From: Ulota crispa
Taxonomy: Eukaryota > Streptophyta > Bryopsida > Orthotrichales > Orthotrichaceae
DNA: 64,000 nucleotides
Assembly (NCBI GenBank): GCA_963920765.1
Contig: OY987245.1
Span: 8,820,727-8,884,726, forward strand
Direction of reading: 5' to 3'
Below the pieces are notes generated by a model, which was not told the DNA's origin, searched no databases, and was given only the letters and a program-made list of their open reading frames with translations. Below, piece after piece: positions 1-64,000 of the stretch; position 1 is the stretch's first letter; each line of letters begins with the position of its first letter. A program made the position numbers and the translations under genes.

Positions 1-1
1 G

Positions 2-348
2 GCTGCACTGACAGATGAACTTACTGCTTTCATGTCAGCGAAGCTGTGTACAAACCATCAGTGGTATCAATTGAAGAAATACAAAAATAAAAAGTAAAAA
101 AGTATCTTTATTAGTTCAAGTCGTTCAAAACACTAGTAAGAGCGCCTTTCCATGGGCAATCGGAACCGGAGGCCCATCCAGGCTGATTCTGGCAGAACAT
201 CAAAAAAATTCTGAAAGTTTACGACGAGTAGAGTTTAGAAAGCAACTTTCAATTTTGGGTACAGGTCCTTTAGAATGTAGTTTGGCTTTTATAAAATTGG
301 CCATTGGACGTTTAGACCAGATCCCTCCAACCCTCATGAAAAGGTATC
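2..348 (+). pseudogene. Unrecognised coding-like fragment, 3' part of a broken gene
   Basis: Frame 2 reads 31 codons from the window edge to TAA at 95-97 (begins AALTDELTAFMSAKL). A second frame then stays open with protein-like composition (PWAIGTGGPSRLILAEHQ, later GPLECSLAFIKLAIGRL) until a TA-flanked repeat begins at 350. A one- or two-base slip in the A-rich run at 83-100 could join the two frames. I recognise no family. It may be a decayed transposon or host gene truncated at both sides. No start codon or upstream context is visible. Confidence 0.3.
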
Positions 349-349
349 C

Positions 350-763
350 TAAGGTAGTCGGCTTGAAAACCAACCATCTAAGGGCTCTTGCCCTTTTTTC
401 AAGGTTTTCCGTGCATGGGAGGCCTTTTAGTTCATTTCTTAGACAAAGAGAAAGAGATGCGGAACATAACACAAGCCGTTTCATATTTTTTGAGACATTT
501 TTGAATTACTTGTGAGTTTTCAAAGTGCATGTGTCATAGGTCCTAATTTATGACCCTAGACCTTCCAAGAACCATTCACTTGTAAGTTGTGAAGAGATTT
601 GGGAAAGCAAGGAGAATGATTGGCTCTTGCAATTAAATACAACTTTTCTTTCATGCATTTAATGATTGTAAGAGGACGCTTTAAGAATCACCTCATGTCC
701 ATTTTAGTAAAGTCTATACGGGCAATTCAAAATGACCAAACAGTTTTAGAACCGACTACCCTA
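350..763. mobile_element. TIR element with TA ends (AGGTAGTCGG family)
   Basis: The left end reads TA-AGGTAGTCGG and the right end CCGACTACCC-TA, so the ends are imperfect inverted repeats (the left continues CTTGAAAAC and the right is preceded by GTTTTAGAA). The ~410-bp body has no coding capacity. A TA duplication and short TIR suggest a Tc1/mariner- or Harbinger-type MITE. It cuts off the coding-like sequence at 2-348. Confidence 0.55.
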
Positions 764-1200
764 AATGTGCTTAATTCCTAAACGTCTCATGGGGATAGTA
801 GACATGTTTTTGCTTAATTGGCATTTATTACTAACAAGAAGTTCTAAATTGGGTTTTGAATAGTTCACTAGACTCTACTAAAAATTTGAGCTTTACATGA
901 ACCATTAATGTTAGCAAAGCAAGTTATTATTTGGGGGTTAGGCATGCTAGCATGAGTACAAGAAGTATCACTCATCTCTACGGCTATCTTGTATGAAGGA
1001 CCTTAGCCACATGCACAATCCAAGACAATACAAAAGGCATTGCACTCATTAAAAATTGTAAATGTACTCACTAGTCACTATCCAAGTATTTCACTTATTT
1101 ATTCAAATAGAGTAAAATACAATCTATGGTTTTGTATTACATTTGTACCCACATCTTTGTCCAACTGGGATAGTATAATAATATAACTTTCATGATTGCA
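764..1200. other. Intergenic, no gene seen
   Basis: AT-rich sequence without a convincing ORF. Bases 820-900 (around AACAAGAAGTTCTAAATTGG) resemble the interior of the 240-bp TTAA elements at 11805 and 30213, so part of this stretch is probably an old repeat fragment. Confidence 0.4.
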
Positions 1201-1456
1201 TTAAACTCAAAGGGTGGGCAAAAATAGGGGATTAGTGATTTGTTTGTTGCAATTAGTACATATTCTGGGATCCTTATTGAGACTTTGGAGGGGGCTCCTA
1301 TAGGGCTCAAACTTTTCCTAATGAATTCTGTTGATCTAAATTCCAACTTTTTTTGTTGATTTCAAATGTAGTAAAGGTGTGTATCCATTCCAAACACAAG
1401 AAAAATACCTTGTATTGTACTAGTTGCAAAGGCGCTTTCAGACCTTTAGGGGTTAA
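1201..1456. mobile_element. TTAA-flanked MITE, 240-bp subfamily, degraded left end
   Basis: The right end is CCTTTAGGGG-TTAA at 1453-1456. The interior (GTTGATTTCAAATGTAGTAAAG, split by substitutions) matches the elements at 11805-12015 and 30213-30455. The left end TTAA-ACTCAAAGGG at 1201 is divergent from the family end TTAA-CCCTTAAAGG. No coding capacity. Confidence 0.55.
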
Positions 1457-1485
1457 ATTTCCAATTTAGTACCTAGGTATTGTAC

Positions 1486-1801
1486 TAAGAGCATCTACAC
1501 TATTATATTCTTAGGGTTTGACACACACAATACTTGGATGATAAGTGCTCAAAGCTGCTTAAAATGTTTTCTTGACATATAAATTGAGCGTGTCAAGCAA
1601 TGATCCTTGAAATTGGACACTTTTCATCCCAAGTGTAGTGAGTTTTATCCTATACTCTACTTGACGATTTATCAATTGACTATTTGACGAAGGACATGTT
1701 TGAAGACCAAGGCTAGGGGACAAAAAATTTGAGGTCTCTTCAAAAGTAGATGTTAACACTTGGCAAGTCAAATATTATGTGTGAGAGTGTAGATGCTTTG
1801 A
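1486..1801. mobile_element. Harbinger/Tourist-like MITE (GAGCATCTACACT ends)
   Basis: The left end is TAA-GAGCATCTACACT and the right end AGTGTAGATGCTT-TGA. These are inverted repeats of 13 bp with one mismatch, flanked by 3-bp sites TAA/TGA. The GAGCATCT.. terminus and TWA-type site are typical of plant PIF/Harbinger MITEs. Noncoding. Confidence 0.6.
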
Positions 1802-1881
1802 AGGACATAACATTCAGTAGCCTAAAGAGAGGCTGCCTCTCCCTCTCTTCAAGTATCATCCACAAACTTCATCTTGACAAA

Positions 1882-1882
1882 A

Positions 1883-1915
<33 letters not shown>
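1882..1915. repeat. (AAT)n microsatellite
   Basis: About eleven uninterrupted AAT units follow a short A run. Confidence 0.95.
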
Positions 1916-1916
1916 T

Positions 1917-2268
1917 TTCTGACACGTCTGGCCCCCTCGACGTGTGTGCACTGAACTAAGCCTCCCTTTCATAGACTCTGACAAATTCAGCCAAGTGTCC
2001 CCATAGCTAAAGAAGGGTGCGAAATATTCCACAACATTCTCTTGGAGGGAGGGCAGCCTTTACTAATGCTACTGAATGTCATGGAGTGGTGTTTATCACT
2101 ACACCCTCACCTCTTTTTTATCACAAAATTTTATTACCAAACCGCCTTGGATTTGGACAACTCCAAGGACACATGACCCCCTACATGCCTACTCAATCTT
2201 TCAACCCCAAGTTTTCACATTTTTTTGTAGCCACAAACAATAGCAGGGTAAATATAGTTTTGGTAAAT
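1917..2268. other. Intergenic, no gene seen
   Basis: An open frame at 2017-2298 runs into the neighbouring repeat and shows no recognisable protein features. I see no gene or repeat boundary here. Confidence 0.4.
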
Positions 2269-2996
2269 TTAACCTCTAAAGGACCAAAGTCCCCTTGAGG
2301 GACTTTCGGGATTTTGGGCATGTACTTATGGCTAATCTACTTTGTGTAATTTTTTGAAACTTTTATGTAAGATGGGGAATCCAAAAATCTGTGTGGGCAT
2401 CTAATTTTTACCTCATTCCAACATTTATTGAAGAAGTTAAAAATGAATTTATGAGAATTTTAGTTTGGCGGGCAGCCCAAAAACTTCTTTAAAAATTTGC
2501 ATTTTTTTAAAATAAAAATTTGAGGTTAGTTCTTTAGACTTATGTATATGTGGGAAGCTTTAAATCATTCAATTCTAATTGATGAGATAAAAGTTATGAG
2601 AAAGTTTTAGTTTGCGGGTAGGTGTGGAGAATCTAAAAACATGCCTACACGCAAACTAAAACTTCTCATAACTTTCATCTCATCAATTGGAATTGAATGA
2701 TTCAAAGCTTCCCACATATACATAAGTCTAAAGAACTGACCTCAAACTTTTATTTTTAAAAAATGCAATTTTTAAAAAAGTTTTTGGGCTGCCCGCCAAA
2801 CTAAAATTCTCATAAATTCATTTTTAACTTCTTCAATAAATGTTGGAATGAGGAAAAAATTAAATGCCCACACAAATCTTTGACTTCCCCATCTCCCATA
2901 AAAATTTCAAAAAATCACGCAAAGTAGTTTAGCCATAGGTACGTGCCCGAAATCCCATTTGTTCCCAAAAAGGAGGCTTGGTTGTTTAGGGGTTAA
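2269..2996. mobile_element. TTAA-flanked long palindromic element
   Basis: It begins TTAA-CCTCTAAAGGACCAA and ends TTGGTTGTTTAGGGG-TTAA. Almost the whole element is an inverted repeat: left arm about 2290-2625, right arm about 2640-2965, with a spacer of about 20 bases, so a transcript would fold into a ~330-bp hairpin. A related palindromic copy lies at 12849-13574. No ORF of its own. Confidence 0.8.
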
Positions 2997-3085
2997 TCAC
3001 AAGTGCAAACACTGGTTGCAAACTTGTGATCAGCTCACATTGCTGGAATCTCTGGGAGTGCAGGCGTGCAAGATGTGGATAATGA

Positions 3086-3424
3086 ATGATTTTAGGGAAA
3101 ATTTCATGGATACCCCTAAAGTTTGCCATATTTGTATAGATATTCTTGCTTTTTTCAGAAATTTTGCAAATACTCTTGGATCAAAATTTTCACGTGTTTG
3201 TTTTGTTGTGCATGTCACTTCCATTCTTCCTTTGTGTGCACGGTTGCACACATAACAAGAAAGAGCTAATGTATCCACAAAGGGAGAAGGAAGTGACATG
3301 CACAACAAAATAAATGCATGAAAATTTTGCTCCAAGGGTATTTGTGAAAATTCTGAAAAAATAAGGGTATCTATGAAAGTATGGCAAACTTCACGGGTAT
3401 GCATGAAATTTTCCCATGATTTTA
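3086..3424. mobile_element. Mutator-like MITE with 9-bp TSD
   Basis: The element proper is 3095-3415. It starts GGGAAAATTTCATGGATACC and ends in the near inverse (GGGTATGCATGAAATTTTCCC, one base inserted relative to the left end). Both flanks carry the same nine bases ATGATTTTA (3086-3094 and 3416-3424). A 9-bp TSD with long TIR is the mark of Mutator-superfamily insertions. A second copy starts at 63848. The ORFs in it are by-products of the palindrome. Confidence 0.8.
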
Positions 3425-3644
3425 ATGCTTCGTGGCAGAGCTGTGTGAAATGGATGACATACCTCTGTGTATGTTTAGAAAGTGATTTTTGTCTATTTTT
3501 AAATTAGGATTGTGGAGAAAAGATATGTTCAGCCACTCAAACCTTTTCTACATAATCAAAATTTTGACCAAATCTAAATTTAAATACATAATCTAAAAAG
3601 TATAAAGGAGAGCAAATGGTGTTAAATTTTGAAGATTTCCACTT

Positions 3645-4622
3645 TTACTCCTCCATACCTTTAACCCATGTCAAGTGCAATTTTGCACCTATGAGAATAT
3701 GGTATGGCATGCTCATCATGCCAAGGCCACGCATCAGTTGATAATAGAAATTGAAGCGAGTGGGGAAGCGAGACAAAGACAAAGTAGAGTGATGAGTATT
3801 TTTATTCCATCCTACAACAATTAACCGTATCTTGATTAAACATATCAAAAACTTTAGAAGGATTTTTACAAAGTCGGCCTTAATTCTGAAGTAAATGACT
3901 TGGGAAGCCAACATTTTGAGTTGCAAGGATTGCAAACTAGCCACATCTTGCTTTGTAAAGTGTATATTATTCTTCACAACGAGGATATAATGTTGTGTTA
4001 CCAAGTCCATAACACTTTTATTCATTTGAACTTTCAATTAAGTAGAATTTACAATTTTAACTATTCAAAATTCAAAGAAAAATTGACATCATGTTTATTA
4101 ATCTTCACAAACCTCCTGACATGTGAAGACTTGCTATTAAAGTTATCAAACATTCTAATATACTCAACTGATGAACCTATGTTGAATTGTCACTAGTACC
4201 TGTAAGTTGTTGATCTCTTTGTTCAAAAGCGAGGCATTAGATAATTGAAGCAAATTGTTTATTAGTTGGACGTCCTTACCTCCTTTTAAAACAACAAAAC
4301 GACATTATTTAGCAAGATAACCATTCCTGATTAAAATTGCCTAAATAAGCCTTGGATCATGGGTTCCTAAAACCAAACCACCATAATTCTTGTTGATTCT
4401 TAAGTAGGATTCCAAGTTTTTCCCAAATTTTTTTTGGACACAATACAAATACATCAAGAATCCCTTACCAAAGTGTTGATTATAGATGAATCCAAAAATT
4501 GACTCGAAGCTCTCATATACTGTTATTTTAGTTATTTTAGGGTGTCCATAATTGTCTCTCATGAATGGCAACAAATTAGGGGCAAGGCAGTTCATATTAC
4601 ATCCCACATCCCATTCATGCAA
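3645..4622 (-). pseudogene. Unrecognised decayed coding-like sequence
   Basis: On the minus strand, open segments at 4622-4341 (contains YGHPKITKITVYESFESIF), 4340-4200 (LLQLSNASLLNKEINNLQV, with in-frame TAG and TAA) and 4037-3645 (FTKQDVASLQSLQLKMLAS) read like one old protein broken by stops and frameshifts. A divergent copy of the 3800-3930 part lies at 8677-8810, so it is repetitive and most likely a transposon relic. I recognise no domain. Confidence 0.35.
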
Positions 4623-4624
4623 AT

Positions 4625-4825
4625 CTCACCTCAATATGAGATCCCACTTTAGTTGGATTATTAAGGGCAAAAATGAGTGCAAAAGAAAGCTACGAATATT
4701 TTATCCAAATATTTTGGTGGGACTTGGGTTGAAGGTTGGGTTTAGCAAAATAATTGACCCAAACCTTCAGTGAAACTCACCTTTTTTAATGTCAAAATTT
4801 TCAAATAGTGTTGTCATGTAAACAA
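4625..4825. mobile_element. Fragment of the GGGCGGTTC MITE family
   Basis: The interior (GAGATCCCACTTTAGTTGG, then GGTTGGGTTTAGCAAAATAA) matches the elements at 37058, 41571, 48253 and 63066. The outer ends with the family TIR are missing. At 4664-4675 it carries the single-TTAA version of the site that is occupied by an insertion at 63145-63683. Confidence 0.6.
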
Positions 4826-4839
4826 CTACAATAAGGGAC

Positions 4840-5263
4840 TAAGAGCATCCCCAATGTAACCGGAACATAGGTACGGAAAACCTTGTCAAACCGTCTCTGA
4901 CTATGGCTCACTTCTAGGGTAGGGGCAATTCCCAACCTCCTAGCCCCCAATGCAAACAAGTTATGACACTCACTAAACACAGTTTTTTAATTGTTTATGC
5001 CTTTTTTAAGTGTTTATGTGAGAAGATTCATGTTAGAAACATCTAAAATTGCGTCGGGGTCAGAGAACCAGACACTCTAGAGTGGTATCCAAGACTCTCC
5101 AAAAAGTGCAAATATGTAGGGGAGGGGCTCTTGTGTGGGGAGGCTTGGAAAATTCAGTTCCAAGTAACTGCTGCATTGGAGCCTTGATTTTCACTAAAGC
5201 CCTGTTTAATAGTTTGTACAAACTTTTCTGTGTCTTGTTATTGCTACATTGGGGATGCCCTAA
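4840..5263. mobile_element. Harbinger-like element with TAA TSD
   Basis: TAA-GAGCATCCCCAATGTA at the left and TACATTGGGGATGCCC-TAA at the right: TIR of ~16 bp and a perfect 3-bp TAA duplication. The body is more GC-rich than its surroundings. The 75-residue frame at 5049-5276 reads through the right TIR and is not a gene. Confidence 0.8.
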
Positions 5264-5401
5264 GGACTTAGTGTGAAGTGCCCCTTAGTATTTCTAGGCC
5301 ATAAAGTAATAGTCTTCACTTGTGTTCAAAATTGCAGCACCTAAATATAGCAAACCTTGTTGCAATTTCTTTTTAGTAAAATTTGATACATGAAATGTGA
5401 C

Positions 5402-5651
5402 TAAGGTAGTGGGCTCTAATTGCGTTCAGCTCTAGGAACAAGAGACATTTTAGATGAAATACCTATGGTTGTCATTGATGAGTTACGTAGATTTAGCATA
5501 TTGCTAAGTCTACGTAACTCATCAATGACAGCCATAGGTATTTCATCTAAAATGTGCTAAGTCTACGTAGCTCATCAATGACAGCCATAGGTATTTCATT
5601 TAAAATGTCTCTTGTTCCTAGAGCTGAAAGCAATTAGAGCACACTACCTTA
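5402..5651. mobile_element. Foldback element with a repeated right-arm segment
   Basis: The left arm TA-AGGTAGTGGGCTCTAATTGC and right arm ending GAGCACACTACCT-TA pair for about 95 bp. The right arm is partly doubled: a segment with GCTAAGTCTACGTA..CTCATCAATGACAGCC occurs twice (about 5506-5555 and 5556-5605). A transcript would fold into a hairpin. No coding capacity. Confidence 0.8.
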
Positions 5652-6020
5652 TCACAATATTAGAATTTTGAAGTTTTAGCACATTCAGCAAAGTTTTTTG
5701 TTTTTTGTTTGGGTTACTTTTTTTTAAAGTTTTTTTCCGTGGGGGGTTTCCAAAAACTCCTGAAAAATCAATGCGCAGCTCCAGTCCAGCCCCCAAAGAC
5801 CACAGTTACGGATCTTCCAACACGGAGTGGCAAATTCAGTGGCAGGGGCGTCCTCTTCTGACAAGAAGCCCAGCTTAGCTTATTCATTGCAAGCTGCTTT
5901 GGAGTTTGGACTGGAGCCGCCGCCCCTCTTTTGCTTTTCCCCTCTGGTCCCTGGAGTCTGGACTGCGTCAAATTTCAACAACCCATGCATGCACGCCCCC
6001 AGCCTTGCTGCAAACTTAAT
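5652..6020. other. GC-richer intergenic segment
   Basis: Bases 5770-6000 have clearly higher GC than the neighbourhood, with overlapping short frames on both strands and no recognisable protein. It may be the interior of an old DNA element. Confidence 0.35.
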
Positions 6021-6801
6021 GAAGAGCATCTCCACCGGTTGGTAAAAAATAGCCAACATCGTGGCGAAAGGCTTCAAGTTGTGTCCTGGATCTTCACTAA
6101 GATAGGAGGCTCAGAAATCGACCATCTAAGGGCTGAAACTGAATTTTGGGGAGGTGAAATTTTTTGAACTATTTTTTAGTAAATTTTTCTTGAAAGTCAA
6201 GAAGAATTGACATCTAATCCAAGTTGTTTCATATTTTTTGGAACTTCGTGTACTTAGTTATAATATTTTGAAGTAAAAAGGTCATAGGGTTCTATAACGG
6301 TTCACCTCCTCAAATGTATTCTGCTTGTATATTTTTGAATCTTATGGAAAACAACATGTACACATGAAACACATTTGAGAAGGTGGACACTTTTAGAGCT
6401 TGAGCGGAATATGAGCCTCTCACCTTAGCAGCATGCTGAGAAAAACGGTTTGAGCAGCCTTGCCAAAGAGGCGCCCTGAGACGTTCAGCTGCTGAGAATC
6501 AAAATTTTTTGAGCGAGCTTAAATTGTGGTCTATTACTCTATTTTGAGAGTGCAAGGAATGTGCAGCAATGTCATGCCAAGGCAAGGCAATGGGTGCAAG
6601 GTGTTGGCGCTTTGGCGAGGCACCAAGCAACCTTCATGTGGCATGCCAATAGCTAAAGTTTGACCTAGATTCACCCTGCAAGCCATTTTTCCAACCGCCA
6701 GTGGACATCCCCAGCTCCTTTTTTGCAAATACCTCCACAATGTCCCCTCTCAGTTGCACATGGCGCGTTGTCTTTTCATTGGATTGGTGGAGATGCTCTA
6801 A
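6021..6801. mobile_element. Harbinger-like element carrying a nested insertion
   Basis: The left end GAGCATCTCCACCGG (from 6024) and right end GGTGGAGATGCTC (to 6798) are inverted repeats; flanks are GAA and TAA, so one TSD base has changed. A second element (6098-6427) is nested inside, which explains the length. Noncoding. Confidence 0.65.
6098..6427. mobile_element. Nested TIR element, copy also at 37407-37695
   Basis: The left end is TA-AGATAGGAGGCTCAGAAAT and the right end ATGAGCCTCTCACCT-TA. The interior (TTGTTTCATATTTTTTGGAAC) is found again in reverse orientation at 37407-37695. It sits inside the Harbinger-like element 6021-6801 and is therefore younger. Confidence 0.65.
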
Positions 6802-6975
6802 GAGCAACTTCAATGATTGCGCAATTTGTGCGTGTTGAAAAAGACAATTGGTGTTAATACTAGGGTTCTGGTGTTTGAAGTGCAAGATTTGGGGCTAGAG
6901 GAACTCAATGATAAACTTGCCAAGCAAGGAAATTGTGCTACTAGTTTGGGCAATTGACATTGCAGTATCCCTAAA
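6799..6975. mobile_element. Possible short Harbinger-like element
   Basis: TAA-GAGCAACTTCAATG at the left faces the imperfect inverse CATTGCAGTATCCC-TAA at the right, sharing the TAA with the preceding element. The TIR match is imperfect and the call tentative. Confidence 0.35.
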
Positions 6976-7327
6976 AGTATTGAGAATTGGACCCACTTGT
7001 TGTCACAATGCTATTGACCACACTTCTTGTTTCAATTAGTGTGCACTACAACAAGTTGCAAAATATTGCTTTAGTGCCTTGGTTGGCGTGCACCTCAATC
7101 AAAAATGTTAGATGTAATTTCCATTGGATCCTATATTTTCTTGTCCATTTCCAATTTATAGTTTTTGCACAAACATGGCATGCCCATTGAGAGTCCTCTA
7201 AAGATTGCTTCACATTACATTTATAGTATAATTAGGTTGCCCCACAATAATTCCTAGACATTTTACACTATATAAATATTTAGTGATATTGTAACAATTT
7301 CCATCAATAATTACTACAATCAAATTT

Positions 7328-7983
7328 TTAATCCCTCACCGCCCAAAGGGACCAAAACTATCCACCTTGCATTTTAATTTGGAATTAATTTACTTTTCTT
7401 GAATATTCATTTTGGTGGTTATTTTTTAAAATTATTCTTATTGAAGCCTTATCTTAGTATCAAAAATCCAATTTTGAAAATGAATGACTAAGATTTGTCT
7501 ATTCAAGATTTTGTGCAAGGGTGTCCATTGCAAATCTTCACCTTCTAATGTTGAGAGCTCTTGGAAATGAGCCTGAAGTACACTAGAACTTGGAGAAACA
7601 ATCACATTAGAAACTTAATTTAAAAAATTGTAGAGTAGATTTTAAGAAGCCGTAAATTGATTAGGGTTACACAGGTTGTACTTTACATAATCATATTTTT
7701 TTTGATATCCTCAATTTTAAATTTGAGATGTGAAAAGAGGATTGAAAGATTTCAAATCACTTTCATAGTTTTAACACTCACATGATCAAATCTTATAATC
7801 TTTCAATCCATAAGTGGTATTGTTGTGTTTTCTTTTCCTATGTGATCTCTAACATATCTAGTTTGAATTTGTACGATTACAAAAAATATATAAATGATGC
7901 AACTTATCAAAATGTTGCCATTCTGTTCATCCAAGAGCAGATTTTGAGATACTATGGAACGTCCGTGGGTGGTGAGGGGTTAA
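7328..7983. mobile_element. TTAA-flanked element
   Basis: TTAA-TCCCTCACCGCCCA at the left and TGGGTGGTGAGGGG-TTAA at the right. The interior (around 7500-7930) is related to the elements at 48667-49304 and 57255-57900. No gene: the 79-residue frame at 7782-8021 crosses the right end. Confidence 0.7.
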
Positions 7984-7994
7984 TAACAACAATA

Positions 7995-8256
7995 CACTAC
8001 AAGAAAAAGGGCCATCTTTGACTAAGGATTTTGACTACCAAAACAATACAACAACTAAAACTTTTTGACTAGTCTAGTATCAGTCAAGTGGTTTAATTTA
8101 TGACTACGTGTAGTCATAAATTAGATTATTCATGACTAATTAAATAATTTATGACTACATGTGCGTGGTCATATTGACTAGTCAATTAGTCTTAGATGTG
8201 TTAGTCTTTTTTAGAGTCAAAATCCTTAGTCAAAAATGGCCCTTTTTCTTGTTGTG
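7995..8256. mobile_element. Short CACTA-type element with ATA TSD
   Basis: It begins CACTACAAGAAAAAGGGCCA and ends TGGCCCTTTTTCTTGTTGTG, flanked by ATA (7992-7994 and 8257-8259). The arms continue to pair through GACTAAGGATTTTGACTA. CACTA termini with a 3-bp TSD are diagnostic of the CACTA (En/Spm) superfamily. Non-autonomous. Confidence 0.85.
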
Positions 8257-8445
8257 ATAAGAGCCTAACATCAATAACAATGCAAAACAAATTAGCAATT
8301 GCCAAGTTGTAAACCATGTGCAATCTTAATATCAAAAAAGTTGCATGCACCTCCAAGTGACCAAGCAACAAGTCATGAAGAAAATTCTAAATTATGGCAA
8401 CCTAATTGTTAAAGAAACTTAATTTAATTGCACTATTTAGTGTAG

Positions 8446-8930
8446 AAATCAAGGTCGTGAAAGCTTGGGGACATTTTAACCAAAATTTCAACTCAAATAA
8501 CCTTAAGAATGGCCCCACACACCCACTATAACATGCTATGAGTATAATAGAAGCCAATTCTTGGTTTGTAAAGGCCTCAAGGCAAAATTAAAAATGAAGC
8601 ACCTATTACAAATTTTGAAAATTTCAGAAGAAAAGGGCTTAAAAAAAGGACCAAATAGAGGTGCTGATATTTTCATTTCATTCTACAATGTTGACTAACT
8701 CAACAACAACAAAAATTAGAACAATCATATTTTAATAAAATTTAAGAGTGGCCCTAGAGTCAAGAATTGGCTTCCCATTTTTGGAGTTGAGGCTATGTCA
8801 AATCTTGTTTTTTAAATATTGAAATAAGTTTTGAATGTTTAGCCTTGACTCATACTAGGAAGGACTCAAGGTTATTTTCAAAAAATCAACTAGTCAAAAA
8901 TCAGCATTGAAAGTGTTAGATAATGAAAAG
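8446..8930. other. Intergenic with a copy of the 3.8-kb coding-like relic
   Basis: Bases 8677-8810 are a diverged copy of 3800-3930 (shared GGCTTCCCA../GGAAGCCAA and TTCTACAATGTTGACTAA-like blocks). No open frame remains. Confidence 0.4.
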
Positions 8931-9144
8931 TAACACTAGTAGAAAATTTAGCACAAAATCAATAGAATTTAAACCAAAAATTGTTGATTTTTTTTGTGGA
9001 TTTGGTCAAGTTGATTTGGGTACTTTTCAACAAGAGTATGTTGATTTTTTGTTGATTATTTGTTGTTTTCTGTTAATTTTATGTTGGGCCGGGCAACTGC
9101 CCGTAACGCCAAGCAGCTATCCAACGCCACCGGGTAGGGCTGCC

Positions 9145-9205
9145 GGCAGTGGGGTTTGAACCTCCACCTCCGGATTCACAAACCACACGATTACCACATC
9201 ATTCA
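9145..9205 (-). repeat. tRNA-like segment inside CACTA copy A
   Basis: The complement contains GGAGGTTCAAACCCCAC, a good RNA polymerase III box B (GGTTCRANNCC). Upstream is GTGGTAATCGTGTGGTTTG, a weak box-A-like stretch. No full cloverleaf is evident, so this is not called a functional tRNA. The same position in copy B has GGGTTCAAACCCCAC. Confidence 0.5.
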
Positions 9206-9284
9206 CAACTACTAGCACGCATGTACTCACACATGTGCACAATAGTATCATGATTGTATTTGTACATTAAATGTTCATGTTTTT

Positions 9285-9635
9285 AATAAGCCAGTAGACT
9301 TTGGAGGCTATTTCCACCCATTAAAGGACTTTTTTTCAAAAAACTTAGAACCAAGAATAGTTGGTAAATGTATTTTACTTTCACCTCCAACAATTTTTTT
9401 TGGATTTCAATCTTTTTATCAAAAGTTATGAGCTAAAATTAGAGAAGGTGTTTAAAAATTTTAAAAAAATTGTTTATTTCCATCCTTTTGATTTTGTTTA
9501 TAAATTTTTATTGGAATTCACAAATCTCAAAAGGATTGTTGCAAGCAAAGGTTGGATTCATTAATAATTATTATTTAGTGCTAGTTTTTTTGTAAAAAGA
9601 ATCTTATTTTGTTAAAATAGCCTCCATAGTTTGAT
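9285..9635. repeat. Foldback nested in CACTA copy A
   Basis: AGTAGACTTTGGAGGCTATTT at the left pairs with AAATAGCCTCCATAGTTTG at the right, about 340 bp apart. The same unit occurs at 51685-52035 (copy B) and 27415-27755 (copy C), so it was in the family before these copies dispersed. The short frame at 9361-9564 is not a gene. Confidence 0.65.
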
Positions 9636-9744
9636 AACTTTAAATAACATGAAATCGTGAAAAGTTATGGAATTAAAACCTTGCAATTATAGAATCAAAA
9701 TTCTATAGACTTTTGAATAGTTTTGGATATTTTTTAAGGGCATG

Positions 9745-10145
9745 AATATGTGAACCACACCCTTTGAACTACTGTACCACACCCCTGAGGTAAATTTTAG
9801 ATTTCTACCATCAAAAGTTTGAGTTTGAGAATTTTGAATTCAAATTTGGACTTAGAGACCATGATATTTTCTAGGACCATAAAAAAAAATTGCAATTCAA
9901 CAACATCCAATGAAAAAGCTTATCTTTTTTTACAAACAAAAGTAAAATTAACAATTTTCTCCCTAACTAAACTTTTTCATTGGGTGTTGTTGAACTGCAA
10001 CTTTTTTTATGGTTCTAGACAATACCATGGTCTCTAAGTCTAAAATTTGAATTCAAAATTTTCAAATTCAGCTTTTTGATGGTAGAAATCTAAAATTTAT
10101 CCCGGGGTGTGGTATAGTAATTGGAAGGGTGTGGTACACATATCA
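9745..10145. repeat. Second foldback nested in CACTA copy A
   Basis: GTGAACCACACCCTTTGAAC at the left faces GGAAGGGTGTGGTACAC at the right. The arms pair almost throughout, around TCTAGGACCATAAAAAA and TTTTTTTATGGTTCTAGAC. It recurs at 52145-52545 in copy B. Confidence 0.75.
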
Positions 10146-11099
10146 ATTCCCATCTTTTAAAGCTTATAAAAATATTTTATAAGATTATTTTTTTCTAATT
10201 CATTTGGTTAGTAATAGAAGGAAAAATACTAAAAATACCCTTTAAGTCTTTCAAAATATCAAGTTTACACCAAAAATATTTGAAACATAAAAAATATTCT
10301 TTATTTTTTGTAGGAATATCAATTATACTCCTATTATTTTGAAAAAATCATAAAAAAACTCTTCTATTTTGAAATGTTAAATATATCCTTGTGTTATTTG
10401 AAATGTAAAAATCACCTTTGGTTTCTTGTAAGAATTTGCATTAAATTATACACTAGGTTATCATATAACACAAAGATATAAATAATTTAAAATAGTTGAG
10501 GAGCATTTTTAATATTTTCCCAATATATTAGAAGCATTGTTGATATTTATACAAAAAGGAAAGATATTTTTGGTACTTTTAATCTTTAAGGGACATATAT
10601 GATTTTTCAAAGAATTGAGGAGCATCTTTTATATTTGTTTGTAAAAGAAATTTTGGTATTTAAAACAACAAAATGTGGTATTTTCTATATAAAATTTTGT
10701 TGAATTAGTGAAGTTGTGTCCAAAAGTGTCCAGATCAACAAAAAATTGTTGATTATTTTGTTATTATGGTTATGTTTTTACTTGAATTTAAAGGCTGCTA
10801 ATTTTAAATCTAACCAAATTGTGAAAAGTAAAGAAAATAAAACCAGTCAATGTACACTCAAACTTCTAAAAGATTCCATTTTTTTTTGAAAACTTCTTTT
10901 ATTTTTGAAAACTTCAAATCATTTTAATGAGGTCCAAAAAGATTCTAGAAAGATTTCAAAAACAAACCTAAACTATTGTAATAGTTTTTTTATTAAAAAC
11001 ATTTTAAAGTATTTTGATGAATTACAAAAAGATTCCTAAATGACTCTAATTTAGTCTAAGAGATTCTATTTCTATAAGTATTTTGAAGTACTTTAACAA

Positions 11100-11660
11100 A
11101 TTTCATAAAGATTTTAAAAAGATTCTCAAAGATTCCAAAAAGATTCTTGAAAATTCTCAAAGATTATCAAAGATTTTTAAAATTTCCAAAAAGATTCTCA
11201 AAAGATTTCCAAAGATTCTTGAAGCTTCTCAAAGCTTCTAGGAAGATTCCAAGAAGATTCTTAAATATTTTCAAAAATTCTCAAAAAAATTCAAAATTCC
11301 TAGAACATTTCCAAACATTCTCAAATATTCCAAAATATTCTCAAAGATTTTCAAGAATTCTCAAATATTCCTAAAAGATTCTCAAAGATTTCCAAAGATT
11401 CTCAAACATTCTCAAAGATTCCAAAAAAACTTGAAAAGATTCCCAAAGATTTCCAAAGGTTCTCAAAGATTCCTAAAAGATTCTCAAAGATTCTTAATTG
11501 TCCTCAAACATTCTCAAAGATTCCAAAATAACTTGAAAAGATTCCCAAAGATTTTCAAAGATTCCAAGAAGATTCTTAAAGATTCTAAAATCTTGAAAAG
11601 ATTCTTAAATGTTCTTTAAAATCTTGAAAAGATTCTCAATGATTCCCAAAAGATTCCAAA
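11100..11660 (+). repeat. AAAGATTCTC minisatellite in CACTA copy A
   Basis: Many imperfect 10-12 bp units of the form AAAGATTCTC / AAAGATTCCAAA with AACTTGAAAAGATTCCC variants. The open frames it creates (62-75 residues rich in Phe, Ser, Lys) are low-complexity artefacts. A longer homologous array is at 53400-54135. Confidence 0.9.
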
Positions 11661-11804
11661 ATTTCTATTGATTTATATAACGGTGTCCAAATCAACAGAA
11701 CGTATTTAGTTTTTTAATTTGGTTTTCTATTGTTTTGGACGGAGTTTTCTACTAGTGTAACCTCAATTTGTAGTATAAAGCCACTGCTAATTAGCCCCCT
11801 TCCC

Positions 11805-12015
11805 TTAACCCTTAAAGGACGATAGGGCTTGGTATTTGCTACCAATAAGAAGTTTTAATTTGGGATCTCAAGTAGTTTACTACAACCGCTTTGATCTATT
11901 CTCCAACTTCTTTGTTGATCTCAAATGCAGGAAATGTGTGAATTTATTCCAAATACAAGAAAAACACTTTGTATTCTATTGGTCACAAAGGCACACTTTG
12001 TCCTTTAAGGGTTAA
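11805..12015. mobile_element. TTAA-flanked MITE, 240-bp subfamily
   Basis: TTAA-CCCTTAAAGGACGA at the left and TTTGTCCTTTAAGGG-TTAA at the right. An inverted relative lies at 30213-30455 and a more degraded one at 1201-1456. Noncoding. Confidence 0.8.
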
Positions 12016-12848
12016 GGTACATTCTCACATAAGGGGGACATATGAAACTCACAAGCTTGAGATTTCAAAATCTTGTTGAGTATTTGCATTAAATGGTCTC
12101 ATTAAAACCCTACTTTGATATGGCATATAAATTATGTACTAAATTTTTTAAAGCTATGGTTCTTTATGGTAAAGTCATTTGGATTGAAGTACAAGTTGTT
12201 TTCAAGAAGTTTGGATTGAGTGCCAACAAATGATTCAAAGAGGTAGTTGAAAAGACAATTGGATCTTTCCATCTACATAAGCTCAAATGCTTCAAATTGT
12301 TTATACCATATAGAAAGACGCTGCTTGGTAAAAATTTACCATTTTATATATGAATCTCCACACACAATGTCTTTAAATGTCATGCCTTCTTACATCACTA
12401 TGGAGAATTTGCTCCCTTGAGTTCATAATGTCAAAGTATTTTGATATTGGAAGGAAATAGCAAGTGTGTTTAAATCTCATAGGGACCTTGGGATCAATTT
12501 GTTCCATTCTCACCCATATATATATTTTTGAAACAACAATTCCTTTATTGTCCACGTTTCACACGATAAAAATTTGGAGGGACATGCCCAATTTTGTTCA
12601 AATTGTCAAAAGTAGCAAAATTTAGCCCAAAAAAGTTTATAATAGTTCCACTCATGAAAAAAATTATTTCCCCCTCATTTGAGTGAGTGAGTGCTCAACT
12701 ACGGGAGTGTATTTATGCTCACATGGGTTATATTCTAGACTCCCTTGAAACCCACAAGGTTGTGTTTTATACCTCCCATTTTTATCACCCTTTGTGTGAA
12801 TTTCCCATTAGAGTCTCTCTTCTACCTTAGATATCGTAGAGACGATGC
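12016..12848. other. Intergenic, no gene seen
   Basis: AT-rich. The longest frame (60 residues, 12373-12555 minus) has no recognisable feature. No repeat boundary identified. Confidence 0.4.
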
Positions 12849-13574
12849 TTAACCCCTAAAGGACCAAGTCCCATTTTTGGGGACAAATGAGATTTTGGGC
12901 ATGTACCTATGGTTAGACTACTCTGTGTAATTTTTTGAAATTTTTATGGAAGATGGGGAACTCAAAGATCTATGTGGGCATATAATTTTTTCTTCATTTT
13001 GACATTTATTGAAGAAATTAAAAATGAATTTCTGGGAAAAAGTCCAGATCATGCAACCCAAAAAATTCTTAAAATTTGCATTAAAAATAAAATAAAATAA
13101 AAAATAGGTTCTTTAGACTTATATATAGATGGGGAGCTTTGAATTATTCAATTTTCATTAATGAGATGAAAGTTATGAGAAGTTTTTGTTTGCGGGTAGG
13201 TGTGATTTTGAGAGAAACCATACCTACACATGAACAAAAACTTCTCATAACTTTCATCTCATCAATGAAAATTGAATGATTCAAAACTCCCCACCTATAA
13301 ATAAGTTTCAAGAACCTATTTCCTATTTTTATTCATTTTTTATGCAATTTTTAAGAATTTTTTGGGCTGCCTGATCTGGACCTTTTCCCCAAAATTCATT
13401 TTTAACTTTTTCAATAAATGTCAAAATGAAGAAAAAATTAGATGCCCACGTAGATCTTTAAGTTTCCCATCTTCCATAAAAGCTTCAAAAAATCACGCAA
13501 AGTAATCTAGCCCTAGGTACATGCCTGAAATCTCATTTGTCCCCCAAGGGGACAGTTGGTCCTTTAGGGGTTAA
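12849..13574. mobile_element. TTAA-flanked long palindromic element
   Basis: TTAA-CCCCTAAAGGACCAAG at the left, GTTGGTCCTTTAGGGG-TTAA at the right. The interior is a ~330-bp inverted repeat with a short spacer near 13205-13225 (GTTTGCGGGTAGGTGTG faces CATACCTACACATGAAC). Related to 2269-2996. Confidence 0.85.
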
Positions 13575-14295
13575 GAGGCAAAAATATTTCAAAAATGTGA
13601 AAGATATTCATAAATAATCTTGGTTAGTTTCAGCAAAAATCTTACAACTGTTTTTACAGCTACAAACAATGACAACCAAAAAGAATGCTGCAATGTAAAA
13701 TTTGGATTTTTAGCACTTTTTGAAGTGTTTTCTTTTTAGCCACCTGAAATAGTAATTGTCTTGGGGAAACATTGGTGATAATCAATTACAAACTAGTAAC
13801 ACCGCTGCAAAGTACTTTTTCGTTGCTTACAAAATAAGAGTCAAACAAACAAGATGAATTCATAGTTGTGAATGTTGTGTTGTAACAATGTGCACCAAAA
13901 TTAGAACTTGTAAGAGAAACATTGGGGTCTTAGAAAACAGTTCTTCCGCATTCAAAGAAATTCAAGAATAAATAAATAAATAAACTTTGATGCCCATATT
14001 ATAATCATATGCAAACTTGTCTTTTTAGTGGCAAAGGAGAAGTCATAATAAAAGGAGATTTAAATGTCCTCAAGATTCTCAAAATACAACTTCTCTTAAA
14101 ATTCCAAAAATTTAGAAATTGAATTTTGGATGACATAGTTAGTCATCTAAAATGTCAGCCCTGTTTTTTTGAAAACGAGCCGTTCAATTTGTGAGTTCAC
14201 TAATAGCTCAAAAGAATTTCTGTAATTTAAAAATTTAAAATATATGTGTATGAAGAATATTTTTTAAGATTTGTGTGAAAGTTGTTGTTGTTTAA
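13575..14295. other. Intergenic, no gene seen
   Basis: AT-rich, with a short AATA microsatellite near 13967-13984. No coding signal. Confidence 0.4.
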
Positions 14296-15199
14296 TTAAC
14301 CCCTAAAGGATCAAGGAGCCCACTATGGGTTTTATGAGAACTTGGGCAGGCTCTATTGACTTCATAATTTGGAAATTTTTCATGAAAATTTTAGGATGGG
14401 TGCTACTCATCATAATCTACATGTGAAGCTTTATTTCATGTCATTCCGATAACTAATATATAACTTAGAAGGTTTTTTTAATTGCAAGGTCAAACCAAGT
14501 AGCACAATTATATTCTATTTTTTAATAGAATTGTATAGAATGATACCTACTCAAAAAAAATTGAATCACTCAATTCCAACTAGTGAGGTAAGAGTTCAAA
14601 GGAGTTTTATTTTGCGAGCAATGAAGGTAGGAAGAGGGTAGAAAAAACATATAAAGTTATCTTTTACTCTCAATTTTGAAAATTTTCAAATGAAAATGAA
14701 AGTCAAAGTTACTAATCCTCTGTTAGAGCATTCTCACTATTGGGATTAACAATTTTCAAATTCTTCCAAAACTTATTAGCCTATTAGTTATATCTTTCAT
14801 TCATCAATACCTTCACTTTACAGTTTTTGTAAAAATGAATCCAATTTTTTTTTTGGTTAAATTTTTTTTACATGCTTTCAACCCATTTTTCAACATGTTG
14901 CCAAAATTGCACAAGGAATACAACATATGTGTTTTTCTCCAAAAAGTTTGAAAAAAAAACTTCACCTTGTGGAAGGATTAGAAAAGCCTACAATTTGAAA
15001 TATAGGCACATTGATCTTGCAATTGGTGGGGATATTCATTTTGAAATTTTGGGACAATGTACTTGTGCAAGTCAACCAAAGGATCCTACAGTTGGATTTG
15101 TTAAAAAATAAGTTTCAATGAAGATTTTGACCTTGATTTGGGGACTAGTATTTTGAAGCAGTTTTGGGCCTCTAAACACAAAAGAATTTTAGGGGTTAA
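14296..15199. mobile_element. TTAA-flanked element, 0.9 kb, copy also at 44212
   Basis: It begins TTAA-CCCCTAAAGGATCAAGG and ends ATTTTAGGGG-TTAA. The copy at 44212-45278 is collinear over its whole length apart from one CACTA insertion. The frame at 14872-15111 is partly kept in both copies but shows frameshifts in the second, so there is no good evidence for a gene. Confidence 0.8.
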
Positions 15200-15443
15200 C
15201 CCCTGAGCGCCTAGGCCATATTTACTCAAATCCATACCCTTGTGTACTTAGTCCAATAAAAGTATTACTTAAGTAGAGTCAAATAGCTTGAGTTTTTTTT
15301 GAGTGGTAGTAGACACATGCCTAGAGGTACATGAAAAAGTACAAGTCCTTTAACTTTACCATTAAAAAGAGGATAAGAGTCAAACATGGACATTTCTCAA
15401 AATTGACAATCATATAGTGGTCACTGGTGCGCTTAGGGGTTAA
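15196..15443. mobile_element. TTAA-flanked MITE abutting its neighbour
   Basis: TTAA-CCCCTGAGCGCC at the left and GGTGCGCTTAGGGG-TTAA at the right. Its left TTAA is the right TTAA of the preceding element, so one inserted into the target site of the other. The interior belongs to the GAGCGCC subfamily with 20518 and 28968. Confidence 0.75.
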
Positions 15444-15545
15444 TGACTAATAAATCATGAAGCCTACACTGAAGAGTAGCTAGCTATTTGTGATGTGGAG
15501 GTTACCTTTGGGTGAAACAAACTTTTAATTTAGTTAAAATCACAC

Positions 15546-15800
15546 TTAACCCCTAAAGGACCAACCCCATTTTTTCTTTAAAAACACTCAAAATTGCCAT
15601 TTCCAGTCATTCGATTCCAAGAACAAATTTTCCTAATTTTTTCAAATTAAACCATAGGATCTTACACAAGATTTATGCAAGAACGTATCTTGAAAATTTT
15701 GTGAAGTTTGACTGTATGGATTGAGAAATAGAATCATTTGAAATTAATATAAAATAGTTTTTTTGACCTATGATCAAAACTTTTAAATTCCTTTGACCAC
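15546..15800. mobile_element. Left end of a truncated TTAA element
   Basis: TTAA-CCCCTAAAGGACCAAC starts at 15546 and the following sequence resembles the left part of the element at 54735 (CTCAAAATTGCCATT, then GGATCTT). No matching right end was found nearby; the 3' limit is approximate. Confidence 0.45.
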
Positions 15801-16398
15801 ATGTGGTGGATAAATTTTGCACTATGTGTGTTGAAGAGGTTTGTTCAAAATGTTCTAAAACATGTTAGGTATATCTCCACAAAATTTTATGAGCGACAAA
15901 GACTTGCAACACATCCACGTCAAATTCCAACTTTCTATAGCCCCCTTCCTGGCCCCTTGCACACACTGTTCAAGCATATGGAAGCCACATATTGTCATGG
16001 TTTCACTCCCTAGCCAAGCGTCCCTTTGCGGCACGTTTTGATGCAGGTGCAAACCTTGAAACTTTTGGGTTGGAGGAGAGTTTCAAGCCACGCCCCGTCA
16101 CTTCATGCATATTCACGCCATTATCCTCTTGTGAACTCATTTGACAAAGCTTAGCAAAGCAAGTGGCAGGAGATGTTGTCATGCATTAGAAAAACCAATT
16201 GAAATGAGAAATACAAGGTAAGAGACTCAAATTCAAAGCGGGCATATTGAACGGACCATGTAGAGCCCCCAAAAACAGTGTAGAGATCTATTCTTAAATG
16301 AGTCACATTTTTTGTGTTTAGAAATTATACTTGTACATGCACGGTTTTAGGAACTTAAGAGAGTGACATGAGTCACTATTGACTATGTATATTGGGCG
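15801..16398. other. Intergenic, no gene seen
   Basis: Mixed composition with overlapping 65-70 residue frames on both strands and no recognisable domain. Confidence 0.4.
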
Positions 16399-17285
16399 TA
16401 AGGGCCGCTTTACACCTAGAAGCCGGGCCAATTCTCCTTGGGGCCAATTGTCTAAAATTTTAGCCCATTTTTGCTTAAGGCAAGCCTCAACTACTAATTA
16501 AAATAAGATTATAGTGGTGGCCAATTGTCCCATATGTAAAGGCCTTAAGGCTAAGGAGTTGGGCCAATTCAATAAAGTTAAGCCATCTTTACACTAGACG
16601 TGAGAAATTGTGACAAAAATCTCTTATGGGCCATGGGCTTGTTTTCAAAAAGCTAGCCTTTGGAGATAGTGGCTTCTTGTTGCAATGTAAAGTGAGAATA
16701 GGCCACAAATTTTTTTAAATTAATTAATTTTTTCATTTTTTATTTTTTACTTTTTTGTTTTTTAAATTGAAACATTGACATGATGATAGACACCCAAAAA
16801 AAATAGAGTTGGATAGAGGGGGACGTTCCCAAAATGTGCATGAACCCTAAACATGCAAAGTGTGAAACAAACTCTTAAGTTTTTTGTTTACCTTATCAAG
16901 GTATATTTTACCAATTGTTGTCATTTACTTTCTTTTTATCAACCACAAAGCATTCATACCCCCCGTGCCCCCTATGCAAAGGGATATAATGGATTTGATT
17001 TGAGAAAAAATATATATTCTATGATTTTTTTATTTTTTATTTAATGAAACTTGACATTGGCCCCAAGGCCAAGAACTAGCCTCTTGTTTTTGGTGCACCC
17101 AATTAAATGAGCTTGGGCCATGTCACATCATGTCTTTGTTGAATAAAAAATTCATTTCACCAAATTGGCCCTGCCTTTAGGTGTAAAGGGATTGGGGCTG
17201 ATTTCAGTCTTTTGTCCAATCACAAGTGAGGATTGTTGGCCTCTAACATAGTGGATTGGCCCAGCTAGGTGTAAAGCGGCCCTAA
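16399..17285. mobile_element. Harbinger-like element with TAA TSD, 0.88 kb
   Basis: TAA-GGGCCGCTTTACACCTAG at the left and CTAGGTGTAAAGCGGCCC-TAA at the right: an 18-bp perfect TIR core with the 3-bp duplication TAA. The interior has many GGGCCAATT-type motifs in both orientations. No transposase frame. Confidence 0.85.
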
Positions 17286-17354
17286 TTGTGTTCAAATTTG
17301 TTTTTTTAGTAAAACATAGATATAAGTCATACTAAAATAAATAAAAACTTGTTT

Positions 17355-18254
17355 TTAACTCCTAAATACCCAAGGGACAAATGAGATTTTGGGCAGGTAC
17401 CTACAACCTCAATTTTTGTTTTGATTTTTTGAAACTTTTTTTAAAGATAGGAAAGTACATTAGCTTTTGGGGAATATAGTTTTTATTCCAATCTTTGCCC
17501 AAAAGCAAAATTTATGGAGATTGGGCAGCAAAAAAAAATTACAAAAACTTGAGTTTTTTTTAAATTTTTTTCTTCTTCTCATTAGGTTATAGTTTTGTCT
17601 ACATCTAAAGCTTTGATTCATTGCATTTGCACTAGTTATGAGAAAGTTATGGACAATCTTGTTTTTCGGGCAATTCAAGCATCTTCTTGATAAAATTACT
17701 TATAAACTTCATTTTTGAATGCAAGTTTAACATTTTTTTGAAAAAATTTGTTGGAGAGGGTGAAGTTTGCTTTCTAGAACAATCTCACCTTTGGGATGAT
17801 TGCGTTTCAATTCCATTGCAAGGTTATTAACAATTTAAGTTTTTGTTCAATCTCATACCTTCTTCCACCTAATGTTTTTTTTAAGAATGAAAATTAAGAA
17901 ATTTTTGTTTTGATTTTTTTCCAAAGATTCTTAACTCAATTTTCCACTATAAAAAAATAAACCTCAAAACTCCATTGTGCAAAAAATTTAAGTTCAAAAA
18001 GTTCAAAGTCAAATAATCTAGTCATGCAAGGTGCAAAAATGTTTGTTTTTTACACTTTAAATGCATCTATTTTGCAATTTAGGAGGCCAAAGTTTATGAA
18101 TTATTTTTCCCACATTCTTTTACTAGTCTAGTACATGATCCTATGCCTAGATATGAAAAAAGATCAATTTTCAAACTTGTTTACTCTTTGCAATAGAAAT
18201 GGCAGTTTTGAGTGTCTTTTGACAAAATAAAAGCCCCAGGGCTCTCGGGATTAA
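17355..18254. mobile_element. Probable TTAA-flanked element, 0.9 kb
   Basis: The left end TTAA-CTCCTAAATACCCAAGGG and right end GGGCTCTCGGGA-TTAA are degraded, but the left interior (GACAAATGAGATTTTGGGCA) matches the ends of the 12849 element. No gene. Confidence 0.5.
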
Positions 18255-19794
18255 TCATAATTTGAGTATTAGAATACAAAATGGGTGCTTGCTTTCTTTA
18301 ATGAACTTAGTTGAGCATTCTTAGCTTTGAGGTGGTTGAATTTTGGACTCATGTGCTCCATTTACAAGCTGCCTTTGCATCATGAATGATACCACCTATG
18401 ATCAAGAATAGCTACTTATGCTACTTTTGCTTTAATAAATTGTGATTAATTCACACTAACTCAGAAATTTTCAAATTAAACAACCATACAATTATCTCTT
18501 CTTTGACTTTCTACCAAAAATATTTCCATTTTACCAAGCTGCCCTGATTTTTCCACAGAAGCACAGTTTCCCTTAGATGGTCCATTCACGAGCCTCCTAC
18601 CTTAGGTTTTTTATCCAGGAAGCTCAAAATTTCTCAGGACATTGGTTCAGAGTTCAGACTAAAAGCCTGAGAGCCAGGCACCCAGCTACCTGGTGAGTGT
18701 CACGGAACCCCTGCAAATTGACTTGGGCAGTGGTACTCTGCAAATGTACTGCTACAGCTTTCACCAGATAATTTATAATACAATATTTTTATTTGCTCTT
18801 TTTTAGGCTCTGTTCTTGTCCTTGTAGTAGTGGCTCGCTTTTTGAGCAAGGTACCTCCTCAAACTTCCTCATGATAACTTCTCTTTATGTAAATCCTTCC
18901 CCTGTATAATTCAGAGTCATTGAGTGTTCCTTTAAAAAAACATGGTAGGTTGCAGCTTTTGACTTTCTTTTAGAGTTTGAGAAAGTAAATGGGATCTTTA
19001 ACCTCAAAAGTGATAAAAATGCACTCATCTTTTGCGGTACTAGCCATTTGGGAGTAAAGTACCTAAGCTCAATCCTAAAGGTCAATATCCTTTTCCTAAT
19101 GTTATACCCACGTGTCAATCAACATAACTAAGAGTGGGGGTGCTCAACCTTCTGGAGTATCCATACATAACATTGACATTGTTCAGCAAGTCAAGATATC
19201 TTTTCAACACAAATAACCATAAGAAAAATACTTTTGGATTGTTCAGTTATGAACCTTTGCAAATGAAGACCAACCACGAGCTATATGCGTCTTGGCTATA
19301 CTGTTTATCAAAATTTTCATATGCATAAACTCATTTGCTTAAATGAATAAGGGTATGCAAAGATAATTTGAGATTTTTTTGGCAAGAGTTTGAAAGACAA
19401 CACAGATCTCTTTTGACAAGGAGAAGGTGGGGGCCATGAACACGGGATATTAAATTCATACAACATGTTGACATTGCACCAAATATAGATCAAAATGCAC
19501 AAAAACACGCCAAGTGTTGACTCCACGGAGGTGACTTGTGGTGCAAAAGGGGGGCACCGACTTGGCTTAACTTACATGTCTACAGAGTGAAGGCGTACAC
19601 ATCCACCTCAGCGTCCACGTGTAGCACTGCAAATTGTGGGTAGTTGCCTACATTATGTATACTATAAGGGCACATCATTCTATATAGCATTTTGAATAAC
19701 TCATGAATATGTTACTATCTTTTGTTTGATGTAACATTAGAACTAATGATTGCTATGATTAGAACTATAAGATTTTAAAAAAAAAAAAAAAACA
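18255..19794. other. Intergenic, no gene seen
   Basis: Bases 18571-18617 are a stub of the AAGGTAGGAGGCTC repeat family (compare 37680). Bases 18620-18760 have more balanced composition but no long frame. The frames at 18885-19118 (minus), 19134-19328 (plus) and 19317-19526 (minus) are not recognisable proteins. An A run lies near 19777-19792. Confidence 0.4.
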
Positions 19795-20356
19795 CAATAA
19801 CATATGGATTTGGAATTGGACAACCAAATTAGAGTTCATAAAAAGCAAAATAAAAAACAAACAAGGATGCCAAAGAAAATCCATGTAGCGGCATAGCAAA
19901 GTTTCAAAATTTTGTGTGCTAGTTACCGTAGGTTTTCTTACATAACCACCTAAACGTCAAGGAGGGCATTTTTGTCTTCTAGCTATAAAAAAATATTATA
20001 TATGACAAAAAAAGTGATTTTTCAACTGATTTTTTTCAAAAGTAATCATAAACACAAAAACACTCATATTTTTAAGTAACCCAAATTGTGAGAAGATTTA
20101 GAGACATGCTGTTAGATCCCATATTGTCCTTCTTACAATTTTCATGAGGTATGCATGCAGTGTTGAATTTTGCAATTTTTAGAAATAATATAAGGTGGGC
20201 ACTTGTCATAGCATTGTAGTGCTATAGGGCATGGCATGCTAGGGTTACCAACTTGACACATAAGGGTTGAGCATGATTTTCTGTTTCTTTTGTCTTATGA
20301 CTAGTTTTCAGTTGGCTCTATTTTGGTTGTACAACTTCCAAATCCATATGTTATTG
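19795..20356. mobile_element. Foldback/TIR element (CAATAACATATGG ends)
   Basis: The left end CAATAACATATGGATTTGGA is matched by the inverse TCCAAATCCATATGTTATTG at the right. Pairing continues through CAACCAAATTAGAG and CTCTATTTTGGTTG. No TSD could be fixed. Noncoding. Confidence 0.65.
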
Positions 20357-20517
20357 CAGTTATTTTAGGGTTTTTTAATACCCTTATTATGATGATAACC
20401 ACAACATTAATTTACACCAAATATAAAACATAATATATTTAGTGAAGTATTTAGAGTTTTGGATTGATAATGTTCTAAAATATTTGCTCACCTAATTGTG
20501 ACACATCTAATAGGGCC

Positions 20518-20766
20518 TTAACCCCTCAGCTCCTAGCCTAAATTCGTGTAGTGTTAGACCTCATTGCAAACAATTTGGCTCTTTAAGTTCAAAGACTAAA
20601 TCTAGAAGAGTTAGCCATTGATATTGCACAAGGTTTAGGGTCCGCATATGTATGAAAAATTTGGTAAGTTTCTATTGCATGGATCAAAAGATTATAACAG
20701 TCAAAGACAACAAACCGTCAAATATGGAGATGCCACATTCTGGCTTGTGGGGCGCTCACGGGTTAA
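20518..20766. mobile_element. TTAA-flanked MITE (GAGCGCC subfamily)
   Basis: TTAA-CCCCTCAGCTCCTAGCC at the left, GGGGCGCTCACGGG-TTAA at the right. It is a close direct relative of 28968-29214: both contain GTGTTAGACCTCATTG and GGATCAAAAGATTATAAC. Noncoding. Confidence 0.85.
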
Positions 20767-21377
20767 CATTTAGTTTTGTGTCTCAGTTTGACAGATCCTA
20801 GGGTAACTTTAGATCTCATTTTTGTTGCAATGAAAATGGAAAGATGAAAACGTTGAAAAAAGTACTTGAAGTACTTTGAACATTTAACTCCTTAGAGTGC
20901 CCTTATTCATAATGTGGATAATGGATGACTTCAAATGCTTAGTGTATTGTCTATTTTTCAAGTACTTGACCGATTTTATCATTGGGTGCTTCATTATTTT
21001 TGCCTAAGACTTCGAATCAATTCATGTAAAGTTGAAAAAAAAGAAAAAACGAACAATTTTAAATATACTTTTTTTCGAAATTTTCTTCGGTCATTAATTT
21101 CCTCAAAAAAATATAGATATCCATGCTACTCATCCCTGTGTTAGATCCAAAAATATTACTCAAACGAAAAACTGCAGTGTAAACTTGTCCAAAATGAATT
21201 AGAACTTTGGAATTGGAACTTTTGAAGTTGGGATACAAAATGAAAGTCTCAAGACTCAGTTTTCAACCTCTAACCAATCAAAATTTGAAACGTCAATTAA
21301 ATTTGGAACTTGGGACAGTGTAAATCACTTCTAAGAACCTTCATCACCTTGTTAAGTTGGATGGTAATATTTCCATG
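20767..21377. other. Intergenic, no gene seen
   Basis: The 69-residue frame at 20935-21144 has no recognised features. No repeat boundary found. Confidence 0.4.
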
Positions 21378-21789
21378 TTAGAGCATCTCCATTGGTGGCT
21401 CCAAACTAGTGGTTTAGCGTGGCCACAGGTCACTTTAGGTTTTTTGAGGGTCCGCCGGCGACGCTCGGAAGCTATTTTGTTACGCAGCCTTGTCAAATTG
21501 TGGCCTTGGGACGGTGACCTCCCGGGTAGTTCTTTACTCATGGTGCACCCATTTTGTGCTCTATTTTCAGCGTTGATTCTGCAAGTCCTACCGCGTGGCA
21601 AAGAAGACCAAATCTCTAAATAAATTAGCGCTATTTTTAAACGGCTCGTTTCTTGCGATTGCGTGGCACGTCAATGCGAGCGTTGACCGGTGGGGGCGGC
21701 AGCATTTGCTCGGGGAAACCCCCTTGCGAGGGCCGCACAAAATGCACATGGTGAGTTTGAATTTCAGAGGTCCGGTGGAGATGCTCTTA
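21378..21789. mobile_element. GC-rich Harbinger-like MITE with TTA TSD
   Basis: TTA-GAGCATCTCCATTGG at the left and CCGGTGGAGATGCTC-TTA at the right, with a perfect 3-bp duplication. The interior is strikingly GC-rich for this window (around CGGGTAGTT, TGGGGGCGGCAGC). The three overlapping frames of 70-88 residues are by-products of the high GC. Confidence 0.85.
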
Positions 21790-22983
21790 TCACATCCTAT
21801 GTCGTAATTAAATCAACATTGAAATTAGGGTACATATGCCAATGACTAGGCATATTTAATGATAAGACATGCACTAATCACATCTCCAAATCTTAATTTG
21901 GAGTGCACCAATGAGTAGGGAGATCCCAAAAAAAAAGGTCAACGAAATAAAATGCTAAATAACTTAAAGGAAATATGAATCAACCAAATAAAAACAAACC
22001 AGATTTTTTGGAAACATTCAATTATAGTATAATTGAATAGGCAATATCCCATGCATGTACTTAGAAAGTTGGTTGCAAATGAGAAATGTAAGATTTTTAT
22101 TAAAGACACGACCAGAAAAACGTGTCCTAAATAATTGGTTCAAAAAGATTACAAATGTCCACAATGACTATTAGATGATTTAATTATAATTACTGAGGAC
22201 TATTGCAATTATTGTAAACTAGTAGTTTACGACAGAATTTTCTTATAATGGGAAGCTTGTAATCTCCTTGTACACTAGACCATATCACACCAAGAAACCA
22301 AAGCAAGTGTGCAAGCAACCAATGGCTTGTGTTTGATACAAGTCCAACCATTGACATGTGCTCAATATTAAGGGCAAACTTCCATGCTATCCCAAAAGAT
22401 ATAAACAAAATCCAAAACACCAAACAATTCTAAACTTCAAAAAATTGTTTGTTAAGTTTGAGTTTTGCAGAAGAGTGCACACATGTCGTAACTCTCTAGT
22501 TTTCTTGTTCCACAATTTTATGTGTCAAAAGTTGGAAGGCAATGGACCCTAGTTGGCTCACTCATTGGGCACTGCTTTTTAGAACAATTGAAGGGGTGAT
22601 TCTTTGATTGACTAGAAAACTAACAACAATCACACTGAAAGAAGGCCGCAACAAATGGGTTGTAGAGTTACTACCCCTACCCACTTGGCTCCATAACATT
22701 GTTAAGCCGGTTTTATTCTTCTCCCTAGCTCTGGAGGAATATGCCTCCCCATATACTTGGGGGAGGTTTTAGCTATAGTTTCTCAAAGCTCATTGGTTTT
22801 GGGACAGAGCTGACAAATGACATTGGTTGGGGGATCCTCATTTTTGGGGAGCCAAAGGGAACCCCTTAGTGAAGGTTAAAATTGAGAGTCTAGCTGGTCC
22901 TATGCCTTCGATGGTTTTCCCTTTGGGATAGGCCTAAGGAGACATGTAGGGTCACGTCTAAGGACTTGTTAGAAACTGTTCAA
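21790..22983. other. Intergenic, no gene seen
   Basis: Two frames on opposite strands (22190-22423 minus, 22358-22552 plus) lack recognisable motifs. Bases 22640-22980 have balanced composition but no open frame. Confidence 0.4.
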
Positions 22984-23651
22984 TAAGGGGCTTCAAACAT
23001 AAAATTTGGTCTACGAGTTTCTCACCTCACAGAGTTCCTGTTCACTAGTGAATTATTTTTGTTCATCTGTATGTTCAAAGTTTGACATATCCGTGAGTTT
23101 GTAATTAGGGTTTTGTGCACAAGTCAGGGGTTTGAGCATTTGAGTTTTTGAGACACCCGTGAGGATGAGCCGTGCAAAAGTGAGTTTATGAAATTCACTC
23201 CTAACGTGAATCACATTAGGGGGTTTCAAACTTAAACTTTTTTCGGTGACTCACATCACAATTCACCTCTGTGAATTCACTAGTGAACAAAGAGGTGACT
23301 CACCTCTGGACTTCACTCTTAATGTGATTCACGTGAGGAGTGAACTTTAGAAACTCACCTTCACGACTTTGCATGGCTCATTTACCTGCATCCTCAAATC
23401 CCAAAACTTCTTTCTTAGAAACTTCCGCAAAGTCACAAGTGTCTCAGACTTTGCGTGTGCAAGAGAACAAAAACAATTCACTAGTGAGCAGAGATCCTCT
23501 AAGGTGAGAAGCTCAAAGGCCAAATTTTATGTTTGAAACCCTCTATTAGGAGTGAGTTCCAGAGGTGAGTTACATTGCTTTTCACTAATGAATTCACCGA
23601 GGTGAATCGCAATGTGAGTCACCTAAAAAACTTGATCTTTGAAGCCCCTTA
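22984..23651. mobile_element. TIR element with many internal palindromes
   Basis: TA-AGGGGCTTCAAACAT at the left and TTTGAAGCCCCT-TA at the right. The interior repeats GTGAATTCACTAGTGAACA and GAGGTGACTCACCT-like motifs in both orientations, giving several nested hairpins. About 670 bp, no coding capacity. Confidence 0.75.
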
Positions 23652-24565
23652 TTCTTTGTCAACCACGCTTGTCAAGGGATGTTGGTGGGACCACTAATCC
23701 ACTATTACCAAAACCTCCTCCATTCCAACAAAGCAGCAATTGAAAAAGCACATAGAGCAAACCAACTTATTTGTGCTACATGCCACAACAATCACATGTC
23801 ACCTTACAAAAAATGACCAACTTACAAGAATAGAAGCAACCATCAAGCATTCTAAAATTTGGAGATGACACTAGAATTTGGTGGCATAGTTTGGCGAGGC
23901 TTGCAAATTTTCCCTATTTGGCAAGCTCATGCTAAATCCCAGTTTCTGAGCCAGCCAAGGCAAGGCTAGATACTTGACCATGTGACAAGGATGGGTGGAG
24001 TCGCTCTCACGAAACTTTGTAAATTTATATAGGGAAATTTGAAAAATATTCTTGTATTTTGTTGAATCTTGAAAAACATTTTTGGAATTTTCAATATTGC
24101 AAGATATACCCTTGTAGGGGTTCCACAATATCGTGGTCTAATTGTACTATGCTCAGCAAAATGCATTCGATCACCTTGCAAGAACCCATACGTGAATTGA
24201 ATTCATCTCTTTTTGCTTTTGTATTATGCTATTAAGCCACTTTCCCATTATACGTATGTTTTTTCATACTCATATGCGTTTGCATGTTTGCATAATTTCA
24301 TTTTTTTCATATTTATTTTTCAACTAAAAAATGTTTGCCTTTGAGAATCAATGTGTTTGCAAAATTGAACGTAGAAGCATGGCCTTGAGCGAGCATGTGT
24401 GTAGCTCAATGTATTAGTGCAATGTAGAACCCTACGACGTAGTTTTAGCAATTTGAAAATTTATAAGATTGATTTTCTAAATACTAAAAAATATATAAGA
24501 GTATTGTCCAACTGTTTTTCATTTATAGATTTATAGATGGAATCATCAACCAGTAGCTGGCTTGC
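23652..24565. other. Intergenic, no gene seen
   Basis: Frames at 23871-24181 (minus) have no recognisable domain. A short coding-like stretch follows the 22984-23651 element but is not long enough to call. Confidence 0.35.
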
Positions 24566-25000
24566 TTAAGTCCTTTTGTATGGGGGTAAGTTTAAGTGAT
24601 TTGTTGAGTTGAGTTTGATGTGGGGTCCCCATTGATGTATTGCCTCCACGTTGGGCATAATCATGAGTGCATCAAAATCAACAACATGGAGACTGGCATC
24701 ATAATGCCGTTCCTTCACCAGAATCACCACACCCTCTTGATAGTATCATAGATACTCATCTTCCTAATCTAACACAATAAAGTAAATATTGAGAGATTCA
24801 AAAATTAAGTAGTTTTTTCTACGCATAACGCTTGCAAGCGACAGAAAATTGGATTTGTCTTGGATGAAAAATTTGGGTTTAAGGTGGGAAAAATAAAATA
24901 AAATGCTAATGCATGTTGCTCGTATAAGAGGATACAATTTGGGTGTTGAATCCCAACAATTGTTTGCACTTCTTCAAAGTAGATATTGGCCAAGGGAATA
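24566..25000 (-). pseudogene. Unrecognised decayed coding-like sequence
   Basis: The minus strand reads MANIYFEEVQTIVGIQHPNC from 24993 to a stop at 24805. After frame breaks it continues as an open stretch (VVILVKERHYDASLHVVDFD, IMPNVEAIHQWGP) at about 24745-24600. The composition is protein-like, but I recognise no family and find no intact frame. It may be a transposon or host gene relic. Confidence 0.3.
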
Positions 25001-25149
25001 ATTGTTCGGGGTGCATACGCCTAAGGCTTGAATCATAAAGAGTTTAATCATGTGTGGTAAGTGAATAAAATTTTCTTGATAAAACATGCTACATGCCTTC
25101 TACTTTAATTTCCCCATGCTTTTTGTTAATAGTTCCTTACATAAATTTG

Positions 25150-25410
25150 GGACAACATTATTTTGTGAGCATAAAATAATGAGCCCATGAGAGGTGAGTC
25201 AAGATTTTGTGAGCAGGAACTAGCTTTGAGCTCCAAATCAATAGAAAAACTCAAAATATATCAAATTTTTCAAGAGATGAACATTCTGATTGCACAATTA
25301 TGAGATCCTATGTATACAGTTATAGGTGAAATATAATATTTTGGTAAAATAAAATCTAGGGTCACAACTCATGGATTCCTACCCACTATTTAGCATTCCC
25401 CCATAAACTA
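25150..25410. mobile_element. Dispersed ~260-bp repeat (GTGAGC family)
   Basis: It carries ATTATTTTGTGAGCATAAAA, AATTATGAGATCCTATGTAT and CCACTATTTAGCATTCCC, shared in order or inverse with 39823-40597, 42100-42358 and 47279-47690. The termini are related to GGGAATGCTAT..GCTCACAAAATA. Boundaries approximate. Confidence 0.5.
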
Positions 25411-25679
25411 GCATGATAAATATCGCTCTTTTTACCATATTTGAATTCCTTTATTTAGAGTGCCAAACTTTGCAACTTTCAATTCTTTTGTTTCATGAGT
25501 TGGACACAATACTTGTTGTCTTTCTTTAAAACAAAGAAAAAAAATACTAGCCACCCCACTTAGATTTTTAAAACATTGCTTTTCTGTATAGTTTTCAAAG
25601 AATGCATGCTCAAATGTGGTGGAATTCCTTGTTTCAAAAAGAAAAACAGAAAAGAAAAAGATATAAATAAACTTGACAA

Positions 25680-25985
25680 CACAAATGGCGCATTTAGGTT
25701 GCCCCACACTAATCTCTAAAAATTCTACACGGAATAGATACCAATGGTTGTTATAGTAATCTTCATTAATAATTACTACAATTAACTAATTTTAATAACT
25801 ATAAAAGCTTAACAACAACAATGACGCTACAAATAAACAAACTAGCGGCATTCATGCTCAAAACCATGTGAAATCCTAAATCTAGAAGTTACATGCGTCT
25901 CCAAGTGGCTAAGCTATGAGTTGTGAAGTAACCTTCCAAAGTAAGGTAAGAGGCTTGTAAACCAACCATGTAAGGGAAAGATGAC
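25680..25985. mobile_element. Dispersed repeat (GGTTGCC..GGCAACC family), partial
   Basis: The left end GCGCATTTAGGTTGCCCCAC is shared with 7220 and 37703. The interior CCATGTGAAATCCTAA.. matches 39625 and 8320. The right end is degraded. Confidence 0.5.
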
Positions 25986-26819
25986 GTTTGTACAAAAATC
26001 AAGCCAGTTTAGCAGCTTGGAAACATTTTTGATAGAAAGTAAAAAAAGAAACAATTCTATGGCCTTTTAAATTGAATTTTTTTGAGTTGGCATGAATTAA
26101 CTACAACTTATCAAAGCAAAAGGTGCATACACTAGTAAAAAAACTCTGTCCAAAACAACATAAAATCAACTTCTTATTGTTTTGGGCACTTGCACACACT
26201 ATTTGATTAATTTAACAAAATTTTGAAAAAAAAACTACTTACCTTTTGTTGTTTTAGACACTATTGACTAAATCAATAGAAAAAATACAATCTTTTAGAA
26301 TCTTTTTTGGAATATTTGAGAATCTTTTGGAATCCTTTTATAATTCATTAATGTACTTCCAAATCTCTATAAAAGCATAATCTTTTTGAGTTTTTTAGAA
26401 AATTTTATAACCTTTTTGGAATTCATTAAAATACCTCAAAAACATTTTTATACAAAAAAATTAAAAAAATTAAGGGTTATATTTGAAATCTTTTAAAATC
26501 CATTTGGACTTTGCCTAAATATTTTAAAATTTTATAAAACAAAAGAATCCTTCAAAATCTTTTAAAATCTTTCAGAATTTCCATTGTACAATGAATGTTT
26601 TTTTCCTTCACTTTTCACAATTTGGGATGATTAAAAAGTAGTAGACTTTAAACTCTACTAAAAACATGACCAAAACATTTTCTTGTTGATTTGAACACTT
26701 TGGACGCAATTTGACTAACTCATTAAATTTTATATAGAAAGTGCAACATTTTGTTGTTTAGATACCACAATTTCTTTATGAAAGAGTATAAAAAAAGAGG
26801 TAGTATGATTTAAAATACA

Positions 26820-27332
26820 AAAGTATTAACAATGTAGTTACGGAATTGAAAACTTCCAATGCTAATGTTTGTAATGTTGTAACAAATCATTTACATTCAA
26901 CGGGTATTTATTTTTGCAAATATGCAAATGGAATTAAATAAAGGACTTCAAAGTTCATTTTTAAATAGAAATTCTTTAATTTCCTAGAAAATAAATCTCT
27001 TCATACCTTTGATCTTAGTACAAATGCAATAATTCTAAGCTTTTCAAGTGAACATAAATCTAAGAAACCAAGTTGAAATTTTTTATTCTTAAGAAAATGA
27101 TTTAGGTTGAGTTGCCCACCAAGCAATTAAACCTACATGTCATTCAATAACTTTTAATTATGTAATCAAAAGTTACAAAATTTGTTGCGGTTAGCTTGAA
27201 GCTACTCTTTGACCACATGTTATGTGAAATTTTGAAGAAAAACAAGAAACGTTCTGTTTGTAATAAATTGCAGGGCCACAATTATTGCTATGTTGCCAAA
27301 AAAAAATGCCATTTGGTCCTTTAGGAGTTCAA
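26820..27332. mobile_element. Fragment of a TTAA-flanked element
   Basis: The right end TTTGGTCCTTTAGGAG-TTCAA is a decayed TTAA terminus. The interior (GTTGTAACAAATCATTTACAT) matches 38434-39372 and 54735-55655. The left end is missing. Confidence 0.5.
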
Positions 27333-27414
27333 ACATTGCGGTTGAAATTCTATGTATATAGAATTTTTTTTTACTTAATCATATGCAATTTGTTTTTTCT
27401 TAAAAGTTCAGCAG

Positions 27415-27755
27415 ACTTTGGTGGCCATTTGGCATAGTAAAATAACTCTTTTTTAAAAAGGTTTGAACTAGAAAAAGTTGGTATATCAAGTTAAATTTCA
27501 TCCCCAAAATCTGTTTGAGATTTTAAGGCTCTCATCAAAAGTTTTGAACAAATTTCAGAGAGGGGTTGGAAGGGACATCTTCTTTGGCATTTTCAAACAA
27601 CTTCTTTGAAATTTGTCCATAATTTTTGATGGGGTCTCCAAATCTCAAATGGATTTTTGAAGATGAAACTTAACTCGATTTAACAACTTTTCCTTGTTCA
27701 AAGTTTAAAAAAAAAGTGTTTTCCTATGCTTAGATGGCCACCAAATTCTATTGAG
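27415..27755. repeat. Foldback shared with the other CACTA copies
   Basis: AGCAGACTTTGGTGGCCATTT at the left pairs with AGATGGCCACCAAATTCTA at the right. It corresponds to 9285-9635 and 51685-52035. A run of A with a few G at 27790-27818 follows. Confidence 0.6.
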
Positions 27756-27837
27756 TTAAAAAAAAAAACAGAAGTATAAATACATAAGTAAAAAGAAAAA
27801 AAAAAAGAAAAAGAAAAAATTATACACATGTTATCAC

Positions 27838-27905
27838 ATCTATGGCGTGTTGGTTAGAGCCTTGGCTTACCAAGCCCAAGGTCTTGGGTTCAAATTCCAT
27901 ACATG
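27838..27905 (+). repeat. tRNA-like (SINE-head-like) segment
   Basis: TGGCGTGTTGGTTAGAGC resembles a tRNA D-arm/box A, and TTGGGTTCAAATTCC matches box B (GGTTCRANNC) at the usual distance. The anticodon arm and acceptor stem do not pair well, so it is a tRNA-derived sequence rather than a working tRNA. In the other CACTA copies the counterpart lies on the opposite strand, as expected for an inverted element. Confidence 0.55.
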
Positions 27906-28210
27906 ACCGGAGATTGCGAGGGCTGCCCAAAAATCTGAAGGAATTTTTGGGCGAATTTCTTTGCAAATTTCTTTCTTGATGTCAGTAACATTTATTTATT
28001 TATAAATTTTCCTTCTTGGGATTGACCAAATCAATAGAAATAACCAGCAAAAAAAATAGCACAAGAGCAACAAACAAACAACAAAAATTTAGCAAAAAAC
28101 AACAAAAAATTAGCAGGAAACAACAAAAAATCAACCAAATACAACAATCTCATGTTTGAAAACTATCTTAATCAATACGTCCAAATCAACAGAAAAAATC
28201 AACAGTGCCT

Positions 28211-28967
28211 AGTTTAAATTATGTTGTTTTCAACACTCAATTTCTTAATAGTAATAGGTAGCTATTCTTGATCATAGGTTGTTATATTCATGGTTCAAAG
28301 CCGGCTTGTAAATGAAGCACATGAGTCCAAAAAGCAACCACTACAAAACTAAGGATGCTCACGAGTGTTAAAATTTTTGGTGAAAATTTGCTTGAATCTT
28401 ACTAAAAAACTTGAGTGGCGAACGTAACATTAGAAAATTTCCTAAAAAAAATGAATGAATTTGCCAAATCCCTCCCATGTTTGCACCAGATTTGCCATCT
28501 TTTGGATAAAAGCTATTAATATTAGTAGATTTTGTGGATGAGTGTACACCCATCGTTGATTGTGTCCGACTCTATCCAAATTTTCCTTACCTGCTAGCAT
28601 GGTGGGGTGTGTGTTGCTCTACCAGGGAAAAACCAAAAAGTAAACAATGATGCTCACCTAAATCCTTTAAAGCGTGCAAGCACCCATTCCATATTCCAAT
28701 ACACAAATTATGATTGAAAACAATTTTTTGTTTATTTTAGTATGACATATATCTATGTTTTCTAGAAAGACAAAATTCAACACAATTATGGCAATAAGCA
28801 CATTTAGTAGTAGCTCATGTCATTCTCCTGAGGTTCTAAAACAATACATGTACAAGTACAATTTTTGAACATAAAAAATGTAACCTATTTTAAGAAGTTG
28901 AGTGCACAATTTTTGAAACTCCTACAAGGTGGTTCAAAATGACCGCACGGTTTATAAACCTCTTACC
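28211..28967. other. Intergenic, no gene seen
   Basis: AT-rich. The 61-residue minus frame at 28368-28553 has no recognisable features. Confidence 0.4.
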
Positions 28968-29214
28968 TTAACCCTGAGCGCCCAACCCAAATTTGTGCAG
29001 TGTTAGACCTCATTGTAGACAATTTGGCACCACAAATTCAAAACAACATCTAGAAGAGTTAGCCATTGATATTGCACGTGGCTTAGGGTTTGCATATGTA
29101 TGAAAAGTTTGGTAAGTTTTTGTTGCATGGATCAAAAGATTATAACGGTCAAAGACAACCAACCGTCAAATATGGAGAGGCTACATTCTGGCCTATGGGG
29201 CGCTCAAGGGTTAA
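28968..29214. mobile_element. TTAA-flanked MITE (GAGCGCC subfamily)
   Basis: TTAA-CCCTGAGCGCCCAACCC at the left and GGGGCGCTCAAGGG-TTAA at the right. Close relative of 20518-20766. Its right TTAA is the left TTAA of the next element. Confidence 0.85.
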
Positions 29215-30077
29215 CCCCTAAGCACCCCAGCGCCTCAAATATCGCCTCCCACTATTTCAAAACCTTGTTTTGAGGGACTGGATCTAACTTTTTGATCTTG
29301 CTATAAACTTCAATTATGAAGGCATTCAAGTTGTCTATGCCAATGGAGTAATGGCAAAGAAAGCCAAATGTTGTACAAGCACTAGAAGAAAACTGCGTTG
29401 GAATCCACTAAAAATGTCTAGTGGTTTATGTTGAGTTCCAACGCGGTTTTCTTCTAGTGAAGTGTTGCAAGAGATTTGACTGGGTGAAATACCATACGGG
29501 GCGTGGTGGCAAGCATATGGGGCGTGGTGGTAAGTAGCATTTTATAGGTTGCAACCGGTCAATATCCCTTGCAAGCTTCCTTGTGTAAGTTTTGTGGTAG
29601 TAGGAAAATTGTTGACAAGGGTTCAAGCATGTTCTAGACCCTTATTATGGCAACTGTCACCAATTGTGCTAGTCATTGTTTTCCGTGCAATAGCCATTTG
29701 CAGCCCTAAAACGGTTCACATAAAAAAAGTGCAGTCTTCTATAATTTACAAGTGTGTGCACTCACATCTAATCTTGCTACTCACAAAATTTGAGATGAAT
29801 CCGGGGCTTATAGAATTTTGTAAAAATCATCAAATAGCTACTACCTACCAAAAATGAGATTTTGTCATCACATGTTGTTTGATCAAATGTTATAATCTCC
29901 CATCTCCCATGGTCAATTGTTCCAAATATTTGCAAGCCATTTTCTAAGTAGGCGTTCCACTATTTTCAATGGTCACTTTTTGTGGATCATCCAATTGACA
30001 AAGATACGATGCATCAAAGTCGTTGGTCTCCAAAAACCCTGATTTTGGTGAAAACGGCATGGGTGCTCAAGGGTCAA
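29211..30077. mobile_element. TTAA-flanked element with nested CACTA MITE
   Basis: TTAA-CCCCTAAGCACCCC at the left. The right end GGGTGCTCAAGGG-TCAA is the inverse with a mutated TTAA. It contains the 80-bp CACTA element at 29380-29459. A 102-residue frame at 29549-29857 has no recognised domain. Confidence 0.55.
29380..29459. mobile_element. 80-bp CACTA-type hairpin MITE with AAG TSD
   Basis: CACTAGAAGAAAACTGCGTT at the left and AACGCGGTTTTCTTCTAGTG at the right, flanked by AAG on both sides (29377-29379, 29460-29462). Nearly the whole element is palindromic. Confidence 0.9.
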
Positions 30078-30212
30078 GGCAACCTAATTGTTGAGGCAAC
30101 TTAAATGCGCTATTTAGAGTAGTTTACTAATGGGGATGGTGCTCATTGCAAAATTTCACTCTTCTTGTACTTTGGAGTTGTTGTAGCCAGAAGCTAAAAA
30201 CTAAGGGGCTTG

Positions 30213-30455
30213 TTAACCCCTAAAGGACAAGGCAGCCCTTTGCAACTAGTACAATATGGTGTATTTTTCTTATATTTGGAATGCATCCACACCTTTATTA
30301 CATTTGAGATCAACAAAGAAGTTAGAATATAGATCAATATTGTTCTAGTGAGGTTGTCAAGATCCCAAATCAAAACTTTTTGTTGATAGCAAATGCTAGT
30401 TATACAGCACCGTACATAGTATGTATTATAGTAGCCTCGTCCTTTTAAGGGTTAA
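30213..30455. mobile_element. TTAA-flanked MITE, 240-bp subfamily
   Basis: TTAA-CCCCTAAAGGACAAGG at the left, CGTCCTTTTAAGGG-TTAA at the right. Inverted relative of 11805-12015. Confidence 0.8.
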
Positions 30456-31160
30456 ACCTTTCAAATTTAGTTTCTAAAATGAATCATAGTCTTTCACGAT
30501 TATTCATTCTCTGGAATACTTGGAGGCATGAAGCAATGAAATTTTGCAAAAAATATAGGATCTGCCGAAAGCGCTCTATTTGCTTGAAATTTTGAATTTT
30601 TCAAAGCTTGGTCCAATTGGAAACAGAAGTTTGCACTTTCTGTCCATCCGTAATGGCTGCAACTTTAGTGTAAAGCACAAGCATAGCCTAAAGTTTTCTT
30701 TTCTCTTTTTTCAGTTGAACAATAGGTCTACAAAAGTAATACTTACGATGGGAACTTTTTCTACTGTCAGTCTTTAACTTTCTGTTACCTTTAGCCTCTT
30801 TTCTACAGAAGAACCAAAAAAGTGTCCAAGCACTACAACACACATACTTTTACAGACAGGCTGCAGTCCTCTTCTGCTACTGACTTCATTGTAACCTGAG
30901 ACTTTACCCAAGGCTACCTTCCCATTATATGAGCAAAACCATAGCAATGCACATAAATCGAAGCCTACACTATGATAACTCCCCCCCTTTTAAACTCCAA
31001 ACATCAAAAGTGCAACATATGTTAAGAATCTCAAACACAAACTAAAAAAATCAACAAACTAGGTACAAAAATAACACCTCACGTTAACAACCAAAAGCAC
31101 ACGACGCAATACGTAAAACCACGCACTTGCAAGACAGAGCTAAAGGGTGTGTGAACATGC
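30456..31160. other. Downstream flank of the patatin gene
   Basis: More balanced base composition than the repeats. The 65-residue plus frame at 30580-30777 has no recognised domain. No second gene is apparent. Confidence 0.4.
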
Positions 31161-31166
31161 TTTATT
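31161..31166 (-). terminator. Candidate polyadenylation signal AATAAA
   Basis: AATAAA on the minus strand about 390 bases after the patatin stop codon. It would give a 3' UTR of roughly 400 bases. Position and motif only; other AT-rich signals nearby (around 31480-31500) could serve. Confidence 0.45.
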
Positions 31167-31553
31167 TACAGATTCATAACCATGGAGCAGGGGCCAAGAG
31201 AATTCATAACTCCATGATCCTATTCTATAATCACCTCACATCTCAAGCGAGACTTAAGAAAAAAACAAAAATAAACGAGTCCCAGCTAACTCTTATTCAC
31301 TACTCTCAGCCTTATCAATCTCCTACAACATAGATATATACGTATCCATATAAGGGCCTTACAACCCAGATTCTAAAGGTATAAATAACAATGCTACTTC
31401 CATATACACAAATTTAGCGCTTAGCATGTGTCATAGCTCCACAACTCCATATATGTGCCAATCAAGTATTAAAAACCCCTGTTTTTTTTTTTATATTTTT
31501 TCCACTACACTCCACCTCCAGAGACTAAGTACTTAAAAAGAGTTCGAAAAACT

Positions 31554-34500
31554 TCAAGAGAAAACACCGAACAGGTCACGGTAAGCCCCTCCTCCAGATC
31601 TGGGATCCTCACTGAAAGAACTGGAGGAACCATAAGGATCTCCATACGAGGCATAATGCGTGGACTCCGGGGCTGTTGCATACGAGGCATGGTGCATGGA
31701 TTCCGGGGCTGTTGCATACGAGGCATAATGCGTGGGCTCTGGGGTTGTTGCAAACGAGGTGGACCTCGACTCATACGTTGGTCTCTCATAAGCAGAGGCG
31801 GTGACGTTATACTGAGGCTCAAAGGAAGACTTGTGGCTTTCATACCTTGGATCTGAAGAGAAAGATGCACCACCGTAGTAGGGGCTGTCAAGTTTTGGTT
31901 CGGAGTAGAAAGGCTCGTGAGCAGGCTGGCTGTATGAAGAGCTCCGGTATGAGTCTTCAAAAGGAGAAGGCATGTATGAGGAAGCCTGAGTGGAGGAGGA
32001 AGAGGAGGAGTTAAAGGAGGGGTTGTTGTTGTAAGAAGAGTAATCATATGAAGGTCGGTAAGCAGGGTCACTGTAGTAAGGAACATGTGTGCTGGAATCC
32101 ATGCTCAAATTGTTGAAGGAATTCTCGAAGTAGGCTGCTCGTGGAACATACGGGAATGTCACGTATGCACTCGCTTTCTCTTCTTTCTTCGCTGCTGCTG
32201 CTGGGGCGTCCACCGCTTTGGCTTCGGCTTTGGCTTCTGCTTTGGATTCTGTTTTGGCTGGTTCTGCTTTTGCCTCTTTCTTTGGAGCTGGTGCCTTCTT
32301 TTCTGCAGCAGCAGGTGGTGCCTTGGTTGCTGCTGCTGCTACTGCTTCTGGAGGTGGAGAGGGTGATTCGGCTACCACTGGGGGTGGAGCTAACGCTACC
32401 GGTTTTGGTGGTGGTGCTGATGCTAGTCGTTCCCTCCTTTCGGCTGACAGCCACTCCGCAAACCTGGTCACATTCACAACAGACAACGTTCGGGGAGAAC
32501 CGGTTATCAGTACAAAGTCAGCCGGTTGAAATGGCAAGAAAACCGGTTGAGTTTTGAAACTACAGGAAATAAAACCGGCCAGATTTCATAAAAAAAGTCT
32601 ACACTAAATAGTGCATTTAGATTGCCTCAACAATTAGGTTTCCTTACCCTACTCATTGTGCCTTACCCTACTCATTGCTTGGCCACTAGGATTTCACATG
32701 GTTTACGGTTTGGCCGCTGCCAGTTTGCATCATTATTGTTGTTGCCAAGCCCTTATCATTGTTAAATACTGTTTATTGCAGTAATCATTGATAAAATTGT
32801 TGTGGTGTCAGCAAATATTTATATAGCACAAAATGTCAAGAAATTAGTTTCAGGCAACCTAAATGCACAATTTAATGTAACTATAATGTATCACAACATG
32901 AATATACGAAAATATCCGGTGCATGACCGTCGAAAACCTGTTGAAAATGGGAAATGCCGGATTTTAGAAGGTGAAACAAAAAAATTCTCCTCCATCTGCG
33001 ACTCATAAATGTCAAACAACCTGTTTGTTTCTATCCTGTTTCAAGCTAGATTCACTAGTCGACAAGCCCTCCTTGTCTAGACCTTGTTAAAATCTGTAAC
33101 TCCAGTTGAGGAAAACCGGGTGGAATTTCTACTAAAGAATGTTGGTGTTTCCTTCAAATGATTTGATCAAAGCTTGTTCTGAAATGAAGGTGGACAGAGA
33201 AGGAAGTGAGAGCAATGATTGGAAAGTAAACAAAGGTGATGAAGAATAGGGTTAGGGGCAACAAACCTGTAGAGCGCTTCACGGTTTGTCCCATTGTTGT
33301 GAATAGCAGAGAGCTTTCCAGTTTGGAAATCCCGCTCAGAGACCGGCTCATCCAACAGGTTCTTTGCAGTTGTCATCAGTTTCCAGAGGTTTGACTCTGA
33401 TGCGTCATCCACGGATGCAAGGGGTCCGTTCAGGTTGTCGGTCTGCACATCTCTCAGTACATGTTTTCACCCTTTTAACACATCTTGAGCAAAGCAAAGA
33501 GATGTTGTAAAATTACAATAACACCATATTAGTGAAATTGGGAAAGAGGATACATTTTGAGACTTCAAAATTTTGTATTTGTGACAGTATTTTGGCAATT
33601 TAAAGTGAGTTGTATGATAGTTCCTTCAAGATTCTCCATCATTGATGTAAGATAAAACCCAATTTCTAAATCACCAAAATACTCTCAGAAATGCAAAATT
33701 CAAAAGTCCCAAAATGTACCATTTTTCCCAATTTAACGAATATGGTGTTGACATGCAAAACTTTGCAAATGTGGCAAAATCTGAAAGGAGTTTAGAGGTA
33801 CCTGGATTCGAAGGTAATTGGATGGGCATTGTTGTGACTGAAACATGATTGACAGGTTGTAGTCCACCATGTCCGCACTTGCGTTGAACACCATATCCAC
33901 CAAGGGTGCCTCGCCTTTGTTCGCCAGCCAGTCCCTCACTCCCCACTTTGCCACGTCCTTAGCGTCATAGCCCGTTGTATGCTGCCCAGTTCCAAGAGAT
34001 AGCACCAAAACATCGCCATAATTCTACACAATCGTAAAAATCCACGTCAGCACACCTCATGAGTTTCAACACACCTCAAACACCAGTAAAAAAAATCCAG
34101 CTAATGTTGCAAACCAAAAAATAAAATGAAAAAAAAACACTACCCACCGTGTAATTCACTCTTCCAGCCAAAGCTCCACCGGATTGTGACTCCTTGATTG
34201 CCTGCGTGATCGCCAGATATGTCTGCAGCAAAAAACCAGGCTATGATTAGGAAAACTTTGCAAGCAACCTTACATGATCACGTACTTCTTCGTCCATGTC
34301 TCTAACTTGGCAAGAAACAGCAACAACAAAAGAGGAGCAAAAGGTCATGATTTTACAGCATTTTGAGTTCTGATGTGAAACAGAAATACTAAGGAGAAAA
34401 ATTTGCAAATAGGGTAAAGTCAGTAGAAAAGTCAAGCTTTTTACCGGATTGTTGACAACAACACCTCCATCGATCAAGTTGAATTCCCTCTTCTCGTTGG

Positions 34501-36356
34501 GCTCTATTGAGACATCGGTGAGCGTGAAATGGATGGGAGGGAAGTACGTTGGCGCTGCAGAGGTAGCTCGGCAAACTGCTTTAATGGGCGGGTTCTCCAG
34601 AGGGTACTTTTGAGCCTGATAAGATCAACAATCCCACGCAAAATTACACACTTTTCGTTGAGATATCAGAAAGAACTGAAAGGTATTAACACCATATTCA
34701 TTAATTGGGAAAAAGGATACATTTGGGGAGTTCTGAATTTTGCATTATTTGAGAGTATTTTGGTGATTTAGAGTGAATTTTATGGTGATTTCTTCAAGAT
34801 TTTATCATTCATGATGTTGGATCTTGAAGGAACTATCATGAAACTCACTTTAAATTGCCAAATTACTCTCACAAATGCAACATTCAGAAGCCCCAAAATG
34901 TGTACTTTTTCCCAATTTAAAGAACACATCAATAATTGATATCATTCATGGTATTATAAACTGGAGCCATGACTTGGTAATGCAGCTAGCTGACCTGCCA
35001 GGAGGAGAAGAAAACCGGCTGCTGGAGTTTGGTGTCAAAGACGGGGATGAGAATGGAGGTGAGTGCATGGTCAAGCAGTGGGTCGCTTTCGAAGTACTGG
35101 TCCAGCAAGCGCTGCAATCCTCGAGGTTTGTACTTGGGCCCATTCATTGACGAGAGGTTCCGCCTTGTCTGCACAAATGGACCTCTGCAAGTATGCCCAG
35201 GCAAAATATCAAAAACAGAGCTCAGCAACAACTCTAACAAAAAAAACCCCCTTCACCTAATGCTTAACCCTCTGATTACTTCAACATGGTGGAGAATGTG
35301 AAAACCGAATACATTGTGAAAACCAAGAGCATTGTGAAAACTGAGAACGTTGTGAAAACCAAGAACATTGTGAAAAGTGAGAATGTTGTGAAAACCGAGA
35401 AAAAGTGAGAGAAACTACGGAAAAATGTATGGAAAAATGTATGGGAATGTATGGGAAAATGTATGGGAAAATGTATGGAAAAATGCCAGCAGCTGGGGTG
35501 GAGTGAATGATGCATTACCTGGTTTGAGGAAAGATTTTGTTGGCGTATTTCTGGTAAAACTGCACCACCTCTCTGGCTGTGAACAGCGGCCGATCCGAGT
35601 CTTCACTGGCAGGGGAAGCGATCATGGAAGTGATCAGGCCACCTGTGGCAGTGCCGGCTATGATGTCGAAGTAATCCACCAGGCGCACGTCTGGTCCGTC
35701 CAACCTCTGACAGAAACAAAAAAACAATTCGTTAGCTCTCTCAACGGGCTATTTGTACAAGTCAAGAGATAAACCATAGCCCTTTTCGAGTGCACCCTCT
35801 TCGACATCACCATAGCAAGACATAATCCTACTTCAAAATCACATGTTCACAGCTTCGGTTCAACTCTCCTAACAAAACACTACACTCCAACACGTCATCG
35901 ACACAAAAAAAAACCCTCTTCCAAGGCACAGCCAAGTGTGACAACGTCACCCCCCGCATTGGTATGTCCCCCTTTCTGTGTGACTCAACAAAAGGGCTTA
36001 CTTGCACACATTTCTTCGAACAATGCTAAAGCAAAACTCAACATTGGCGATATCAAGAAACCAAGTTCTGCAAAATGGCTGTACACACACACGCCATACA
36101 CATCGATCTCCAGACGTTTTTTTCTTGAGAATTGCGGGATTTGAAGTTCTTGTGACTCGAAATTTCTACCGAGAATGCAAAAACCTAGAGGCTCAAACAA
36201 AGGGTAGGCATGCACACAACACACCTGGAGCTTGGCCTCGAGCTCGGCCAGAATGGTGGCTGGAATGAGACCACGCACACCCCCGCCATCCAAGCTCAAG
36301 ATGGTCACGCGCTTGCCCAGTCGGCCCTTGGGCTTCAGCCCCATGAACCCCACCAT
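31554..36356 (-). CDS. Patatin-like acyl hydrolase (plant pPLA-II-like) with Ser-to-Ala nucleophile change and long C-terminal tail
   Basis: Eight coding exons, all with GT..AG introns: 36356-36225, 35706-35519, 35184-34995, 34615-34445, 34222-34148, 34023-33802, 33442-33267, 32463-31554. Joined they give 687 residues in one frame. Patatins hydrolyse acyl groups of galactolipids and phospholipids with a Ser-Asp dyad. Seen here: oxyanion motif DGGGVRG (23-29); [13 protein letters not shown] (46-58); GTATG (62-66), where the family has [15 protein letters not shown] (186-195); dyad motif DGG (219-221); VLSLGTGQ (259-266). The patatin core ends near residue 395 with [13 protein letters not shown]. 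The last ~290 residues are a Pro/Ala/Lys/Glu-rich then Tyr/Ser-rich low-complexity tail that ordinary ~400-residue patatins lack. With alanine 64 (codon 35649-35647) ordinary catalysis is doubtful. The start at 36356 is chosen because an in-frame stop lies at 36392-36390 and the oxyanion motif follows at the usual distance. An upstream exon spliced at AG 36371-36370 is possible. Confidence 0.92.
31651..31758 (-). repeat. Three 36-bp in-frame tandem repeats in the patatin tail
   Basis: Units 31651-31686, 31687-31722 and 31723-31758 differ at a few positions and each encodes a 12-residue variant of [12 protein letters not shown]. The multiple of three keeps the frame. They lie ~40 codons before the stop, inside the low-complexity tail. 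Confidence 0.9.
32604..32876. mobile_element. Dispersed repeat in patatin intron 7
   Basis: TAAATAGTGCATTTAGATTGCC at one end (with a mismatch to the other) faces GGCAACCTAAATGCACAATTTA at the opposite end. It belongs to the GGTTGCC..GGCAACC family at 7220, 25680 and 37703. It lies wholly inside the 803-bp intron 33266-32464. Confidence 0.6.
33519..33751. mobile_element. Foldback MITE in patatin intron 6
   Basis: TAACACCATATTAGTGAAAT at the left faces TTTAACGAATATGGTGTTGA at the right. The arms pair through TTGGGAAAGAGGATACATTTTG-like sequence and the whole is ~230 bp. The same family sits in intron 3 (34687-34928). It begins about 50 bases after the exon-6 donor. Confidence 0.8.
34687..34928. 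mobile_element. Foldback MITE in patatin intron 3
   Basis: TAACACCATATTCATTAATT at the left; the right arm ends CCCAATTTAAAGAACAC, with the last ~12 bases of the expected TIR altered. Internal arms (GGATACATTTGGGGAGTTC and its inverse) match 33519-33751. Confidence 0.75.
35298..35405 (+). repeat. 18-bp minisatellite, six copies, in patatin intron 2
   Basis: Units of the form GTGAAAACCAAGAACATT repeat exactly every 18 bases from 35298 to 35405 with few changes. Confidence 0.9.
35417..35486 (+). repeat. ~12-bp GGAAAAATGTAT minisatellite in patatin intron 2
   Basis: Five to six units of GGAAAAATGTAT / GGGAAAATGTAT follow directly on the 18-bp array, ending 33 bases before the exon-2 donor at 35518. 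Confidence 0.85.
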
Positions 36357-36435
36357 AGCTGCCACAAATCTGCAACAACAATCACTTCCTCACTCACACA
36401 AGCACGCACGCACTTGAACAAAAGCTTCGTGTTAC

Positions 36436-36477
36436 ATGCTCATGCTCATGCTCATGTTCATGGTCATGGTCATGCTC
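36436..36477 (+). repeat. Hexanucleotide repeat in the patatin 5' leader
   Basis: About seven imperfect units of CATGCT/CATGGT. It lies between the TATA box and the chosen start, in leader or first-intron sequence. Confidence 0.85.
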
Positions 36478-36574
36478 AGTCCGGGCATCAAAGCTGGAAT
36501 CTTGGCGGAGCAAGAGCACGTTCAGGAGGTGTTTTGCAAGAAGAAGAGGTAGGTGGGGTGGTGATGTATAACTT

Positions 36575-36791
36575 ATGGAGGGACGAAGGGGACGAGGGGA
36601 CGAGGGGATTGATCAGTTTCTGTACGATGGCCTGCAATAATGGCCTGCGTGATTGAATGTTTTTTTCCCTGAGGGGGGAGAGAGAGAGAGTCGTGCAGCA
36701 GAGCAGAAGAGCTTGCAAGCTGCTGCAGTGCTGTTGGTGGTGCTGGAATGAATGCAGAGCTGTGGAATTGGAATCTTGCGAGGTTTGCCAT
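36575..36791 (-). other. Upstream ORF or alternative first exon of the patatin gene
   Basis: An ATG at 36791, the second ATG after the expected transcription start, opens a frame of about 71 codons beginning MANLARFQFHSSAFIPAPPT, rich in Ser, Ala and Pro. It could be an upstream ORF that lowers translation of the main frame. If spliced to the acceptor at 36370 it could instead supply an N-terminal targeting extension. The leader also holds a CT-rich tract (36665-36690). Confidence 0.35.
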
Positions 36792-36851
36792 TATCGGAGC
36801 ATCGTCGGTCCCTTTTGGTTTGTTTGGACTTGCGTGGCTACCCACTGCCTA

Positions 36852-36858
36852 GTTTATA
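36852..36858 (-). promoter_or_regulatory. Candidate TATA box of the patatin gene
   Basis: The minus strand reads CCTATAAACTAG, a good plant TATA motif. It would place transcription start near 36825, about 470 bases before the chosen start codon. Confidence 0.55.
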
Positions 36859-37057
36859 GGCTCCGCGGTTGCTCCTTTTTGGCCCCCCTTGAAAGCAGAA
36901 TATGTGCAACGAGTGCTGCAGCCATGCAAGGCGTCAGACCTTTCAGAGCACCTGCATCCATGGCAGTGCCATGGAAACTCCGCCCATCTCCGAATTTCAA
37001 AGCTCCGACCCCACCTCACGAAAGCTTTCTCCACTGCTGCCCCCCTCTTCCCTACAG

Positions 37058-37406
37058 TAAGGGCGGTTCAGACTACGTCCCACGTCCCAAGTCCCACTGA
37101 AATCTTATGAAATCTGACAATATGATTGGCAAAGATGGGAAAAGATGGGACTTTGCCTTTTAGACTATGCCTCAAGTCCCACATCCCACTTGTTTACATG
37201 ACACTTACATGGGAGCACTTTTTCAAGTTTTGGCACCAAAAAAAGGTGGGACTTCACTCCAAGATTGAGTCGAGCATTTTGGTAGACCCATCTTTTAGCC
37301 CAAATCCCATCTTTTTCCCATCTTTTCTAACCCACAAAGATGGGATTTTGCACTCATGTGGGACTTTGTCACATGGGACGTGGGACGTAGTCTGAACCAC
37401 CCCTTA
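37058..37406. mobile_element. MITE (GGGCGGTTC family) upstream of the patatin promoter
   Basis: TA-AGGGCGGTTCAGACTACG at the left and CGTAGTCTGAACCACCCCT-TA at the right. TIRs run ~30 bp, including CCCACGTCCCA. Other members: 41571, 48253, 63066 and partial copies 4625 and 47690. It ends about 200 bases upstream of the candidate TATA box, so it could influence expression. Confidence 0.85.
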
Positions 37407-37695
37407 TGGAGCACCTCCTCAAATGTACTCTATTTGTACATGTTGTTTTTCATAGGCTTTAGCAATGTACATGTGATGCACATTTTAGGAGGTGCTCTAT
37501 TTTAGAGCCCTATGGCCTTTTCACTTCAAAAAATTTCATAACTAACTCCACAAAGTTCCAAAAAATATGAAACAACTTGAGTTAGATGCCAATCCTTCTT
37601 GTCTTTCAAGGAAAATTTACTAAAAAATATTTTAAGAAGTTTCACCTACCCAAAATTCAGTTTCAGCCTGCTCCATTTATGAGCCTCCTACCTTA
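37407..37695. mobile_element. Inverted copy of the 6098-6427 element
   Basis: The right end GAGCCTCCTACCT-TA is the family terminus. The interior GTTCCAAAAAATATGAAACA is the inverse of that in 6098-6427. Its left end abuts the preceding MITE. Confidence 0.65.
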
Positions 37696-37702
37696 CATAT
37701 TG

Positions 37703-39745
37703 GGACTTGGTTGCCCCACACTAATTTCTTGACATCAAATGGTGCATGGCACTTATAACCAACAACTCCCAATTCAAGTGGTTAGCCTAAAGTTTTGTCA
37801 AAATGAAAAGTTATCAAAAATTCTAGTCTATTGAGACGAAGCTTAGGGTTTGTTCCCGCTTGGTGGTGGAATTACTTTTGAGCTAATGGGTATATGTGTT
37901 GTGCTTTAGTATTTCTTGTTGGGCCAATGGTTGTTGGTTATAAGTGTCATGCACTATACTAATAAAATTAGTGACCTCTATACTATCACATATCTAATCT
38001 CTATGATATTGTAGAACACTAGGAGATAGCCATTGAAATCAAGGTGACATGAGAGAGGGTACATATAGTGATATTAAAGAGGTAGTAGTTTTATTGCTTC
38101 ACACTTCATTGCTTTTCAAAATTTTGGGGAGCTTTGGATTTCCATGATTTTACTTTTCTATTGCTATTTTCAAATGACTTGAAATATTTGTTAAATAAAT
38201 TATGATGATGAGTGAGTAGTGTAGCAAACACCAACTACTTGTATAGTGTAGAACTAGCAGTTGGTGCTTGGTAGGCTAGGCATTAACCATTAGAATTTAT
38301 GTAACAAATGTTTCAAATCATTTGTAATAGCAATAGAAAAGTGAAATCATGAAAGTCCATAGTTTCTCAAAATCACATTATTTTAAAATCAAAGGAGTGT
38401 GAATCAAAGAGAAGTAATACCACAATGACCTCCTTAACCCCTAAAAGCCCAAGCCTTTTTAATGTGAAAGTCATTAAAAACTGCCACTTTGGAGGGAATG
38501 AGTAGAAAAATAGGAAATAGAGTTTGTTTTGCAAATTCAACTGTAGGATCTTGCCTTAGACTAGAAAAGGTACTTGTGGGAAAAAAATCAGGTCATTCTA
38601 GAAGGAGAGGAGGGAGATGTTTACAACTAAAGTGAAAAAAAAAAGTTTTTTTCGTGTTGTCCAAAAAATTCATAAGCCTTTGACCACTCTTACATGAAAA
38701 AAATTGCTCTACACAAAGTTGAGGTTTGTTTTTTCCATGTAGAAGACCAAGTTAGGTATGTGTGGGAGAATTTTCAAATCAACTGGAACTATACAACACA
38801 TGGAAATAAAATAGTAAGTAAAAAGAAGTAGAGAATGAGTCAAATCACTAAATTGTTAAGAATTTAATTATTGAAATGAAAAATGCATATCCCAACGGTC
38901 ATAATATTGTGATAAACAATCTACTTCTTTAGGTTAAGTTTCTTTTCCAAAATACTAAAAATTGTGGAAATTAAAGGACTTCAAAGTTTATTTTAGTGTA
39001 GAGGATCCATAATCACTCACAAACAAAAACATCTCATTACTTTCATCTCATTGATTGAAATTGAATGATACAAAACTTACCACATATATGAAAATCTAAA
39101 GAACCAATTTCAGATTTTTGTTTTTAAAAAATACAGTTTTAAAAGAAGTTTTTGGGCTGCTTGGATTGCCCTCCCTTCCCTTGATTGCATAAATTCTTGC
39201 ATAACTTCTTTGTCAATTGTCAAAATGAAGAAAAAACTTGATGCTTGCATAGGTCTTGGAATTCTTCACCTTCAATAAAATTTCTAAAAAATCATAAAAA
39301 CTAGATTAGCTATAGGTACATGCCCGAAATCTATTTGTCTCCCCAAGGGACCGTTGGCCCTTTACGGTTTAATATCATTTTGAACACCCTCTTTAATATC
39401 ACCTCAACTTCAATAGTTTTCTTCTAGTTTTTTATAATATCATAAAGATTGGAGATGTGGTATTATAGAGGTCATTGTGATTTTAGTAGTATGATACATA
39501 CATACAATATCATATTAGTTTTCATCAATATATTATTGCAATGAAAAACTTTATAAAGGGCATGGCAACAATAACAAAACTGCCCAAAAACAAATTAGCT
39601 ACATCTTGGTTGTAAACCATGTGAAATCCTAGTATCTAGATAATTGAATGCCCTTACAAGTGACCAAGTGATGATGAGTCATGAGGTAACTTTCCAAGGT
39701 AAAGCAACCTAATTTTTTAGGAAAACCAAATGCAATGCTTAGTGT
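37703..39745. mobile_element. Dispersed repeat (GGTTGCC..GGCAACC family) enlarged by insertions
   Basis: The left end GGTTGCCCCACACTAATTTC and right-hand GCAACCTAATTTTTTAGG recur at 7220-8445. Inside is a TTAA element (38434-39372). Bases 38200-38430 hold an inverted duplicate of 38090-38190-type sequence (TTTGAAATATTT / AAATGATTTGAAAC). Boundaries approximate; no gene. Confidence 0.45.
38434..39372. mobile_element. TTAA-flanked element, 0.94 kb
   Basis: TTAA-CCCCTAAAAGCCCAAGCC at the left and GGCCCTTTACGGT-TTAA at the right. Collinear in part with 54735-55655 (GAAAAATGCATATCCCAAC, GGACTTCAAAGTTTATTT) and near the right end with 12849-13574. Noncoding. Confidence 0.7.
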
Positions 39746-39822
39746 ACATAATAGGTTTCTAACTTTTTCATATAACAACAATTTTCCTTAATATACAAAT
39801 TATCAAGTTGTTGTAATAAGGG

Positions 39823-40597
39823 GGATGATGCTATTTTGTGAGCATAAAACAGTGAGTCATGAGCAGTGAGCCAAGATTTCTATGAGCAAGAACCAATTCT
39901 AAGCTCAAAATCAATGAAAAACTTAAAAGAACGGCAAGTTCTTCAAAATGAAAGCTTAAAATGCATAGTTATGGAACCCTATGTATAGTACCCCCCATAA
40001 ATTTTCATCACTTTCCTCTGTAATTCAAAAATAGATGTTTCTTTTAGAAATCAAAAGTTGCTATTTGATTCCTACATTAAGACTAAGTTTGAACCTTTTA
40101 ACAAGATGTTACATTTCTTTGGTGAAAATCTCACTGAAAAATAAAAATATCTATTTTACAAAATTTGAGCATATCAAAGGTCTCATTGAAATTTTTGTAG
40201 ATCAAATTTTTGTTACTTAAGGGGGTTCTTTTCAACATAGAAGATGTGCATGTGGATGTTTCCTACATACTCATGCAATTACATCTCAAAAATTCATCAC
40301 CAATATTTTTCAATCAATTATCATGTAAAACTATGAATTTGATACAAAATAATCTAGGGTTTTCATTTTGAAGAATTGAAATTTGGTATGCTTGATTGGG
40401 ATTGCATCAAAATCCAACATCTAAAGTTCAAATCAACAAAACACTAATTATATTCCATACAATGCAAAATCCCTTGAACTACACAAGAAAGTGACAAAAA
40501 TTTATGAACGAGTACTGTACATGATACAACTGAAATTCAATATTTTGACAAAAAAATTCATGCTCACTGCTCCCTACTCCTGGTATAGCATTTCCCA
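39823..40597. mobile_element. GTGAGC-family repeat with a nested element
   Basis: The left part GATGCTATTTTGTGAGCATA and right part CTCACTGCTCCCTACTCC..ATAGCATTTCCC are the two halves of the ~260-bp family seen at 42100-42358. They are separated by a ~525-bp insertion (39991-40515). Confidence 0.55.
39991..40515. mobile_element. Nested TIR element
   Basis: CCCCATAAATTTTCATCACTTTC (with one gap) at the left faces GAAAGTGACAAAAATTTATG at the right, flanked by GTAC-like sequence. It splits the GTGAGC-family repeat. The 61-residue frame at 40035-40220 has no recognised domain. Confidence 0.5.
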
Positions 40598-41570
40598 TAA
40601 TAAAGGCATCTCCACCCAACCTCAAAAGCTTCATCACTAGAAAAACACAACGTTTCTTGATTCTAGTGTCATCCACTTGATTCTTCCACCCATCCAATTA
40701 GGTGCATTAAAGTTCCGTCGATAACAAGTCACCTTGTTTACAACACCAAAATAAATTCTTCATCATTGATTATTCAGCCTACCTTTGTAAAAAAAAAAGA
40801 TAGTTTCTATAAGAGTTGCCTTGCATGTGATGTTGCAATTTTTTCCGTGCCTAGAAAAATATTTTGGGCATATTCGCGCATTGATTGCTCCCTTAGTCAA
40901 CCAAAAGTTTCCATGATCCTTATATTCTTGTACAAGTGCGGATGCTAGAAACAATGGTCTACGGTGTTTTTGGTGGAGACTTGACATTGGTTGCAAGTTG
41001 CGTGTTCTGGAATTAAAAAAACAACTTGCTCTTCGAGAACAAAAATGTCATAGATAGATGTGAAGTTTTTGTAAGGTTTGATAATTTCAAGCTATATAGA
41101 TTACGGCTTTAATCGTTTACATGCAGAGCTTGTCATTGTTTACGTTGATGGATGTTTTTAGTGTTGACAAAAAAAATCATTAACTTTGCATTTTTCACAA
41201 ATTGTGACTTTTACTTTTGTAAACTTGCAAAAATGTCACGTGTGAGTTTTCATAACATTTGTAGCGCTCATAAATACAATGTTCGAATTCAACGTCAATT
41301 TTGTTTGGAGTTGATGTAAATATTTGTGTATTTGTTGACTACGTCTTAATGCAAGATATGTAAACTTGAAAATGTCTTATTAATTACGAGAACCACGTGA
41401 CTTTACTAACTTTGTGGTAGGAAAGTCTTTGCACATCAAGAATATAAAAATAGTGCAAGAATAGAAGAGCATGAGCAACAATGAAGAAAGCATAGAGTTC
41501 ACATCAATTCTTATTGTGATATTTTGCAAAGGAAGATTTTTTGTTTTCTTGTTTAGGACTATTTATTATA
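40598..41570. other. Intergenic, no gene seen
   Basis: Overlapping frames at 40763-40996 (minus) and 40766-40948 (plus) are not recognisable. No repeat ends found. Confidence 0.4.
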
Positions 41571-42080
41571 TAGGTGGTTCACACTATGTCCCATGTCTCA
41601 CATCCCATTAAAATTTGAGAATTGATTGATGTAATGTCAAAAGTTGGGACTTTGGGCTTCACACTATGTCCTAGAGTTCCATGTTTAGGTTGCTTACATG
41701 ACAACACTTTTTGGATGTTTTGGCACCAAAAAAGGTGGGACTTCACTCAAGGTTCACTAGAAGAAAAAAGTGTCCTAATTGACTAGTCCACAACAACTGC
41801 AAATGTCTTAAACAACTTTAAATTGATTAAATTTGAGTTGTTTAGGACATTTGCAATTGTTTAGGATCAACTGTTTATTGCACGTTTTCTTCTAGAGGTT
41901 TGAATCAATCATTTTCTTGGACCCAACTTTCAACCCAAGTCCCACCAATATTTTTACATAAAATACTCATGACTTTCTTTAGTATTCCTTTTGACATTGA
42001 TAAACCAGTTAAGTTGAGATCTCACGCTAAAGTGGGACATACAAAGATGAGACAAAGAATGTAGTGTGAACTACCCCTTA
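41571..42080. mobile_element. GGGCGGTTC-family MITE with nested CACTA element
   Basis: The left end TAGGTGGTTCACACTATGTC and right end GTAGTGTGAACTACCCCTTA. The interior matches 48253-48621. It is interrupted at 41755-41897 by a CACTA element. Confidence 0.75.
41755..41897. mobile_element. 143-bp CACTA-type MITE with GTT TSD
   Basis: CACTAGAAGAAAAAAGTGTC at the left and GCACGTTTTCTTCTAGAG at the right (one changed base in the terminal GTG), flanked by GTT on both sides. The interior GTCCACAACAACTGCAAATG is shared with 47485-47641. Confidence 0.85.
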
Positions 42081-42099
42081 CTTGCAAAGGCCTTGTGTG

Positions 42100-42358
42100 G
42101 GGAATGCTATACTGTGAGCAGGGATCCATGAGCAGTGAGATTTGAGCTAGAGTTAATTATCAAAATATTAAATTTCATTTACAAATTTGTATATTGGGCC
42201 CTATAATTGTGCATTTTAAACTTTCATCTTTTGAAAAACTTACTTTTTTAAAATTTCCCATTGATTTAGAACTCAAAATTGGTCCCCATTCATAAAAAAA
42301 AACTTGACTCACCACTCATGGCTCACCAATTTACGGCACGCTCACAAAATAGCGTCGT
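42100..42358. mobile_element. GTGAGC-family repeat, full-length copy
   Basis: Starts GGGAATGCTATACTGTGAGC and ends GCTCACAAAATAGCGTCGTC. These ends are imperfect inverted repeats. Relatives at 25150, 39823 and 47279. Confidence 0.6.
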
Positions 42359-42399
42359 CTAGCCTGGTGTTTTGTAATGTGACTAAAGATCAGCAGAAG

Positions 42400-43261
42400 T
42401 TTTTATCTAGAGGCTTTATTTGCTACAAAAGCAAAAATTGTTATGGAAATCCCAGTACCATTGGGATTTCAGCATGAGTAATTTTTTGGTATTTTTTAGA
42501 GCTGTTGCTGAACATCATAATTGGGACCACTCACCTCTGCAAGGACTGAGGTGGGAGAGAGAGCATTAGTGGCTAAATTCAGCAAGTTTTCCACCAGTTT
42601 TTTTGTAATTGATACAACAAAAAGAAAGAAAAGCCAGACTGTTGAATTCAAACTTTCAATAAATTTTGGTAAGTTCTAGCAACTTGAACTGATTGTGAAA
42701 GGCACATCTGAGAGCACTGGAGGGCATATGATTTTAGAGATAGGTTGGCACTTGGCAGGGATAAGGAAGAACTCTCCAGAGTCCAGACCTGTCCAGACTC
42801 CAGACCTGACCTGACCTGACTTGGTCACAATTTGCACTGGAGACGGGGGTTGGCTTCATTGTCACACCCATGTGATAAAGCTGATGCACATGCCATGACT
42901 CCAAAGGTGACGTGGCAAGCGGTGCTCACAAATGTGGGTACTGATTTCATAAAACTTATACTCATCATTCTCAGGGCCGCTTCGCACATGGCTGATGAAG
43001 TCGAGAGTCAGTGGGATTGAGTGGCCAAACCTTGTTGAAAGGTCAAAGAAATGTGTTGAAATTGGGCAATAAAATGTTGTTTTGACATCTTTAGCTGATT
43101 TTAGTGTGAAGTTTTTAAAAGCCAAACTCTTGGCAATGAATTTCCATGGCTTCTCAAAATTGAATGGTCATAATGTGAAGCCTCCAAAGGCCAAGCCCGC
43201 AATCCCAAGTCATAACATTTATTTAACCTTTCAAATCTAATGGCCAAGATCTTGTCTGCTT
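42400..43261. other. Intergenic, no gene seen
   Basis: Bases 42430-42620 and 42740-42830 have balanced composition and short direct repeats (CCAGACCTG, GACCTGACCT), but no frame with recognisable features. Confidence 0.35.
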
Positions 43262-44100
43262 TTTGTTATTAATCCTTGGAGCGTCGACTGGGTGGCCGTG
43301 CTTGCCCTCTACAATGGTATCTACAGTGTTGTGGCAAGTGCCCACCATTAAAAGATTGTTTCTTAAAATTGCAAAAGTCAATAGTGCATGGTGTGATTGG
43401 TGCCCTCATGAAAATTGCAAAAATGGCAGCATGGGACCTAACACTGTGGCTCTGAATCTCCTCACATTTTGGGTTATCAAAAATATGAGTGCCTTAGTTG
43501 AGGTTATTTTTTACTTTCCATGGTGTACCATGTATCAATGATCACTTCTACAAAAAATTCAAGTGAGAAACTACTTTTCAATGTAGTACATAGTGTTTTT
43601 TGGAGGCCAAAGGACAATTTTTGTCCTTGTTAACGTTTAAGGGTTAACAAAGTGATGTTTGTTTCTTTTGGGGAGCTAAGTAGAGTTTTAGGTAGCTATA
43701 TGAAAATCATATGGATCTTTGGGTAGTTACATAAATTTTTGGATAGATATTTTGGTAAATTTAGGCACGTTTTTCAACACTACCACACCATTGAGAGTGA
43801 GGTTTTATTGGGGTGACAAAAAGAAATTAATCCTTGAACACTTGGCTGGTACCCATGACTACCTTGCTACAATTACTACACAGTGCTCTATAGTGGTGTG
43901 GCATGTGCCTATACAATATAATACTACCTCCAAAAGTTGCAAAAGTCAATAATGCATATTGACCTCATGAAAATTATAAGAAGGATAGTATGGGACTTAA
44001 TATTGTGCTTGCAAATCTTTTCACAAATTGGATTTTTTTAAATATGGAGGCAATCAATGAGCCTATTTTTGGCATTCCATGATGCAGCATATCTCCATGG
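43262..44100 (+). repeat. Diverged tandem duplication, two ~280-bp units
   Basis: Unit 1 (about 43262-43545) and unit 2 (about 43800-44100) share in order TTAATCCTTG, TTGCAAAAGTCAATA, CTCATGAAAATT and GCATGGGACCTAA / GTATGGGACTTAA. The right end of a TTAA element (GTTTAAGGG-TTAA, 43643-43646) lies between them. The 92-residue frame in unit 1 is not kept in unit 2, arguing against a gene. Confidence 0.6.
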
Positions 44101-44211
44101 CAACAATCTTTAAATTGGCTAAATTTAGGAGGTCTGCTAACAAAAAATTATGCAGCTAAAAAACCTATGAACTGGAAACTTTACAATGTTAAAATTGATT
44201 TTTTTTGCTTT

Positions 44212-45278
44212 TTAACCCCTAAAGGACCAAGGAGCCCACCTTGGGCTATATGAGAAATCAAGCAAGCTCTATTGACTTCATAATTTGGAAATTTTTCATG
44301 AAAATTTTAGGATGGATGCTACTCATCATAATCTACATGCGAAGCTTTATTTCATGTCATTTGTATAAGTATTGTAAAAGTTAGAAGATTTTTTTAATTT
44401 CAATGTCAAACCAAGCAGCAAAAAATATATTCTAATTTTTTATTTTTTACTTTTTAATAGAATTTTATAGATTGATACCTACTCAAAAAAAATTGAATCA
44501 CTCAATTCCAAATAATGAGGTAAGAGTTACAAGGAGTTTTCTTTTGCAGGCAATGAAGGTAGGAAGAGGGTAGAAAAAACATATAAAGTTATCTTTTACT
44601 CTTAATTTTGAAAATTTTCAAATGAAAATGAAAAATAAAGTTACTAATTGTATGTTAGAGCATTTTCACCATTGGGATTGACAGTTTTCAAATCTTATTA
44701 GCCTATTAGTTATATCTTTCATTCATCAATACCTTTCACTTTACAGTTTTTGTAAAAATGAATCCAAATTTTTTTGGTTAATTTTTTTATATATGCTTTC
44801 AATCCATTTTCCAACATATTGCCAAAATTGCACAAGAAATACAATATACAAGTTTTTCTCTAAAATGTTTGAAAAACAAAACTTCACCTTCTGGAAGGAC
44901 TAGAAAAGCCTGTGTTTTGAAGTTTAGGCACATTGATCTTGCAATTGGTGGGGATATTCATTTTGAAATTTGGGACAATGTATTTGTGCAAGTCAACCAA
45001 ATGATCTTACTGTTGGATTTGTTAAAAGGTAAGTTTCAATGAAGATTTTGACCTTGCTTTCACTAGTAGAAAAAAGGCAATAAACAACTAAGTGACAACA
45101 ACTAAATCATAACTATACTTACTATATAACAACTACAAAATGACTCAATTTCACTTGTATAGTTGTAGTTTACTTGTTGTCACTTAATCGTTTAAGACCC
45201 GTTTTTTTACTAGTGTTTGCAGACTAGTATTTTGAAGCAGTTTTGGACTTCTAAATACAAAAGAATTTTAGGGGTTAA
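44212..45278. mobile_element. TTAA-flanked element with nested CACTA MITE
   Basis: TTAA-CCCCTAAAGGACCAAGG at the left, AATTTTAGGGG-TTAA at the right. Collinear with 14296-15199 except for the CACTA element at 45061-45215, whose empty site is visible in that copy (around 15137). Confidence 0.85.
45061..45215. mobile_element. 155-bp CACTA-type MITE with TTT TSD
   Basis: CACTAGTAGAAAAAAGGCAA at the left and GACCCGTTTTTTTACTAGTG at the right, flanked by TTT. The related element at 14296-15199 shows the uninterrupted target. Confidence 0.9.
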
Positions 45279-45436
45279 CAATGTTTTGAGCTACTTGAAC
45301 TATACGTACAAATCATATTTGGGATCACTGCTCCAAGGCCACTTCTAAAAAAATACTAGATGAAAAAAATTCCCCACCTTGCAAGGGTATTTTTTGGGCA
45401 GTGAGATTTTGGTCCCCTTGGACATTTAGGGGTTAA

Positions 45437-46293
45437 GATAATAATTTAAAAATCCAAAAACATCCCTTTCAGGCACAACCCAGGTTGACAAGTTCCACTG
45501 ATGACACCATGCTGCTGGAATTCACGTTCTGCCATGGCCCTGCAGCAGCGGCGAAGATCCTTTTCAGCTGAGTACTTGCTACGTGCCCATTGGCCGGTCA
45601 GCTTTTGTCACTGGTCATGCAAAAGTGAAGGCCTGCAATTAATTCCACAGAGAGGAGACAAGTTTTAAAATACGGAAAAGAAACCTTGGTCTCGGCAAAT
45701 TTTTGTCACAAATTCAACTCATTTCAACACTAGCTACCTAACACTACAAAAATTGAGCGAATAACTAATGAGACCACCAAAATTCTTCTCAAACAAGCAC
45801 TTGGATTGCCATATTTTGGATGAAGTATACTAACATTAGTGTATTTCATGTATGAACAAGCACTTATGGATGAATGAAGGAAAACAATTTAGGCAAATAT
45901 TTGCCATACATTTAACTCATTTTATCATTGACTACCTCAACTCCGTGAGGATGTTGTTGTTTTTGTATACGCTCTCCCGTGAAGGGCACCAATTTTACAT
46001 TTATTTTTTGGAACTTTATCTTGTTTAGAAAGACTCAAGAGTAGGTACCAAAATATAACTAAATCTCATATTTCACAATCATTTTTAGAATGAACAATTG
46101 CCCTTTTTTTATATGCATTGCATAACCTCCACAAATACATACAAACACCTCTTTGCACACATATTATTTTTTACCCATAGTGGATTTTCAAATTTTCAAA
46201 ATTGCACAATTTTCTCAATAGTATGGTCTATTGTTTTTGACATTTGTCATAAAATCATTCCTTCAAGTGCTAAATGATCTTCAAGTAAATCAT
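45437..46293. other. Intergenic, no gene seen
   Basis: Bases 45470-45650 have balanced composition (CCATGCTGCTGGAATTCACG) and could be a fragment of something formerly coding, but no frame is long or recognisable. A TTAA end lies at 45433-45436. Confidence 0.35.
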
Positions 46294-46454
46294 CACCACA
46301 AGAAAATTTGTCCACAATGACATGCCCAAGTTGACTAAAATGTCTAAAATGACAAAATTTGACAAAAACATGTCCAAATTGACAGAAAAGTGTCCAAATG
46401 AGGGTGACCTAATTGACAAAACAATGTCCAAATTGACACTGCTCCCTTGTAGTG
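46294..46454. mobile_element. 161-bp CACTA-type MITE with CAT TSD
   Basis: CACCACAAGAAAATTTGTCC at the left (one change from CACTA) and ACTGCTCCCTTGTAGTG at the right, flanked by CAT on both sides. The interior is a run of TGTCCAAATTGACA-type short repeats. Confidence 0.8.
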
Positions 46455-46589
46455 CATGCAAGCTCTTTAGTGGGCAACACCCTTAAGGAGTTAGCACCCA
46501 AAAATGGGACACAAAAGCAATTTTAATTGCTCAAAGAACAAGTAGGTCTATTTAGCTCAAGTTGCCTAATACCTTGAGGCCACTAAAAT

Positions 46590-46709
46590 CACTACAACAA
46601 AATGGGCATTGTATGACTTTGACTTATGGCTGCTGTGAATCATTTAGAATTATAAATGACTCACAACAATCATAGCTCATAGTCACAAAACACCCATTTT
46701 ATTGTAGTG
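46590..46709. mobile_element. 120-bp CACTA-type MITE with AAT TSD
   Basis: CACTACAACAAAATGGGCAT at the left, CACCCATTTTATTGTAGTG at the right, flanked by AAT (46587-46589 and 46710-46712). Palindromic. Confidence 0.9.
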
Positions 46710-46712
46710 AAT

Positions 46713-47278
46713 CTAAATCAAGGCCAATTAGAGCCCAAACAAGTTGCAATCCTTATCTTTCATGGGTTGATTTTGTGAAATCATTCTCCATTACCTTTAT
46801 ATTAGGAATCAAAACCACATTTTTCACAAACATACGTATTCTTTCAAAGACAAGTGTTGGCACAACTTCAACTCCAAGAAGTGAGTTCACCAACAATGGA
46901 AGGCCAAATCTGTTTCCTCAAAGTTTGTCAAATTCAATTAAACTACAAGAAAATATATGTAAGTATGTGTGTACACTTATGATTTTTTTCTTGAAAAATT
47001 AACAACATAGGATGGATTTAAAAATCTCCTTGTCTCTATTAGGTCTCCTTCATTCCTTCTTTTCTAAGATTTCCAAGACTTGGATTTTATGACCTCAACT
47101 TCTTGGCCTAAATGCGATTTTAAATATGAGAGAAAAAAACATCCATCATACTTTTGTAACAACAATTAAGCAAAACCATCTTCGATACCAAACGGATAGA
47201 AAAGTGGTTCATGAAGGCCACCAAATTTTGCTGGCCTTGACTCCAAGTGTAAACTGGGTTTTTTATTGCCTGCCTTAC
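46713..47278. other. Intergenic, no gene seen
   Basis: Frames at 46775-47002 and 47126-47311 lack recognised domains. Confidence 0.35.
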
Positions 47279-47690
47279 AGGGAATGCTATAATGATAGCA
47301 AGGATTCATGAGCCGTGAGCCTAACCTCTTTGTCAAACATTAAATTTTACCTATAACTATGTACATAGGGTCCTATAATTGTGCATTTTAAACTTCCATC
47401 ACTTGAAGAACTTGTTATTTTTATTAATTTATCATTGATTTTAAGTCCAAAGTTGTTTCTAGCTCACAATAATCTTGGCTCACTCACTAGAAGAAAATGT
47501 GAAATAAACAACTAGTTCACAATAACTGCAAATGTCTTAAACAACCGTAATTGAGTCATTGTATAGTTGTTTAGGAAATTTGTAGTCATTGTATAGTTGT
47601 TTAGGGCATTTGTAGTCATTGTGATCAAGTTGTTTCTAGTGACTCCTCATGGCTCACTGTTTTATGCTCACAAAATAATGTCATCTAGAC
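47279..47690. mobile_element. GTGAGC-family repeat with nested CACTA MITE
   Basis: GGGAATGCTATAATGATAGC at the left; TATGCTCACAAAATAATGTC at the right. Interior CCTATAATTGTGCATTTTAA as in 42100-42358. Interrupted at 47485-47641. Confidence 0.65.
47485..47641. mobile_element. 157-bp CACTA-type MITE with ACT TSD
   Basis: CACTAGAAGAAAATGTGAAA at the left and AAGTTGTTTCTAGTG at the right, flanked by ACT. A short internal direct repeat (GTAGTCATTGTATAGTTG) is doubled. Related to 41755-41897. Confidence 0.85.
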
Positions 47691-47928
47691 TTGAGTTCAA
47701 AGTTGGGTCTAGCAAAATAGCTGACCTAAACCTTGAGTGAAGTCCCACCCTTTTTGGCCCCAAAACGTCCAAAAAGTATTGCCATGTAAGCAAAATGCAA
47801 TGAGTCAAGACGTGGGGATTTGAAAATATTGTGAAGTACCAAGAACCAACTTTTGCCTTTACACCAATCAAATTCTCAGATTTTAGTGGGATGTGGGACA
47901 TGGTGCATAGTGTGAACCGCCCCCTTTA
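47691..47928. mobile_element. Partial GGGCGGTTC-family MITE
   Basis: The right end CATAGTGTGAACCGCCCCCTT is the family TIR with small changes. The interior GGTCTAGCAAAATAGCTGAC matches 41920-41940 and 48450. The left TIR is missing next to the preceding repeat. Confidence 0.6.
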
Positions 47929-48252
47929 ATTGAGACCAATGTGGGCACGTCACTCCAAATATCACCCAGTGAAATATGGACAACGAAGGGGATAATGTTC
48001 CAAAAAAATAAAACACTGATAAGGTGTGAAATTCGTACTTGGGTTCGTCCAAGAGTGTCAAAGAGGCCCCAAAAGCTCCATAATTCAGGCACCCTAGTAC
48101 AAGCATGCTCAATCAGTCAATGAGCTTTTTTTCTGCCCTTTTTCCATGTTTCCTTTTCAAAAACGGCTAACCCTTCAAAGGCTTGGGGGCATACAAATTA
48201 TATCATATGCCTTTTTACATCAGTGAGTAGAAATTACTTTTTGTGCAACTCC

Positions 48253-48621
48253 AAGGGTCGGCTGACACTATGTCCCACTCTGAAGTATCAAAATCTGATT
48301 GGTGTAAAATTAAAAGTTGGGATTTAACTCTTCATGCTATGTCCCAAGTTTTGGTTCATTGCATTTTGCTTACATGGTCCTAGTGGTAACACTTTTTTAG
48401 AAGTTTTGGAGTCAAAGAAGATGGGCTTCACTCAAGGTTTGGGTTTGACCATTTTGCTAAACCCAACTTTCAATCCAAGTTCCACCAATATATTTACATA
48501 AGATATTCATGATTTTCTTTAGTACTCCTTTTTGTCCTCAATAACCCAACAAAATTGGATTCTCACATTGAGGCAAAATTTGTAAAAATGGGACGTGGGA
48601 CGTAGAGTGAACTATCCCTTA
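48253..48621. mobile_element. GGGCGGTTC-family MITE
   Basis: AAGGGTCGGCTGACACTATG at the left and GGGACGTAGAGTGAACTATC-CCTTA at the right. Interior as 41571-42080 without the CACTA insertion. Confidence 0.75.
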
Positions 48622-48666
48622 CTCCATGCTGACATTTGATTTTTGGAAGTTGTCACAAAGATCCAT

Positions 48667-49304
48667 TTAACCCCTAAAGGACCTTGAGGACAAAATGTGT
48701 CCTCAACTAATTTTTGAAGTTAAATAAAACCTTACCAAATTAATATTTTTAGTAGTTTATATTTTTGAAATTTTCTTTTTGAAGTTTAGTTTTAGTTTCA
48801 ACAATTTGATTTTGCAAACAATTGATTATGGTTTTTCTATTCAAGATTTTGTGCATGGGTGTTCATTGCAATCTTGACTATGTAGTGTTGAGGGCTCTTG
48901 GAAATGAGCCTCAAATACACTAGATCTTTGAGAAAAATCATACAAAAAATTGTAGAGTAGAATTTGAGAAGTAATAAATTGATTGGGGTTATGCATGTTA
49001 AGCTCTTTAACCTCATATTTTTTTGGTGACCAAGTTTTTAAATTTGACATGTGAAAAGAAGATGGAAAGACTTCAAATCACTTTCACAATTTTAACACCC
49101 TCATGATGAAACATTATAATCTTTCAATCTATAAGAGATATTGTTGTATTTTCTTTTCTAATGTGATCTCTAACATGTCTAGTTTGATTTTATACGGTTA
49201 CGATTCAAAAAGAATTGATACAACTTATCAAAATGTTGGTTTTTTGTTCAAATAAGAGCAAATTCCTAGAAGCTCAAAAAATTCTAGGGTCCTTCAGGGG
49301 TTAA
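48667..49304. mobile_element. TTAA-flanked element, 0.64 kb
   Basis: TTAA-CCCCTAAAGGACCTTGAG at the left and AGGGTCCTTCAGGGG-TTAA at the right. The interior is related to 7328-7983 (direct) and 57255-57900 (inverse). Confidence 0.8.
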
Positions 49305-50182
49305 TGCCATTATCACCGTCAATTCTTTTTTCCCACATGTAATGTGATCCCTTCAAGAGTCCACTTTCCATTGCTCTACGCTAATTAGCCACAAATACAC
49401 GTCCCCCTCTTGAGGACCCAAGTATAGTGGGGTACAGTAATCTTACAAATTTTTGCCTTGGTGCTATTCTTGACTTGCTGGAAGGTGGTCACTTTTTTGT
49501 TAATTGCTTGCAATATACTCCATGGATGGTAATGAAATTTGGTGGCTTCATCCGTAGACTAGTCTTCCCCATTTGTATATATTTTTTAGATTTATTGGGC
49601 CTCCCAATTGCAATGTGCGGCACTTGAGTTATTGCTAGCTTTTATGTTTGCCGGTAGCGCCTTCCACGGCAATGGCTGCAGCAATCAATTTGAGTTTTTA
49701 TGGCAAGGGTCCAGAGACCTTCTTGGCTAGAGGCCCTTTTTGTGTCCTACGCCTCTGTAAATTTTTTGGCAACTCTCCAGTCCCCTCCCGACGGCATTGT
49801 GCCTTGCTTTCATTGTCTTTGTTTTTTGCAAACTCCCCTTCCTCCCCGCCTCGATTTTTCCCTTCAGTCCAATTTTTTTGCAGGGGGGGGCTTATACTCC
49901 GCACCTGGAGGGACCATCGGATAAAACAATGCTTATGGTTCAATTGTGTCTTCCCTGATCTCTTATGTCAATGTGGATGTCCCCATCCACATCCATTTTT
50001 GATCTGTCAATGTTGACTGCTCCTCTTTTGTTCTCCTAACCTCTGGTTTTTGAGGCTTCCTGGCTTCCTGGTCCTTCAAGTTTGGCAAGCTTGCTGCCCG
50101 CTCAACATTGTTGTTGTCGGCATTGCTGCACAGCCTTCTTTAGGTAATTAAGTAAGTTTTAACCACAACCTCTTTCATTTTC
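49305..50182. other. Intergenic, GC-richer block, no gene seen
   Basis: Bases 49640-49930 have raised GC with overlapping frames on both strands (74-122 residues) and no recognised domain. A G run lies near 49882-49889. It may be the left flank of the Tc1-like element, but I could not find its terminal repeat. Confidence 0.35.
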
Positions 50183-51547
50183 ATGCTTCAATCCAAATTT
50201 CAATCCAATTTAAAAGTAGATTCTAATAAATTTATTGGTTTTTCATCAGATCATCATTTCACAATGCAAACACAAACTTTAACAACAGATGAAAGGTCTG
50301 TCATAGTTGGTATGCAACAACATGGAATCAAATGCAAAGATATAGCAGAAGTATTGAGCATGCCTCGTTCCACAGTGCCTACTGTCCTTACAAAATGGAA
50401 AAAAATTGGATGTTTAGAAACTAAAAAACCAGGTCCACGTCCTCTCAAATGATTTGAATGAGCACAATGAGATTGGGTCATGAGATCAATTGTGACTTCC
50501 AACAAACACTTGCCATGCTTGTACAAAAGTTTCAAGTCCACCATAATACTATACGTAAATATATCCATAGATTGGGTTTTGGAAATAGAATTCCACGTAA
50601 AAAACCTTATCTCAACCTAGTCCAGCAAGCAAAAAGACTAGATTTTGCTTGAAAGCATCATCATTTGACAATAGAAGATTGGAAAAACATAATCTAAACA
50701 AATGAATCTTCATTTGAGCTAGGAAAAATCTCTCGCCAGATTCGTGTATGGCAAAAGGTTCATGAGGAATATGCATCCCATTGCCTTGGGCCTACTTTTA
50801 AATCTAGTAGATCATTTGTCATGGCTTGGGGGGCTTTTACCGGTTTTTACAAAAGTCCTATAGTCATTATGCCAGAAGGGAAAAGAACAGCAGCAGATTT
50901 TGTTCGCAATGTATATGAGAGCACTTTGAGTGGCTTCTATTTCATGCATGACCATCCCCAACAACTCACTCTTATGGAAGATGATGCTCCAATCCATTGT
51001 AGCAAGATTCTAGATGAGTGGAGAAAAGCTCACGGTATAAAGAAACTACTTTGGCCTCTTGACTCACCTAATCTAAATCCTATTGAGAACTTGTAGAAGA
51101 TACTCAAAGATTTGCTACGCCAGTACAATCGGCCCAAGAACAAGCAAGAAATGATACACATAGTTCAAAGGGTATGGGATGAGGTATCCAAAGAGCAATT
51201 ACAAACACTCATTGCAAGTATGCCCAATTGGGTACAAGTGGCACTAGTAGAAAATTCAGCACAAAATCAATAGAATTTCAACCAAAAACTGTTGATTTTT
51301 TCTGTGAATTTGGTCAAGTTGATTTGGATACTTTTCTGTTGATTTTCTGTTGATTATTTACAGTTTTTTGTTAATTTGTTGTTGATTTCTATTACATATT
51401 TTATGTTGTTCAATTCTATTTCTTTTCATTTATTAATTTTATTTTTCATAGAATTTGTTATTATTTTAAGAAAATGTGAACTTTTTAGGGGGATGGGCAG
51501 CTACCCGAACTTTTGGGCAGCTGCCCGAACTCCCGGGCAGTTGCCGG

Positions 51548-51620
51548 TAGTGGGGTTTGAACCCTTCACCTCTCCTCTCACACTCCACAACCTTAGCACA
51601 TTCTCAAAACCACTAGAGAA
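51548..51620 (-). repeat. tRNA-like segment inside CACTA copy B
   Basis: The complement has AAGGGTTCAAACCCCACTAC, a clear box B. Upstream is CTAGTGGTTTTGAGAATGTG, a weak box-A-like stretch. Position corresponds to 9145-9205 in copy A. Confidence 0.5.
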
Positions 51621-51684
51621 TGTGCAAATGCACATGCATACATTATTATCTTAATTCTATTTGTACATTAAATGTTCATGACTT

Positions 51685-52035
51685 TAGTAATGCAGTAGAC
51701 TTTGGAGGCTATTTCCGCCCATTAAAGGACTTTTTTTCAAAAAACTTAGAATTAAAAAAAGTTGGTAAATGTATTTTACTTTCACCTCCAACAATTTTTT
51801 TTGGATTTCAATCTTTTTATCAAAAGTTATGAGCTAAAATCAGAGAAGGTGTTTAGAAATTTTAAATAAATTGTTTCCATCCTTTTGATTTTGTTTATAA
51901 ATTTTTTTCGGAATTCACAAATCTCGTAAGGATTGTTGCAGGCAAAGGTAGGATTCATTAATATATATTATTTAGTGTTAGTTTTTTTGTAAAATGAACC
52001 TTATTTTATTAAAATAGCCTCCATAGTTTGATAGA
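51685..52035. repeat. Foldback nested in CACTA copy B
   Basis: GCAGTAGACTTTGGAGGCTA at the left and AAATAGCCTCCATAGTTTG at the right. Same unit as 9285-9635. Confidence 0.65.
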
Positions 52036-52144
52036 TTCAAATAACATGAAGTCGTGAAAAGTTACGAAATTAAATCCTTGCAATTATAAAATCAAAATTC
52101 TATCGACTTTTGAATAGTTTTGGATATTTTGTAAGGGCATTAAT

Positions 52145-52545
52145 ATGTGAACCACACCCTTTGAACTACTGTACCACACCCTTGGGGTAAATTTTAGATT
52201 TCTACCATTAAAAATTTGAGTTTGAGAATTTTGAATTCAAATTTGGACTTAGAGACCATGGTATTGTCTAGAACCATAAAAAAAGTTGCAATTCAACAAC
52301 ACCCAATGGGGGGGGAGCTTATCTTTTTTTACAAACAAAAGTAAAATTAACAATTTTCTCCCTAACTAAACTTTTTCATTGGGTGTTGTTGAATTGCAAC
52401 TTTTTTTATGGTTCTAGACAATACCATGTTCTCTAAGTCCAAATCTGAATTCAAAATTTTCAAATTTAGCTTTTTAATGGTAGAAATCTAAAATTTACCT
52501 TGTGGTGTGGTATAGTAATTGGAAGGGTGTGGTACAGATATCAAT
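52145..52545. repeat. Second foldback nested in CACTA copy B
   Basis: GTGAACCACACCCTTTGAAC at the left and GGAAGGGTGTGGTACAG at the right. Near-identical to 9745-10145, with a short G run (GGGGGGGAG) replacing A bases at 52309-52317. Confidence 0.75.
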
Positions 52546-53399
52546 TCCCATCTTTTAAAGCTTATAAAAGTGTTTTATAAGATTGTTTTTTTTTAATTCA
52601 TTTGATTAGTAATAGAAGGAAAAACAATAAAAATACCCTTTAAGTCTTTCAAAATATCAAGTTTACGCCAAAAATATGTGAAACATAAAAAATAGTCCTA
52701 ATTTTTTGTAGGAATATCAATTATACTCATATTATTTTGGAAAATTAATAAAAAACTCTTCTATTTTGAAATGTTAAACATATCCTTGTGTTATTTGAAA
52801 TGTAAATATCACCTTTGGTTTCTTGTAAGAATTTGCATTAAATTATACACTTGGTTATCATGTAGCACAAAGATATTTTTGGTACTTTTAATCCTTAAGG
52901 GATATTCATGATTTCTTCAAAGAATTGAGGAGCATCATTTATATTTGTTTGTAAAGAGATTTTGGTATTTAAAACAACAAAATGTGGTACTTTTTATATA
53001 AAATTTTGTTGAATTAGTGAAGTTGTGTCCAAAAGTATCTAGATCAACAAAAAATTGTTGAGTTTTTTGTTATTATGGTCATGTTTTTACTTGACTTTAA
53101 AGGCTGCTAAGTTTAAATCTTACCAAATTGTGAAAAGTAAAGAAAATAAAACCAGTCAATGTACACTCAAACTTCTAAAAGATTCTTTTTTTTTGAAAAC
53201 TTCTTTTATTTTTGAAAACTTCAAAAAAATTTAATGAGGTCCAAAAAGGTTTTAGAAAGATTTCAAAAACAAACCTTAACTATTGTGATAGTTTTTATGA
53301 AAGAATTTTGATGATTTACAAAAAGATTCCTAAAGGATTCTAATTCAATCTAAGAGATTCTATTTCTATAAGTATTTTGAAGTACTTTAACAAATTTCA

Positions 53400-54135
53400 T
53401 AAAGATTTTAAAAAGACTCTCAAAGATTCCAAAAAGGTTCTTGAAAATTCTTAGAGATTTTCAAAGATTTTTTGAATTTCAAAAAAGATTCTCAAAAGAT
53501 TCCCAAAGATTCTCAAAGATTCTCAATTGTTCTCAAACATTCTCAAAGATTCCAAAATACTTGAAAAGATTCCCAAAGATTCCAAAATACTTGAAAAGAT
53601 TCCCCAAGATTCCCAAAGATTCCAAATGATTCTCAAAGATTCCTAAAAGATTCTCAAAGATTCTCAAAGATTTCCAAAGATTCTTGAAGATTCCAAAGAG
53701 ATTCTCAATGATTCTCAATTGTTCTCAAACATTCTCAAAGATTCCAAAAAAACTTGAAAAGATTTCGAAAGATTCCAAAAGATTCTCAAAGATTCCAAAA
53801 AGATTCTCAAAGATTCTCAAAGATTCTCAATTGTTCTCAAACACTCTCAAAGATTCCAAAAAAACTTGAAAAGATTCCCAAAGATTTCAAAAGATTCTCA
53901 AAGATTCCTGAAAGATTCTCAAACATTCTCAAACATTCTCAAAGATTCCAAAAAAACTTGAAAAGATTCCAAAAGATTTCCAAAGATTCATGAAGATTCC
54001 AAAAAGATTCTCAAAGATTCTAAAATCTCAAAAAGATTCTTAAATATTCTTAAAAATCCTGAAAAGATTCTCAATGATTCTCAAAAGATTCTTGAAGAAT
54101 CTTAAAGATTCACAAAAAATTCCCAAAAGATCTTC
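53400..54135 (+). repeat. AAAGATTCTC minisatellite in CACTA copy B
   Basis: Dozens of 10-12 bp units (AAAGATTCTC, AAAGATTCCAAA) with a higher-order block containing CTCAATTGTTCTCAAACA repeated several times (about 53520, 53715, 53828). About 175 bp longer than the array in copy A. Frames in it are artefacts. Confidence 0.9.
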
Positions 54136-54340
54136 AAAAGATTCCAAAATTTCTGTTGATTTAGATAATGGTGTCCAAATCAACAGAACGTATTTAGTTT
54201 TTTACAGAATTCTGTTAAATTAGTCAATTAGCATGGGCAAGTGCCCAAATCAACAAGAAACTGTTGGTTTTCTGTTGTTTTGGAAGGAGTTTTCTACTAG
54301 TGTGGTGGTTTTGGCAAGAGGTGGAAGCACTAGGTGGTAG

Positions 54341-54734
54341 ATAGTGTATAGAAAACATCCAAACTTTATTATCTTTTGTATAGTTGTATTGGTGTGTTTG
54401 TCAAATCATATAGTACTCTTTTGTGTGCTTCCAATGCAATTTGCGGTTTCAAAATTGAACTATTTTTGAGAAAGATATGGCTACGTAAAGTTGCTGAACT
54501 ATTGGCTGAAGTTTCACTGCAAAAAAATTTGTAAGATTTCTGTACCCTACTGTACATTTGGATTTTCAAAACATGTGCAGTTGTGCACTTTGGAAAAATT
54601 ATTAAATGACTAATTTCAAATAAAAGTATGCATCATGACGTAAATTGCATACCTATAGTTGGATTACTGTAACCATTTCTCACCCATTGACCTCTATCAA
54701 TGAAAATTTGAAAGAAGCAATTTTGAATTTCTTC
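54341..54734. other. Flank of the Tc1-like relic, no gene seen
   Basis: AT-rich; no terminal repeat matching the sequence before 50264 was found. Confidence 0.35.
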
Positions 54735-55655
54735 TTAACCCCTAAAGGACCAAGCAAAGTTTTCACCAAAAAAATTCCAAAACTGCCATTCTTAAAGTAT
54801 CAACCAAATTTGAATACAAAAACATTTTGCATAAGTGACTGTAGGATCTTGTAGAAGAATAGTTGTAGAAGACGTGGAAAAAATTTTCAATTTTTCCATT
54901 GAGTGGATTGGAAGTTAGAATGGTTTAAATATTCAAAAACACCTTGTGAAAAACCAGGCAACTACCCTTCAAAAGGTGAAATTTCTAAGGAGAAAAGGCC
55001 ATGTGGATGGTGCTTCTCTAAATTCCTTATTCCACTTAAGTAAAGTACATGTCAAAAAAGTTTCTATTCATTTGAAATTGGATAACATATGGAAAAAATA
55101 GTAAGTAAAAAGAAGTAGAGAATTATTCAGAACACTAAATGGTTAGAAAATTTAATTACGGAAATGAAAAATGCCAATCCCAATGATTGTAATGTTGTAA
55201 TAAACAATCTACATCCTATGGTTTTGTTTTTTTTCCAAAATAATGAAAATTAAATAAAACAAAAGACTTCAAAGTTTATTTTAGAGTAGAGAATCCATAT
55301 TAATTGCTTGCAAACTAAAAGTCCTCATAACTTTCATCTTGTTGATTAAAACAAAATGATTCAAAGCTTCCTACATTCACATAAATCTCCTAAACCAATT
55401 TAAATTATTATTTCTTTTAAAAAATGATTTTTATAAATCTGCTTGGGTTGCTTGCCAAGTGAATAAAACAACATATTAGGCCCTAATTTTTTACTCATAA
55501 TTTCAAATATCATGAAATTTAGTGTATATGAAAGATAAACATTGCTCCCACATTCTGTTAAAATTTCAGCCTAAAATATGAAAAGTTCCAATCACATGTA
55601 CCTGCCCAAAATTGCTATGTTGCTTTAAAAAATCATCTGGTCGTTTAAGGGTTAA
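54735..55655. mobile_element. TTAA-flanked element, 0.92 kb
   Basis: TTAA-CCCCTAAAGGACCAAGC at the left and CATCTGGTCGTTTAAGGG-TTAA at the right. Interior shared with 38434-39372 and 26820-27332 (GTAATGTTGTAATAAACAAT). Confidence 0.8.
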
Positions 55656-56827
55656 ATTGTTCTTACATTGCAAAAAGTTTGTAACAATTGTTGAAGTGGA
55701 ATGTAATTTTGTTTTATTAAACTATAGGATGTTTGCCAAGAAATCGTTTTGAGGGTCTGAATATTGTACACTTGTTAAGAAAATAACATAAGAATCTGCT
55801 AACACATGGATGGATGAAATAAGTTACTTTTCTTTATGCGTGAAACTTGTTTTACATTCATTCGTTGTTTATGATATGAAAACATAATTCATAAAGGATT
55901 AAGCCTTTAGATATTACTTAACACTTTAGAGACCACCGAACCATATTTTCGTTTTGGAGAGTAGTTTTTGGCCTATATAATAAAATCGCTCAACAATTTA
56001 GAAAATGATTTTGAAGAACGCTTGTGATCATAAGAATTTTGCATCCAACCCAAGAAACAACAATGGAATTGGATATGTGAGTTGATAAATAATAGTATTT
56101 ATACATCATGGCCTCAAAATACATACCCATATTTGGTCAAAGATGGATCAAAGCAACAACATAATACGTCAAACATCCAAAAGAATGTCACATTTCAATT
56201 GTGCAATCTTAAATAATTTCAAATTGCTTAAGGAATATGCTTGTATTGTTTCTCTATATGGTAGTAGTACATTTGTAGTATTTGAGAATCCATTGAAATG
56301 ATACTATCATTTTATTTTTAAAAAAAATTATCCTACATTTAAGGCCAATTTTTGATTGCTTTCACTGATCAAATTTTTTGTAACAATTATCAAATTTCTT
56401 GTAGAACCGTTTTAGGGTAGCAAAGAAAATGGGATTTTTTACCCTTTTTGTCCACTTAGCTACACCTTGTGATTGCTATTTTTGTCTATTTTGTGTAAAA
56501 CTAGTCTTGTTGAAAAGGTGGGAAACCCTACTTTCTAGAAATGTAAGGCTCTTCTCAACCAAAACTTGCATGAAGCATCAACATTCAGAACCACACAAGC
56601 ATGAAAAACTAGAGATTTTCCATATACGGCTCACTCAATCATTATAAATTTTCACCTCCAACGGTAGATCTAGCTCAAACTTTGACACATTACAACAAAC
56701 AAGGTGTTCTTCACATTTGTACGACTGAATTATTCAAATTGGGTCCATATTTGATTCAAATGCACATCTAATTTTATTGCCTTGGTTTCCAATGAATTTT
56801 GAGAAAATGTGTATGATCTTTGAAGGG
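55656..56827. other. Intergenic, no gene seen
   Basis: AT-rich. The 72-residue frame at 56429-56647 has no recognised domain. Confidence 0.4.
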
Positions 56828-57059
56828 TTAACCCCTGAGCGGCCCATTGGCCATCTTTGGCCGTATGTACGGCCGTATATATACCCATATTTGAGCTGCT
56901 TTGAGGGATTTTCAAAAAAAATTATGCACCCACCATCATACATCCCTTCAATATGTATGGTTGTAACACTTAATTTCCAACTAATTCAAACTTCTGAATA
57001 TTAATTGCGACCGTATTTGATATCATATCTCTAGAGCCTAAGGGCCCTTCAGGGGTTAA
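56828..57059. mobile_element. TTAA-flanked MITE
   Basis: TTAA-CCCCTGAGCGGCCC at the left and GGGCCCTTCAGGGG-TTAA at the right. Close to the left end GGCCATCTTTGGCCG forms a short hairpin. Noncoding. Confidence 0.8.
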
Positions 57060-57254
57060 GCGTCACCAATTGTCCCTGCAGTGGGACAGAGGTTGGTGAG
57101 AAGGCGCCTTCTCTTGGTAGAAGGACAAATAAAATTCACCTATCAATGAATGTTGTCCTTGAAAAGATTGACTTCGGGCTCACATCAACTGTAAAAAGTA
57201 TTCAAAAATATTTCAACATGTTTTTGCTATGAATTCACATGATCGACACCTAAG

Positions 57255-57900
57255 TTAACCCCTCAACGCCCCTAGTGTTTTTGAGTATCTCAGAATTTTC
57301 TTGAAAGTGAAAAAAATGTTGGCATTTTAATTAATTTAATCAATTTTTTTGAAAGAGAAACCGTAAAAATTCAAGGTAGATATGTTATAGATCATATATG
57401 AAAAGAAATCACAACAATATCACTTATTGAAAGATTATAATGTTTGATCATGAGGGTGTTAAAACTATGAAAGTGATTTGAAGTTTTTCAATCCTCTTTT
57501 TGCATCTCAAACCTAAAATTGAGGGTACCAAAAAAATATGAGTGTGTAAAAAATAACATGCATAATCCCAAACAATTTACGGCTTCTCAAAATCTATTTT
57601 ACAGATTTTTGATTGAATTTTTAATGTGATTTTTTATCCAAATTCTAGTGTACTTGAGGCTCATTTCCAAGAGCCTTCAACACTAAATAGTGAAGATTTG
57701 TAATGGACACTCTTGCACAAAATCTTGAATAAAAAAATCATTTTGAATAATTTTCAAAATCAGATTCTTGATGTTGAAACAAGACTTCAGTAAGAGTTTA
57801 AAAATAAAAATAAACACTAAAAAAACTTGAAGAAAAGTTAGGCATCTCTGGATTTTTTTTGAGGGGCGCAGTTTGAGCCCCTCGGGCGTTGAGGGATTAA
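57255..57900. mobile_element. TTAA-flanked element, 0.65 kb
   Basis: TTAA-CCCCTCAACGCCCC at the left and CGGGCGTTGAGGGA-TTAA at the right. Interior inverse to 48667-49304 (GTGATTTGAAGTTTTTCAAT). Confidence 0.8.
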
Positions 57901-58704
57901 TTTGATGTTTTCTGCACTGTTTGTAATTGTGCACTTGGTTTCAAAATAAATAAAGGTGACAATATCAAAGAGTTGTTACAGGAGTTATGAGACACAAAGG
58001 AAAAAACATTTTAAAAATAGAAATATGTAAACCGTCAAATTTTTTCAAATTTTCCGAAAACATTGCACTTTTTTTTTGCTATATAGTTTCAATAAAAAGT
58101 GCACTCTGTCACAATGTTTTTTTTTTGGCGATTTGGAGCAGAAAAGCACCAATTTTTTTGACTAGCACCAAGCTTATAGAAAAAAAACATGATTACTTGG
58201 ATGAAATTGTCAAAAAAACTTCAATTAAAAAAAAAACTTGGATGAAATTGCCAAATTGTGGATGAAAACCAAATTATAGACATGTATTATGTGCTAATGT
58301 GATATTCTCTATCCAATATGTGGGTGAATGTTGAAATTTGGAGCACCATTATAACATTTTAAATTGCCACTTTGGCACTTCTTAAAAAATGAAAAAGAAA
58401 ACCTTGCTCTATCTGTCAAGTACAAAATAATAAAAAATTATGTTTGAATCATATGTTCAATATCCAAAAATATTTCTTGTGCTTTTCTAAAAAACTACTA
58501 GAATGTTGATATGAAAAAAAATTCATGAAAGTTCTAAGGTTACATATACTATATTTGTTCCTTTCAAAACGAAATTTCTTGAGTGACATTAGGTGTTGGA
58601 ACTATTTAGCTAGAGCTAATTGTCTTTATGAAGGTGATTCTATTGAAAAAAAAATCTTTAAAAATTATGGTTTTTGGGTTTATCATGAATTTTGAAATGG
58701 ATAA
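57901..58704. other. Intergenic, no gene seen
   Basis: The 92-residue frame at 57987-58265 is Lys/Phe/Ile-rich without a recognised domain. Confidence 0.4.
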
Positions 58705-61453
58705 GGGAATTGATACATGTACCATCCTTTTTAACTATTCTACCATACCTACTATATATGACCAATGATTGTTGAGTTTTAAAGGAACTTCGCAGTTGAG
58801 GAGTGAGGCCACTTGCACATTTTAGTGGTGCTATGACATTGTACATGCATGCTCCATCTTTTGTGTTGTCTCTCACTTTCCATGATTTGTATTGCTCTCC
58901 TTGACTTTTGTTGCTCTCTCTCGCTTGCTTAACTTGCTCCCTCTCTTTCTTTCTCTGTTACTAATACTCTGTGTGACAAAGTGGATTTTTTTGCAAGTTT
59001 TGGGATGGCATTTGCAAACAGCACACAAAAGAGGAAATTTATTTTCCAAAAAAAAGTATCTAGTAGGGGTATTAAATCTTAAGACATATGTTCATTCTAT
59101 CCAAAATTGCAAAGGACATATCTTGCAATTTTTGTGGCAATTTCCTTCAGCTCTTGGACAACACATACAAGACCAATTAGTACAACATGCCGTCTTTGCA
59201 TTGCATGGATGTGCAACTACAAACCAAATGTTCACATCAACTTTTTGTTTCATGACTATGTTCTATATGCAAGTTCCACCTCTCGCAATATTGCTTGTTT
59301 CTTAGGTTTTTGCAACAATATGACTTAGGAATGAGGTAACTACCTTGAACTTCAAACAAATGATTGTAGGGTAGGCTAGCCATGCCACATGTTCATTGGT
59401 AGCATGATTCTCTAAAAAGCAAAAATGCGCTAATAAATTATTGTGATATGCTTACTTGGAAACCCATAATTGAAAAAAAAAAAAAAACCTGAGTGTTCCA
59501 AGTAAATATATGCATAGATTTTTTAAGTGACATTTTTCAATTAAAAATATATATATTTTTACTTGCGGCTTGGACATGCTATGCGCCCTAGCTAAAGGCC
59601 AAAGAGATTTTGTTCAGACGGCAAATAATTATTGTTGGATGCTAGATCAATTTCAAGTTGTGTTCAACAAGATTTGAGTGACAGACACCCTAGTTTTTTT
59701 TGATAGATTCAAAGCTTGCACTGATGAATGGAATTACAGTTGTATTCCTAGCATCAAAAATTGTTCTTTGCAAGGGGGGGCATATAAGCAAGAATATCTT
59801 GGCCAAGACACATCAATATGAAATGATGCATTCAAAGCATTCATGAAGCAATGGCATGAGTTGATCAATTCACCAACAGAAACAAAGTATGAAACAATGT
59901 TTGAGAAAATGCAACTGTCAGTATTCCAACCAACTTTTTTGTACGTTTTGGCCACATGGCTGCCACACAAAGAAAAGTTTGTACAAGCCTGGATGCATCA
60001 TGCTTCCCACTTTGAGCATTTGGTCACTTTTTGTGTAGAAGGTAAGTGTACAAATGTTGTAATCTATAGTAGGAAATAAATGGCTATATATTCTTCTACA
60101 ATGAACTACAATAGCAATGTGCTACATGGAATATTATTGAGCTAATGTCAGGTTTTTTTCTTTATTAGGTGCGCATACATGCCTCAAATAGTAAATTCAA
60201 ATATCAACAAGGGATTTGCATTTAGTCTACAATGCCATTGTGCTTTCTTGTAATCAGCAACGGGCAAAACTTAGCCATCAACATGCAATCTAACGCAACA
60301 AGATCCTTGTCAAGTGCCAAAATGCTTTGTGAATTGATGTTTACAAAAAAATTCTATCTATGCTTTGAATAAAGCAATGGATCAATATTTCAACTCTTTG
60401 ACAATCAACACTAGAGATGATGTTTGTACATACACATTGAAGGCAACAATAGAAATTCTGTGCTTGCGTCTGATTGCAATGCAAAGTGCGTAGGGAATGC
60501 CTCTTAGTGTAACATATTTCCACCAATGCTGCACTAGCCTTGGAGATTTCAAAGGGCTGACTTCAACTTGACTTTTAGCAAACAAAGAGTGATAGTTTGA
60601 GAGCTTTATGATTCACTACTAGCACATTGACATCACATTGTAAACAATGCCTTACAAGCTTTGAAGCTAAATTATCTAGCATTGAGGTACAAATTCCTCA
60701 TCAAATCAAATCTAGAGGTCGGCCTACATATGCATCAACATCCACAACAACAAGGCAAGATCCTTCCACATTTGCATACGTGGAGCATAAATTCTCCTTG
60801 CAACCATCACAACAAGGCCATTGATGTTGTAGTGTTTGTCATGTTGTTGGCCATAATGCATGGACATGCTCAACTATTTTGAAACCATTAAATATTCAGC
60901 AAATTTTTTTGCTCCAACAAGCATAAACTTTTCATGTTGTAATAGCTCTTTTGCATAGATAAGCAAAATCTAGATAATAGAGCTATCATAGTGCCCATAA
61001 AGTGACATTGTCACAATCCACATGACTTGATACTATATCTAGAGTGACCAAGCAACCCTTGGCATTCCAAATTTCAAAATAGCATTACTCCTACTATATA
61101 TAAATTTTTTGGATTTTTTTTTCCTTTTTTGTGTACCGTTTGAAAAGGCCATCCCAAAATTTGCAAAAAAAATCACTTTGTCACATAGTGTATTAGTGTA
61201 AGAGAGAGAGAGGGAGCAAGTTGAGCAAGCAAGAGAGAGCCACAAAGGTCAAGGAGAGTAGCACAAATCACGGAAAGTGAGAGACAACATGAAAGATGGA
61301 GCATGCACAGTGGCATAGTGCCCCTAAAATGTGCAAGTGGCATCAAGCCTCAACTGCCAAGTTCCTTTAGAACTCAACAATTATAGACCAGTCATATATA
61401 GTAGGTATGGTAGAATAGTCAAAAAGGGTGGTAAGTTACATGTATCAATTTCC
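58705..61453 (+). mobile_element. Mutator-like element (MULE) with ~370-bp terminal inverted repeats
   Basis: The left arm 58705-59075 (starts GGGAATTGATACATG) and right arm 61085-61453 (ends CATGTATCAATTTCC) pair over ~370 bp, including a CT/AG-rich tract with GCTTGCTTAACTTGCTCCCT. Between them lies a decayed MULE transposase (59618-60880). Long TIRs plus this transposase identify the Mutator superfamily. A 9-bp TSD could not be read, so the exact ends are uncertain by some bases. Confidence 0.8.
59618..60880 (+). pseudogene. Decayed MULE transposase with a preserved intron
   Basis: Recognisable blocks in order: ANNYCWMLDQFQVVFNKI (59618-59675); after a frameshift, DSKLALMNGITVVF (59705-59750) holding the VTD-type catalytic Asp region, then C-x2-x-H and HISKNILAKT; MKQWHELINSPTETKYE and YVLATWLPHKEKFVQAW (59843-59995); and HFEHLVTFCVEG. 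A GT..AG intron at 60042-60168 (donor GAAG/GTAAGT, acceptor TTTATTAG) then restores VEGAHTCLK, containing the third catalytic acid. Further on IKSRGRPTYASTST and RQDPSTFAYVEHKF (60690-60790) match the RGRP..R.PS tail of MULE/FAR1-type proteins. Several stops and shifts make it inactive. The N-terminal part was not recognised. Confidence 0.82.
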
Positions 61454-63065
61454 ACTGACTTATTTTAAATATGACAAAAAAAACATAATATTATTTCAAT
61501 TGCCTAACCATATTTTGTACTCTAATTAATCATTAGGCAATTGGATGCCCAAGTTGATGTTAAGATATGACAATGCATACTGCATTTAATATAACTAGCA
61601 CAGTATGCAAAACTTTGAAAGATCTCTTCATGCATTTGAATCTATATAGTCCAGAATAGCACGAATGAATGTTTTTTCAAAGTGGGAGGTTATAGACCAC
61701 TTTCAATGCCAGTAGAAAACTCCAATTTCATGCAAAGATTTATGGTTTTAGTGGTTTAGCCTAATCATGCTTACATCATTTTGCTAGTTTTGTGCAACAA
61801 AATGCATGGTTAGATGAGCTGCTATTTGAAGAATGATATTTAGAATACGGCCTTCCCCACCTTGGGTCTTGAGGTTGTTTTCTAGTTTCATGAAGATTGA
61901 AAGAATTTTGAAAATACTTTTTTATTTGTAGTGAATGAAAACTTGAACATGTGAGTATAGTTGTGATGTATGCCTAGAGTATAATTTCTTTAGAAAAGAA
62001 CTCCAAAGTGCTCCTATACAAGTTTTTATGCACAATACATTGCACAATTTAGAAAAATAGAAATGTAGTTCAAAAATATTGTTGTTCATATAGAATCGGG
62101 TTTCAAAGTTAGTTCAATGGCAAGATTGTTTAACATATTGATGGCTTTGGCAACTATTAGTTTTGTGAAAATTGAGCTATCGTTGCTCCTTAGATTGCAG
62201 TGGTTCAAAGCTTGATGAAGGCCTCTTTGTTGGCAATTAAGATGTACAAATTATAGGGAATTACTAAATCAACACCCTAAATTGCTAATGGGACACTCCT
62301 TCTAAGCATGAAAATTGATAATTTAGTGCTATTTTTGATTTATTAAGTGGTCCATCATTCATTCAATCACAACATTATTACCTCCTTGAAAAAAAACATG
62401 ACAAATATACAAAATTATTGCACCAATACTATTTTTTAATATATTTTTGCTTTAGGTAACTCAAAAGTCCTATATTTTTAGTTTGAAATTTAAGCACACC
62501 TACTTTTTTGAGTATAACCTTAGAATGATAAAGGGGAAGCAAATCTTTTAATCCAAACTAAAAAATCAGCAAAATCAACATTAAAAATCACATTTTCATG
62601 CTCAAAGAGGATGTCCCGTTAGCAATTTAGAGTGTCGCTATAGTAATTCCCAAATTATATTCCTTTTAGTATTACTTGTAATCTTCTAAAAGCCAAATTT
62701 TCTAATTGTTAGGTTTGGGTGTGATTACCGGTATTTCATTTTGAAGGTGAAATTTAGATATACATGATGAGTGAAATATCCTTGAGGAGAAATTCAACAC
62801 AGGAAGACAACAAGGAATACGAGGATTTTCAGTTTTTAACCTCTTCTTACCTCTTTTCTTTAGTAAAATAACTTAAAATTTATATTGAAATCATTGTATC
62901 AGCACTAACGTAGAAAATCCATTTGAGTAAATCTCGGTTAGTTTTACTCAAATCTTAGTTCTAATTTTAAAAACAAGAGATATGGCAAGAGGTAATAAAC
63001 ATCAAACACTTACTTTACATGAACCACTCTCTAAAATTTCCCCGGAGGAACATCCATACCAATTC
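61454..63065. other. Intergenic, no gene seen
   Basis: AT-rich, no convincing frame and no repeat ends recognised apart from a weak inverted pair (GGGAATTACTAAATCAAC near 62258 and GCTATAGTAATTCCC near 62636, joined by CTAATGGGACACTCC / GATGTCCCGTTAGC), which may mark a further ~390-bp TIR element. Confidence 0.4.
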
Positions 63066-63847
63066 TAAGGGCGGTTCACACTACGCTCCACTTCCCATCT
63101 CTACAAGTCCCACCTCAATGTGAGATCCCAAATTTGTGGGGTTCTTAACCCCTAGGTGCTCAATCAACCATTTTCTGATCGTTGTCTGTTTTTTGTGGGT
63201 TGCCTAGGATGAAAACAAATTTTTTTTTTTTTTTTTGTGTAATAGAAAATCAATTCTACTTTCCAACCCAACTTAAATCATGTCAATCCAAGTTAAATTC
63301 CATCAAGGAGAATTTTTCAAAAACGAACACTTCAATATTTGCTAGTGTTGTAAAATTTATTATTTTGGGAAACTAATGATGTTCTCTCCTTTGAAAAGAT
63401 TGCATTTTTGAAGTTTACAATAGAATGTTTGTTTTTAACCAATCATACCAAATTTTAAAATCTATACATAAAATTTGTAATATTGGTAAACATTAAATGA
63501 TAAATGCTTCTAAATTCATTAGATAAAAACCCAATTTTTTTTGAATATTTGACTATATGGATAATTACTAAACATCATGATTCTTGTTTTCTCTTTTGAA
63601 ACAAACTTCATCAAAGTTACATAAGTATTATTTTATAATACATCTATGTTTTGCCCTTACCCCCTTGGGCGTATAGGGGTTAAGGGTAAAAAGGAGTACT
63701 AAAGAAAGTAGTGAATACTTTGTACAAAAAATATTGGTGAGATTTTGTCTAAAAGTTGGATTAGCAAAATGGTTAGCTCAAAACTTGAATGAAGCCATGC
63801 CTTTGCTAGAGCCAAAACTTTCAAAAAGTGCTACCATGTAAGCAAAA
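63066..63847. mobile_element. GGGCGGTTC-family MITE, split by a TTAA element
   Basis: TA-AGGGCGGTTCACACTACG at 63066. The interior resumes after the TTAA element at 63684 (GGGTAAAAAGGAGTACTAAA) and runs to AGCAAAA at 63847, where a Mutator-like MITE interrupts it. The right TIR lies beyond the window. Confidence 0.75.
63145..63683. mobile_element. TTAA-flanked element nested in a MITE
   Basis: TTAA-CCCCTAGGTGCTCAA at the left and GGGCGTATAGGGG-TTAA at the right. The host element's uninserted version at 4664-4680 has a single TTAA followed by GGGCAAAAATGAG, so TTAA is the duplicated target. A T run lies at 63220-63236. Confidence 0.85.
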
Positions 63848-64000
63848 GGGAAAATTTGATGGATACCCCTGAAATTTGCCATATTTATATAGATACCCCA
63901 TATCTGTGGGTTTTCAGAAATTGCACAACTATCCTTGGACCATAATTTTCAGGTGTTTGTTTTGTTTTGCACACTATTTCCTTAATGACCAATGTCAAAG
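63848..64000. mobile_element. Mutator-like MITE, truncated by the window end
   Basis: GGGAAAATTTGATGGATACC, then TTTGCCATATTTATATAGAT, as in 3095-3415. It sits inside the GGGCGGTTC-family MITE, making a three-family nest. The right end is outside the window. Confidence 0.75.

Follow-up and report, generated by a model that had tools for sequence, protein, structure and literature searches.

In insects, TTAA-flanked MITEs have been assigned to the piggyBac superfamily, whose members bear a C-terminal cysteine-rich domain and excise without a scar, restoring TTAA. A preference for TTAA is also found in Kolobok, which has a Kolobok/THAP-type transposase, and in Sola3; Sola elements, Sola1 among them, have their own transposase type and, like the elements described here, a 4-bp target duplication. 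The Tourist and Stowaway MITEs of plants show target duplications other than TTAA, that of PIF/Harbinger (Tourist) being a 3-bp TTA/TAA. The piggyBac element itself measures 2.4 kb, with 13-bp terminal inverted repeats and a TTAA target (PMC2874221, in the part available), and its terminal inverted repeats follow a rule of a CCYT start (PMC10175614, in the available part).

For land plants, the accessible portion of a 2022 review (PMC9033089) gives six cut-and-paste TIR superfamilies, piggyBac not included, and relates Tourist to PIF/Harbinger and Stowaway to Tc1/mariner; by count, the word piggyBac is absent from it. The earlier note on this DNA had held that piggyBac is not generally reported from land plants. 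This stands as far as that review goes, but the available parts of three other sources contain mentions: one sentence on piggyBac in plants (PMC2874221), the name PiggyBac in a list of a 2024 plant review (PMC10794571), and a PiggyBac label with 1230 copies in the repeat table of the C-fern genome (PMC6890710). Borrowed piggyBac now serves plant genome editing, according to the part at hand of PMC10794571. No account of moss piggyBac elements was found in the literature searched, which takes in few subscription papers and is not proof of absence; it comprised the accessible parts of PMC10619864, PMC10794571, PMC6890710, PMC10045372, PMC10175614, PMC13120521, PMC8101967, PMC9860276, PMC2874221, and PMC9033089.

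The window, that is, the whole 64-kb stretch of DNA analysed here, belongs to a 274.8-Mb assembly of 157 contigs. Like piggyBac (Trichoplusia ni, 6x67) and piggyBat (9c0f), the moss elements combine DDE_Tnp_1_7, a D-D-D triad, TTAA, and CC-rich ends; they differ in their moss host, their size of 5.0–5.7 kb, a CCCCT instead of a CCYT start, and one lineage with a predicted intron in the catalytic domain. The moss MITEs are short, gene-less, and TTAA-flanked like those of insects, and unlike these they occur in a plant, have thousands of ends, and include near-complete foldbacks. With Tourist and Stowaway they share short length, high copy number, and occurrence in plants, and with Sola1 of Physcomitrella the moss host, although the superfamily is different (PMC9033089, available part). 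Since the ends, the TTAA flanks, the empty sites, and a resident transposase inside elements with like ends were all observed, we consider it very likely that the elements in the window belong to the piggyBac superfamily of a moss genome as non-autonomous, MITE-like copies. Their amplification was probably the work of piggyBac elements resident in that genome, which are diverse and by now decayed for the most part. The features of the window are as follows, each named in the text by its start.

2269..2996, unstranded: foldback TTAA MITE, 728 bp, nearly all self-complementary, with ends and a self-inverted match of 87% over 735 columns
7328..7983, unstranded: TTAA MITE, 656 bp, relative of 57255 and 48667, its left end like that of the transposase-bearing element at locus L051
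11805..12015, unstranded: TTAA MITE, 211 bp, relative of 30213, by ends and interior
12849..13574, unstranded: foldback TTAA MITE, 726 bp, of the 2269 family, by ends and interior
14296..15199, unstranded: TTAA MITE, 904 bp, by its ends; genome-wide, 1231 first-look candidates, 40 scored
15196..15443, unstranded: TTAA MITE, 248 bp, with TTAA 15196–15199 common with its neighbour; 577 first-look candidates, 40 scored
17355..17376, plus strand: lone left end TTAACTCCTAAATACCC, no right-end partner found
20518..20766, unstranded: TTAA MITE, 249 bp, relative of 28968, by ends and interior
28968..29214, unstranded: TTAA MITE, 247 bp, with left end CCCTGAG, by ends and interior
29211..29232, plus strand: left end TTAACCCCTAAGCACC, with TTAA 29211–29214 common with element 28968 and no right end of its own
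30213..30455, unstranded: TTAA MITE, 243 bp, by ends and interior
38434..39372, unstranded: probable TTAA MITE, 939 bp, its sole right end, at 39372, degenerate
44212..45278, unstranded: TTAA MITE, 1067 bp, of the 14296 family, by ends and interior
48667..49304, unstranded: TTAA MITE, 638 bp, by ends and interior
54735..55655, unstranded: TTAA MITE, 921 bp, by ends and interior
56828..57059, unstranded: TTAA MITE, 232 bp, by its ends, with the end-like sequence AAGGG just left of its TTAA
57255..57900, unstranded: TTAA MITE, 646 bp, by its ends; genome-wide, 4029 first-look candidates, 40 scored
63145..63683, unstranded: TTAA MITE, 539 bp, by its ends; an insertion, L024, sits in a relative of it

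At each of the 18 starts noted, TTAA is followed by CCCCT or by a CCCCT form with 1–2 mismatches. The exact words TTAACCCCT/AGGGGTTAA occur 25 times in the window, whereas 100 first-order Markov resamplings of the window averaged 0.65 and never exceeded 3. When a right end was defined as TTAA plus at least 4 of the 5 bases of CCCCT at a plausible distance, 15 of the 18 starts had one of their own, the exceptions being 17355, 29211, and 38434, which substantiates the earlier description of about twenty elements with TTAA-CCCCT..AGGGG-TTAA ends. The sole right end reachable from 29211, at 30455, belongs to 30213. Within each pair, the arms agree at 6 to 15 of the 16 bases inside the TTAA, most poorly in 28968 (6/16) followed by 14296 (8/16), and an alternative second right end is possible for 14296, 44212, and 56828. 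Together, 16 elements (the 15 paired ones and 38434) make up 9.2 kb of the 64-kb window.

The several unrelated interiors described earlier sort into about eight groups, in elements measured at 0.21–1.07 kb. The foldbacks 2269 and 12849, self-complementary at 86–87% across their whole length, form one group with 38434 and 54735 as partial relatives; the others are 14296/44212, 7328/57255/48667, 20518/28968, and 11805/30213, while 15196, 56828, and 63145 have no partner. Neighbouring elements have a single TTAA in common at 15196–15199 and at 29211–29214, and the AAGGG left of 56828 directly abuts TTAA 56828–56831, which is the arrangement to expect where the TTAA bordering an element itself serves as a target. 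A tblastn search of the window with 20 transposase translations (E ≤ 0.01), a query set without the intron-bearing L065 type, found no transposase fragment, in keeping with the earlier statement that no autonomous copy lies in the window. A general palindrome search of the window picked up the 12849 MITE and, besides it, three further pairs.

Genome-wide, 5341 exact copies of the end CCCCTAAAGGMCCAAG were counted, 4486 of them (84%) immediately 3' of TTAA, where the base composition of the window predicts about 1% by chance; the reversed CCCCTAAAGGMCCAAG, used as a control pattern, has 0 occurrences. The 40 scored places of the 904-bp element at 14296 are its own and 39 others at 88–90% identity. 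In the 30 best-scoring copies, TTAA is present at all 30 right ends and at 29 left ends (59/60). These 30 lie 3.6–6.1% from their consensus, with a median pairwise difference of 8.1%, which suggests, for the best-scoring copies, an older, star-like burst. The closest pair among them, L008 and L012, differs by 1.1% and lies 14 kb apart on contig C2; this pair may be a local duplication.

To evaluate the target duplication, an empty site was assembled for each of 49 elements by placing one TTAA between its two flanks, and the result was compared to sequence already extracted. This comparison yielded 26 junction-spanning rows from 12 of the 49 elements, and 8 of the 12 best rows (one per element) join without a gap and with exactly 4 bp, these being TTAA in three, TTGA in three, TCAA in one, and TTTA in one; the remaining four join with gaps. 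In L004, one of the eight, the match is the element's own inverted flank and no independent empty site. Junction patterns with the middle four bases open and at most 3 mismatches, which by construction detect gap-free sites only, were then applied genome-wide for two insertions. At the 13 uninserted sites related to the L008 target, the four bases are TTAA in 8, TTGA in 3, and TTAG in 2. One of these 13, the L052 site, was already known. The L024 target, a relative of the 63145 MITE, has 989 uninserted relatives, and the 100 zero-mismatch sites listed of these carry TTAA in 89, TCAA in 3, TTAG in 3, TAAA in 2, CTAA in 2, and TTAT in 1. Thus, the empty sites that the earlier note had called for mostly hold a single TTAA, and the insertions therefore added the element and one TTAA. 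Being palindromic, TTAA can also be read as an inverted repeat, and one could take it as part of the terminal repeat with another target duplication, for instance one of 3 bp (TTA/TAA), as in the Tourist elements of PIF/Harbinger. We regard this as very improbable: one TTAA is kept at the junction in most uninserted relatives, the 20-bp flanks outside the TTAA differ, as judged by eye, among the 30 copies of the 14296 family, and the 4-bp difference between filled and empty sites is mostly TTAA, which does not fit a 3-bp TTA/TAA duplication.

A search of the genome with Pfam DDE_Tnp_1_7 gave 120 rows at 116 scored places of 528 first-look candidates; every row passes the curated cut-off, the best with E 1.3e-73, and the domain is stop-free in 10 of the 120. 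In hmmscan of the ORFs of L053, L055, and L051, DDE_Tnp_1_7 was the sole family (2.6e-59 to 6.1e-61), and against solved structures (E ≤ 0.01) the L053 ORF matched piggyBac (6x67, 4.1e-20) and piggyBat (9c0f, 5.8e-17) and no others. Among 21 high-scoring copies, D stands at the first of the three catalytic positions in 19, at the second in 14, and at the third in 18; we take these positions to be D268, D346, and D447 of T. ni piggyBac. The other 12 residues are N in 11 cases and E in one, and the D to N changes would fit C-to-T decay. Read-through translations have a median pairwise identity of 34% and form seven clusters at 50%, both values being lowered somewhat by frame breaks, and several old transposase lineages therefore seem to coexist. 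The cysteine-rich tail pattern can be made out in three (L032, L034, and L048) of the 20 read-through copies.

Elements could be delimited at four of six 10-kb transposase loci, L051, L052, L055, and L056. They measure 5.0–5.7 kb, have TTAA/CCCCT-type ends, and in all four the DDE_Tnp_1_7 match falls inside the element. L051 (contig C3) and L052 (C10) have a 5.03-kb block in common, with different flanks on different contigs; the L051 element (1863–6889) runs from TTAACCCCTCATCGCC to GGCAATGAAGGGTTAA, ending at TTAA, and that of L052 has TTCA in place of the left TTAA. The L055 element is 5746 bp long (1967–7712) and carries TTAACCCCTAAATGCC on both ends, while its relative in L056 extends from 2471 to about 7926, with TTGA in place of the right TTAA. 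No element boundaries were found within the 10-kb loci L053 and L054, whose domain is stop-free, L053 having N at the third catalytic aspartate position; therefore, no intact transposase is placed inside delimited ends. The search for intact elements proposed earlier found a D-D-D piggyBac-type transposase and like-ended 5.0–5.7-kb elements elsewhere in the genome, none of the delimited ones being demonstrably intact. Twenty short transposase loci showed no end pair within 1.5 kb (right-end candidate in 4/20, left in 0/20); these loci are shorter than the elements, and the 10-kb loci gave ends for 4/6.

The ends are mostly CCCCT, with some CCCTT, CCTCT, or CCCTG, CCCCT having one C more than the CCYT rule. 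The question is whether these piggyBac elements could be coincidental residents, with the MITEs moved by another TTAA-using superfamily such as Kolobok or Sola3. Superfamilies other than piggyBac also use TTAA, a table in the available part of PMC9033089 lists Sola1 of Physcomitrella, and the exact main MITE end, CCCCTAAAGGMCC, was seen on no delimited transposase-bearing element. Against this, the elements that contain the piggyBac transposase have TTAA plus the terminal sequences CCCCTAAATGCC or CCCCTCATCGCC, near the MITE ends CCCCTAAAGGACC and CCCCTCAACGCCC, and CC-rich ends resemble those of the piggyBac rule (PMC10175614, in the part available), which makes another superfamily an improbable source. 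Beyond the terminal 20 bp, the similarity between window MITEs and transposase-bearing elements is weak, the best of 192 comparisons reaching z 5.5 and 5.3 with 60 simple shuffles per comparison; the second of these concerns the left end of the 7328 MITE, which is similar to the L051 left end past the terminal repeat. As a link between the two kinds of element, this sub-terminal similarity is suggestive only. A match of L031 4012–4105 to window MITEs was rejected as a link, as it lies just outside the element, the right end of which is at L031 4002.

The host was evaluated with two plant markers. The LEAFY SAM family has one strong match, on C4, and the plastid-like contig C157 contains psaA and psaB. 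The top structure matches were 8htu and 6l35 for PsaA, and 6l35 and 8htu, then 7ksq, all ahead of 9lut, for PsaB; 6l35 is, we presume, the photosystem of the moss Physcomitrella patens. On the basis of the LEAFY and plastid PsaA/PsaB matches, the host is therefore taken as a plant, a moss. As piggyBac is known best from animals, its sequences might be contaminant DNA in a plant assembly. This is hardly credible: the transposase places are spread over C1–C11 and the MITE copies over C1–C10, all chromosome-size contigs, the window's own contig is C4, which bears the LEAFY match, and L051 and L052 place one element on two contigs with unlike surroundings. Neither tblastn against plasmids nor six peptide patterns in viral contigs revealed a relative of the transposase. 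In 14 control genomes, piggyBac was found in 0/14, as was LEAFY, and PsaA only in Synechococcus; the 14 seem to include no plant, and hence the piggyBac result is uninformative on plants.

The resident transposase, the like-ended full-size elements, and the mostly single-TTAA empty sites agree with the piggyBac-type transposition put forward in the earlier note. From family membership, we infer ordinary piggyBac cut-and-paste. Resident elements of ~5–6 kb would encode a D-D-D transposase, which would recognise CCCCT-type terminal repeats and cut the DNA out; insertion into TTAA would leave TTAA on both sides of the element, and short gene-less elements that kept the ends would be mobilised in trans, giving rise to thousands of copies. 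The catalytic steps, this cross-mobilisation, and any pairing of transposase lineages with MITE families are presumed. The novelty is in host and scale, not in mechanism. With 116 scored transposase places and TTAA ends in the thousands, the moss would add a land plant to the range of piggyBac, with ends, targets, and enzyme together. A test becomes possible of whether piggyBac was lost from other plants or came to mosses by horizontal transfer, and the moss may supply native plant piggyBac parts.

It is possible, though we hold this only tentatively, that the piggyBac superfamily has long been resident in mosses, with coexisting deep lineages, repeated high-copy MITE families, an intron gained in one lineage, and perhaps, in L065, a domesticated counterpart of the animal PGBD genes. 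L065 (C1:1178500–1184500) is stop-free, with all three catalytic motifs present and the transposase domain in two open pieces. Three GT-AG choices for the predicted intron keep the frame, L065 2641–2919 having the most usual donor, GTAAGA, and the intron would fall within the catalytic domain. A left terminal repeat was not found in the 4.1 kb upstream, and a right-end-like sequence lies downstream at C1:1184004; L065 may have been domesticated, may be a copy that lost one end, or may be functional with its left end farther away. Searching with the second piece of L065 returned 131 rows, many with stops, their identity being 33–74% apart from the self-match. L065 is not unique, because at least two near-complete relatives, at C8:8688505 and C5:11629480, are stop-free as well.

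One piggyBac-type gene of the Ulota crispa genome, interrupted by a predicted intron, retains a stop-free catalytic domain, and no left terminal repeat was found in the 4.1 kb upstream of it. We regard it as a candidate domesticated gene, though further stop-free relatives are known in the same genome. At L053, a locus with a stop-free transposase domain, a second open frame lies upstream of the transposase; it carries repeated KRKYTRK basic motifs and had no match in Pfam.

L065 (C1:1178500-1184500), 2240-3841: piggyBac-type gene with intron
L053, 2429-3493: open frame, 354 aa

Two repeats of the window were also recorded.

Window 9733-10153 and 52132-52557: self-complementary repeat, one copy at each place
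Window 3080-3420: palindromic repeat, starts GGGAAAATTTCATGGATACCC, spotted by eye

The first also occurs at matching places within two related elements that carry a transposase: in L055 it spans about 2981-3385, in L056 about 6525-6908. By eye, no TTAA-CCCCT ends were noticed on the second.

Among the host markers, the LEAFY SAM domain gave, besides its strong match on contig C4, five weak ones (on C1, C2, C3, C5, and C10). For psaA/psaB, 46 of the 48 rows fell on contigs other than the plastid-like C157, as fragments, for example:

C1:39701403-39702104: psaA/psaB fragment

These chromosomal fragments are plastid DNA in the nucleus.
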